Assembly: GCF_000143535.2 (NCBI RefSeq)
Contig: NC_037327.1
Coordinates: 62,001 to 126,000 of the forward strand
Reading direction: 5' to 3'
Length of the DNA: 64,000 nt
Origin: Botrytis cinerea B05.10
Taxonomy: Eukaryota > Ascomycota > Leotiomycetes > Helotiales > Sclerotiniaceae
Shown here: positions 1 through 64,000 of the stretch, piece after piece
Numbering within the stretch: the stretch's first letter is position 1
Layout of the letters: each line of letters opens with the position of its first letter
The notes under the pieces: generated by a model
Database searches by the model: none
What the model was told of the DNA's origin: nothing
The model's input: only the letters and a program-made list of their open reading frames with translations
Position numbers and translations under genes: made by a program

Positions 1-326
1 CTGCGCTGGATCAGTAATGCAGCAATCTTTAGCGATCCCAGACCTACTCGTCCGAGGCCAATGCCAGTGAACAATTGTTTTGATAGAGTTATAATAGCAT
101 TACTATCTTATTTGTTCGAATCAGCGTCTTACTAAGACACAATATAAGGGCTTACGTCCCTGGCACATACCTTTCCTTTTGAAATTCTTTAGTTTTTATA
201 ATAAGAATTGAAATGTTTATATCTTACGAGATGTTTCAATGAGTAAGTAACAACGTTGATTATGATATTTGAGCTCATTTTTTGAAATATAAGGATTCTC
301 TTTTGATTTATGAATAAGATAAGTTA
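1..326. other. Mid-GC to AT-rich lead-in, no gene seen
   Basis: The first ~160 bases have ordinary base composition and then grade into AT-rich DNA. I see no ORF of useful length, no tRNA-like fold and no conserved motif. It may be the tail of a feature that begins outside the window. Confidence 0.5.
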
Positions 327-375
327 CTAGCCGTCGGGGAAAAAGAATTTTTCAGATTGTGGATTCATAGTAGCT
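327..375 (+). repeat. Terminal repeat of CTAGCCGTCGGGG family, left-type end
   Basis: A ~49-bp sequence starts CTAGCCGTCGGGGAAAA directly after a TA dinucleotide (325-326). It matches, in inverse orientation, the sequence at 6536-6584 at about 43 of 49 positions, and it matches the ends of three short MITEs at 22087, 25348 and 53167. It is therefore an end of the same transposon family. Pairing with 6584 would give a ~6.3-kb element, but that interval overlaps another inverted-repeat structure (4523-11255), so this may be a solitary end. Confidence 0.7.
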
Positions 376-420
376 TTTTTCTTCTTTTTTTCTTTTTTTC
401 TTGTTTTTGAGATACATATA

Positions 421-588
421 TTTTTATTTTTATTTTTATTTTTATTTTTATTTTTATTTTTATTTTTATTTTTATTTTTATTTTTATTTTTATTTTTATT
501 TTTATTTTTATTTTTATTTTTATTTTTATTTTTATTTTTATTTTTATTTTTATTTTTATTTTTATTTTTATTTTTATTTTTATTTTTT
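421..588. repeat. (TTTTTA)n microsatellite, about 28 units
   Basis: This is an almost uninterrupted hexanucleotide array. The open frame across it encodes only alternating Phe/Tyr and is an artefact of the repeat. The uniformity of the units contrasts with the degraded surroundings and suggests recent slippage growth. Confidence 0.95.
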
Positions 589-639
589 TAATCTTTATGA
601 GGGCCAGCTCTCAAACTCTCGATCCTTGTTATGCTTGAG

Positions 640-1010
640 ATTTAATAATAATAATAATAATAAACTTCGCTAACCTCTCATTTCTAGCTCGTATAGAAAC
701 GCTGGAGGTGCAATTAATTTTTAAAACCTCAAAACCTCAAAATCTCAAAATCTTATAAATCTCATAAATCTCTTCCTAAATCTCTTCCTAATTCTCTTCC
801 TAATTCTCTTTCTAATTCTCTTCCTAATTCTCTTTCTAATTCTCTTTCTTATTCTCCTTTCTAATTCTCCTTTCTAATTCTCCTTTCTAATTCTCCTTTC
901 TAATTCTCCTTTCTAATTCTTCTTTCTAATTCTCCTTTCTAATTCTCCTTTTTAATTCTCCTTTCTAATTTCTTTTCTGATTCTCCTTTCTTATTCTTTT
1001 TCTAATTCTC
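640..1010 (+). repeat. Repeat-element end with 12-bp minisatellite
   Basis: A short (AAT)n run (about 642-662) is followed by a ~60-bp sequence, then CCTCAAAA-type repeats, then about 18 degenerate copies of a 12-13-bp unit close to TAATTCTCTTTC (about 775-1010). The same order of sequences occurs on the opposite strand at 49158-49440: the 12-mer array, then the linker, then the ~60-bp sequence, then (ATT)n. The two sites are therefore inverted copies of one repeat family and not independent simple repeats. Confidence 0.75.
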
Positions 1011-1229
1011 GTTTATATAATCTGATGACTTACTAATCAAGGATATTGAGATTTCGATTTGATAATTGATTAGATTTATAGTAAGATATTTATATTAATA
1101 TATAACTTTACAATTAAAGTTTAAAAAGTAATAGAAAGTAATAAAAATACTATATTTGAAAAATGTATAACAAATTCTAATAGAATATATCATTAGTAAT
1201 TAGTTCATATATCTTCAAAAGATTATATA

Positions 1230-1666
1230 ACGTGGTTTATTAGTGAATGGGTTATATCAGTGAATGAATCATTTGAAAATACATTAAAATTAGACCTTTT
1301 TCAATATTCTTATTTTGATAATTAATCATTATTTTGAAAAAAGAAAAGAACTTTCAATGATAATAAATGATTAGCTTTTTATAAATCTAATTTTTTATAA
1401 ATATTTTTATTATATTCTAAAAAAAGTAGAAATTGTTACAATTTTCGTTACAAAAAAGTTATTCTTATAATAACTATTATAATAATTTGATTTTTCAATA
1501 AATAATTGATTTTTATAATATTTATATAATTAAATCTCAATATTTTTCAGATATCTTCAAATTATATTATTGAATAAAGAAAGTGTATGGTTATACACAA
1601 ACAAATTTTATATATAAAATAAAATGACTCATTCACTAATATAACCCACTCACTAATAAACTACAT
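1230..1666. mobile_element. 437-bp MITE with TA target duplication
   Basis: The first ~47 bases (start ACGTGGTTTATTAG) are the reverse complement of the last ~50 (end CTAATAAACTACAT). Nearly all differences are C/T or G/A transitions. A TA dinucleotide flanks each side (1228-1229, 1667-1668), the target preference of Tc1/mariner elements. The interior is AT-rich with no coding capacity, so it is a non-autonomous, RIP-affected copy. Family assignment is inferred only from TIR structure and TA. Confidence 0.65.
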
Positions 1667-2517
1667 TATTAGATTGAAATTGTTTTATAATAATTTAACC
1701 TTCTCATTAACTAAAACAATCCTATTCTAGTATCAATATATTACTTATAATCAATCAAAAGGGGTTTTATAAATTTGTAAATATAAAAATGATCTATTAT
1801 ATAGATATATGATTACATAATACATGAGTACATTTCCATTTAGTTTGCTTTTACGAATTCATTAAGAGATACAAGATTAAATGACTAATTAATGTATTTT
1901 TACTATTATAATTATATATGTCTATAATTATTAGTCTAGTTTTTATATAGACTGACTTCTAGTTCTTTCGCATTTTTAATTAATTAATATAGTTAGATTA
2001 ATTTGTAATATTGTATTTTTTTCTTAGTTAAATAACTCGAATTTTTATTTTAAAGATTTTCTTTTATTTAATTTTTTAATAATTAAACATATTTATAAAT
2101 AAGAGAGTAAACTAGTGAAATAAATATATTGTTAACTATATAGAATTCACTATAGTAATCTAAATATAAATCGGAAAAAGAAAGGTATTTTTTACATATA
2201 TAAGATTCATATATTATATCTTTCGAATAAAACATATATGTGTATTCATTTTAAGTTTTAAAAAAAGCTTAAAATTAAATCAAAGATTCTTTAGATAAAA
2301 AGAGTATATAATATGAGTTTTATAAGTTTCTATTAAAAATTATTAAAATGTAATACTAAAAAAAGATTAAAGATAATATTTCAGTTCTATTCCGATATTA
2401 AAAATGTTTTATTAATTTATATATAAGTTTATTCAAAAATTAATTAAGATAAAAATTCTTTATAATATTAAAAAATAATTAGTAGAATTTTAAAAAATTA
2501 AAATAAAAGAATATAAA

Positions 2518-2632
2518 AGAGTAGTATAAGAAAGTATAAGAGAGTATAAGAAAGTATAAGAGAATATAAGAAAGTATAAGAAAGTATAAGAGAGTATAAG
2601 AAAGTGTCAGAGAGTATAAGAGAATATAAGAT
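2518..2632. repeat. Tandem repeat, ~10-bp unit AGTATAAGAA/G
   Basis: About eleven consecutive copies of a 10-bp purine-rich unit are present with small variations. It is a simple minisatellite in AT-rich DNA. Confidence 0.9.
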
Positions 2633-3489
2633 TAGTTTTTTTTAATTTATAGGAGAAGGAATTATAAGTATTGAGTAATAATGTTATTTGAGTTTCAAAT
2701 CACGTTTTCCATATATAATACTAGTATATTAGTATGTTTATATGTATTCATTCATATTATAATAATTATAAATTATAATTTTAATTTAAATTCTTCTAAT
2801 AAGGGACTAGAAACTTTCTTTAAATGAATTAAATCATAATAAGTAGTAAATAGTATATAAAAAGAATTTTTATTATTACTTTCAAAATATATACTCTCTT
2901 TAATTATCAAAATAATTATAATATTATTAGATTGATTTCAATATAGCAAGAAAAATAATTAATTATAAGAATTTTAAAGTATAATTCGATTATTTATATA
3001 CTTATAAGATTATATATAACGTTATATTTATATTATGATTTAGTATGTTTTTTAATAATAGAAATCTATAATTAATTTAATCGGTTAAAATGATTCAATT
3101 ATGTCTAATCTAACTAATCTAATTATATCTAATTTGATTAGTATAATTATATTAATTATTTTCGGGATAGGGATCATATAATCGTGCTAGCGCCTTTCGA
3201 CACTACAATAATACGTTTCGTCATCCTAGCTTTTAAAACCTTAAGTAATATTATAATAGTATAAATTATAGTACTATATTGACTTTATCATCCCTATAGT
3301 AATACTTATAATTATATCTAATCTAATCAATCTAATCAGTATAATTGATTTAATTATATCAAATTCATTACAATTACATTATAATACAAAGATTATAATA
3401 ATCGAGAAGAAATAGCTCCTTCTTCTTCTCAAACCACTACATTGTTATTCAGCTCTTTCAACACAAGTATTAATTAGAACTTTACTAAT

Positions 3490-3640
3490 CAATTATATCA
3501 ATCTCCTCAAATCAAGTGCCCCCCCTAAATCAATTAATCTCCCCAAATCAATTGATTCCCCCGAATCAATCATGTCAATCTCCTCAAATTGAACGACTTC
3601 TCCAGTCAATCATATCGATCTCCTCAAATTGAATAATGAG
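3490..3640. repeat. Degenerate CCTCAAATCAATcA-type repeat
   Basis: Several diverged copies of a ~20-30-bp unit containing ATCTCCTCAAATTGAA or CCCCAAATCAATT follow each other. The decay makes the unit length uncertain. Confidence 0.6.
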
Positions 3641-4299
3641 AGGTTTCCAAAGTAAACTCCTTGATTCCTCTTCTTCAATTTTTTCTTTTTATCTCGCTTT
3701 ATCTTACTTGTCAATTAAACAATCCTACCCTTCATACAAGAAACCCAAATTCCCACCTCATTCCAAATGAAGTCGACCCCACTTTGTATTATCTCGCTCT
3801 ACCCTTCTTTTTGTCTATATACATTTTGTTGTGTGTGAATTGAGAATCATTAATAGGATATACAATAATCTTTTTATAATAGAAACAGATCAGCCGCTAT
3901 AATAGCAGCACTATTGATAATGAACAATAATAAACGACTAATAACAATTAGTAAAAGAAATTGATATCTATACATTGCTGTGACTTTCAGCATTGAAGAA
4001 GACAACTTAAGATGTGAAGAATGTGAGGTTAAGTTTTGGGTGCTTAAAGGTTATATTATGTAGACTTAAGTAATTGAAAGACTTTGATGTAAGCGGTGGC
4101 GGTCTTGTTTAAAGGCAAGCGCGAGTGGGACTTGAAGGTCTGGCGAATAGCTGGGGCTGAATTTTCGAGGATGAAGAGAAGGACAGATAATGATGTTAAT
4201 GATTTTTAGAACAATATTCGATCGTGCATGTACTTGGAGCATCTGTTTGGTGGCTAGAAGCAATGCAATAGATAGCTACTCGGTATATGACCTCGGCAC

Positions 4300-4450
4300 A
4301 GTACTTGGTGAGTGGACTTGATGTATGGACTTCGCAGCAAGACGCTACTTGGCAGATTGGTACTTGGCGACGGACTTGGTGACGGACTTGACAATGGATT
4401 TGATAACAAACATGACGATGGACTTGGTGGCGAAAAGTGACTTGGTAAAT
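4300..4450. repeat. Degenerate GGACTTGGTGAC repeat
   Basis: The motif GGACTTG or GTACTTGG recurs about ten times with spacings of 9-20 bp. The local base composition is higher in G than the neighbours. It may be a minisatellite remnant or a low-complexity coding remnant. No frame stays open across it on the plus strand. Confidence 0.55.
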
Positions 4451-4522
4451 TAGTACTTATGCATGTATTAAGAAAATAGTAGGAGCAGATAGTGCTGAAT
4501 GGGAAGAGTTAGGGTTTGAATG

Positions 4523-5260
4523 TACAGTACTAACGCACTCCTATTAGCCGGCCGGATTTTATCTGGAATTCATTAACACCAACATTCAATTCAATTATTA
4601 TTATTAAATCAATCATTCAATATTTTGTTTTAAATTTTGAATGCGTTTTTGATTTATATATATATATATATTAATAATGTAAAGTTTTATTAAAATATTA
4701 TAATAGAATCTTTTAATATTTAGTATGTTAGTTATTTGTTGTGATATAGATTTTTATTTTATCTTTCATATTTGTTTTCAAATTTATAAATATATTATTG
4801 TTTAATATATTTCAAATTGTTTATAAAGTATTCTTTAACCTTATTTAATATATTTCGATTTATTTTTATTTGTTGTAATATTTGGAAATATTTCAAAAAT
4901 ATATACTTTTAGATATTATCAAATATACTTTATAAAATTAAGATTGGAATTATAAAAAGATTAGAAATCGATTAAAGGAATTTTTTTTTAAAATCACTTT
5001 AATATTTTATAAATATAATATATAAAAGTACTATTCTATATAAATTAATATCTCTTATTCAATCTCACTCAAATAGAAATTAGCTCTTTATTAAAAATTT
5101 CAAAATAAGAATTGATATTATACTCGAACTTTTTATTTTCGAAATCCCTATTTATAATATAAAACTTACTTTTTTCGATATTATAAAAGCCTTTTAAAAT
5201 TATAATCTTTATATTTTTATTTATAAAATAGATTTGAATTATATTTCGTTTTAATTTTTG
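4523..5260 (+). repeat. Left arm of a long inverted repeat (pairs with 10510-11255)
   Basis: About 740 bp is the reverse complement of 10510-11255 with many transition differences. The outermost part (TACAGTACTA..., GGCCRGATTTTA..., GGAATTCATYAA) and the inner part (AAAGCCTTT..ATTATAATC) can both be aligned by eye. It is either a very long TIR of one 6.7-kb element or two oppositely oriented copies of one repeat. Confidence 0.7.
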
Positions 5261-6535
5261 ATATAAAGTATGAAAGATCTATTTTTGATTTTTTGATTTT
5301 TTTTGTTTTACAAAGTATTTATTTAATTAAAAGATTAATGTTTATTCTTTTATTATTTATTTTTTATAATTTAAATATTAGGCTAGTTTTTTAATTGTAT
5401 TTTTTTTTATAAATTCAAACTTCTTTTTAGCTTTTCAATTGTTTGTATTATTCTTTTTAAAAATGTATTATATTATATTTTTATTATAATTAAGAGTATA
5501 TATATTAATGGTTTGCTAGTAGATGGATTTGGGGAATATTTAAATATAATTTAATAGGGTGTATTTGTTTTGAGGTGAATATGATTTCTTTTTAGTTTTT
5601 TTAAATAGAATGATTTCGTTGATATATTGTAAGCTTTTTAATACAGTTTATTGAATAGTTTTGTAAGAGATTCTGAGGTTAATTGTGATTTGTATACGTT
5701 TAGTATTCTCTTTAGTCTTTTTAATAATTCTATTATAGTTATATAAATTCAATTGCATTTCAGGAATATTATTAAAATTAATTGACTTCAATAGAGTATA
5801 TTGTAGTAGTATAATTAATAAAATAAATTATAGTATTGAAGAATAAAATATATCAAAAATGAAAAAAACGTGTTTCGACTAGTGGGAGTATATGGTGATT
5901 GTAGAGTTGTAATTTATTAAAATGTTGAACAAGAATGTGTATATATAGTGAGTTATTAAAGAGGAGAAATTGATTATAAATAATATACTAATGTTAGGAT
6001 AAAATTGTTTCAGCTAATACGGAACTAAATTATTAATTAATTATAAATAATGTATTCATATTAGGATAGGGTTGTATTGATTGATGAGGAGGTTAAATTA
6101 TTATAAAACAATTTTAATTTAACACGTAATATTTTGAAGATATATAGATTAATAGTTAAAGATATATTTTATTAAAATTTATTGTAAATATAATATTTTT
6201 ATTATTTTTTGTATTTTAATTATAAAGTTATATATCAATATGTTGGAAATATAGGATATACAATATATAATATATTATATAACTGATGACATATGTGTAT
6301 ATATATATATATATATATTTCATTTTGTAATCTAGATTTTATATTTATAAAAGGTTGATATATATAATTATTAATATATGCAATCATTATTCTATCATTT
6401 TTCTCTTTAATATAATATAGATATCTTATTATAAATCTAATCAGTAAGCTATTAAACTTTGAGTATAGTGAGTATCGGGGGTCTGGGCTGGCTCTTATAA
6501 AGATTAAAATATTATACATTTCAAAAATAAGAAAA
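5261..6535. other. AT-rich, no gene; contains (TA)n at 6291-6320
   Basis: This is AT-rich DNA between the left inverted arm and a transposon end. A (TA)n run of about 12 units lies near 6291-6320. The 94-codon minus-strand ORF here is mostly Ile/Tyr/Asn encoded by AT-rich sequence and the TA run, and I do not regard it as a gene. Confidence 0.6.
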
Positions 6536-6584
6536 AGCTTCTATGAATCCACAGTTTGAAAAAATCTTTTCCCCCGACGGCTAG
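6536..6584 (-). repeat. Terminal repeat of CTAGCCGTCGGGG family, right-type end
   Basis: Read on the minus strand this begins CTAGCCGTCGGGGGAAAA and continues through CTGTGGATTCATAG. It matches 327-375 over ~49 bp. The dinucleotide after it is TG, not TA, so a clean TA duplication with 325-326 is absent. Confidence 0.7.
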
Positions 6585-7668
6585 TGAGTATAACTCTATA
6601 ATGATAGAATCCGTGAGTAACGAAGCGGCCGCTTTATGAGCTCAAGAAAATTTTTAATAATTTATATTAAAAAAAGCATTTTTAAAGTATTGATTATGAG
6701 GCTTTTTTTTCTTTCATAAATAAGTAGAAAATTTTATTTCAAAGGGACTTTATGAATTTCTTGAATTTGAAAGCTATTTTTAATTTTTAATTTAAGAATC
6801 ATTAGAATATTTGTTTATTTTGAATTCAATTAATAATCGAATTTAATAGGAATATATAGGTTAAAGCTATATAATATTTATACTTTTATAGTATATTCTA
6901 TATGATATGATATAGTGGTAAAGCTTTTAATTAAAGAATAAATTGAAAATGATGTAAATGATTTATTCTTTATTCCTTTTTCTTTTTAAACTTTCGACTA
7001 ATATCTTTTATTCTCTTTCTAATTATTATACTTATTTCTTTTCTTCTTCTAACTTTCACACTTGCTTCCCTTTTGTCTATCTTTTTTATAATTCTAAAAC
7101 TCATCGAATTCTGAAATCTCTAAGACTCTTTAAAACCCTCATTTTTTTTTTAAAAAAAAAAAAAGTCAATACTAAATAGATTCTATTTAAAATAACGAAT
7201 ATTTTTTAATAAAATAGCTATTTTATTAATAATAAAGAGAATATATTATAAATGTAATATATATATTAAAATTTGTATGGGGATTTAGATTGAATTTCTT
7301 TTTATTGAAAATATTAACTTTATTATTATAAAGTAAATGTTATAATAAAGAGAAGCAATTCGATATATGTATTTAATGTATATAATGAACGTATGTATGG
7401 AATTAATGATGAAGATGGATTTGATGAATTGTAAGAAGAGATCTGTTTGAGTCGGCGTCAAGGAAGTCCAAAGCAGGATGAAATGAGTTGAGAGGTAATA
7501 TAAGAAGAAAGGAGAAATAAGGTAAAAAGTTAGGGGGGAGAAGTAATTTAGTAAATTGATCTTCTGTGAATTCCTGAGGCAAGATGATTGTGATTTCAGT
7601 TTGATAGCTGATTTGAAGGAGAGGTCTGTATCGGAACGTACGATATCATATGACTAAGCGAATTATAT

Positions 7669-7945
7669 GATTCTTCCCTTTATATATAGAGGGAAGAATT
7701 ATATTTTATATAGACTTTTTATAATACTTTATTTAGTGATTTGGATTCGCTTGTTTTTTAATGAAATTAAATATTAATTAATATTTATCTTTTAAAGGTA
7801 TTTATAAATTAGATTACTTTCTGAGAATTTATATAAAGATATTTATATAAAAATGAAAATGATGATTTAGACTATTTAATGAGATATTTTTGAAGAAAAT
7901 GAATAAGATTGTATTAGATTGAGTTTATATATGATTTGTGTAAAA
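7669..7945 (+). repeat. Direct repeat copy 1 inside the 1.7-kb element
   Basis: This aligns with 8858-9148 at roughly 80%. Where they differ, this copy usually carries T or A and the other C or G (ATATATGATTTGTGT here, ACGTACGATCTGTGT there). That pattern fits RIP acting more strongly on this copy. Confidence 0.75.
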
Positions 7946-8857
7946 GAATTAGAATATTATTCTTTTGAATTATATATTAAAAAGGGATCTCTAATTATAA
8001 TTGATTTTTTTGGGATAATTTTATTCTATATCGATTCTATTTATATCTATTATATCTTGTTTAGAAGTCTAGTATACTTTTCGAACTCGAATTCCTTTTT
8101 TTTTTATAAAAAGAATTTTTTCTTTTTTTTATTAGAAATCTTTTATTAGATCTTTCTTCTTTATTTTATAATACGAAATATTCTTTTTCATGTATTTATT
8201 AAATTAGAAAGTAATTTGTCTATTGGGAATAATAGATTTAAATTATTCGATTCGAAAAATAAATGAAAAAGATTATAAAACTGAAAAGTTTATTATAATA
8301 TGAATAGCTATTTGATAAAATAATTTCAAAATCCTATATAAATTAAATCTCTATTTTTTTTTTTTTAAAAAAAAATATAGTATTTTTAGTGCTTTATAAG
8401 TTTCGAATTGTTGTTTTCTTATTAAAAAAAATTCAATTGTTTATATTTAGAATTTTGTAAAGAAATAAAAGAATAACTTATTTCTATTTATCTTTATATA
8501 ATCATTGAATACTTTACTCTCTTTTAGTTACATTTCAAATTCCAATTGAATATGATCTTATATAATCGAATCGATTTAATATTCTCCGTTAATTGTTTTA
8601 TTATAGTAAATAAAACTTTTCTTTATTTATATATAATTTTCAATTCGATTTGTTCTTTTTTTTTTAATTTAAATAAAAAATAAAGAAGATAAAAAGGAGG
8701 GGTAGTTTTATTTTAGGATTTAGGATTCAAGGGATTTAATTAATATAATTTGTTCTTTATATTGTATATTTTGAATTTTTATTAAAAATGGAAATTCTGT
8801 TTGTATTGGAACATATAATATTATATAATTAGATGAATTATATGGTTTTGCTTATAT

Positions 8858-9148
8858 AAAGGGAAGAATTATATTTTATAATAGATTATTTCAATTTATA
8901 TTATTTATTTTGTATAGACTTTTTATAATACTTTATTTAGTAATTTGAATTCAATATTTTTTTAAGTAAAATTAGATATTAATTAATATTTACTTTTTAA
9001 AGGTATTTATAAATTAAATTACTTTTTGAGAATTCATATAAAGGCATTTGTATAAAGATGAAGATAATGGTTTAGACTATTTAATGAGATATTCTTTGAG
9101 AAGACGAACAAGATTATATTAGACTGAGTTTACGTACGATCTGTGTGT
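8858..9148 (+). repeat. Direct repeat copy 2 inside the 1.7-kb element
   Basis: This is the partner of 7669-7945, about 1.2 kb downstream in the same orientation. It begins around AAGGGAAGAATTATATTTTA, the sequence that also forms the inner part of the TIRs. It retains more C and G than copy 1. Confidence 0.75.
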
Positions 9149-9329
9149 GTCTGGTTTCACTTGGGGGGAGGTCGAATTCAAATCACCAGGTAAAGAAAGC
9201 ACTATAAAAAGTCTATACAAAATGAATAATATGAATTGAGATGATCTATCATAAGGTATAATTCTTCCCTCTATATATAAAGGGAAGAATTATGTTTTTC
9301 GCTTAGTCATATGATATCGTACGTTCCGA

Positions 9330-10509
9330 CAGTCTGGTAATAGAGACTTTGTAAATCGTATGAGCCAGTCTTGAATTGAAGTTGAGGAGGTTTTGGGTTG
9401 GTAGAAAAATAATGGTGGTAATTTTGATAGGGGTGAGTAAGATGAGGTGAGAAGAGGATCGAAGTAAAGTAAGTTGAGAGAGAGAAGAAAGATCGATATC
9501 GTGTTTTTTGATATTGATAAGTGATGAGGAGAAGTTTGAGGTGGAGGTAAAAGGAGGTAAATAGAGAAATAAAGGGGGGTAAGATATAACGAAAGAAGAA
9601 AGTTTATATTATATTCCAAGATTAACAAAAGTTGCAAAGAGAGAAAGAGCCAACTCATATAATGTGTGTGATGATTTCCTACGATTTATCAATATCATAA
9701 TGAGGGGTAAAGGGGGGAGAAAATGAGAGGAATATCATACCAGGGAAACAGAACGGACAGAGTGTTTATGGAAACTTAGAAGAGAAAAAATACCACAAGG
9801 TTATAATTCGAGAGCCACCAAAAGTCCAGATAAGTGGATTATCTTGATCGTATTATAGTATAAAGACTGGTGGGAGGAGAAGAGAGAAAACCAAGGAGTT
9901 CCATTAGGGTGCGAAGAAGATTGAGAGGAGGAAAAAGGAATAATTCAGTATGTATTGAGAATTTCATTCATCGACTTAGAGGCTTCAATTGGTCATACAG
10001 TAATCGTGCACACCTATTTGCCGAAACGCAAAAAACGCGTCAATTTAGTTTATTCATTTTTATAATAATTAATTGAATTATTATAGGAAAGGTAAAGGTG
10101 GGTGTATGACCTTTTGTAATTATAAAAGAACTTGGGATTTTCTTAATAACTATTTTCTATATTATTAAAATGGATGTGATATGTAACAAAAGAACTATTT
10201 TATTTAAAGTTTTTAGAGGGAGATTAAACATAAATTGAAATAAATAAATATTATTATAATATATAAGATTATAATCTAAATCGATTTATTAAAAAATATT
10301 ATTAGTTTGTAGATTTGAATATAAAAGGGATATTGTTAAGAGGATTTTTAAGAAGTATGAAATAATTAATTGAAAAATTAGAAAAAGGTTTAAATTTATA
10401 AGAGAATATATTATTAAAAGCTTAGTTTGATATCTAGCTCACTGGGGGTAGATAGTAGAGAAATGAGGTCTAATATTTTAATCAGATGAGTACTTTGTAG
10501 AATAGAAAA
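9330..10509. other. Purine-rich then AT-rich DNA, no confident gene
   Basis: Bases 9340-10050 have moderate GC with long purine-rich runs. The longest minus-strand frame (9290-9658, 122 codons) encodes a Leu/Pro/Ser-rich hydrophobic sequence typical of a translated purine-rich strand and starts inside the TIR, so I do not call it. From about 10080 the DNA is AT-rich. Confidence 0.55.
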
Positions 10510-11255
10510 GAGAGAGAAATTAAAAATGAAAATAGAAAATGATTTAAATATATAATATATATAAAAATATAAAGATTATAATCTAGAAAGGCTTTTGTAA
10601 TATTGAGAAAAGTAAACTTTATATTATAGATAAGGATTTCGAGAATAAAAAGTTTGAATATAGTATTAACTTTTATTTCGAAATTCTTAATAAGAAATTA
10701 ATTTCTATTTAGAAGGGATTAGATAAAGAGTATTAATTTATATGGGATAATATTTTTATATATTGAATTAATAAAATATTGAAATAATTTAGAATTAGAA
10801 ATATTCCTTTAATTGATTTCTAACCTCCTTATAATTCTGATTTCAATTTTATAAAGTATATTTAGTGATATCTAAAAATATATGTTTTTAAAATATTTTC
10901 TAATATTATATAAAATAAAAGCAAATCGAAATATACTAGGCAAAGGTTAGAAAGTATATTATAAACAATTTGGAATATATTAAACAACAATTTATTTATA
11001 AAATTAGAAGTTAATATAGAAAATAAAATAGAGACTTATATTATAGTAAACAATTGATATATTAAATATTAAAAGTTTGAGTTATAGAATTATTATATAA
11101 ATTATATAAATTAATATATATATATCAAAAGATGATCAAAATTTAATATTAAAACATTAAAGAATTGATTTAATAAATAGAATTGAATGAGGGGGTGGTA
11201 TTGATGAATTCCTGGGTAAAATCTGGCCGACGAACAGCTGTGCCCTAGTACTGTA
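10510..11255 (-). repeat. Right arm of the long inverted repeat (pairs with 4523-5260)
   Basis: This is the reverse-complement partner of 4523-5260. Its outer end is the GTACTGTA at 11248-11255. Differences between the arms are mainly transitions, as expected after RIP of duplicated DNA. Confidence 0.7.
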
Positions 11256-12024
11256 TGATGTCGTATGTGGGTTGAAATGAAGAATAAATGTAGACTACGC
11301 TCGGACGAAGCCACATCAATATCGATTGAAACGAATCGTTGGAGAGATAATAATAACTAAGGAGGGAAACCAAGAGAGCAGAGTAAGCAACCAAATTTAG
11401 ATACTCTCGTACTTTCATTTCACATCCCATCCTAATGTAGTTAAATGCGCGTCCACATTCAACAGCATCAAGATCTGATATATCAGCCCATAGAACGGTA
11501 CTTTGAGAGAGATGAGATGAACCGCGAAAACAGATTGAAGGAGAAGTAAAAGAAGAGAGAAGACAGGGGAGATGAAATATTATCATTATCATATCATCAT
11601 GTGTATATGAATGCTCTTCGTCCGTGGCATAAAGACCGATTGGCTGCTACCACCGCATGAAACAAAACAACAAAGAAAACAAATTGAGAAAGACAGAAAT
11701 TCTGAAAAATCAAAAAGTGAAAAGATGAGAAATTGAGAAAAGAAAAGACGGGATAGAACAGACCCGAACAGGACAGATGGGAATGGCACAGAAAGTTTCA
11801 TTTTCATCTTAATCTTAATACAAAGAAACTCCCAATATCATTAGCGAATATTTTCAACCGAACTACCTACAGCTCCCAACCTCTACTTCCTGTTACTCTT
11901 CCTCCTCATCTTTGTTGAAAACATCCATCCATATCTGTTATCATACCTTAGTAGTTATACTATCTCACATTGTTACATTTCCACCTATGCACGTAGCAAC
12001 GCCATCTCTCGAGCTCTTTTAATT
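11256..12024. other. Mid-GC upstream region of the 12025 gene, no confident gene
   Basis: GC content rises here, at the boundary between repeat DNA and the gene island. Overlapping minus-strand frames (11245-11592, 115 codons; 11589-11807, 72 codons) lie in different frames. Part of the first (CGRAFNYIRMGCEMKVREYL) looks protein-like, but no family is recognised and the rest is low complexity. It may be a decayed gene fragment. The stretch 11820-12024 would hold the promoter of the plus-strand gene; no clear element is visible. Confidence 0.4.
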
Positions 12025-14837
12025 ATGGCGGAACCGTCAGCACCGTCAGGTCAAGAAACTATAGGACCAGTAAGCTTTGTATTTTTCAACACTCATTCTT
12101 GCTCTACTTGCTCTCCTTACAATATTTACGCCCATTCCTCTCATTCCTGCTACCCAGCCCCTATTGTATCGTCACGTATACAGTCTCTCCACTTCCCTAA
12201 TTCGATCTCCACAATACCGAAATGCTAGATTACAATCCGTAATCCACTAGGCCAGCCCTCCCGTCGTTTCCTCTCCTCTCGCCTTAACTCTAATGGCCCA
12301 CCCCATCGCCCTTCTTGGCTCCTCCTCCCGCTTCGATTGGTCTCCCACCCAAAAATCTATCATTACAAACTTTATTAACTCTAACTACTTTACAAAAGTT
12401 TAATGCGGTAAATATAAGACTAACAAACTATCCGCCAAACAGTTTGTCCCATTGATTCGAGACTTGGATTTGGAAAAGTATCGGGGCATGACCACCGGGG
12501 ATGGAACGGATGTGATGGATATAGTGGTGGAGAAGTTGCGCACGAAATTTGTGAGCACGTGGGACGGAAAAGGTAGTAATCAAGTGCATATTGGAGCCGT
12601 TATGAGGGGGAGGCTATTGCCATTGGAAAACCCCTCAGTTGGCAATAGTGCTGTAACAAACAATGACGTTGCTATGGGTATTGATGTTGATGTCGAGGTT
12701 CAAGCTCATGGCCAACCAATCCAAACGTCATCGAATTCATCTGTTGCTACATCAAACCCATCCGTCGCTATCATACCCCCCACCTCAACTTTCACCAAAA
12801 AACCCATACATCGCTTCATTGAGAGCTCGCCGAAAGCCTAATTTGGAGCAGACTTCCGGTAGACAACTAACGCAGCCGGTCCTTTCAAATTCCGTTGGAT
12901 CTGCACCAAACTCCGTAACCCCGTGACCAGCTTTTCTGCTCAATATGGAGGGTAAAAAATCTCAGGGCTCGAATGTCAATACAGCCGCAAACACTTCTTC
13001 TGGAATTGATGTAGCTGCGAACAATTATTTCGTGAATGAATCTCAGAAATTCCTGTCTCGCAATTCACGTCCCTGCGTTGAACAAAACCAGGGAGCGGGG
13101 AATTCTGCCAATCCTGGAATGCGGTTGCGATGAATTCCAATTCTGACCAAGGTCCTAAACGACTTTCTGTTGATCCATGCCCCTATCTGTCCGATTTGGA
13201 AAAGAGGAATCGATTAGAACATCTGAAGCAGGAAAGAGAAAAGTTGCGACATAACAACCTGGAAATTGATGCCTTGAGTGCTACTTTAGAAGGATCAAGT
13301 GTTGGTCAGAAAGTCATTCCAGAATCTGGATTTGAACATGGACAAAATCAATCTGGGAGCTTCCTGTCGACTATTGTTGGGAAATTGAATAAAGGAACAG
13401 AGTGGCTTGCTAGACAACAGCTGCAGGCCAATACCCAAAATTTACCTTTATTGAGGCAACACAACTTAGGAGATGCCACTGTAAATCCGGTGCAAATTCC
13501 AAATCAGAAGGCAGAGAGTCAGGGGGCTTTTATTCATGGAGGTCAGGCTGTGCCTAGTCAGCAGATTGATCATACCTCTCGAAATTATCAACAGAGAGGT
13601 TCACGAAGTTTCATGAATGAGGAATTAGCGTCCAGTGTGTTCGCCCCTACAGCATCTCAGCAGGGAAATGTAAACCCATCTCTGGCTCAAAATTCACAAA
13701 CTCAAAATTCAAACACACAACATCCACAACAATTGATGAACAATAGATTAGATACCCACTCTCAATATCAACAATATTCAAGTCCTCCATTTTCAGAGAA
13801 TCAAGGTACTCGTCCCAAAACAATCTCGACTTTACCAAATCGACAAGACTATAGAAGTCCATTTACAGTCGATGAACTTGACATTGATGCTTCTCAACGA
13901 TATCCTCAAGTCTTGCAATATTCACATTCAACTGTAGAACAGCCTGCTCGGAATCAGCGAAGGGCTCACTTTGACAACACTCAGACTCGGGAGCGATCAG
14001 CACTAGTACCAACGCAGAATCTAATGCCGATGCCGATGCCGATGCCAGTTCCGATCAATGCACAGCGACAAACCTTTCCGGAGCAACAAGTCCCTTTGCA
14101 CCATCGTTATCTCCAACATTCATCGAACAATCATTCAACCCCAAGTCCAACGCAAACACACCAAGTGCTCGGCAATGAAGTGGTATTTAGAAGCCCTGAG
14201 GTTCGAGAAGATGATGACTAGACCATTTTGTTCGATCATTCAATTTCATCGGTACAACAGCAGCAGCAGCAGCAACAATCGCAAAGTGTGTACGACAAGA
14301 ACACGAATATGTATCCTGTGCAGGAGAGCTATCCCTCAAGGCCAAAATATTCCAGGAAGTTATGCGACTGCTCATACTCCTTCGCAATACCCACCGTATC
14401 AACATCAAAGCCCCAGTTATTGCACTGGCAATCCAGTAATCATAAACCCCGTCAACAATAGTAGGCATGCTTTCTCCAATTGCCCAGAGTCACACTATAG
14501 TTACCCACAATCTCCTTATCATCATCCCTCTACTGCTGCACAACATCCTCCAACTGCTCCAAGAGCAGCAACAGATCATGTTATTCTACCTCACCCCTTA
14601 TTACCACCTTCGCCCACGATGCCGACCCCACAACACAGCAGAGATTTCACATCATTTCTTCACCATACGAAGAAAACCCATAAGAAGGAATCGCTCAAAG
14701 ATAAAGCAAAAATTGAGGCTTATCAGCGAGCAATGCGTAAAAAGGAAAGGGCTAGAAAGATTAACATTTTGGTAGGGATGGCGAACGAGGTGAAGGACGA
14801 TGGTGATATTAAGGGGGATAATACTTGGGGGGGTTGA
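12025..14837 (+). pseudogene. Decayed gene: possible helical DNA-binding N-terminus, Q/N/P-rich middle, basic C-terminus
   Basis: The reading starts at ATG 12025 with 15 codons, then an apparent intron (12070-12250), then a frame open to a TAA at 12401. After that TAA the same frame continues in protein-like sequence to about 12838. The N-terminal part has a W-x-P then I-I-x-x-F helical pattern (SRFDWSPTQKSIITNF) reminiscent of Myb/SANT-like domains, but this is only a resemblance. The frame then shifts near 12830, meets TGA at 12924, shifts back near 13125, meets TAG at 14219 and shifts again near 14335. The final frame ends with TGA at 14837. The middle has a charged helix (LEKRNRLEHLKQEREKLRHN, about 13193), a Met-Pro repeat (14024-14049) and a Gln run (about 14252-14280). 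The end is Lys/Arg-rich (KKTHKKESLKDKAKIEAYQR). Original function is unknown; a nuclear regulator is a guess. Broken as written, unless assembly errors explain the shifts. Confidence 0.6.
12070..12250 (+). other. Putative 181-nt spliceosomal intron
   Basis: The donor is GTAAGC after codon 15 and the acceptor is ACTAG before GCC at 12251. Splicing joins the first exon in phase 0 to an open frame that runs through ATG 12293 into the helical segment. CTAAT or CTAGAT sequences upstream of the acceptor could serve as the branch point. The fit of phase and frame is the main support. Confidence 0.55.
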
Positions 14838-17800
14838 GATGTGGGACATAGGCTTTCAAAAAGGGGGGTATAAATAGACAAAGACGGTCGGAGACGAACA
14901 GAGGGAGAAAAATGGATGGGTAGAGATTGACGAGTGAAGATGGAGTTTGATGGGAATGGATTTTGATATGATACAATATGATAATGATTATGAACGAATC
15001 GAGATGATAGTTTTGTGAATCTATATATGCATATCTGATCAAGGGTATAGTTAGATGGCTAGTTGTTGTAAATTTTCGTGGCGTGAACTATCATCCGTAG
15101 ATGGAAGTATACGGATATCATAAGCCCCATCAAATGATTATTGAGAATTTTGAGAATTCCCAAACATAATGATATTCCATTGGCTTGGGAAAATACACCT
15201 TCACATTCACCAGTCATAGCTAGAGTCATTGTCAATTTCAGATAGTAATAATCAACAATGATTATATAAATGAATTTTTCAATGGAAAAAGTGAGACTCG
15301 TGGAACTGTGAAGGAGGTAGATGTGACTGTGAGAAAGAAGTGATATGATATTGTGAATTTAAGAAAGTTACAGGAGACTGTGTTTTACTATCATGGTATA
15401 TCAACTACGTGCGTTAAACAGTTACAGTATTGCCTTGATTCGGATACGCGACAGCCATTTTATTTGCACAATAAGCTTATTCTTGCTTGCGAGGAGATAG
15501 ATACCCCGAGCTCCAGGGGGAGAGTGTGGGTGTAGAAATTTCTCCATTTTGACGTAAGCGATTGTGCAAGTCTTTGATTTTTTAGTTGGACACTATAGGA
15601 TTGATTGAGCCTGTGGCGAGCGGGGTATTGATGTGTATAATAGCGAGAGTGGTCAACCAAGAAGAAATATCGATGTCCCGGAGTGAACGGGTGCCGGATT
15701 TGCAAGACTTATCAACAATAGAATGAACAGCGAGTGGTACAACTTGTAATGAAAAAGTGGTAGGTTTGTAGGATGAAAAGATACCGACACGCAAGAAGCA
15801 TGCTCGCGCCAGGGTATCGGAGGGTATTTGTATTGGCTTGAAAAGGGATGCCAACGTCTGGAGGGGTAGCAACCGGTATATAAGAGTTGTTAACATTCGA
15901 TTCGTGAGAGATGTTAGTATGTAAGGAGAAAGCAGATTCGGTTTGCGAGAAGCATCAGTACGTGAGAGGACAGTGGTCAACGTGTGTAATGCAGTTACAA
16001 ATTTGCAATGGAGATGTAATCGATTTGCGAGAAAGGCAGATGCGTGAGTGGTCAAGTAGATAATATATTAGAACAAAATAAATTGCTGTGCGAAAGAAAA
16101 AAACCTGAATTTGCAGGGAGAGGTATTTGAATCAAGAAGGGAGGGTTGTAGATTTGAGGAAGAGAAATGTGAAGTTACCGAGGTACACTGTTTGTTTGGC
16201 GGTGAGACGACGATCTTAGGGACATATATCAAAGTGAGTCTATTGAAACGAACTGTTTATCAGTAAGAGATGTTTCGATGCCCACGGGATTGGAATATGG
16301 ATCTGCGATGTATCAAGGAGACAGATATGAATTTGCGAAATACAAGAGGTATCGTTGTCTCGGCTCGACTGACATTGATTCTGTCATAGGAACATTTAAA
16401 CAGATAGTTTGTGCTGAGGTTTTCACGCGATGCGCGCTCGCAATCTACATCATTAAGTAGTAAAGATAATGAGAGTGAAGTCTTTCTATGTAGCTAGCGA
16501 TGATGCTATCGATCTTGTGATTGGAGCTGACGGTGAATATGGAGAAGATAGAGTAAAAGGCGCCCGGTGCTTGTAAGTTTGACGAAACTCGGGGAGAAGA
16601 GGTTCCACCACAGTTAAACTAACAAATTTCGATGCTTGGAAAATGAGAAAACTCTCCAATGATAGAGTCCAAATCTAAGTCCTCGGAGGCCGACTACAAG
16701 GTATTGATTTGACGAACTTCCACACGATACATACACAAGCATATGGCAAGATGTACACATGTACATACCTGAGCTTATCAACCATCTCATTATATCTCAT
16801 CAAATCATTCTTGTCGGCTAATCATCCCCATGGCAACGACCTCAACTTGGTCGGCAGAAATTGTCGAATAGCCGGCAATCACCAGTCTCATTGGGATCTT
16901 CGATAAGTTATTTAGTGTTTGGGGAGAACTATTTCCAGTCCGATGGAATCTTGAGACCATTTTTAGATGAATTGTTGGATCGCCTGCTCATTCAAGATAA
17001 GAGCTTTCCGTGTACACTGGGATAAAAGATTACAAGAAAGCAATTGTTGATACAAGAAGGATACAAAAGATATAGTATCCAAAAATTATATAGATTCTAT
17101 ATATTTAATTATATTCTATTTAAAAAGCTAACTATATATTGAAAATAATAAGTCTTATATAAACTTATTAAAAGAGCTAGCCTCTTTTATATTCGCTTAA
17201 AGCTTTATTATAATAATAATTGAATTGAAGTTATTCATTTTGTTTATATATTAACGACTTTTTTTTAGTTTTCAATTTATATATAAATAAAAGAATAATA
17301 AAATTCCTGATTTTGTCTGTTAATAGATTCTACATCTTTTTTTATTCTTTTTTTATTCATTTTGTTAACTTAATATTAATTTTGATTGTAGTAATAAAGT
17401 CAATTAATTTTAATGTAATTTTTTATTATGATATTAACTAGATTAGTAGTTTATATAAACTTATTAACAGAACTGATCTCTTTTATATTCGTTTAGGACT
17501 TTACTATAATAGCTAAATTAAAGTATTAATTGAATTGAAGTCATTCATTTTGTTTATACATAGCTCTTTAGACAGAATAAAACTTTGATATTTAGGACCT
17601 GCTATTGTAGGTGCCACGTCATTCGTATCCTTCTCATACGAACATATCTCAGAGGAAATTCGAATTTGGCGAACGAGTTTGTTATGTGTGTTTTTTTTCG
17701 GTATTTAAAGTTGAGTGTCTTTAAGCTCATATTGTTGTTGAATAGATGGTTTGTGAGAGAGAGAGAGTGAGTGAGTGAGTGAGAAGGAGAAGAGTGGGGA

Positions 17801-18100
17801 GTGGAGAGTGGAGAGGAGGGTTTATATGGGTGTGGTTAGAGTCAAAAGCAAAAAAGACAGCAGCGCTATGTAGTTAGGCTTAGAGTTTCTCTTTTTAATA
17901 AGTCGATTATCTGCATTCTAAGATGTCTCCGATGATGGTTTTGCTCTATCCGTCAAACTCGATCTCCCCCCCCCACAGCTTTTCCAGCCACTATTTCTCC
18001 ATTCAAGAGCTTCTATTCATACACAATCATTCACGTTGTTTCTCTTCTTCTCAGAAGAAACCCAAAGGGACTGGGAGCGAGGGCGTGGTCCAGCATTGTG
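14838..18100. other. Mid-GC island without a confident gene
   Basis: Several ORFs of 60-157 codons exist. The longest (15582-16055, minus) has no recognised domain, and the opposite strand shows recurrent phrases such as TTTGCGAGAA and GAGTGGTCAA, so it may be antisense to a degraded low-complexity sequence. A fragment at 16278-16460 (plus, starts MPTGLEYGSAMYQGDRYEFA) looks protein-like but is isolated. Bases 17040-17580 are AT-rich. A plus ORF at 17923-18135 contains a run of nine C. Function is not recognised for any of these. Confidence 0.45.
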
Positions 18101-18900
18101 GATTTTGTGATGTATCCGTAATTTCAGAGTCTTGAATATGCACTCCTTCTGACCGTATATCAAAATCAGTACGTGGGAGCTCTGAAGATGTATCGTACTA
18201 CACCAGGGGGAGCACTCTGGTACTCTACCATATACAAGATATACTGCACTACATCTGAGTATGCTATCACTCTATCATGTAAGAGATGTATCGTGGGGGA
18301 GCCTCTAATACTCCAAAATCTCCTATTACACTTTTAGAGAAGCGTTTACACTAGTACAGAGCAGTCCCAGATGAGGCGATTTTCTGTATTAGAAAAATGA
18401 TTCAAACATTGGTACCTCGAAAACGTGGTATCATCGCTCGATGACCTCAATTTCAACAACTTGCTGGTCCCAGAGAGCTTCCTGGCATCTCCCAAGCCCG
18501 ACCAAAGCCGAATAAGAGCGATCAGGTGCTGCCCACAAATACTTACGATTTAGATTTGCTGCTTAGCTCGGTCTTAACCAGATACAGCCCTAACCCACAA
18601 TAAAGCTGTCTGTATGCGATATTAGCCTGGGGGAGTATTGGAATTATTTGAACAGAAGGTCAAATAGTACACTATGATGTATCGGGATCAGCCCACATGT
18701 GACTCCGCCAGGTCGCACATATATTGCAGATTCGTGTATACACTTTTAACTAGGAGGTACTTGCTTATATCTCTCTCCGTGAATAAAAGAATACGCTAAA
18801 TCCTACGAGGTCTTTCAAAAGCCAATAAAAGCGCACTTCTCTCCACAACTATCTATCTACAAGTTTTTAAATATACACATAGATCTGATATCTATTTACA
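18100..18900 (+). mobile_element. Possible Copia-type retrotransposon 3' end / LTR remnant
   Basis: At about 18629 the sequence TGGGGGAGTATTGGAATTAT resembles a polypurine tract followed by an LTR start (a usual TGTTGG would become TATTGG by one G-to-A change). Downstream (about 18782) is an AATAAA-like signal in GTGAATAAAAG, as LTRs often carry. The short phrases GATGTATCG and GGGGGAG recur at 18190-18310 and 18670. No reverse transcriptase, integrase or RNase H frame is visible, and no second LTR was found in the window. This is a weak call. Confidence 0.3.
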
Positions 18901-19254
18901 GTTTTATTACAATTTCGAGATAATAATAGTAGAGTTTAAATGATTCGAGAGGCACCATTGATACATTATTGATATTTAAAACTCAACGAAGAGTCTTTAA
19001 TTATTTTATATCTTTGATTTCATTCCGATTTATGAAAACATCTGGTTTATTGAGAAGTATACAGTCTTTTTTGAATTCTTTTTATCAGTATATATTGTTT
19101 ACTTGGGAAATAATACCTCTCCTTTTTCTCTATCGAGTAATACTAGAAATCAGTAGGAAAAAATGAGGCCGAAATTTAATGGTGGCTCACAAAAATGTTG
19201 GGGAAAATTGAAACGAACATCAGATAACATTATTATAACGTCTTTTTGAGACAA

Positions 19255-19368
19255 AAAGTAACAAAAATCAGCTTTTTAATAAAGATTGCTAGTTCCTAAT
19301 ACAAATTACTAGTTCTCCAATATAGATTGCTAGTTTTTTAATATAAATTACTAATTTCAATTACATAA
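19255..19368. repeat. Degenerate ~22-bp tandem repeat
   Basis: About four to five copies of a unit close to AATATAAATTACTAGTTCTC follow each other directly before the repeat end at 19370. They alternate between ATTGCTAGTT and ATTACTAGTT versions. Confidence 0.7.
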
Positions 19369-19369
19369 T

Positions 19370-19640
19370 TACAAGCTTTTTCTTGGCCCTTCATAACTAA
19401 AAATAACTATGGAAAGCACTAGTGTTCTCCGTAGTTATTTTTAATGCTATTTAGAATTTACATTTATATTTGTATTATGCAGCTTTAGAATTCTAGAAAT
19501 AAATAAAATTTACATTCTTACATTTTATCAAAATATGAATTTTGAAGATATTTAGAGATTATAAGCTTTTTAAAGTAGTGGTTTGTAGGTATATAGGCTT
19601 AAATGGAATATTTCTAATTAATAATAATAATAATAGGGTT
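19370..19640 (+). repeat. Dispersed repeat copy A, start TACAAGCTTTTTCTTGGCCC
   Basis: The first ~55 bp match, inverted, 49619-49673, and match in the same orientation the start of a copy at 31483. Homology of A, B and C continues inside for at least 230 bp (for example GAATTTTGAAGATATTTAGA...AAGCTTTTTAAAG). All three ends begin at TA, so a TA-target DNA transposon is possible. Near its start A also has a local inverted repeat around ACTAGTG (TAACTAAAAATAACTA... and ...TAGTTATTTTTA, about 19394-19442). Confidence 0.65.
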
Positions 19641-22088
19641 AGAATTACTAAACATTTTTCATTATATTCTTCATTAGATTTATTAATTGAATCTGTTATT
19701 TATGTTCTTATTTATTAAGTCTTTTATTAGATTTTTGATATAGATTATTTCTTATCATTTTCGTTACAATTTTTTTTTTCATGGCTCAGATTTTATTAAA
19801 TATTGTAATTCTTATCACAATATTCATGATAGTTTAAATTAAAATTCGATATTATAATTTCAATTCAGGTTCCGATTTAGATTTAAATTCTAAGAATTCA
19901 ATGGTGAAAATGTTCAAGTTGGACATGTCTTAGATATCAACACCTACATTTTTAAATATATTCTTAAATACATTTTTAAACATGTTTTTCGAGTTTCAAT
20001 CGATTGTTATTACTATCATTATAAAACCTGATTTAAAGTCAAATAGAGATTTTGAATAACTTGAATTGATTTATGATTGTATGTTCGATCAAAAATAATT
20101 TAATAACTTTACTTCTCTTATATGTAATTATAATAACCAAGTTTTGATACCTACCTAGGTATCTTTATAAACTTGTTTTCTTTCAACTATAAAACTGAAT
20201 TTTAATTGATTAATTATTTAATACTATATCTAGGTATCTATAATCAATTAAGAAAAGTTATATACATTTAATACAAATATTCTGATTATATAGATATTTA
20301 ACTATATAGTACGATAATACAATTCTATTTGATTCTATGAATTTATAAAGAGGTTAAATAATAAAATTACAATATATTTCTTACACTTTGATTTCTTCTT
20401 TAAATTCTCATTAGATTTGAATTTAGATTTTAATCTAGAAAAAAGTTTACGTTAAATATACTTTAGCTGTTAACAACCCCTACTTTTGAATATATCTTTA
20501 ATTGATTTTTTGAAATTTCAAACAATTGATATCATTATCTACTGTTATAAAGTCTAACGAATTCAGAATTGAGTATTTTTAAAACCCCCTCAATTCATTT
20601 AATCCGATTATTACTTTTTTAATTCCTTTCTTGATTCATTGGAGATTATATATTGAATGAAGATGATTTATAAGTTGCCTTTGTCTTACTCATTTAGATT
20701 AATCGAACTTTAGTATTTTCATAAACTGCTTTTTTTCGTTCGATTAGAAACTCTAAATTCTAATTTCTTGCTTTCGTTATTTAATAGAAATCAAATTGAA
20801 CTATAGTATTATTATACATCTATATAATCGAGTTATTTTTGTCAAAAATACAGTGCTAGACAATTGAAATAAGGCGAAATCGCAAAACATACCTAGGTAC
20901 TCAAATTTATCGTTTTTCATTCTTTTTAAACTCTCATATTTTGGAACCCTTTGAATGGATTATAATAAATTTTCGACGTATTTTAAAAATTCATGTGAAT
21001 TTTAACAAAAATAAAATAAATGTTTTAATACATCATTTCGTTTTGATTTAGTTGATTAAGGATAATCAAACTTCTAAAAAATCATTTTGTGATTATTTTA
21101 TTAATCAATGTAATATATTTTGATAATTTTTTAAAATATCTAGTTTTAAATTGTAAATTTTAAATAAACCAAAATCCTAAAAATATTTGATATATTTTTT
21201 ATAAAAAAAAGTCACTGAACTTCTATTATGTTAAAAGATTTCGATTATTAAAATAGTTTCTATGAAGGATTATATAATATTAAAAAGATGAAAAATTGAT
21301 TATTTTTAGTGTATTTTTGGGTTATGGCTTTTTTCAATTGTAGGTCATTGTATATATATAATCCTCTCTAATTAATTGTAGATGAAATACTAGTACCAAT
21401 TTAAAACTTTTTAATACAATTATATTAAACTTCTCCACAAATTTATATAATGTACAACTTTAAAAACTGAAAGAAATTGAAAAACTAGTAATGCAACTGA
21501 ATAAATTAAAAGTTACTTGAACTTTTATTTAAATTTAGATTAATTCTCATATTTATAATGAAATTGATTAATTAAAATATAACGAAATCAGTTTAAGAGA
21601 TTTAAAATATATATATATAGTTGAAAATGAAAATAATTGATATTTGTAGTATGACTAAATTTCAAATTTTGCTATATTGGAGTCGAAATCAAAATTACAA
21701 TCTAAATAATAACTCCAATAGTTAAAAATCCGACAAATAAAGTTTTGAATAATAGAAACATAAACTAGAATCTAAACATACATTCAAAGAATAGGAATCT
21801 AATAGTCAAACAGCTGTATAAGAAATTTAAACCAAAAAATTAAAATAAGAGTTGTACAATAATTTTATTATTTCATTATTCAAATTTTAAATCATTAGAA
21901 GAGAAGAAATTGATAACAATAAGAATTATAATGATGATGATGATGATGAAAATGTATAGTACTTTTATATAATAACTAAAACTCAAGTTGTCTCTATATA
22001 TCTTATATTACACCATGGTTATCATTTGAAAGATAGAATCTATTTATTTCTTTGTATGTGTGTATAGAATATGTATATATTGGTGATA

Positions 22089-22211
22089 TCAGTCGTTGGG
22101 GACAGAGAAACTGAAGTTTCTAAAATAAAGAAATTTCAAAATTAATAATAATTAATATAAAAACAATTTACGAATCCGCAGTTTGAAAATTTTTATTGCT
22201 TAAGTGGCTAG
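22089..22211. mobile_element. Short MITE of CTAGCCGTCGGGG family, copy 2
   Basis: A 123-bp element lies between TA dinucleotides at 22087-22088 and 22212-22213. Its left end TCAGTCGTTGGGGA is a transition-mutated form of the family TIR. Its right end, read in reverse, starts CTAGCCACTTAAGC and continues CAAACTGCGGATTCG, the family sequence. The interior phrase TTTCAAAATTAAT is shared with the copy at 25350. There is no coding capacity. Confidence 0.75.
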
Positions 22212-23946
22212 TATTCAATTGTATGAAATAGCTTTGTACTTTCTTATAAATCTTTTCTTTTAATCTGGTTATTATTTTTGTAATAATATCTTAAAACAGA
22301 GAATACCCAATTCCAAATCATTTATCACAATCACGAAATCTGAAGTTCATACATTCAATAAACTTAGATACAAACCTTTTCCAATTTTAATAATAAATAT
22401 ATACCTACGTACCTATACTCTATTTTTTGATTATAATAGTTGAGAAGTAACACAAATATATTGATTCAATTCCTTAAAACGATTAAGTAATTTTGTATAT
22501 GATATTGAAAATGAACTTTAATATTATATCGAATATGACGTAAGAGTTCTGGGCCCTGTTCATAGCACCTCTTCTATTTTTCAACCACTTTATATTGAAT
22601 TTAATAATCATCCAAAATTATATTATTTATTAATAAAACTTGATGATTTATTAATGAATAATAACTAATCTTTTAATTGCATTCATATTCTCTAATTTTT
22701 ACATTGATATTTCAATATATATCCTAAAATGTATCAAATTGGTTCTCTTTCAAAATACTATTAATCTATATTTCAATTTACAAGTAGAAATAACTATAAG
22801 TAATAGTTTTTCTTAGCTCCTCTTTTATTTATTATGATATTTTTTCAATTGAATGAGAATTGAATGAAAAGGGAGACTAATCAAAGTCTTACTTTAGTTG
22901 AGTTAACCTAACATAGTTAGAATGAATTTTAAATTTATTTTATATAAAAATTAGAGAAGGGCTTAGTCTTTGAATAGTGAAAAAAACAATAGGCTCAGGT
23001 ATTTGATTATAATATATTGAGCTGGTAATACTTTTAGCTTTTGATTTTTTTATGAAAAAAGGTTTGCAATTTATAGTTCTATCTGATTATTTTTCATATT
23101 CTTACTAATATTATTTTTGATTAATATACCTAGGTATTGATTTAATAAATAAGGAATATCTTTTGTTATGAACCTTTTTAATAATCTAAATACTATTACT
23201 TTTTCTCTCTTTAAAAGAGCTTTATTTGATTATATAATTTTTTTTCAATTATTCTTTCTTAGATTGATAATGTTGATACCATCAATCTCTTAATATCGAT
23301 AAGTTTATATAGAATCTAGTTGCTTTTTTGTTTGTAGTCTTGAGATAAAGGATTTAGAATATACTATATAATATTTACAGTTATTTTGATATAATTTCTA
23401 AGGAATTATATAAATCAAAGCTTTGATTCCTAGTATATTTTTGATTTGCTCAAAATCCATTCTTTTTTTTGATTCGAATTTTGTCAATGTTCTTACATTT
23501 TAACAATTTTTTTTAATTAAAGTTGTGAAAAGTTGATACATTTTCCTTTTATATATAATCTTATAAAGTTGACTCAATTTTTTTGGGATTTTTCACTAAA
23601 TACTTATAATAAAATATTAAAAATAAGGTGGCTAGCAAGAGTTCACTTAAATGTATAGTAAAAAGCTTTCAGAACTCCTGTATGTCCATGTGATATCTTA
23701 TCACGCTTACCTTAGTTTAGGACCAGTTTAAACTAAGCGCTACTTTAGATAAAAGAGATCAATTAGATAAAAGATCTTTTTCCTCTTTAACTTTCTTATT
23801 CTAGTCATCTAACCACTATTGATTTGCTCTGGTATGTGATCGTGACAAAGGTTATATAATCTTATTTAATTCATTAATAATACTTGACACCGATTATCTT
23901 GATAGAGAATTTATAAAAGAATTTATTAGTATTATAATTAACTTTA

Positions 23947-24453
23947 TAGCAAACTAGCTCTATATCTCTCAAATCTTGATTAATTACTCTTATACCCTAA
24001 AATTAAAAGTGAATTTTGACTTCATGAGCCTTAGATTCTATAATAGATTTTTTAAAAGCTTCTATAGTAAGATCATTAGATTTTCTAATAGAGAAGTAAA
24101 TGTAACAAATATTTTCAATTCAACAACTACTATATTATGATATTAAGCAAATGTGAAAGTGATTAGTCGTTTTTAATTTAATTTTTTCAATTTCTAAGTT
24201 TGTATTTAAGATCCAATTTCTACATATAATTAGCTTACTTTCCAAATAAAATATATTTATATTTGGATTCTTTAATTTGTAATAGTGGGAAAATTGATTT
24301 TGCAATAGGTAATGAAAATGTACTTGAATTTAAATTCTGTGATGGGGTATGGAAATGTAAATTCTTTAATGAAATGATTAGATGCCATAATAGAAACTAA
24401 GGGGTATAAGAGTGATTCATTTTCTAATCACACAGTATGAGAGTAATCTGTCG
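23947..24453. mobile_element. MULE-like MITE family, degraded copy 4
   Basis: The left end (TAGCAAACTAGCTC... then TTAATTACTCTTATACCCTA) and the right end (GTATGAGAGTAATCTGTCGG) match the TIRs of the copies at 34908, 35767 and 37409 after transitions. The interior begins with the family phrase TTAGATTCTATAATAGATTT. The 9-bp flanks do not match, so the target duplication is lost or the ends are misplaced by a base or two. Confidence 0.6.
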
Positions 24454-25349
24454 GATAAATTGATACTATCACTATTATTACTATTACTACCAAAATTATC
24501 AAGAAAAGTAAATTTTTGAAAATTAGGCATTAAAATGATTAAAATTAAAATACCTAGGTACTAAATATTCTTGTCACTTACTTTACTTGCTTAGAAATGT
24601 ATACGAATATACAATATAATTATAACAGTGTATAGTAATGCAAAATTCTTTACCTAGGTACTACACATTCAGATATTATTGATATTTTAGTTTACATTTA
24701 AACTTGAATTCTTGTCACTAAAAATAAGAGAGTTATTCTCTTAAGACTTTGTACATGCGTAGAAATAAAGGGGGTAAATCTGTACTACAATATGATATAA
24801 TCAAAATCTATATACCTAGGTGACTTAGCCTTTTTCATGAATACGGCACACACAAATCCCATTCTGATTGGTTATAAATAGCACACTAGCATTGAAACAA
24901 AATTATTCCGTTCCCAATAGATAATTATAAGCTTCGATTAAATATATAATCTTAAGTTAATGAACGGAATTACTGTGAAAATGACAATCTAATCGAATTG
25001 TTTAAAACGTTTTCAAATGTGCTTTGAAACTTAGGTTAAGTTTCATAATAATAATAGTATCAACCGAGATACATTTCATACGATACAACAGGAGATAGAG
25101 ATTTTAATACCTGGAATACATTTTAGTGAAAGATTTTTCTGAATTAGAATCTGAATCTGAATCTATAAAAGAAATCTAATAAGCAGTAATTAAAGATAAA
25201 AATATATACTCAGTCTATAGTTCAGTAATCAAATTATCAGAGCAAGATAAATTAATAATAATTAATAATTGACACTCAAGCATAGCGATAATGTGGGGCT
25301 TGCAGTTATATATTATAAATTTATAGTATATCCACACACAGCAATAATA

Positions 25350-25475
25350 CTAGCCGCCAACAAAAAAAAACTAAAGCTGAGGAATTTGAAGGGTTTCAAA
25401 ATTAATCATAACTCATAAGAGAAGAGAAGTTATATTAATTTGTAGTATGAAAATTTCTTTTTCCCCGACGGCTAG
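25350..25475. mobile_element. Short MITE of CTAGCCGTCGGGG family, copy 3
   Basis: A 126-bp element flanked by TA at 25348-25349 and 25476-25477. The right end, read in reverse, is CTAGCCGTCGGGGAAAAAG with almost no mutation. The left end CTAGCCGCCAACAAAA is more changed. The element shares GGGTTTCAA with the 53169 copy. The 81-codon ORF starting at 25447 begins inside this MITE and is an artefact. Confidence 0.8.
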
Positions 25476-28439
25476 TAATAAAATTGCAAAGATTTCTATA
25501 AAAAAAAGTTCAATTTTATCAATGCTACTTTTTCTCTTTAGATTATATACATTTAAGAAATCAAAACATTGTGATAAACAGATCAATTTTATGAAAATAT
25601 TCGATTCTAAATTGTTTATCGAGATCAGAAACCCCAGAATTTATGTATTTAATGTATTTGTAATCTTCCAAAATCAATTATTACCTAGGTAAAATTTTAA
25701 GGATAATCTCAATATATCAGTTATTTTCAAACACCAACACATTAATATTGAAATGAAGATCAAAACCCGGTATATAATCATGAAAGATATGAAAAAAAGA
25801 GAATAATAATTTATTATTTTTGATTAATTGAAAAACGAATGAAGATTTATTAAATATCAATATATAAAATATCAAAATGAAAACAAATAACAGTAGATTT
25901 ATATCTTCTTAATATTGTTTTTCAAGTTTTCAATGAGAAAATAATCAAAGCTTACCTAGGTATATATATAGATCACAAATGCCTAGGTGTATATTAAAAA
26001 TTTCCTTACCTGATCAATTAAACCCTTAACATTATACTCATAATGTATTCTTTATCTAATAGTACCTACTTAGCTAAACTAGATTTCTTATAATGAATTT
26101 AATATATTATAATTTGATTTATTATCAGATCATCAATATCACTGAATCGCCACTTCTCATACTATTCAATTATTTCAATTTCAATATACAACATTTCAAG
26201 GAATTATTATAGAAATATTATTGAAAGAAGCTCGAATTATCTTAGTTATTGAAACTAACTTCTTATAAATCTAAAAATCTATCAATTATTCAAACTACAA
26301 AACTCTATAGTGTTTCGATTTATATTATAAAAGAAAATCAATAATTGAAATAATCGAACAGAAATTCAAATAAATGATTATAAAATTATAAAATTAGAAA
26401 TGATAATTATGTAATGTATATTCAATATAGATTTAAGAGAATTGTTATTTAAATTGAAAAAATGTAGAGAATATAATAAATTATATTTTTGTAATTAAGG
26501 GATATAAATTGTATTAGAAAGGTTTTAATATATTGGTTTTTAAAGTATTGAACTAAATTAAAATGCATTTTAATTATATTCATAATTTTCAAAAAGGGTT
26601 TTAAAAAGATTTTAAGTGCAATGAAAAGTGATTTTGATTGTTTATGAATATATAAGTGAAATGTTATATTTTGGATGATGATTTTTATAATTTCAACAAA
26701 ATATGTTTTATAATAAGATTTATGAATATAATAATACCTGTCATTAATATGAAGAAATACAATAAAAACAAAATAATATAGATAGATAATTGAAAGTAGA
26801 TTATAACAATAATATATGGAAATAAAAAAGGATTAAATTATTCTTTTGTTTTTGATATTTTGAAAACACATTTATTTTTTTAATTGATATGATTAAAAAA
26901 TTTCTTTCACAGAATACATTATTAAATTTATATTAAATAAATAAATCATGAAACAAATCTAAAACAGTTGAAATATTTATATAATAATGAAACTAATGGA
27001 TTTATTGAAATAAATATCAAATATATTTTGAAGGTTGAATTTTTTTAACTTTTGAAATTTCATATAACAAATCGATTATTTTTTTGAAATATGAAATTAA
27101 GATTCGAAAAAACAAATTCAATTCTATTTAGTTTGAAATTTTATTTCTCAAATTATATATTCGAATTTGTATATGTATTTATTATTTTTTCAATATATAT
27201 CAATAAATCTCCTAAACTTCTTATAATTCAATTAAAACTGTTTCTTGATCAATTTTAATAAAATCTCAAATACTTTACTATCAGTTAAATTTTTTCATAT
27301 CTATTCTTGAATTTACATCAATTTTAATTAAAAATACAAGAAGATTAGTTCGAAAAAACAGTTTTTTAATCATAAAGGATTACATATGATAATTAGTGAA
27401 TATAATATATTATAAATATTAATATATAAAATTCTTTTAATTATAATAAAAAAGTTTATTAAATAAAAAGCTTTCAATACATTATTTCAACAAAAGATTG
27501 ATATTTAGATTCAATACAATGAATATCTAAAAGAAAGAAGTTTCAATACAGAAGTGTTCTTTAATCGCTATTATAATAAATGTGCAAAGATAGAATATAA
27601 TATAAGAATTCGTTAAAACAATATAATAGATTCTAGATTGTTGGATTCTTAACAATTTTAATTAATTGATTCAATTGTTATTGAATAATATAGATTTAAC
27701 GTGATTGAATACCTAGTATGAAAAGTAGTGATTCGGTGATATTAGCGATCCAGTGACAACCAATTATATATATATATATATATTAAGTAATTCTAATGTA
27801 ATTGAATTCATTTTTTGACTTAATATTATATCACTATTTAACTCTTTTTAAGCTCTCAACATACTCATCAATATATCCAATTACATAGAATTCTTTATGC
27901 GTCTTCTTATAAGAATATAAGATTGATTCAATCATTCATTTTCCATTACTTGTTTTACAATCTGAATGTTATTCAATTAATGTTTGAAATAAAATGACAT
28001 TGGTTTTGGAAATGAATAATAAATAAAGTACTAAGTAATTTTAATAATATAAACTATAACTTTCATATATATATATTCAAATAATTGAATGCAAGATCGA
28101 TTCAATTATATTAAGAATTAAACAGTTCATTTTTAGTATCTTTCTATACTGGAGGTTTAAGAGTAATTCGCAATAAACATTCTTAAAATCTCAATCAATT
28201 ATATAATCAGGAATGTCTTCATTAAATATCAAAATACCATAACAATACATAACAAAAAACTAAAAATATTAAAGGTCGATTGCGAAAGTACATAAACTCC
28301 TTTGTTTTTTATAATATATCTAATATTGAATAGGTAATTAAGTAGTTCTTATAGACAAATCTACAATTCTTCTTAGTTAATTAATATAATCTAGAAGTAA
28401 TATGACAGAAGTCTCAAATATATTTTTAAAACATATCAA

Positions 28440-28903
28440 GATATTAGATATGTATTTTTAAATATCTAGTAGTGGTAACATTAATCGTATTGATTTATAT
28501 TCAAAAGATGTTATTAGGGATATAGAGATATATTAAACTAAAGATTTTGATTTAATATAAAGTCCTGTTTTATAAATAAATCAAAACTATAAAAAGAAAA
28601 AGAAATCTTTATAAATAATTCTAGATCTCTGATTTAACAATGATAGATACAATTCATTTTCGTTTCTAAAAAGTATTTCCTATTTTATTAAAGTGAGATT
28701 AAAAACAAAAGCTTTTATTATATGTTTACTAACTATTCAATTAAATTTCTTTCATTTTATATAAATTAAAAATCAATAAAGAAAAATCTGTTTACAATGT
28801 TATTAATTTCGTTATAAAACTTGCTATTGGGCTTACAGATTTAATATTTTATAGATTCATAATTAACACCACGTACAAATGGGAGTTCGGCTTCTTACTG
28901 GCC
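28440..28903 (+). repeat. Dispersed repeat X, copy 1, ending GGAGTTCGGCTTCTTACTGG
   Basis: This aligns with 34790-34907 plus 35422-35695, where a MULE-like MITE interrupts the sequence, and in inverse orientation with 38137-38790. Shared landmarks are TGATTTATAT..AAAAGAT, TATTAAACTAAAGATTTTG and the terminal GAGTTCGGCTT. Around 28560-28580 it preserves the uninterrupted version of the MITE target. Confidence 0.65.
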
Positions 28904-28906
28904 TTA

Positions 28907-29275
28907 GGGCACGTTCGGATAGTTTTTTTAATTTGCTGACAAAATAATTTTTTAACTAATAATTCAGCTTAAATTTTATAGATCTATAAAATATAGAGTA
29001 ATAAATGTTAACAAATGTTATCCAATTGCTATTAAATGTTGTATTACAGATTTGGCGAAACTTAGTAAAGCTGTTATACAAATTTTCGAAATTTGTAAAT
29101 TCATATTTTGTAGCTTTTTGTAGTTCAATATAATTATTCAGCAAATCACTTTTTTTCAATTTTATTATTAATATAGATTGTTGAACAACATTTGTATTTA
29201 GTAAATGCTTATTTAGATCTATATTGTTAACGAATATAGCTGTATATCGTCTAAAAAATCGATTCGAACGGGTCT
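28907..29275. mobile_element. 369-bp Harbinger-like MITE with TTA duplication
   Basis: The left end GGGCACGTTCGGATAG and the reverse of the right end AGACCCGTTCGAATCG agree at 11 of 16 positions, several differences being G to A. TTA flanks both ends (28904-28906 and 29276-29278). A 3-bp TTA/TAA target and a GGG-start TIR are typical of PIF/Harbinger (Tourist-type) elements. The 67-codon minus ORF inside is not a transposase. Confidence 0.6.
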
Positions 29276-31482
29276 TTAGATATCTATAAATCTTGAAGCA
29301 TTATTGAATTTTATTAATATTATAAAATTGTGGGAAATGGAATCATTTAGGAACGTATCAATTTTCTATAGCCTATAAATTCTATAAATTTTATTAGTAC
29401 CTAGTACTATTGTCATTATCATTATTATCATCAAACTTCAATTTGTCAATGATAAGAATTAATAATTCTAAAAAAATACTTTTCTTCTTATCCTTGAAAG
29501 ATATAAAAAGATTTATAAATTCAACCTTGTTATCATTCAAACCTCAATCATTCCTGTATTCAATAAATAAAGTTCTAATAATCAAGTGATAATATAATGA
29601 ATCCTTATACCTATGTAAGTGAAATCTTAGATGAATTGATGAAATTTTATATTACTACCCATATAAGTCGTTCCTTTTCTATTGATTCCAGCAAAATTAA
29701 TTAAAACTCGTTGAGGTAGGAGAGAATTGCATAGATTAACAAGTAGAAATAATATATATAACCTGGAAGCTTTCAAAACTGAATTTCTAATGAAAAAATA
29801 CTAGTATTGATACTAAAATTAAATCGTCGAGAAAACATTTATTGTAGTTTCAATTAATCTGAAACTTTTCAGAAATTTGAATATGAATTGAAATTTAAAT
29901 TAGACAGTACTTACAGCATTAAAAATCTAATAAATTACGTTTATAACATTAAAATTTTTAATTGCATATATTGAATATCATAGGTATTTAAAATCCTAGA
30001 ATCTATTTATCTTTGACTAAAATCTACAATATAATCAAGATAGTATGAAAGTAATTTACAATACCTAGGTAAAATTAAAAGTAAAAAACATATCTATCTA
30101 TAATTTTTTCCCAAAGAAATATAATGAGGTATCTATCAGTGCTTTATTTAATCATTAATATAAGATTTGAATATCTAGGTAAAATATCAGAGACGTTTCA
30201 ATCTTTAAAATCATGTTTCTATTAGGGATGAATAAGATTTTAAATTCGAATAAAATAATAGAATATTTTCAAAACTAATACTTCTTGAAAACTTATAAGT
30301 CACTGAAAGGTTCAGGCTCTTGAATTTGTCTTTGAAAGTATTTAAAAATCTTGAACTTGAAATCGAATTAAAATTTATACTTAATGTATTAACTATTCTT
30401 TGATTAATGAAAAATAAATTAATAATAAACTTATATAATATAAGAAGGCGAATCTGCATTATAATATGATATTATCAAATACCTTTATTGCCAAGGCATT
30501 CGATAATTAATATATTGAGTGTAAAACTAATATATTGAATATGAAATGTCATTTAAATTAGTATAAATGATATGGAAAATTTGATTAATTGAAGTACATT
30601 CTTATGATTCTAAAAAAAACTAATTATAATATCCGAACTGGTTTATTATGATCAAAAAAAGTAGATGAAATTTAGAAAATCATTTAAGATCAACAATCAA
30701 TCTTAAATATATTGATAATATAGTTGAAAAAGAAAATTCAATGAACCTTATTCAAAGAGTCAAGAATATAGGTATTTTTGCATTCATTTTTCGTTTTAAT
30801 ATAGTAAAAAAATTAATGAACCGAAACTCGAAAACAAAGATAACAATGATCAGAATATACCTACTTCAGTATCTAAAATAACCATATTTAGGTAAACTTT
30901 CAATTGTTATAATATAAATCAAATTCTGAATCGCATTCAATTTAATGTAGGCATATCAACAAGAGACACAAATGTGAAATTAAAAAAAAGCTTATTAGGA
31001 GATTTGGTCGGAAATTTGAAAGAAAAAATCTAATAAAAAATAATCCAAATAAGAATTGTATCACTTCATGAAAACAAACAGAATAAAATACATAATGTAT
31101 TATACATTCCATATATTTAATACATTTCTATCACTAGGCTATCTTTACAATTTGTAGAATATCAAATCTCTTTTAATTGTTTATAAGTAATATACTAAAC
31201 TTTTAAATCAATAAAGTTTCATTAATTCTTATTGAAAATGAAAAGAGAATTATTAAAATATCAAACTTTGATTTTTCCAATCTTTAAATTAAGAAATCAA
31301 AAAACAATTAAAAAGATTTAAATGTATTAAGTTGCAAAATGCTATAAAAACTCATAGTATAATTTGATTATACTTATAATCTTCAAGAGGCTTTATATAA
31401 AGACTCTAAGATTAATTGAGACTAGGTAGCTTAACATGATACGTATCATATATATAAAAAACTACGACAAATTAAATCATAA

Positions 31483-31730
31483 TACACAAACTTTTTTTTG
31501 GCTTTTTGTGGTAAAAGAAAAGTAGTCGTATTAATATTTTTTATAATCATTTTTGATGTTAGGTACCTAGGTATTCAGGATTTATACTTATACTTGTGTT
31601 ATGTCGCTTTTAAAATTTTATATTTCAAAAACATTTGTAGTATTTAATACTTAGGAATTTTAAAGCCATTTGAAGATTTAAAGCTTGTTAAAATGATACC
31701 TAATCTATATGCTAGCTTAAATGTAATAAA
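31483..31730 (+). repeat. Dispersed repeat copy B, with an extra 12 bp containing CCTAGG
   Basis: Same family and orientation as copy A (19370). The end reads TACACAAACTTTTTTTTGGC. At 31562-31573 this copy has AGGTACCTAGGT between segments that are adjacent in copies A and C. Confidence 0.6.
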
Positions 31731-32508
31731 TCTAAATCTCTTTCTATATTTGTTTCTTGCTTTCTTTTTAAGTCTTTTCCTTTCAACCTTTCTTGAAATG
31801 TAGTTCTGTATCCATTGCTAAATCGTGTTTTTTAATCCTTATAATCTCATAAATTTTATGAATCAATTGAGAGAAGTTGTTCTTTTTTAATTCTTTTTCT
31901 AAATTCATTTTATTCAATCCTTATTAACTTTGTGAAATCTAAAATCCTGAAGTCTTTTATCTCTCTCATTATGTTTCCAAATCTCTAAATTAATCAAGAA
32001 TATTAATTTAATTTATGAAAACCTTAAAAGCTCAAATGAATCATTTCTTCAATAGAATATTATTGATTAATACAAAGATTATCTTCCAAGGTTATCAAAA
32101 AGCCTTCAATTTATAAAATTCCATAATATTTTCTGATTTTATTTCATAAATCCTTCATTTGTAGTTCATTGATTTTTGAATTCTGAGATTTTAATATTCA
32201 GTACACAGAACATCTACAATCTTTCCTAACCAATCAACTTGCAATTATATAATTTGTTTCAAGATATCAACCTTAGAATTGAATTTTAATCAAATAGATT
32301 TCACAACAGAAAATATGAATACCTATTGATACATAGGGTATAATCATTATGAGTGTTAAAAGGAACAATAGGATTGAAGTAGTATGATGAGATAATCGAG
32401 AATATGTAACGGCGATGATATCTACACCTATAGGAGTAGCAGAAGAGAAATCATGTTTTTATTCTAAATAATTTAAGAGTAGACTCATTTTTTCAATTAA
32501 TATATAGG

Positions 32509-32510
<2 letters not shown>

Positions 32511-32556
<46 letters not shown>
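32511..32556. repeat. (AGT)n microsatellite, about 15 units
   Basis: A near-perfect trinucleotide array in AT-rich DNA, ending in ATTATTG. Confidence 0.95.
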
Positions 32557-34907
32557 TTATTGAATTGTACTAAGCTAAGGGAGTTATAGTAATAATTTAT
32601 TCAATAAAAATCCCAAAAATTGTAAAGGGAAGAAGGAATTCATTAACCAATAATACTAGGTTCCTGATTTTAATATATTACAATTTTATTACTTATTTCA
32701 AAAAGTATTCAACATCTTATTGTATATAGTTATATAATCTCTCTTTAGAGGTACATAACTTCAATTATTATTTATATAATTCCATTACTTTGTTTAAAAT
32801 AAACATATATTAGTTTGAATCATAAAAGGCTCTAGATGGTTCAAATCTTCCTCAAATAAACTCCAAATTTTTGTTTTAGAATTTTCATACCTAGGTAGAC
32901 TATAAACCCCAGAAATGTAAAAAATCATTATCTTCAAATTTATGAGATTCTTTTGTATTTTTTTCTTGGTATTTCTTTTTTTCCCCCTTACTTTAATACT
33001 ACTTATTCTTCAATTGATAAGATCAATCTTGTATTAAATAAGAACAATAAAGAAACTAATAGGAAAGCAACTGAGCTTTTAGAAAATAATAGTTCAAAGA
33101 GAAAGGTTTAACATCATGTATAGATTGTTAGAATTGTTAATATTGATGATTCAATTTTACCTTTATAGATTCTAATGAAAGAATCCTACTTAGGTTTGTA
33201 GAGGTCATTATGTACTCCTGTTGAATTTTTCCCCTCCAATTAATACACGGAAATCGATTCTTTTGTGGATCAAATCCTTGAATTCAATAAGAATTGATGA
33301 ATAAATAACAAGATAAAATTAAAATAGTTAGAATGATTTGATTGATATACGTACGTATCATTAGTTGTGGAGTGAGTAAATATTGAATAAATATGAAATT
33401 TATAAAATTTTAACTTTTTCATATTTCCTGGGTGTTTTATATTTATTTTTTGGAAGAATTTAAATTAAATTTATACTTGTTAGTACATGAAAGTCATTCA
33501 ATCAAATTATTTGACTTCGAATGTTGAAGGGATTGAAATAAGAATATAATGTTTAAACATAAATTTTTATAACAGTTTGTGATAGTTTTATTTCAAAAAT
33601 CGAATATTTTTTAATTTTTATACCTGTGTATCAATAGGTAACCGATTACAAATTGGAATATAAAATTAATATCTTGAAAAATAGGAGAAGTCTTTATTGA
33701 TCTCAAAATAGCATTTTCACCATTAGATATTTGAATACCCAGGCACACATCCCCATCACCACCCCCTGAATCTCTCAAATCTCTTATAATTCTGTAGCAA
33801 CTCTCTTGAATCAATATTAATTAAATCTCAAATCACTTGTTACGAATTACCTAGGAACCTTTATTTATATTCATATCTGATAAGATATTATGTACTATTA
33901 CTTAAAGATATTAAAATATCGATGTTTAAATATACATTTCTAAACACCGAAATTCTTTATTCTGAGGAGTTAATAGAAGATTAAACAAATGTTGAGATAT
34001 AGAAAAAAACTATAGTATAAGAATTCTTTAAAACGATGTAATGTACCATAGCCACTTAAATTGGTGATAGCTTCATTCAACTGATTTAATTACTTGCAAA
34101 TTATATAAATTCGAAAATATGAGTTGAAATAAGAATAGGCCACATAATGACATGGGTTGTAAAATATCAAATCAAACTATTCAAACAAAGTTTAGAGATA
34201 AAATGTTGAGGAAATCAAATGCTTATTGATTTTAAATCTAATTGTATGTTTTTCAAAGATTGTAATGTTTGATATATAAGAATACTCATTACAAATTAAC
34301 ATAATGTAAAACATTACCTAATTAAACTTTAATGTCTATTTAATGTTTTGATGTTTTAGTTATTTTACTTTAATTGTTTAACTAATTTCGGAGAACTTTT
34401 GATCAAAACACTTCTGATTAACTGATCAGTATTTCAAATTTCAAATTTTCAATCTTTATATAATTTCTGAATTTGATAGAAAATATGATTGCTAGATCTA
34501 AAAGTGCCTATGTACCTAGGTGAGTAGGTATTTGTAATGTTTAATCCAAATCGGAAGCAAATGAGCAAGTAATGTGAATAAATTTCTACATAGGTACCTA
34601 GGTATTTGACATTATAATTGTATTTCTATATAAGAAAAGATTTTCATCTATGTTTGTGATCAGAATATTGAGATACCCAGATAAACTTTTAGAGTTTATT
34701 TAAAAGGAGTTCAAATTATTTACAATTTTTCGTTACTTAAATCAAAATGAATTTACTTTGAATGAACCTTGAAAATAAAAAAACTATGTAGGGAACAATT
34801 ATAATTAAATACAGTAATGACGATACTGATTTATATTTAAAAGATCTGTTTTGGAGTATAAGAGTAGGTATACTAAACTAAGGATTTTGTTTTAACATAA
34901 AATTCTG

Positions 34908-35421
34908 CGGCAAATTACCCTCATGCCCCTCAAATGCCATTTACTTAGGTGATTACTCTCATGCCCTAAGATTCAGAAATAATCTACTCTCATGCCCCTT
35001 AAATTCTATCATAGAATCTATTATAGAATCTAGCCATTTTAGACTAGATTCTATAATTTTAGGTTAGATTCAATAATAAAATTTACTCTTTTGTTGTTTA
35101 CTAAAGAATCTCTATTTTAAGTTATAGAATCTACTCTTCTATCGCTTATTATAGAACCTATACTTTTAATTATATAATCTAATTTTTCTATTGTTTACTA
35201 TAAAATCTATACTTTTAGTTATAAAATCTATCTTTTTATAACTTTAATCCTAAAGTAGATTTTACAATAAAGTACTTTGTAATTTTTGCATTTTCTTTAA
35301 ATATAGAATCTAATCTCAAAAGATTAGAATCTAAAAGGTATTAGAATAATTTTTTTTCTTTCAAATTTCAAGGCATGAGAGTAATTAAATGACATTTGAG
35401 GGGCATGAGAGTAATTTGCCG
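34908..35421. mobile_element. MULE-like MITE, copy 1 (514 bp)
   Basis: The TIR starts CGGCAAATTACCCTCATGCC and the right end is its reverse complement for over 50 bp, including the internal phrase AAATGTCATTTAATTACTCT (with changes). The 9-bp flanks are AAAATTCTG (34899-34907) and AAAATTCTA (35422-35430), 8 of 9 identical with a G/A difference. A related locus near 28560 lacks the insert. The interior is packed with ATAGAATCTA-type repeats and has no coding capacity. A 9-bp duplication and long TIRs suggest a Mutator-type element. Confidence 0.85.
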
Positions 35422-35766
35422 AAAATTCTATCTTTATAAAAAGATCAAACTATAATATTATTTTCTTTTGCAAATCTATTCAATATCTTTCGTAACTCTT
35501 TCTAACGCTTTATATCATTATAGATTCTAGAATCACTTATATAATAATAATAACAAAAGTCAATAAAGGAAAATCACTTTTCAATATTGATAATTTTGTT
35601 TTAAAAGTATCTATGCTATATAGATTTGATATATTGTAGATGCGTAGCTAGCACTATATATAGATAGGAGTTCGGCTTGATGCGGGTTATGAGTATATAT
35701 AAAAGTAATTATAAAAGTATACTTAATAAAACTGGAACTAATTTTTAAAATAAATAGTAAAATAAA

Positions 35767-36051
35767 CGGCAAATTACTCTCATACCCTAAAACTGAGAAA
35801 TAATTTACTTTTATACCCCTTAGATTTTATTATAAAATCTATTGTAGAATCTAATTTAAAATTATAGAATCTAATCGTTTTAATTTAGATTCTATCCTTA
35901 TCGCAATCATTTTATGAAATCTATTCATTTGATTATGAAATCTATTATAAATTTTATTATAGAATCTCAAGAGTTTGAAGATAATTCTTTTCCAGTTTTT
36001 AGATGTAAGAATAATTAAATGATATTTGATGGGTATGAGAGTAATTTGCTA
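35767..36051. mobile_element. MULE-like MITE, copy 2 (285 bp, internally deleted)
   Basis: It starts CGGCAAATTACTCTCATACC and ends GGGTATGAGAGTAATTTGCT. The flanks TAAAATAAA (35758-35766) and AAAGATAAA (36052-36060) agree at 7 of 9. About 200 bp of interior present in copies 1 and 3 is missing. Confidence 0.8.
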
Positions 36052-37408
36052 AAAGATAAATTATAATATCAATGAATCAGAAGCTCAGGATTATTTGTCA
36101 AAGAATTTCTTTTTCCCTTCTTAATTCTTCAATCATACAAGACAACCTTGGAATATTAGATAATTTGTTAATATTATTCCTTAGCCTAATATATCTTCAT
36201 AGGAGATTTCCTCAGATATAAATCGATATAATTTTTGCTATTCTTACTATTTTAGTTTTGATATAATGTTATTTATAGTGAACGGCGAAGATTGAGTATC
36301 TGTAGGTATAAAATGCCTTCTAGAAATCTATAGTTGTTTTATTAGAATCTAGACTTAGAGTTACGATTGAATTATCGACATCTATGCTGAGTAATCCATA
36401 GGTTACATTCATTCTTTCTTTTTTGAATCATTTTTTTCCAAAAGTTTAATTATTTTTCTATTAATTATTTTTGAAATTTTTATATAATTTTGAATTGGTT
36501 TTATTGATTGAAAAATGAGCGATATATAATGACAAAATAGAATATTAGAACATAAATAGAAACGAATTCTTTGTTACAATTTGTTTTGGAATTTTCAAAA
36601 TCTATAGTCTATAGAAATATTAGAATGTCTACGTAAATCTCTAGGATTTGTTTGAAAGAGATTCTAATTATTTGAAATCTGTTATTACTTAAAGTCATAC
36701 TTCTTTACTTTAAAAAACTATAGAAGGAAAATAGAATAATAGTCATAACAATATATTAAAAGTAGTTGTCTTTAAATTTGTATATAATAAAGCTTAAAAC
36801 TCACTTGAAAATAAATGAAAGAGTTATAATATTATAAAATCAAAGACTTAAAGTTATTTATTAGAAAATCTTTTTTTCTCTCGATAATTTTTAGATTTTT
36901 TAAAAAATAATTTATCATTATAATTACCTACCTAATTTAATATATCTTGATATTTCTTAGGAGATCTTTTTGGATATAAATCAATATTACTATTCCTATC
37001 ACTAGTATTAATTATTATTATTTATACTATTTAACATTCGGAATCAAAACATTCAATATGAAGACTTCAAAATTACAATAAAAATAGAGTACATCATTAA
37101 AAATCAAAACAATGATTTAAGGTTTGGAATCTAAGATTAAATACTAAACTTTTAAGATCAAAATAATATAACTTGGAATCAAAAACGAAGATCTACATTA
37201 TCCATAGAATATATTCAATTATGAAAAATAAAATCAAGGTTATCAAGTGTGAAACTTAATTAATATAGAGCTATGTACCTAGGTAGATGATATTAAGAAC
37301 TATATACAACAACTTTTTGTAATATTTTTAATATACAAAATAATTTTAAAAAGAAAGATTGATAATAGATTCTACAGATAAATCCTAATTGTCAATCTAA
37401 TAAATAAA

Positions 37409-37879
37409 CGGCTAATTACTCTTACGCCCCTCAAATGTCATTTAATTACTCTCATACCCTGAAATTTGAAAAAAAATTACTTTCATACCCTTTAGATTCT
37501 GTAATAGATTTTATAATCAAATGAATAGATTTTAATCTTTTAAGATTAGATTCTATATTTAAAAACGATATAAAAATTATAAATTACTTTATTATAAAAT
37601 CTACGTTAGAGTTAGAATTATAGGAGAGTAGATTTTAAAATTAAAGATATAGATTCTATAATTAAAAATAAAGATTCTATAATAGGCAATAGAAAGGTAG
37701 ATTCTATTATAGAATTTATTATAGAATCTAATCTAAAATAACTAGATTCTATAATTTTAGATTAAATTCTATTATAGATTCTCTAATAGAATCCAAAGGG
37801 TATGAGAGTAAATTATTTCTGAATTTTAGGGTATGAGAGTAATTAAATAACATTTGAGGGGTATGAGATTCATTTGCCG
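37409..37879. mobile_element. MULE-like MITE, copy 3 (471 bp) with exact 9-bp duplication
   Basis: It starts CGGCTAATTACTCTTACGCC and ends GAGGGGTATGAGATTCATTT then GCCG. The flanks 37400-37408 and 37880-37888 are both ATAAATAAA, an exact 9-bp target-site duplication. The interior carries many AGATTCTATAAT repeats in both orientations, giving strong fold-back potential. Confidence 0.9.
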
Positions 37880-38136
37880 ATAAATAAAATGAAATTGAAG
37901 ATGTAGGTTCACCAAATTCTTCTTAATTTTATTCTGGATATATATACCTAGGTGATTAATTCTCAGCTAGTGTAAACCATAAAGAGAAGAGATCTTTATA
38001 AAGTTTCATTATTCATTTTCAACGTACAGATTCAAACTAAAATATTATGGTAGAGTTTTGTACTGGGATATATTATAAAAATGTTATTTAGTATGCTGAT
38101 GTATATATATATATATACCTATATACATGATTGTTG

Positions 38137-38790
38137 GCCAGCAGCAAGCCGAACTTCTACCTATGTATAGGACCGATAATAAATCTATAGTATATCAAGT
38201 TTTTAAACTTACTAAAACATTTATAATAAAATCAATATATTATAAAAAGATTTAGAAGAAGTATTAAACAAATTTGCAAAAACAAACAGTATCGTATTTA
38301 AGATTGCTTTTTATAATTAAAAAGAGAAGAAGAGAAATAAGCGAATATACACAATCAGTAAGAATTTTTCATATAACACATTTGAAATATATTTTTGTAT
38401 ACCTAGACATCTAATTAAAAGTTTCTGGTCTATATTAGATATAATTAAAATAACAGATCTTTATTCTAAAAAAAAAATTGGGGAAATTGTATTTAGAAAA
38501 TTAATAGTTGTTATATATCAAAGACTTTTATTTCTAGTTTGGGCTGATCAAAATAGAAAATGCTTTCTAAGAATGTAAAGAAATTATATTCTTATGGAAA
38601 CAGAGATTTGGAACTATTTATATACCTAGGTAAAGAAAACCTTTCTTTTACCTAAGCAGACTTTTGATTCGTTTATAAAACTAGAATTTTATATTAAAAT
38701 AAAATTTCTATCTTAGTATACCTATATTTAAAACTCTAGGGAGATCTCTTAGATATAAGTTGATACTATTACTTCTACTACTACTGTTTC
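38137..38790 (-). repeat. Dispersed repeat X, inverted copy
   Basis: It begins GGCCAGCAGCAAGCCGAACT, the reverse complement of the ends at 28903 and about 35695, and continues with similarity to the reverse of 34790-35660 (ATTTGCAAAAACAAA, AGAATTTTATATTAAAATAA, GTATACCTAT). A CCTAGG at 38625 lies inside. Confidence 0.55.
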
Positions 38791-39088
38791 ATATTACCAG
38801 ATTATCTAGACTCTAAAATGTTTGCATTAATTTAAAATGAATTCAAATCAAATAATCTTTCATGACAAATAAATAATTTTTTTTGTTAATCTTTACCTTT
38901 CTTTTCATCATATAGTCTTTGTTAATATGCTTGTTATAAACTTTGGCAATTTGGAAATTTTGATTTAGAATAATCCAATTTATAAATAATTAGGATAAAA
39001 ATGTTAAATAGCTTGGACTGACTATAGTGGAATATTTTAATTAGAAATGATATTATACTTAATATTGTGGAGTTGTAAAACTATACCT

Positions 39089-39112
39089 ACCTACCTACCT
39101 AGGTAGGTAGGT
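39089..39112. repeat. 24-bp perfect palindrome (ACCT)3(AGGT)3
   Basis: Three ACCT units meet three AGGT units head to head, with CCTAGG at the centre (39098-39103). It is the longest version of the block-wide palindrome and could form a hairpin. It suggests that the dispersed motif and ACCT/AGGT slippage are connected. Confidence 0.9.
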
Positions 39113-41081
39113 GACAAAATGTGTTAAACTTTATGATGGAAGTATTAATGTATATGATAGAATCATATTTGATAATGAACCACTCATAAAACCTCTTTTG
39201 CTTGGTTATAAATAAAATAGCAACAACAAAATGAAGTAATAACATTTCCAAAAAACTACCTAGGCAGGATAATCAAATTTACTTATAACTCGATATCAAA
39301 TACAAGTCGAATAGAATTAAGAGAACAATCAAAAACAGAATTAGATTCAATCAGTTGAAATTTTTTTGAAATCGAGATTCATTTTCAAATTGAATATTGT
39401 AATAGTATTAAAATCAGTCAATTGAAATTGGAAAAGATCAGTTGAGGTATGTTTGAAGAAAGATATATAGATATATAAAGTATATATAATAATTATTATC
39501 AGGGAAAAAGAAAATCAAACATGAAAGATTTCAAAATCTGAAATTCTGTGAATCTGAAACCTGAAAATATCCTTTTACCCAATTGTAAGTAGAATGTAAT
39601 TCAACACTAGGTACCTAGGTATAAAGAATATTATGAACTCAAAGAGCTGTAACAATTTAACATTGTTTGATAATGATATCACTAAATAAACTTTCGGATA
39701 ATTTAAAAATGTTATGTTATTACTTTTGAAAAAATACTGAAAGTCTTGACGAATAAAGAGACTACTCTCATTATCAAACATTATGTTGTTCTATTATCTT
39801 TGTCTTTATAACATAGTCTAACATAAATATATGAATAAAACATAAACATAAATATGAAATTAAATTGATCTTTATGTGCCTAATTATCACGAGTTAACAT
39901 TAGTATTATAGTCTTAATGCTAAACTTCAAAATAATCGTTTACGTGTGGCTCTTACATCGATTCTTAAAAGCTCTCTAAAGGATGCTCTTACTTTTTAAA
40001 TTGAACACAGATTCCAAATTTCATACCTAAAAGTTCATTAGATGTTAGGTTACCATTATAGTTTCTTATCTCTTTTAGATTCCGGAATAACATTTATATA
40101 GAAAGTATCTTGACTAGGAAGCATTGATTAATATAATAGGTAGGTATAGTACTTTTCAAAAGGTTCAACAATTGTAAAAGAGTCTACCTAGGTAGGGTTT
40201 AATATTAAATTGAATTCTTTTTATTATAATTGGCAAACCATAAAATCAAAAAAAATTGAAAATCTAATATCTCATGAATATATAGCATGAATTTAATTTT
40301 TTATCATCTTGATTTTTCGAATATCAATATTTGAAAAGGATTTATGATATCTATTTAGAGTCTTTATAGCTACCTAGACAAAGAAAAGTAAAGCATACCT
40401 AGGTGCTTTGATCTATTTAATTGGATTAAATTTTAATACAAGATTTTGAGCATTATAAAAAAGTAATGCAACTTATTATTATACATTAATGTAATTAGTA
40501 TAGGATTGAAACAAAATTAAAAAAGCCATTTATAATTATCATTATATCAATTCGCTTTATATTATTGTTATATAAGACTTTTCAGAGTTTATTCAGAGAG
40601 ATTAAAATTATATGTAAAATGAGCAGATAACTTTTTTCCTGTAAATGTTTCAAATCTTGATTGTGTTTATATAAAAATCGTTCATTGTCCTAATTAATAT
40701 ACTTGCTAATGTGTTCTTGCTTAAAACTTTGCTTTTTGAATATTTCTTTGTGATTTATTATCATTATATATATTTGATTCTAAATTTTGTGTTCCAACAT
40801 CTGACATGATTATCTTTAATATTTAATGTTAACAGAAAAATCGAAACTACGAATAAACTGAGCAATAGTGCTCATATATTTTCAGTAAATCCTTATATTA
40901 TATATGAATTAAATAATTTTGATATTCAGTTTAGAAAAGCGATTTTATATTCAATTCAAATTCACATTGCTTTTTATGATTCTGAGAATTTTATGATTTT
41001 GATTTTGTAATTTTTGAAAATAAGTGTTTGTGTAGCAAAAACAGAAATTAGAATGATGTATAAGCTAGTTTATAAAATATA

Positions 41082-41106
41082 TCATAAATCAATAATTGAT
41101 TTATGA
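41082..41106. repeat. 25-bp AT-rich palindrome
   Basis: TCATAAATCAAT and ATTGATTTATGA flank a single central base. No flanking duplication was seen. Confidence 0.7.
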
Positions 41107-44100
41107 AAGATCATTGTAGCTTACGATTCTAGAATCAGTCTGTTATTTCTCCTACATTTTAAAATATTATATACCTAGGCAACTTCAAATTTGAGTGTCA
41201 TAAGTTTCCATGGTTCCTATATATTTTGAAAGTTTATTAAATTCATAAATTATACTTTGAAAGTTAAGATATTAGGAAAAAGAGATATTTAAAGTATGAA
41301 TTTATAGCATCTTCTTCTCTTATTGATTACCTAGGTAAGCAATTGTTTCGATTGTAACCCTTCGGATTTTGAACTTCGATTTATTTTTTAATAGTGACCA
41401 CCGCGAACACATCTATAAACGCTATTGTGAATATTATTACCTAGGTACTTGATTGAATTTCTTGTTTGAATATTTTAGCAAAACTTCAATCTATTACGTT
41501 TCCACTTAGACTCTTAATTATCTAAAGTTTTAACAAATACAGCTTTTTTGATATTTTATTCGAGCAAATCAACTACTTATAAAAATCTTAAATAGAAATA
41601 TAATAGAAATATTAATATAAATTCACAATACTGAAATTTCTCAAATATTTAAGTCAAATATATTTTCCAAATCTCAATTAATTGATATAACCACCAAAAT
41701 GAAGCTTAATATAAATTTGAATACAGATTTTGAATGCTTTTGATCAATTCAATCTACCTAGGTAGGTGTCATTTTTTCGATCATTTTATCCATTTTTTTA
41801 AAATCATATATCAAATCAAAACACTATTTTAACACAGTTGGTATGATTGGAATACAACAATTACATACTATTTAGGCATTGAATACATTTAGGTAACAGG
41901 AAAACGAAATAATTATTATGTGAAAGGGGAAGGAAATTTATTACCCATAATTTCCAAGGTTCATCATCATTTCAATATTATTTCAAAATTTATGCCCAGA
42001 TTATGAAATTATTGGGTAAGTAAGAATTGATAAATAGAACGGATTGGAAACATTATTTTTAAGAATAAAGTATTCAAATCAACTAAAATTCTTATTATTT
42101 ATAAATATAAATTTAGCAAAGAAGATTGAATTATTAGATAAAATAGACTGTTTTAGGTTCGAAATGACATTATAGTTAAAACTTCGATAAAATCCTGATT
42201 AATACTACATTATGAAAGATGATATAATAACTATAATTGAATATAAGTCATACATATAATCGTAGTATTCTTTAGTATTAAAATATCAAAATTCATGTTA
42301 TTATTTCGAATTCTATTTATTTTATAGTGAAGATTTTATAGCTTATAATGTAGTGTAAAACGATTAAAATTGATTTACATATTTTGAAAATCTTTAAATG
42401 TTAACTTTTATCTTTGAAGCAATCATAAAATGACATTCTGCATAGCACATGAAGTCTTAAACAATGACCTTATGTTCGATCAGATTTGAAAATAAACAGT
42501 ATAAATAATTAAAGCGATTACATGAAACTGCCCGGGTATACATATATTTAAGATATTGTCGATATTTATTTTTTAAAGGTTTCCAATATTTTTGAAAACT
42601 AAATCTATAAGGTAAATTATGTACCTGTATTAAAGAGATTATAAACATTCTATTATCAATAAATATATGACTATCGTCAATAGATTTTGTACTATTTTGA
42701 TTCATTTTATTTCGATAATTTGAAAACCTTGTGGTGTAATAAATATCTTTTAAATTTTCTTAAAATCATATTTATTGAATCATTCAAATTAGAATTTTGA
42801 GAAATTGATAAAATCAATACATAAGATTATTATTAACAATCTCTCTTTTTTCAATTATTCATTAGCTAAGTTATAGCCATCTTCACAAGGAATTCTATTT
42901 GAGTAGAAAATATAAAAAAGATGAAGTCAACGATAATTCTTTTTTTAATAATTTAATTTAAATAAATAATTGAAAAACAGCAAAAAGACCAAAGCGCTGC
43001 TTTCCAATTATCGTATATATATAATACTATATTTAAATTCACATTGGTAAGATCGTTATTAATACTCAGATTAATGAATATTAAACTCTGCCCTTAATTT
43101 TCAGTATATTACTATACCTATTTAGTTTTAACTATTATTAGCCGAAACACCTTTTCACACGAAAATTTATCAGTTTCATGTATAGTTTTCATTATGATTA
43201 TCGATTTAATACAATTCTTTTTTTAATGAATCCATTTTAATATGATAATTCTTTTAAAGAATATAAGATCAATCATATATTGGATGTATATAAGTCAAAT
43301 TGTATGAGTATACAGAAAGTTAAAGTTTTCTCAAAACCATTAGATTTAATAATAAAATGAATGAAAATCAAATAATTTTTTCAATATTTTTATTCGACTA
43401 TGAGGCTTTCTATAAACAAATTTCTGAGGATTCGAATTATACAGAACGTGAATTATCACTATGAAAACAGTATCAAATTCAAATTCAGAATTTGAATAAT
43501 AAATCAAAAAGATTTTTATATTTGAAAATACAGTCAAGTCAAAACTTGATTTTTGACACAAAAATGCTCTTCAGCTGATAGCGGTTGACTAGTAGTAAAA
43601 TCCAGATTCATTTAAAAGCGCTTGAACAACTTAGTTTTAATTCGAAAGTTTTTATAATACCTGGGTATCTAGAAAGATTTATTCGTATTATTTAAATCAG
43701 AAGTATTCTTTAACGAAATTGCTCATAATCCGATGTTTACAGATTAAATATGAATAGCATTTTAATATTTGAAGTTATTTTTAACGTCTATATCTGCATT
43801 TTGACTAAGGATTTTCCGTTGAGCATTTCTTTAAAATATAATACCTACTACCTACTTCGATGATATTAACACAATTAAGATTGTATATGAGAACTATTTT
43901 TAATAATACCTGGGTGATTGATTAATTGTAATTTGATAGATTGAACTGAAATTGTTAGTTTATTTCAAGAACTTTATAAATACTATTATATTCTTTTAAG
44001 TGCATTTACACTGATTGTAAGTTAAATTATTCATATCCCCCTGTTATTATTTAATATCGAGTTGAAGAGAATCTTAGTCGTATGCAAAATCTATGATATA

Positions 44101-47100
44101 TTTATTTTTCATAAACTTTTTCACTTTTTCTCTAAAATGGCACAAAATACAATATTATTATTATTATTATTATCCTTTCTTCAAATATCTATTCAAGCTC
44201 TTCATGTAACACATGTTAAATTTTTATACTTTTTTTAATGAGAAATTCAAAAACTTCTAATCTATTCTTATTATACTTTTTATTTGTAAAAGCGACTACT
44301 ATATAAATTATTTTATTCTATATAACTATATTCAGGATTTAAAGTGATTTTATAATTCGCATGAATATTCGTTCAAATTGTATTTTTATAAAAATAAGAT
44401 TTTTGAAATGTATAGAAATTTCATTTTATTGAAGTAATAGTAGTAGTAGCAATAGTAACATTGATTCTGATTTGACATATGTACATAGATTTAAGACTTT
44501 ATTTTTTTTATTTTTTCGAAAAATATTAAGACGTATTAAGTTAAAATATCTACAATTACAATAATTAAATTACTATAAAACCTGTCCTTAAATTATAATA
44601 GATCTTATAAAATTAATAAAATAGATATATATTATTTTAAAATAAGGTTCGTCTTTATTATGAAAAAGAAAAGCAACTGAAAAGTCTAATTCAATATTAT
44701 AAAAGATTGAAAACAAAGAAAAAACTATGTCTAATCAGAAATGTAATTTCAATAGAAAAAAAGCTTAAATAAAAGCTGTTAAACGTATTCGTTCGATATC
44801 ATCAATATGGATATCTAAAAGATCAAATCAATGAAAGAAAAAAATAAAAAATAAAACTATAATATTTACTATATCCATTGATACAAAACTTTATGAAAAA
44901 TGAATATCCATCTAGGATTCAATAAAATTAAGGAGTTTTCTAAATCTAAATGATCTATTTATTAATCATGAAAAATATTTGATATTTTTCATAATTGTAA
45001 TTTAGAAAAAAATAATCGAAGCTCTATCTTTTCCAAAATCTTGAATATTTAATATAATAAAATATGAAAAAAAGAGTTTTTGTTTTATTTCCAAAAAAAA
45101 AGTTGAAACTAGTAGTTATATAATCGAATTTCTTAAATTATTAGACAAAATCCTTATGAAAAGATTTTATAATTAGAAAACTATATAATTAATATTATAA
45201 AAGTTCTAATGCAAGAAGAACCTTGATTTTGTATTCAAAATTCCACTTGAAATATCTAATAAATACTTAAATTTTTGTTTTATCTATTAAATTTATTATT
45301 TTATATACCAAAATCCCTTTGTATTAGAGATTACTAAATAACTATAAAATAAATTATATGATCTATGATTTTATTTATGATAAACTATCTATATATGTTT
45401 AAAATAATAATATTATTGATATTAACTTATAATAAATTTTTGCTATAAATAAATCTTCATTATTAGATGCAAAATCCAATATTTTTATAAATGTGCATAA
45501 AAATATAGGAATGGGAAACCTATTCTCGTAATTCGATTTCTCTTAAAAATGAAATGATATATAATTATTGAGTTTTAGATTGTTTTAGGTTTGATAATTA
45601 ATTTCTGTTTGGAGTTTTAAATACAAATAATATTAACTGAATTCGAAATATCCTGATTTATATTTGTTCTATTCATTTGAAAACTGTATTATCATATAGA
45701 AATAGATAAATAAAAATTATAACATTATTAATGAATTTATCTGTATTGTTCTTTTTCAGAAAAAATAGCATTTAAAACATTCAAGAAAAAAATTAGAAAA
45801 CTTTGAGAATATAATCTTTAACTTTTTTTATGTTTGAATATATCCTAAATAGAGATTACAAATGTTCCAATATTACATTCTTTTTGTAGAGAAAGTTTTT
45901 CAATATAATCTGATTTACATATGTATTTATATTTATATATAGTTTTATTATATTAATAAGTACCTAGGCAATTAAAAAATAAAATAGAACATTTATGACT
46001 ATTTATAATGAAATAAAAGTAATTCCTTTTCTTAATTGATATTTCATAGATTCATTTACACAAAATTACTTTATATTTGCAAATAACATAAATTTCATTG
46101 TAATTAGATTTGATATATTTGTGATTTTTATATTTGAAAATAATGAGGTAGTCTGAATAACTTGTAAAAAAGAATTGTGATAATTAATATAATAAGAATT
46201 GTTGATATATTTAATATTAAATATTTTACTTTATTAGTCTTTTGATGCATAGAAACTGTATTAATTAGAGGTTATCTACTATTGAAATTTATATAATTAT
46301 ATTAAGCTATGAACAATTCAAAAGAACTTACTTCAAGAATTTACTTTAATACTTTATGTTCTTTTCAATACTTAGCAAATCATATATAATAGTAACATTA
46401 AGTTTTATAAATTAATAATTATCAAAGTAATAATTTTAGTTAAAAGCAAAATAATATCTTTAATAACTTGTACTATCTAATAACAAAAAAAAGATTTTGA
46501 ATAACTTAAAAGAAGTTTAAGAATTATACTTAATCAAAATTCTTTACTTGAATCATTTTTGATTGTAATCAAATTCGTAATTAAAATCAATTATAAAAAC
46601 TTGTGACAATATTTCATTTAATGAATGATGATGGGATTTTTATAATTTCAATAATTTTATCCATTTTCAATAAAACAGATTTTGAAAACTAATCGATTAA
46701 ACTGCAGTTAAAAAAAATAACAATTTATTAATTTTCAACATAATCATAAAGATGAAATCATAGAAATTTAACTCAAATATAGAAAGTCTTTAGTTTTAAT
46801 ATAAAATAATATCATGGAAAATAATAGTATTATTTATACATGATCATAAATTATTTAAGATTTTAGAAATTTCTTAAAATAAAAACAATAAAGTTGTTGA
46901 TAAATCATATTGATGCTAATATCTTGTTATTACTTTAAAATAGTTAACAATGAAGAATTTGTTATTGAATGTATTCTATTAAATAGAAAATGAAATTAAT
47001 TAAAAATATCTACATTTTTTCTTCTTTTCCTTTTTATACTAAATAAATTTACCAATAATTAAGGGTTTTAAAACCTTATAAACTGATTTTCAGATTCCAA

Positions 47101-49157
47101 AAAAATTGAAATATATTGAATATTATTAATCAATACTATCACAGAACTAATAAAAATAAAGTAATACAAAAATACAAAGAATAATCATTAAATGATTTGA
47201 AAAAAGAGTATTAAGATATTACTAATTTTAGATTTGTTATATCGATGTGTATATGATTGATATTTTATTGAAGGACTTCTATTAATAAATTAATATTAAA
47301 CTTAAGATCAAAATTACTGTTTTACCTTATATAGATTCAAATCTATATTTCAATCTGATAAATCTAATGAATCTAGTGAATCTAATCAATTCATATTTTT
47401 TACATATTTCTTACTCTAAACTCGAATTAAAACACTATACCTATGTGCTCTTAAGCACTAAAAGGCTATTGAAAGAAATCCCTCTAATAATATTAAAAAC
47501 ACAAATTATTAGTCCTATATTATCGAGGCAGATATCTTTTTATTTTAGGGTTTTCAAAATTTAGCTCAAATGAATCAAAACCTATGATAATTTCCCACTT
47601 TCCATTGTAAATTCCAGAATAAACTTTAGATCCATTTCTTTAAATCCGAGACTCCAGTATTAATTCCTATTCTCTTATTATAGACTGTCTCCGTGAATCT
47701 AGATTCTGTCTTTGAATCATAGATTTTCTAACAAAGCAGTATAGAATCTACATTAATATCTATAAATATCAAGGTATCTGTTACGAATTCTGATAAATAT
47801 TCTTTTAAACTTCCAAATAACAGATTTTTGACAACATTGTAAATAATGATTCTATAATTTCAATTTTGGATCTTGATTTGTAATTATGAAGTCTAGTTAT
47901 TATAGACTTTATAGAGTAAAAGACTAAAATTAGGTTTATTTCAAAGATATAAAGTACCTAGGCAGGTAATTAAACTTTTTTCCAAGAATCTCAGAATACT
48001 TTTTTATCATCAATCAAGAGTTTACAATTAAAATAATAATTTAATTCGAACTTTCTTCGTTTGATAATATCCTTTTAAAAATACAAGTTAAGTTTAATAG
48101 AAGAACTATTAAACATTTAAGAATTACTATGATATGTATGATTCAATATAAAAGTAGAAGGACATTTTGAATTTGAGATATTGTATTGATTTGACAAAAT
48201 CTATAAATATATAAGTTTAAGAATGTTCTGAAAAAGAAATCTAAAAATCTATGAATCTAGAAATATTATTATCCAAGAGTCTGACTTAATATTCGATGTT
48301 TATTAATTATGAGTATTTTGATCTTCATTTTTGATATTTCATTTCCTACAAAGATATTTCAATTGAATTAAACATGTAAGTCTTTATAATAAACTTTCAA
48401 TTTAAATTAAATTAAATTTTCTTCTGTTGAAAATTAAACCAAAATATGAGATTATCTCAGAACTTTCAATTATAGATTTCAATTTTGAGATTAAGTTCAT
48501 TTATTATATCGAACAATATGTTATATTTCTCAATTTTTCCTTTATCTTTTTTTTGAGACTCTATATTATACTCATATTTCATTTATATCATTATCAAATC
48601 TTCCAATTTTAGTAAATTCATCGAATTATTATATTCCAGTTGGTTCGCTTATTTATATCAAAATCACATTAATAATTATTGAAATACAATTGAATTAGTA
48701 AAATGTATAAAATATTTGAATATAGAATGGTTTTTTCTTAAACAGTCTACCCACGTAAAAACTTCCTAATATTCATATTTTAAAATACATTTTATAACTG
48801 GAAGCTGATTGATCGAGAAAAAGTATAGATGCTTTGTATAGGAATATCAAAATATAAAACTCAATTGAATTAATAAATTAATTAACAAATTGAAATTAAA
48901 AGATTTACAGAATAAACAAAAATTATTATATTATTCTTCGAATCGAAAGCTTTTTAATAATATAATTTTTTTATTAATACACTATTGCTTATTGAAGGAA
49001 TGATTGATTTAAGAATTGAATCGAATCGAAAAAGTAGATTGAAGTTTTGAAGAATTGAATAAATGTTTTCGATTGGTTTGAAGATTTGGAAATGCAATAA
49101 AAATGGATAAGAAATCTTAGATTCTTAAATTTAGGTAAAAGAAAAGAATAAGAAAAG

Positions 49158-49440
49158 AAATTAGAAAGAGAATTAGAAAGAGAATTAGAAAGAGAATTAG
49201 AAAGAGAATTAGAAAGAGAATTAGAAAGAGAATTAGAAATAAATTTATTAGATTTATTAGATTTATTAGATTTATTAGATTAACTAGATTAATTAGATTT
49301 AATAGATTTATCTTAGGATTTGAGATTTTGAGGGTTTAAAGCTTAATTGCGTCTCCAACACCTTTATATAAGTTAGAAGTGAGAGACTAGTGAAGTTTAT
49401 AGATTATTATATTATTATATTGTTATCATCATTAGAAATT
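49158..49440 (-). repeat. Repeat-element end with 12-bp minisatellite (inverse of 640-1010)
   Basis: About seven copies of GAAAGAGAATTA (49158-49238) are followed by (TTTATTAGA)n, then TTTGAGATTTTGAGG, then a ~60-bp sequence containing TTAATTGCGTCTCCAACACC and AGTGAAGTTTATAG, then ATT repeats. Each part has a counterpart in the same order on the other strand at 640-1010. Confidence 0.75.
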
Positions 49441-49673
49441 GAGAATTGAACATATCCTACTTAAGTTTGTATACAGACAATTGCTTTAAAAAGTTTACAA
49501 TCTTCGAATAACTTCAAAATTTGTGTTTTTATAGTATTTTAATATATGAATCCAATTTTTAAAATTCTAAAAACTATTTAGCACACATCCTAAATATTAT
49601 TAAAAATGATCATAAAAAGCACTGACATGACCATTATTATTTTTAGCTACGAAGGGCCGAGAAAAAGCGTGTA
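49441..49673 (-). repeat. Dispersed repeat copy C (inverse of copy A at 19370)
   Basis: Read on the minus strand it starts TACACGCTTTTTCTCGGCCC and continues TTCGTAGCTAAAAATAA, the least mutated version of this repeat end. Similarity to A continues inward to about 49450. The C and G that it keeps (CGC, TCGG, CGTAGC) are T or A in copies A and B. Confidence 0.65.
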
Positions 49674-52600
49674 TCTAGAGAAGCTGATTATCCCATCATA
49701 GTATCCTATACAATTGAAATTTACTTTAAAAATATTCAAATTCCTCTAGTAAAGATCTAGATTATTTATTTGATAATGTTGTTTTTAAATATTTGAAATG
49801 AGGATTATCAAAATGTATCAAACATTTCAATATAATATTTAAAATTTATGGAAAGTTTGAAAAGATTTTATAAAAGATATTAGAGTATTATACTATATTA
49901 TCTTGATTATCATGTTATATAAATAAATAAATTTTAAATAATTATATTAAAAAGCGTATTTAAGAAAATTGATTTTATTAAACTTACAACACATTGATTT
50001 CGTATTTATTTTATATTTACTTTGGTATTATATAAAACTATTATAAAATTATATAAAATAATCAGAAACATGAAAACATTAAATTTTAAGATTTCTTTGA
50101 TTTAAAATCTTCAATAATATTCTTTTGTAATAAAAACTAATCATCAAAATACAAAATCAATGTTGTGCAAAAGTTTTCAATATATTGAACAAAATTATAT
50201 ATACAATTTTTTCTTTTTATATTAATCATGTATATTATAATGTGATTTATTATCGAGCGGATCATATTATTAAGCGAATCATTTTCACCTTAATTTATAT
50301 TCTCAATCGTATATTATTCAACAATAATTGAATCAATTAATTAAAATTATAAGATTCTAGTAATCTCAAACGTATTATATTATTTTAATAAATTTTTATA
50401 TTATAATCTACCTTTCTATATTGACTATAATATCAACTAGAAAATGCTTCCTTATTAGAATTTCCTTCTTTTAAATATTCATTGTATTAAATTTGAGTTG
50501 CAATCTTTTATTGAAATAACATATCGAAAATCTTTTATTTAATAAATATTTCTTTTTTATATATCAATATTTGCTTAATATTTCATTTGCTTTGCAAAAT
50601 ATACAAATTTCTATACTCAAAAGTATATTTTCGTAATCTAATCTTTCTATGTCTTGAATTAAAGTTAATATGATTTTAAATATAGGCATTAAGGAGTTTG
50701 ATTGATAATAAATTCTTAAAGATTTTATTAAAATTAATAAAGAAAAAGCTTTAATCAAACTGTAAAGAGTTTAAAACATTTATTGATTTAGATTGAAAAA
50801 AAAAGAATAAATATATAAATATGAATATCTAATTTCGAAAATACAGTTTCAGAATTGAATAAGATTAGATTTGTTTTTTGAAATTTTGATTTTGTATTTT
50901 AAAAATAATTGATTTTTTATATATAGTTCTAAAAAATTATAAAGAATTCACTCTTTATAATAAAATTAATATACACTTTAATAGATCTATTAATTTAATT
51001 ATTATATAAACATTTTAGATTATTAAAATAATTAATATCAAGTGATTGAATTGAACGATTTGAATATAATATTATACTTTTCATAATATATCTGAAAAGT
51101 TGATTATTTGAATTTTTAACATCTATTTAATACTAATATTCAATATTTGTTTCTTCTTTAATTCTTAATATACCTATTAAAATATTCCAATTATTTTAAG
51201 TCTATTTTGATATTTGTTTATTTATCAAATATAAATTTAATAGTTGATTTTATAGAAAGATTATTTTTGATATATCAATTAAAAAAATGAATTTGTTTTT
51301 AAATTATTATAAATCAAACGATAATTTTATTCTCCCTATTTCTATATATTATTATTGTATTTTGTTTTCAATTATATAATTCTATTATTTTGTTTTTACT
51401 TCTTTGTTTAATATTAATTATTATTATCTTAGAATATACTATTGTTATGACTATTATAGAGAAGCACCTTAGGCATTGAGGTTTGAATCAATCGAGTTTA
51501 TCTCGTACTAATGACAACCCGCACACAAATATAAATGATATAATTTTCATAGTTCTAGAAGGAATAATGAAAAGTCTTTATATTATAGTTGACTAGTTGA
51601 TTCATTACTACTCTCATTTTAACAATTATGCTTATTAAAAAGATTGTTTTATTGAAATTTTAGAAATCACTATTCAAAATATTTGATTTCGTTTATATAT
51701 TTACAATCAATCGAAATTTTTTTTTTAATAAGCTTAAAATATTATAAAGAATCTTTTGAAAGTTTTAAATGTAATTAAAATATGTTTTTAATTCAATTCA
51801 ATATTTAATAAATTAATATATTTAAAATTTCTTGAAAAAATTTGAGGTTTATGATTTGAAAATATTATTTATCGTATACTTTATTTTTTTATATTTAAAT
51901 AAAACACCTTTTGAATTTATATTAAGAATATATTTAATAATAATTTTATCTTTTAATTCATAAATTTATATTAACTTTTTGAATTTTGGAATATAGAATT
52001 GAATTATTAATTTTTTAAATGAGGGTTATGTAAGGGATATTATATAATTAGGAAATTTTTCAAAGATTAAGTTTTTTATTGTTTTTAATAGTTTTAATAA
52101 TTAGGAGTAAGTATGCTTTATTATTATTAGATTGTATAACTAATGATTAATAAATTGTATATTAAAATTGAAGATATAAATTAAAATAAAAGTGGTGAAT
52201 TTAATGATTTGATTTGCTCAATAATAAATTATGTTATATATATTTTGAACTTAGTATTCCAAAACACTCTTAAATATTATATACTAATCATTCATGTTTT
52301 TCTAAGCCAATCAGCTTTCAATTATGAATTCCGTTTTAAATCCTATATGTTAGGATATTAATTAAATAAGAAATGTATCTTTAAAATTCAAAATAATTTT
52401 CTATAACAACAACGATTTTATTTTTAATAACAAAAATTCTCTTTGAACTAATTCAATTCTAAGAACTAAATACAAAATTAATAAAATATAAGAAATTTTA
52501 TTTTCAAATTACTAAACTCCTCAATTACTAACTTCAAACAATTAAACATTAAATATATATCTTCAAAATAACTTGAAACATGTTTTTAAAATTTGAAAAT

Positions 52601-53168
52601 TTTGATTTCTTATTAATAATCTATTAGAAGATTATTCTTATTTACAAATCTTTATTTGAATAATAATCAACATTATTTAAAAAAAAATTACTTTTAACGA
52701 ATAACCTTTATGTTTCAAATATAAAATTAATTCTATTATTTAAAAGTATGGGATTTTTTACTTTAATGTTCAATCTTATTTTAAAAATAAAAGAAACTAT
52801 AAAATTATCAAATATTTTAATCATTCAAAGATTTTAAAATATAATATATTTCAAAACTCGAAAAAATATAATATAAATAAATATCCTATTCTTTATAAAA
52901 ATATTAATTGTTTATTATAACATAATAAATACAGAATCAAAATACAATAACAAAATAAATCAATTTATATAATTAGAAAATAATCAATTATTATATCAAA
53001 AATAAATCTATGAAAGGCTTTTATAAGTCTAAAAAGGATTATAAGGATATTAAAAGAGAATCAAAAGAAAAGCAAAAGTTGACTACTCAGTGGGGCTTAT
53101 AAACGGCTAATTTACACCTGAGGTCAGATCGCCACACTAACATTACATTATATTATATTATAATAGTA

Positions 53169-53297
53169 CTAACCGTCGGTGAAAAATAATTTAGAGTCTA
53201 CGAATACGTAGGGTTTCAATGTTATTACAATCACTGAAAAGAAAAAAGAAACTTCTACGAATTCTTAGTTTGAAAATTCCTTTTCCCCGACGGCTAG
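53169..53297. mobile_element. Short MITE of CTAGCCGTCGGGG family, copy 4
   Basis: A 129-bp element between TA dinucleotides at 53167-53168 and 53298-53299. The right end in reverse is CTAGCCGTCGGGGAAAAGG, the left CTAACCGTCGGTGAAAAA. It sits at the border of the AT-rich block, about 80 bp beyond the 3' end of the bZIP pseudogene. Confidence 0.85.
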
Positions 53298-53378
53298 TAA
53301 TATCTCAGCTCTTAAAAATTTACATAATGTGTTAGTGTCATTGATATGTAAATGTTGTAGTGATAGTAGTGACCTCGG

Positions 53379-54375
53379 TTAGTTGGCATGGCTAATGGTA
53401 ATGTCATATAAGTTTGATTGAGGTGGAGAAAATGCAAAGGGAGAGTTCAAGTCAACGGCGGCTGATGATGGTCCACAAACGTAGTTCTCGGATCCGGCCC
53501 AGAAAATATGCGGGTGAAGCGCTCTGTAGTGAAAATTGTGCACCTACTGCTGCTGTAAGCCCACGCCGCTGGGCTGGGAGTGATATAAAGCGAATTCAGG
53601 TGTAGGAGTGCACGTTTATGAAGGCTGCGGGATTGAGAATTCACGGGCTAATTGTGGTCAGAACATATCACAGTCGCGAATCATCGGTTGGAATTGTGGG
53701 TGGAGGGTCATTGATGTGAGACTATTGCAAAAGTTGTGTGCTGTCAGTTGCTGCTGATGCTGACCGCCAGTCTGGAGGAGATATGAATCGCTCTCAGGGG
53801 CGAATGTTTGCAAGCACAGCAACTGCGATGGCGAAATCTGACGAGTAATTTGTTTAAAGAGCATATCGAAGTCACCTCTTAACAGTAATGATTACTGCTG
53901 CGGCGTTATTGTTATTTCGGGGGGGGGGGGGGGGTTGACAACATTGTAAAAGTTGTGAAGATCATGTTGCTGATAATTGATAGGAGAGAAGTCTGAAATA
54001 GAATCGAGGCTGGCTAGTTCTTCACTTGAAAGCTCAAGTGTTGGCGGGCTTGTTTCAACTTGACTCCCTGTTTGCACTAGCTGTTGTTTTTTCTCCATTC
54101 CTGTAAGAGAGATATCACTTAGAAGGCCTCTTTATGTAAAAATGTATACCATGTATGCTGAGCTTTGACTTACGATAATTTCGTTGAGCGATTCTAGTCT
54201 GTATACGACGACGCTCATCAAAATCTGGGATCTGAGTCTAGTCTTCGTTGGGGTTTGCACGAGAGCTGTAGGCACTGTTAACTTTTTGTGATGTCTGCCT
54301 CTGTTTCTTAGAGCTCGATGCATCCTGTGGTACAGCAGCACCGCCAAATTTGCTTCTGGATATATTTTGAATGAA
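53379..54375 (-). pseudogene. bZIP transcription factor pseudogene
   Basis: Exon 1 (to 54174) encodes a typical fungal bZIP basic region: IPDFDERRRIQTRIAQRNYR, including the N-x-x-A-Q-x-x-x-R type DNA-contact pattern. A 73-nt intron (54173 down to 54101; donor GTAAGT, acceptor TTACAG) interrupts it right after RNY, keeping frame. Exon 2 encodes acidic and Gln/Pro-rich sequence (SSEELASLDSISDFSP) and stays in one frame to TAA at 53381-53379, but with in-frame stops at 53892 (TAA), 53658 (TGA) and two more downstream (a TAA, and a TAG just after three Gln codons). Exon 1 also carries TAG at 54240-54238, where many fungal relatives have Trp. All could arise by C-to-T or G-to-A change. No clear leucine zipper follows the basic region and no start codon was found before the frame closes near 54376. 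The protein would have been a nuclear DNA-binding regulator; this copy cannot make it. Confidence 0.75.
53919..53934. repeat. G16 run
   Basis: A homopolymer of 16 G (plus strand) inside exon 2 of the bZIP pseudogene, where it reads as a run of Pro codons. The frame is intact across it, though the exact length is prone to sequencing error. Confidence 0.85.
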
Positions 54376-57300
54376 TTACAACCGGTAGCAACAGACTAAG
54401 TTATCAAGAAAAGATACAAGACTATGGTTTTAATGGGGGTACTTAGTAGTTCGCTATAAGGAGAAGAAAACGGAAGACAAAAGGATTATTAATTCTCATG
54501 TGAAGCTTATCTATGTCAGTCAGAATGGCCCTAGTAATTGGAATATTTACTGAGTAATGATGCATTCGAGGCTTTTAATATCGTGGTCGAAAACTATTGA
54601 AGAAATTTATCATAATTAAAACTCTGTATTATATTCAAAAAATGAGTCTTAAGTTACCTAAGGGCCATTTTCTTTATCTTCAACATTTGGTTTCGAGATG
54701 AATCATCTAGATCGGAGAGCGATCTCTCCTACCTCCCTTAAAGAAGCAGCCCTCGGAGAAGACTATAGTCATCTTATAATTCTTATGTAATTTATAATCT
54801 TCAATATTAACTATATAGTCAACTGAATATCCTTACTAGACGTATGAAATCAATATAGATATTAATAATATAAAACATATAAGGAAATTCCTTTAGTCAT
54901 TAGTATTATTTATATATCATTATCTATAATTTTCATTTGCTAAAAGTGTATATCGAAAACTATCTCGTGTTTCATTTTGAGTTATATAAGTTTACTACTC
55001 TACTACTATATTAAGTTTGTGCGAATGACCTTTTTATACTAAAACTTACCTTATTTAAATACAATTAAAAATAAACCCTTTGTTTTCATAATATCAGAGT
55101 TTCAGAATCAATGAAACTTCATTTAAGTATTAATATATTAATATCTCTATTTTATAATATAATTGAATGTGATTAATTCTATTCAGAATTTTTTTTTAAC
55201 ATTATACATCGCTTTTTATTATTATCGAGATATTAATCATATGATCTTTCAGAGCTCACTCGCAAGCCCACTATGTCTCTTTAATAGAGTCTCGATCGCA
55301 ATTGATTTTCACCAAACGATAACAAAGTCGGACATTGCTAAGTTTGCAAGGACTACTGGGGGACATGCCAATATTAAGCGAAAAACATAAATCCTCAGTA
55401 AAGGAGCTGATATTGGTCGATGAACATGAAGTAATTGTATGCAAACTTCACACTAAACCACCAATCACTTCAGCCATCTTGATGAGATGATGATTAACAT
55501 AATGCAATTTCTGAATATATAATTGAGGATTTTGATTTATTCTTTCTTTCCGATTGTCCGTCTGCTTGCTTATATATTGCTGTATACGTAGTCAGCCAAA
55601 ACTTGGTTGGTATCCAGTGAGGCCCACAGAGCCTGCTAGAATTTTTACTTAATCAACAATTCTCGATCCAAAGGCAGATAATGTTGCATGTAGATGATCT
55701 AGTGAAATGCTTCGAGTAATTTTTTTTGCATCTGATCTCGAGTCAGTCACCAAGTGTGCTCGCTTGCTCAATCGGCTTTTGGTGGTAACACATATTTCAT
55801 TACCATCGCGATCGCAGAGCATAGAGACAAAAAAAATCCATAGTGAACTCGGCTGATCGTTATGTGGGAGCTGGTAGTAGGTGCGACCTGCTAGGTTGCT
55901 TTCCGACCGAGGATTTGCTTCGCAGTCACTTATCGTAAAACTGGATGTATATCTTGGTGAATTAAAGCTAGCTAGTAAGAACATGAACTATTTTGAGTAT
56001 TTTGGGAATCGATAAGTGTCCTTCCTCTCAGTTCTCTGGAGTCGTGATATTTGTGCGATTTAGTTTCGTAGCCTTTCCTTTAGTAACCAGAGCATGTAAT
56101 CACTAATCCTCCCCCCTCATATCTTAGGTATAACAGCTCATCTTATAGATGATTGGGTAATTCAGTGTTTTCCTCTTTACATAAGTCTTGAACAATCCAC
56201 ATCATCTTTGTAGCCTCGAATGATCTCGTACGAACACCCGTGGCTTGTGAAAAGGGTCCCCATAACTTCCTTCATCATGTTCTTGATGATGTATACTTTT
56301 AAAAATTACCTATGAATATATTGGGGTGCGAAATTTATTGGAAGAGCAGTTGTGACAAAAGACGGCAAGTTTTCTTGGCCAGTAAATGCTCCCGGGACGG
56401 TCTCCATGCTTATGGGAGACGACGCTAATAGGACCTCTGTCAAGACAGCTCATGAAGTTCATGCTGCTATTGGGTTTCTTCAAAAATGATGAATCCATCT
56501 CCTTGTAGTTTAATTTTTCAGCTAAGACTTTTTACAAACAAATATACTTTTACTTAATTGTTGATTTCGATGGTTATCTGTGTAGTCATTATTCTAGATG
56601 TTTTATTTAGTCACATTGAGGACATTAATCTTACACTTATATAAGTAAAAATTGGAGAAATGCCACTCTGGAAAGCATTCATTTTATTAACAGAACCACT
56701 TGCGCTATTACATTACTATTAATTGATCGAGATTTTAAGAGTTCTATCAATGGCAATAATAGCAAATACACCCTCGATGATGCTCGAGACATCTCTGTCA
56801 ATTAGATCAACCGCTAGTGATAATTGATCTAGGTATATCCCCGTTAAATTTCTCCAGCAGATCAAGAGAAGATTTTTTTCATAAAAGTACTCTCATCTAA
56901 GTTAGACACATCAACATACAAAGCCCCTGCGGCAATTACACAGAAAGGAAGACGATCATCACGCTTGACTTTTTTTGTAGGACCGGTCATACATAGTGTT
57001 AGCAACACCTGACTTAAATTTGGTCCATTAATTACCATTAGAGATGTTAAGTAATGTAAGTTTGATATCGTTGAGAACTTTGCTACCATAACGCTTTTCT
57101 AGCTTGAATTGAAAGACCTGTCTCCGTGATGCCTCGTATTTCCTTCACATAGTCCTTGGATTTTTATAAACATATGTGTTTTGGGATAATGGTTAAGAAA
57201 AAGTAAATGGGCTGCGAGGAAGAGAGTTTTGTATTTTTTTTTGCAAGAGGTAAACCAGCCAGGGTGGCGGTTGAAGAATTGAGGAATAGAAGTTCTCAGT

Positions 57301-57864
57301 ATCACGTTATCCTATAGCTGTGAAAGGACTAACATCCGAGATAGTCCTCTAGCACTGAACAGTATAAGCTAAACACAATTAAAGAGCAGGGAGGATTGAA
57401 TTTCCCTAAATACTTTTCAACTGTAATCACGCTCCACTAACCTTCCAAGTATGCGGCTTTAGGAATGATAGATGGGAGATGTAGTGGCAGGCGGGTGGGC
57501 GCATAAGTGAGAGAGGGCAGAGTTTCTATACCTAGATACTTCTCTAGTAAGCATGTATAATGATGCTTAATTGGATGACGCTCTGCTGCCTCTTCGAGAG
57601 CTACTAGTATTGTGGCCTTTTCGCTTCGCTCTATCTAAGTGAGAATTTCACAGTAGAAAACTTCAAGCCCGGCGAACCATGGGGTTTGGAGGCTTACCCT
57701 TTTGATCACAAAAGGTGGTCATATACCAAATCATCATTTACATTCAACGATATCGCATATAAAACGAACGCCTCATTAACACGAATATCATCATGGTATA
57801 TACTCGCTCGCTCACCCAACTCGTTCACCCGCCTGTTAAGCAACCATCTATCCATCAATTACAA
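54376..57864. other. Mid-GC to AT-rich DNA with unassigned minus-strand ORF fragments
   Basis: Bases 54760-55160 are AT-rich. Three fragments on the minus strand look more protein-like than random. 55649-55984 (111 codons) is rich in charged residues with SESNLAGRTYYQLPHNDQ and LCDRDGNEICVTTKSRLSKR. 57099-57305 and 56862-57089 share one frame separated by a single TAG, giving ~147 codons including PTKKVKRDDRLPFCVIAAGA. 56310-56498 is in that frame too. No family is recognised; they may be one or more decayed genes. Confidence 0.4.
56862..57305 (-). pseudogene. Possible decayed ORF interrupted by one TAG
   Basis: Two ORFs of 68 and 75 codons are contiguous in frame with only TAG plus two codons between them (TCA AGC TAG AAA AGC GTT ATG). 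CAG-to-TAG would explain the stop. The predicted sequence contains a hydrophobic stretch (LHYLTSLMVINGPNLSQVLL) and a basic patch. The product is not recognised and the evidence for coding is weak. Confidence 0.25.
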
Positions 57865-60521
57865 TCATTCTTTCTTCAGTATATTCAACGTCCCAAGATA
57901 TTTCTCCACCATCCCATCAATCTCCACTTGCTTCTCCAATGTCCTTTCCATTTCCTTCAAATGTACAACAAGTTCCCTTCTCTTCACTATCTCCTCATTC
58001 AAATAACGAGTAATCTTCTCAATCTCAGCATCTTTTTGTCTCTTTTTCGCCTCTATTCCATTGGCCCTTGCATTAATCTGACTAAATATCTCTAGCAGTC
58101 CAATGTAAGGTCGTACATTTTTGGGCACTGGTCTTTCCTATGCCTTGAAATCCTCCAAGGTTTCCTTGATCGATTCCTTTTCCAATTCTATCGCCTCATC
58201 TTCCAGTTTAGCAACTCGTAATTGCGCCATAAAATTCTGAGTTTCTTCTTCAACCCTTCGCCTTTTCACTATATTTTCTTCTCGCTCTACATCCAATAGC
58301 TTTCTTTTAGTCCTCTCTTGCTCCCTAAACTTATCAAGTAAGTGTTTCGTGTTAGTGATTGAAGTAAAAAGAGCATCAAGGGAAACAGGTTTATCATCAA
58401 AAATAGTTGAGGGAGTTGAAAACATGAGCGAAGGAGTCGTAATATTGGAGATACTAGGAACTCGATTTAGAGTAAGTGAAGAGGTCGTTTCAGTTGAAGC
58501 AGCTTGGGCTAAAGGCGGCGGTTGGATTATAATCGGGACCGATTGATACGTCTGTAATATTACAAACTTTGGTGGCATCGTCGTTCTGTGTCGATTCTAT
58601 TCCTGATGTCACTTGATTTGAATCAAGCCCTCTGATGAACAGGTTTCGCATTAGTTCAATTGACATGATTGGTAAGTATCTTGTCGATGTAGCGATTGTC
58701 AAAATTGAGCATTCTATAGACAAATGTAGCCACAAATAGTCCACATGATGATGAATCCGACTGTTGCGCACACTCTGGAGGGATTCCTGAAGGATAGCTT
58801 CTCATGTTTCCCCCATTGAGTGTTTTGGTTCCAATCCTGATCTTGCTTCTCGAAGTGACCCCTCCCATACCTCCCTCATTGAATGTGATTTGCCTCTGTA
58901 TCCATTCCAACAATAGATCCGAACATTCTGTAATTCTTTCAGTTGATCGAATAGAATTGTAATGCCTAAAGCTATTTTCTTGAGGCCTTACTACTGCCAA
59001 AGTCCAGTGAGGGTATCTGCCAGGATGATGAATCGGTACGAATATTTTTTCATACTTGTAAAACTCCTTGATCCGAAAGTCTTTGGAAGAGAATGCAAGT
59101 GGATAGAGTAGACGTGTATTATCCGGATACTTGAACGATTCCAGCACAGAATGTAGGGTATGGTCCGTCCATTTTCACCAGAGTGAATGTTGTACTTCAA
59201 GCATTGGTATGTAGCCGCAGCATTTTTCTTCAGTTCCCCCTCAGACGGCTGTTTTTCAACTGAAGACATTCTTTCAGGTGTAAGGAGGATTTGTTGCCCA
59301 TCTCGGTTAGGTACAGGGGTGATAATGGAATGCAATTGGGGTATTCCTGGAGTATTTGGGATCTGTCGAGCGCCATGAGTGCTTGGAGTGCCTGATACAT
59401 CTGCGGTGGGTTCTGCGATCAATTAAAATGAAACCTCTTGCTCATCTGAAAAATTCCTATTATTTGCGCTCAAGCCATCATATTTCTCGTGACTGTTGAC
59501 CACCCCCCTAAATCCTTCATACCCAGACTCAAACTCAGTCTCACTCTCTTTCCATCTACGAACCTTTATACATCCTTCTTCATTCATCATCATCTGTGCA
59601 TCTTTATGTTTAGGCATTTGAAAAGGAAGTGAATTGTTCAGTTCTTCAATAGCATGATCGTTATGTGAAGGATGAAAAGCGTCATTATCATCCGTGTCAT
59701 TGTCGTTTAGACTAGAGTTATGTTGAAGCTCGTTATGCGTAGAGTTTCTTTGTGCAATTTTTGGAGATGGGGTAGACTCCAGGTTGGCTGATAATCCTAT
59801 TGCTTGTGTCAGAATGTTAAACCAAACCATCAATCCCCAGAACATACCTTAAATTGACGAATTCCATTTTCTTCCCATGCGAGTTATATTGTCGACAGCA
59901 AATGCGTGAGCATTATTGGATACTCATCGTCTGCGTATTCTCTCCGCTTTAGCAATTACTAGATTGGCATATACATTTTGGTAGGTAAAATCGAGTATAG
60001 TGAGTTCCTCCTGTCCGAGTATTGTGGGTTCTCCCTGTGCTTTCAATTCTTTCCGACATATGTTTTATAGCCTTTCCTAACCCAATCAATATTTGCAAAG
60101 CATCTCTTGACTGAACTATCTCTTTACCAACCCAAAAGTATAATGCCCACCAATCTAACCCCGAATAATTCTTCTCGACCAATTTGCTGATGCAAGCTCT
60201 CTTCCTCTTGCCTGTGGTCAATTCGTTGTAATGGCCTTGCTCGCATCTCTCAATAATATGCTTCAAGTCTTTCTCATCTAAAGACTCCAAAACGTATTTT
60301 TGGAAGGAGCTAGAGTCGTTCTCTGGGAAAGTCTTGCAAAGTTTCGCCCATTGTATTGAGATCTTCCGAGCTGATGTATGAAAGGATTCGAGGCTGACTT
60401 TCAATTCGCATAGTGTATGTGCGAGTGCATTGTTCACACTCTTGTATGGTGTAGGTGATGTAAACAGATCGGATGCTGTGGAATCAAAATCTGAGCTGTC
60501 GTTATCCCCTGTGATGGCCAA
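57865..60521 (-). pseudogene. Ulp1-like (C48) cysteine peptidase pseudogene with C-terminal coiled coil
   Basis: Read from ATG 60521 down. An ~180-residue helical N-terminal part (DWWALYFWVGKEIVQSRDAL) shifts frame near 59985 into NLVIAKAERIRRR. It then has TGA, TAA (about 59848) and, after an acidic Asn/Asp-rich linker, TAA at 59425-59423, all in one frame. A shift near 59175 leads into the peptidase domain (59170-58656). This shows the C48 pattern: His-Trp in PHWTLAVV (His at about 59009), Asn in RHYNSI, and Gln plus Cys in CAQQSDSSSCGLF (Cys at about 58745). Two more shifts (about 58665 and 58530) lead to a Lys/Glu/Arg-rich C-terminus with strong coiled-coil character (RELVVHLKEMERTLEKQVEI), broken by TAG at 58138 and ending at 57865. 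C48 enzymes cleave SUMO or related modifiers. C48 genes are also carried by some DNA transposons, so this could be a transposon passenger. Catalytic residues survive but the gene is not translatable as it stands. Confidence 0.75.
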
Positions 60522-61304
60522 ATTAATACCTTCGATGAAAAGAAATTCAATATAAATCCCTATACAAACTTTAATATGTATATTATATTTATAATATATT
60601 CTTTTCGTTATTGATGAAATAGTTATTTTATTATTGATGAATATTTATTGTTTCAAATAGGATTTGTTTAATATTGATTTTTAATAGAAAAAAAGAAAAA
60701 AAGAAAAAAAGAAAAAAAGAAAATAAGAGTTTTGAAGGGTTTTAGAGATTTTAGAATTTAATGAATATTAGAGTTGTAAAAAAAGTGGATGAAAAGAAAA
60801 TAAGTGTAAGAATTAGAAGAAGGAGGGGAATGAATGTAAGAGTTATGAAATGGGTGAAAGGTATTAGTTATAAGTTTAAAAGGGAAGGGGAGTGAGAGGT
60901 AAATTATTTATATTATTTTTAAATTATTTTTCAATTAGAAATTTTATTATTGTATTATATTATATAGAATGTATTATAAAATCATAAATATTGTATAGCT
61001 TTAATCTATTTATTTTATATCAAATTCAAAACAAGTAAATATCCTAGTGATTTTTAAATCAAAAGTTAGAATTAGCTTTCAAATTCAAGAAATTTATTAA
61101 GTCCTTTTGAAATAAATTTTTTTAATTGTTTACAAAAGAAAAGGCTTTTTAATCAATATTTTAAAAACACTTTTTTCAATATATTATAAAAATATTGAAT
61201 ATTTTCTTGGGTTGACAAAGCGGCCATTTTGTCAATTGCGGATTCTGCCATCATAGGGATTGTCATCATTATATTGATCTGTATTTATACCTGAGTCTGA
61301 GTCT
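60522..61304. other. AT-rich region with (GAAAAAAA)n at 60687-60724
   Basis: Downstream of a short AT-rich stretch there are about four to five units of GAAAAAAA, then purine-rich DNA (60740-60900), then AT-rich DNA. The phrase CTGAGTCTGAGTCT at 61291-61304 recurs as TAAGTCTGAGTCT at 61832, just inside the other end of the left arm. No gene is seen. Confidence 0.6.
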
Positions 61305-61821
61305 ATGAAATTTCATAATAGGTATATTAAATCCATTATTAATATATTACTAAAATACTATATTATTATATAATATATAAATAATATAATATTACATTAT
61401 ATATTTATATAATAATATTATAATATAATTATATCTTTTATTAGATTGATTTATAATGAAATAAAATGGAATAGAATTAAATAGAAATATATAAAAGATC
61501 ATTACTAAATTGATTAAATTTGATTAATTATAATTTCCTTTTATTATATAAAATGATTCTATAAGATTCGATTTAAATTGATCTTATTTATAAATATAGA
61601 ATATATTAGAATTTCATTATAAACTATATAATCCTAGAATATTCTTTAAAAAATACCTAGAAAAATAAGAAAATTCGTTCTTATTTAGTTTCAATATACA
61701 ATTTGATTTCAATTTACTATATATTCGATTTGTCCTTTATAAACTAAACTAAACTAAGTCTTCCATATTCACTTTTATTATAATATTTATTATCATATAT
61801 TATAATATAAGATTTTACCTC
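61305..61821 (+). repeat. Left arm of ~500-bp inverted repeat (pairs with 63301-63782)
   Basis: Bases 61422-61821 are the reverse complement of 63301-63700 without indels and with about 17 mismatches (~96% identity), mostly transitions. Homology continues outward to 61305, with about 35 bp of extra AT-rich sequence in this arm. Confidence 0.85.
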
Positions 61822-63300
61822 TTAAAGAGTCTAAGTCTGAGTCTAGACCTGGGCGTTTAGTTTGGCAGGACATTGTAACTTTAATTGAATGATCGAGAAT
61901 TGAAATGCAGTTATGGTCGCAGTCGCTTAATCGCAGTCCCATACAAGGCAATCGCATTCTGCTAGGAAGAATTATTAGTAGACGTTTAACTTTGTAAAAG
62001 TAAACTTGCAAAAGCGTCCCAGTCCTAGTTCAAGTCTCAGACGCAATATTATCGATGCTTTATTGATGTCGCTTTTTGTAAGGTTATTCGGTCAGATGCT
62101 GTAGGAATGTAGTTATATGGCAAGCGGTAAGGTTTGCGCGTAGGCAAGAAAGTCTATGGCTGATGAAGGTAGCATAATAATGGTAATGAGAATGAGAGAG
62201 TATGAGTATTGGAATTATCGGAAAGAACGAACGACGATGATAACTAGAAGGTTCTGTTAAGATGGTTAACCTTGAAAGTATAAGAACGATAGAGAGCGTA
62301 TTGAAGAAGTGCTTGAGACAAAGTGTGGTATGGTGAGAATGGATGAGGGGAATCGAAATGACGCGCTGCCGACTCTCCGATGGCCGCTGCCATAGAGGCT
62401 TTTTTGCTTCGCTCTAGAAAATGAAGATGTTGAGATGAGAAGATGGTGACGAAGATGGTTTTGTGGTGTTGTGTATTTATCGTTTGATTATGGTTGTAAA
62501 ATCTCGTTCCAATGTTACTGTTGTCGGCGGTCGTTACCCATAGCGACGACCACATTTATTTACAGAGGTACAGTGCATTATCTACTCAAATAGGTCATTA
62601 ATCTTCAGAGGCCTCTGAGTAACCTCTAACAATTTCAACTCTTTCATAATACGAATACGAACCATGCCTCCTTCATACTTTATATACCGACTCTACCGAC
62701 GAGGTAATCGCTTTCTCTCATTGCTAAGACATAACTGGTTTAATGAAGTCCTTACCCCTTCGATGAGTCGACTGGCAAGACTTTTATGCTGACCTCAGTT
62801 ACTCTTCTCTGAATATGCGTTAAAGGAAACATGGAAAATAATGTCTCACTACTCAACTCAAAAGTCATCGGAGTCTTTTCCTTCCTTACTTGTTCTTTTT
62901 CAAGTGTGAGAATGTATTGACTAGAAACCGAAATACCTACTAGACGTTGGGTGCAATTGAAATGACCAAAACTAATTTTATTCTAAGCCTATTTAAGTAC
63001 AATCTACATTACACTTTTGAAATAAACTTTTCAAAAAAAAAAGACTGATCAAAGTATTTGTAGTTTTGTTTAAACGATTTTCAAATATTTGTATAATAAT
63101 GTTTTTTTGTATCAATTCTAATGAATCAGAGTATTCTTCATCAAAAAATCTAGTTTTAATTTGTTCTAATTGTTCTTTTATATTTAGTCTTATATATGTA
63201 TCATTTGATTTTATATTATATAATTCTTCAATTTCAACTTTTACAATGCCTATATATAACTTAAAACTATATTCTTCAAATTTAGTAATATAATTGTAGT
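61822..63300. other. GC-richer spacer between the inverted arms, no confident gene
   Basis: Composition is clearly less AT-rich from 61822 to about 62990, then AT-rich to the right arm. The minus ORFs 61793-62011 (72 codons) and 62244-62555 (103 codons) have no recognised content, and the former begins to overlap the left arm. The plus ORF 63066-63293 is Phe/Ile/Ser-rich from AT-rich DNA. If the arms are TIRs this would be the cargo of a 2.5-kb element. Confidence 0.5.
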
Positions 63301-63782
63301 GAGATAAAATCTTATATTATAAAATATAATAATAAATATTATAATAAAAGCGAATGTGGAAGACTTAGTTTAGTTTAGCTTATAAAGAACAAATCGAATA
63401 TATAATAAATTGAAATCAAATTGTATATGAAGATTAAATAAAAACGAATTTGCTTATTTTTCTAGGTATTTTTTAAAGAATATTCTAGGATTATATAGTT
63501 TATAATGAAATTCTAATATATTCTATATTTATAAATAAGATCAATTTAAATCGAATCTTATAGAATCATTTTATATAATAAAAGGAAATTATAATTAATC
63601 AAATTTAATCAATTTAGTAATGATCTTTTATATATTTCTATTTAATTCTATTCCATTTTATTTCATTATAAATCAATCTAATAAGAAATATAACTATATT
63701 ATTCATATATTATATAATAATAATATAACATCTTAATAATATATTAATAATTGATTTATTATATCTATTATAGAATTTCATA
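63301..63782 (-). repeat. Right arm of ~500-bp inverted repeat (pairs with 61305-61821)
   Basis: Reverse-complement partner of the left arm. The outer end is near GAATTTCATA (63773-63782), matching TATGAAATTTC at 61304-61314. The remainder to 64000 is AT-rich with a (TA)n run (about 63815-63832) and no gene. Confidence 0.85.
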
Positions 63783-64000
63783 CTTTCCTTTAATAAATAT
63801 ATTAAATCAATCTTATAATATATATATATATATTAATTTAAATTGATCTTATTTATAAATTCAATCAATTTAATATAAACTAATAACTCAATAAATCTAT
63901 TAACTTTTTAATTATTAATCGATATATAAATAAGATCTAAATCTTTTGAATTTATAATATCTTTAATAAAATAGAATCTTATTATTATATACTTACTTTT

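Follow-up and report, generated by a model that had tools for sequence, protein, structure and literature searches.

A TA-flanked CCTAGG palindrome clustered in AT-rich, candidate centromeric blocks of Botrytis cinerea B05.10, with a probable origin by 8-bp insertion

The palindrome in an AT-rich block of chromosome 18

The window analysed, 64 kb of chromosome 18 of B. cinerea B05.10 (C18:62001-126000; C18 has 208,766 bp), contains an AT-rich block of about 28-32 kb at 22% GC, a candidate for the chromosome 18 centromere. Within it the 10-mer TACCTAGGTA occurs 19 times (starts 20152 to 41755) and its core CCTAGG 29 times (starts 20154 to 47957). Exact counting revealed neither word in the remainder of the window, outside 20152-47962, and thereby confirmed the numbers, coordinates and confinement to one block reported in the first-pass annotation. 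The features are listed below in window coordinates; no strand is assigned, and motif copies are from the exact count.

20152..47962 (C18:82152-109962), AT-rich block with all palindromes, candidate chromosome 18 centromere
20152..20161, TACCTAGGTA
20890..20899, TACCTAGGTA
23127..23136, TACCTAGGTA
24551..24560, TACCTAGGTA
24651..24660, TACCTAGGTA
24815..24820, CCTAGG core, TA-core-TG
25682..25691, TACCTAGGTA
25953..25962, TACCTAGGTA
25982..25987, CCTAGG core, TG-core-TG, alone among the 98 cores in having no TA on either flank
30062..30071, TACCTAGGTA
31564..31573, TACCTAGGTA, TAGG before it; exceeds a weak homologue in sample L022 by 12 bp (E 1.5e-4)
32320..33640 (C18:94320-95640), 1321-bp stretch, TA outside, imperfect 16-bp inverted ends CCTATTGATACAYAGG; a lead only, possible remnant of the donor type
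32888..32897, TACCTAGGTA
33850..33855, CCTAGG core, TA-core-AA
34515..34520, CCTAGG core, TA-core-TG
34595..34604, TACCTAGGTA, preceded by a decayed tandem copy, TACATAGGTA
37276..37285, TACCTAGGTA
37947..37952, CCTAGG core, TA-core-TG
38623..38632 (C18 100623), TACCTAGGTA; exceeds its homologue (window 28482-28686) by 10 bp
39096..39105, TACCTAGGTA nested in TACCTACCTACCTAGGTAGGTAGGT
39259..39264, CCTAGG core, TA-core-CA
39612..39621, TACCTAGGTA, preceded by a decayed tandem copy
40185..40194, TACCTAGGTA
40398..40403, CCTAGG core, TA-core-TG
41174..41179, CCTAGG core, TA-core-CA
41328..41337, TACCTAGGTA
41438..41447, TACCTAGGTA
41755..41764, TACCTAGGTA
45963..45968, CCTAGG core, TA-core-CA
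47957..47962, CCTAGG core, TA-core-CA

In 200 dinucleotide shuffles of window 20001-52000, CCTAGG occurred 0.98 times on average (maximum 5) and TACCTAGGTA 0.02 times (maximum 1), and first-order Markov expectations were 0.85 and 0.01, respectively; the excess of CCTAGG over chance claimed earlier thus holds, at 29 against a mean of 0.98. By the score used, TACCTAGGTA was the top over-represented 10-mer of window 20-52 kb. The word contains no CpA, TpG or CpG, and might be regarded as a by-product, either a RIP-proof word that survives or a set of fragments from a single, longer repeat family. Survival was rejected, in agreement with the earlier view that RIP resistance does not suffice to create the word: a third-order Markov model predicts 0.19 copies against 19 observed, each of 29 palindromes of equal composition occurs in exact form at most once in 88 kb of motif blocks, and AT-rich DNA elsewhere on C18 (four stretches, 93 kb in all) contains no TACCTAGGTA and only 2 CCTAGG.

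The 88 kb comprise seven sampled blocks, picked for holding the word, with 98 cores in total. Seventeen of these cores lie inside segments shared within or between blocks, as a longer repeat family would have it, but the other 81 lie outside any such segment (blastn, E 1e-3). Of window 37001-42000, only 37380-37897 (about 520 bp) and one marginal 76-bp piece recur genome-wide, in a search that skips simple repeats and yields lower-bound counts. With little flank preference in addition, a longer repeat family was rejected for most copies, and the by-product explanation as a whole is scarcely credible. Spacing between cores is irregular (8 to 4206 bp), in line with the earlier statement that the motif is no satellite. 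The cores are flanked by TA on both sides in 76 cases and on at least one side in 97, and 16 have CA or TG on one side; insertion may therefore be directed at pyrimidine-purine steps in general and not only at TA. Outside the 10-bp word, the flanks resemble ordinary TA steps (smallest p 0.022 over 14 positions; 125 non-nested, non-tandem flanks used and 27 left out), as expected of a TA target. The "near-identical context" of the first-pass annotation is therefore retained for the flanking TA, but not for the sequence further out.

One block on most chromosomes and the proposed centromere link

Across the genome (18 contigs, 42,630,066 bases), TACCTAGGTA occurs 702 times, compared with 62 for the reversed word, whereas ACCTAGGT occurs 1092 times (886 for its reversed control) and AACCTAGGTT 15 times (83). 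Judged by these reversed-word controls, the 8-mer alone is hardly enriched genome-wide and the form with TA on both sides stands out; the flanking TA belongs to the unit. The genome-wide count of TACCTAGGTA, like its count in the window, thus exceeds its null, and with 81 of 98 cores outside shared segments neither of the two refuting outcomes named in the first-pass annotation was observed. In the seven blocks, 76 copies of TACCTAGGTA were found where a second-order model expects 0.11, the next most enriched word being TAGGTACCTA (12 copies, mostly within tandem copies), and TACCTA half-sites number 334 on both strands, against 24 in the 93 kb of AT-rich control.

On C18, TACCTAGGTA is restricted to the 80-112 kb part. 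For the whole genome, copies with only A or T as neighbours were collected from complete lists of three patterns, giving 159 distinct sites. Together, the chromosomes' best 40-kb windows contain 124 of these on 1.7% of the genome. Clustering was significant on 16 of the 18 chromosomes (p ≤ 0.005 from 2000 random placements), and no 40-kb window beyond the cluster holds more than one such site. On C1 this subset shows no cluster; a cluster was shown there by a separate route, as 7 of the first 50 copies listed lie at 755-765 kb (sample L022, GC 0.222, 9 cores), which brings the number to 17 of 18 chromosomes. No cluster was found on C7, whose copy at 1.10 Mb sits in DNA of GC 0.418 (L072); C7 was dropped as the eighteenth. 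Samples of 10 kb on C3, C6, C12, C16 and C17 have a GC content of 0.208-0.223 and 9-15 cores each. Motif blocks were placed at C2:2.384-2.401, C3:2.598-2.619 and C16:0.532-0.552 Mb, among others.

Outside the blocks, copies are far sparser: C1 without its cluster, some 3 Mb, has 43, compared with 76 in the 88 kb of chosen blocks. At seven C1 loci, one of eleven non-block copies lies in an open frame of at least 150 aa, as against 43% of random positions, and these eleven suggest a sparse second set in non-coding-looking DNA between genes. Some copies outside the blocks carry TACC/TAGG extensions.

Position and composition make the motif blocks candidate centromeres. The centromere link proposed earlier is supported by the clusters on 16 of 18 chromosomes, and on C1 by the other route, but not by C7. 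For B05.10, PMC10971195 describes centromeres predicted by their size, low GC and scarcity or absence of genes, and gives sizes of 4.11, 3.34 and 3.23 Mb for Chr1, Chr2 and Chr3, 247 kb for Chr17 and 209 kb for Chr18. The B. cinerea blocks are similar in size and GC to the centromeres described from Hi-C in Monilinia, a relative of Sclerotinia (29-41 kb, 17.7-33.8% GC, few genes; PMC8022979). They differ from the centromeres of Magnaporthe oryzae (PMC6667624) and Zymoseptoria tritici (PMC4589918), which are reported to have no common motif, and from those of Verticillium, described as having a whole retrotransposon in common (PMC7482064), in that a 10-bp word recurs in them.

Filled and empty sites, and decay of the copies

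Some copies are embedded in old repeats that have other copies in the genome. First alignments (13 and 36) show gaps at the motif, mostly of 6-10 bp in long alignments. In weak or short alignments, other gap lengths or no gap at the motif are often seen. One L029 homologue carries a mutated motif, CCCAGG. A length test that places both flanks ungapped was applied to 70 exact non-tandem sites, nine of which have homologues at E 1e-6. At six of these nine, 8 bp is the modal or joint-modal extra length, while control positions gave +8 in 1 of 276 cases and 0 in 183. The extra lengths, with the number of homologues in brackets, are as follows.

L027 4359: 8 (16), 7 (1)
L027 3917: 8 (9), 3 (4), 9 (2)
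L029 9345: 8 (2)
L025 5042: 8 (4), -13 (3), -15 (2)
L029 6911: 8 (1), 7 (1)
L029 5912: 8 (1), 7 (1), -1 (1)
C18 100623: 10 (1)
L026 1949: 11 (1)
L027 3538: 2 (6), -12 (1), -1 (1)

For site 4359, the repeat surrounding the C12 sites was compared with 20 further copies of it (18 rows, one misaligned). Where the C12 copy has AAAT-TACCTAGG-TACAATAT, its relatives have AAAT-TATAATAC or a similar sequence. Homologous repeats that are without 8 bp exactly at the copy indicate an insertion that turned TA into TA-CCTAGG-TA. A copy was thus made, at the majority of the few testable sites, by the addition of 8 bp (CCTAGG and a second TA) to pre-existing sequence, old transposon relics included. The alternation of CA and TA among the repeat copies around site 4359 suggests that a RIP change may have preceded the insertion. 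Tandem and nested forms of the motif are as expected if later units entered the TAs of earlier ones; the central nest is present in only 7 of 702 copies, and strong self-targeting is accordingly not claimed.

With exact sites masked, the seven blocks contain 47 one-mismatch and 76 two-mismatch copies besides the 76 exact ones, compared with averages of 0.03 exact, 1.7 one-mismatch and 32.6 two-mismatch copies for the 29 palindromes of equal composition. One-mismatch changes number 12, 9, 8, 12 and 6 over the five half-positions (28 transitions, 19 transversions), the core being no better conserved than the edges among these copies. Mismatches spread over the whole motif resemble neutral decay and not a guarded binding site. 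On these small numbers, the pattern looks like a long-lasting input of one unit, followed by free mutation.

Possible origins of the insertions

Our preferred reading, to which we give somewhat less than even odds, takes the blocks as centromeres and the copies, each an 8-bp insertion, as excision scars of a TA-targeting DNA transposon ending in CCT...AGG. A cut-and-paste element of the Tc1/mariner/pogo type, with ends 5'-CCT...AGG-3', would insert at TA, and on its excision the last three bases of each end would be retained between the duplicated TAs, giving TA-CCTAGG-TA. Arrival and departure of the element would have been far more frequent in centromeric chromatin than elsewhere, and the scars would then mutate over their whole length. 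The extra bases relative to empty homologues, together with the duplicated TA target, are what suggest a scar. A comparable case is the Tc1 footprint of Caenorhabditis elegans, given as taCATGta in PMC3520976, likewise a short palindrome between two TAs in existing sequence. It differs in having a 4-bp CATG where B. cinerea has the 6-bp CCTAGG, for which the donor is only a candidate, and B. cinerea has hundreds of copies, concentrated in one block on most chromosomes, and no one-sided scars seen.

Profile searches of the genome revealed 53 matches to DDE_1, including four open frames of 533 aa and twelve of 598 aa, and nine to DDE_3. PF01359 had no match in the genome, nor in any control genome, and for this reason its absence says little. 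The TA transposons examined, with one copy per family, were rejected as donors: three DDE_1 families end in TA-AGTTGAG, TATATAACG and TAACGTG, and for a Tc1-like gene no inverted ends were found in the stretches fetched. When C18 and nine further stretches of 10 kb were scanned for inverted ends of the form TACCT...AGGTA, three non-trivial cases emerged among the best 25 candidates, two of which are explained otherwise. The candidate at window 61654-63468 is part of an inverted repeat that extends beyond it, so that its ends lie elsewhere, and the inner TA-CCT step at C18:24274-24613 belongs to a AGATTCTA-type foldback repeat whose true end is CGGCAAATTACTCTCATACCC, as seen in 12 of 14 further copies. 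The third, at 32320-33640, has ends CCTATTGATACA(T/C)AGG with TA outside. For CCT ends, one inverted-end match was found in 677 pairs, about 0.1 being expected at the frequency seen for all end triplets together (18 in 126,287 pairs); CTC ends did better than CCT (3 in 116). This roughly tenfold excess, from one match, makes the stretch a possible remnant of a CCT-ended donor, a lead and not a finding. A search for longer hairpin precursors, TACCTA...TAGGTA, gave few cases and no clear family. The mobile-element scar listed among the options of the first-pass annotation is thus backed by the 8-bp filled and empty comparisons, but not by the TA transposons examined, which have other ends or none that were found.

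Further points stand against excision footprints. Many mariner elements leave a mixture of products that includes one-sided scars, but TACCTTA/TAAGGTA is not enriched here, with 7 seen against 24 expected, an expectation raised by the motif's own triplets. Testable sites are few, three of the nine have other modal lengths (10, 11 and 2), five of nine homologues at L025 5042 give -13 or -15, only one of three at L029 5912 gives 8, and a strong homologue of L026 1950 (C18:81450-81587) has no gap. The main rival is direct micro-insertion: within centromeric chromatin, some enzyme or break-repair reaction would extend both 3' ends at a TA by CCT and then join them. It would account for the 8-bp length and the TA duplication, for the one clustered block on most chromosomes, for the lack of enrichment of one-sided scars, and for the fact that no resident donor was proven among the best 25 candidates from C18 and the nine 10-kb stretches. 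The fixed sequence is, however, explained more simply by transposon ends, and we know of no enzyme by which a single, invariant triplet is put on each of two ends; we consider this origin rather unlikely, and prefer the footprint. In micro-insertion the 8-bp unit itself would spread with no longer transposon, loosely like the GC clusters of yeast mitochondria, a comparison already among the options of the first-pass annotation. These clusters, which are GC-rich over tens of bases, are short palindromes inserted in AT-rich mitochondrial DNA and are said to duplicate a short target sequence, whereas the B. cinerea unit is nuclear (C18), 8 bp long and of one fixed sequence with a 6-bp core. That CCTAGG plus TA, without a longer mobile element, propagates itself into centromeric chromatin on almost every chromosome is a slightly fainter prospect.

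A binding site, also among the earlier options, would involve a CENP-B- or Cbf1-like protein that recognizes the palindrome at centromeres and between genes, with selection keeping the copies. The perfect dyad, the one block on most chromosomes, the non-coding look of the non-block copies examined and the enrichment of TACCTA half-sites agree with it. CENP-B boxes and CDEI/Cbf1 sites are likewise short, centromere-tied motifs with copies elsewhere in the genome, as the B. cinerea motif is short, linked to blocks and present outside them, but the latter has no protected core and arises, to judge from its empty sites, by insertion. Selection does not create repeated 8-bp insertions, no part of the motif is kept free of mismatches, and the spacing is irregular; the binding site has lost ground accordingly and appears improbable, although a protein could use the scars afterwards.

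A literature search returned no paper on this motif among the matches listed. What is new is the probable 8-bp insertion origin of the palindrome, derived from homologues that are without the 8 bp at copy sites. It also carries a caution, that an over-represented intergenic palindrome may be a scar and not a binding site. If the blocks are centromeres, the word would be an unexpected shared mark on otherwise unrelated regional centromeres, and 10 bp would serve as a ready centromere marker in Botrytis assemblies for most chromosomes, the two minichromosomes included. As an insertion whose empty sites can be recognised, the word would also record a process acting preferentially in that chromatin, one that could be dated and traced across isolates.

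Repeats and inverted structures in the window

Several repeated or inverted structures, together with one recognizable open frame, were recorded in the window of chromosome 18 (C18).

Repeats, inverted structures and open frame in the window
32320-33640: TA-flanked stretch inside the motif block, with imperfect 16-bp inverted ends whose first bases are CCT
about 32509-32555: simple tandem repeat (TAG)n
37380-37897: foldback repeat, with further copies elsewhere in the genome (L050-L063)
about 49162-49231: simple tandem repeat of the 12-bp unit TAGAAAGAGAAT
58656-59147 (minus strand): open frame with a Pfam match to Peptidase_C48, an Ulp1-type protease (E 3.6e-8)
61387-63735: inverted repeat whose two arms, each 435 nt long and 93% complementary to one another, enclose a spacer of 1479 nt

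The last of these may be a long-ended mobile element. The foldback repeat has at least 110 genome matches, and many of the palindrome-rich AT-rich blocks have one nearby. Its family ends in CGGCAAATTACTCTCATACCC, as found in 12 of the 14 further copies, and copies L053 and L059 are apparently flanked by 9-bp duplications (read by eye), as in Mutator-like elements.

Open frames and a DDE_1 family

The further open frames adjoining the Peptidase_C48 frame (window 58138-60521) gave no Pfam match. Elsewhere, twelve stop-free DDE_1 open frames of 598 aa, located at C1:3756685 and 11 other places and having identical DDE_1 scores, constitute a pogo-like family that is probably young.

Palindromes outside the blocks and composition of the motif block

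Outside the AT-rich blocks, small palindrome groups occur on chromosome 1 (C1:484764-485359, C1:514560-515088 and C1:1302197-1302310), where local GC is about 0.4 and several palindromes are extended by TACC or TAGG units. In the motif block (window 20-48 kb; C18:82-110 kb), the CpG observed/expected ratio is lower, at 0.69, than in the four other AT-rich C18 stretches (0.99-1.33); CpA/TpG is less depleted in the motif block (0.98) than in those four stretches (0.76-0.89). The mutational history of the motif block therefore differs from that of RIP-type blocks.
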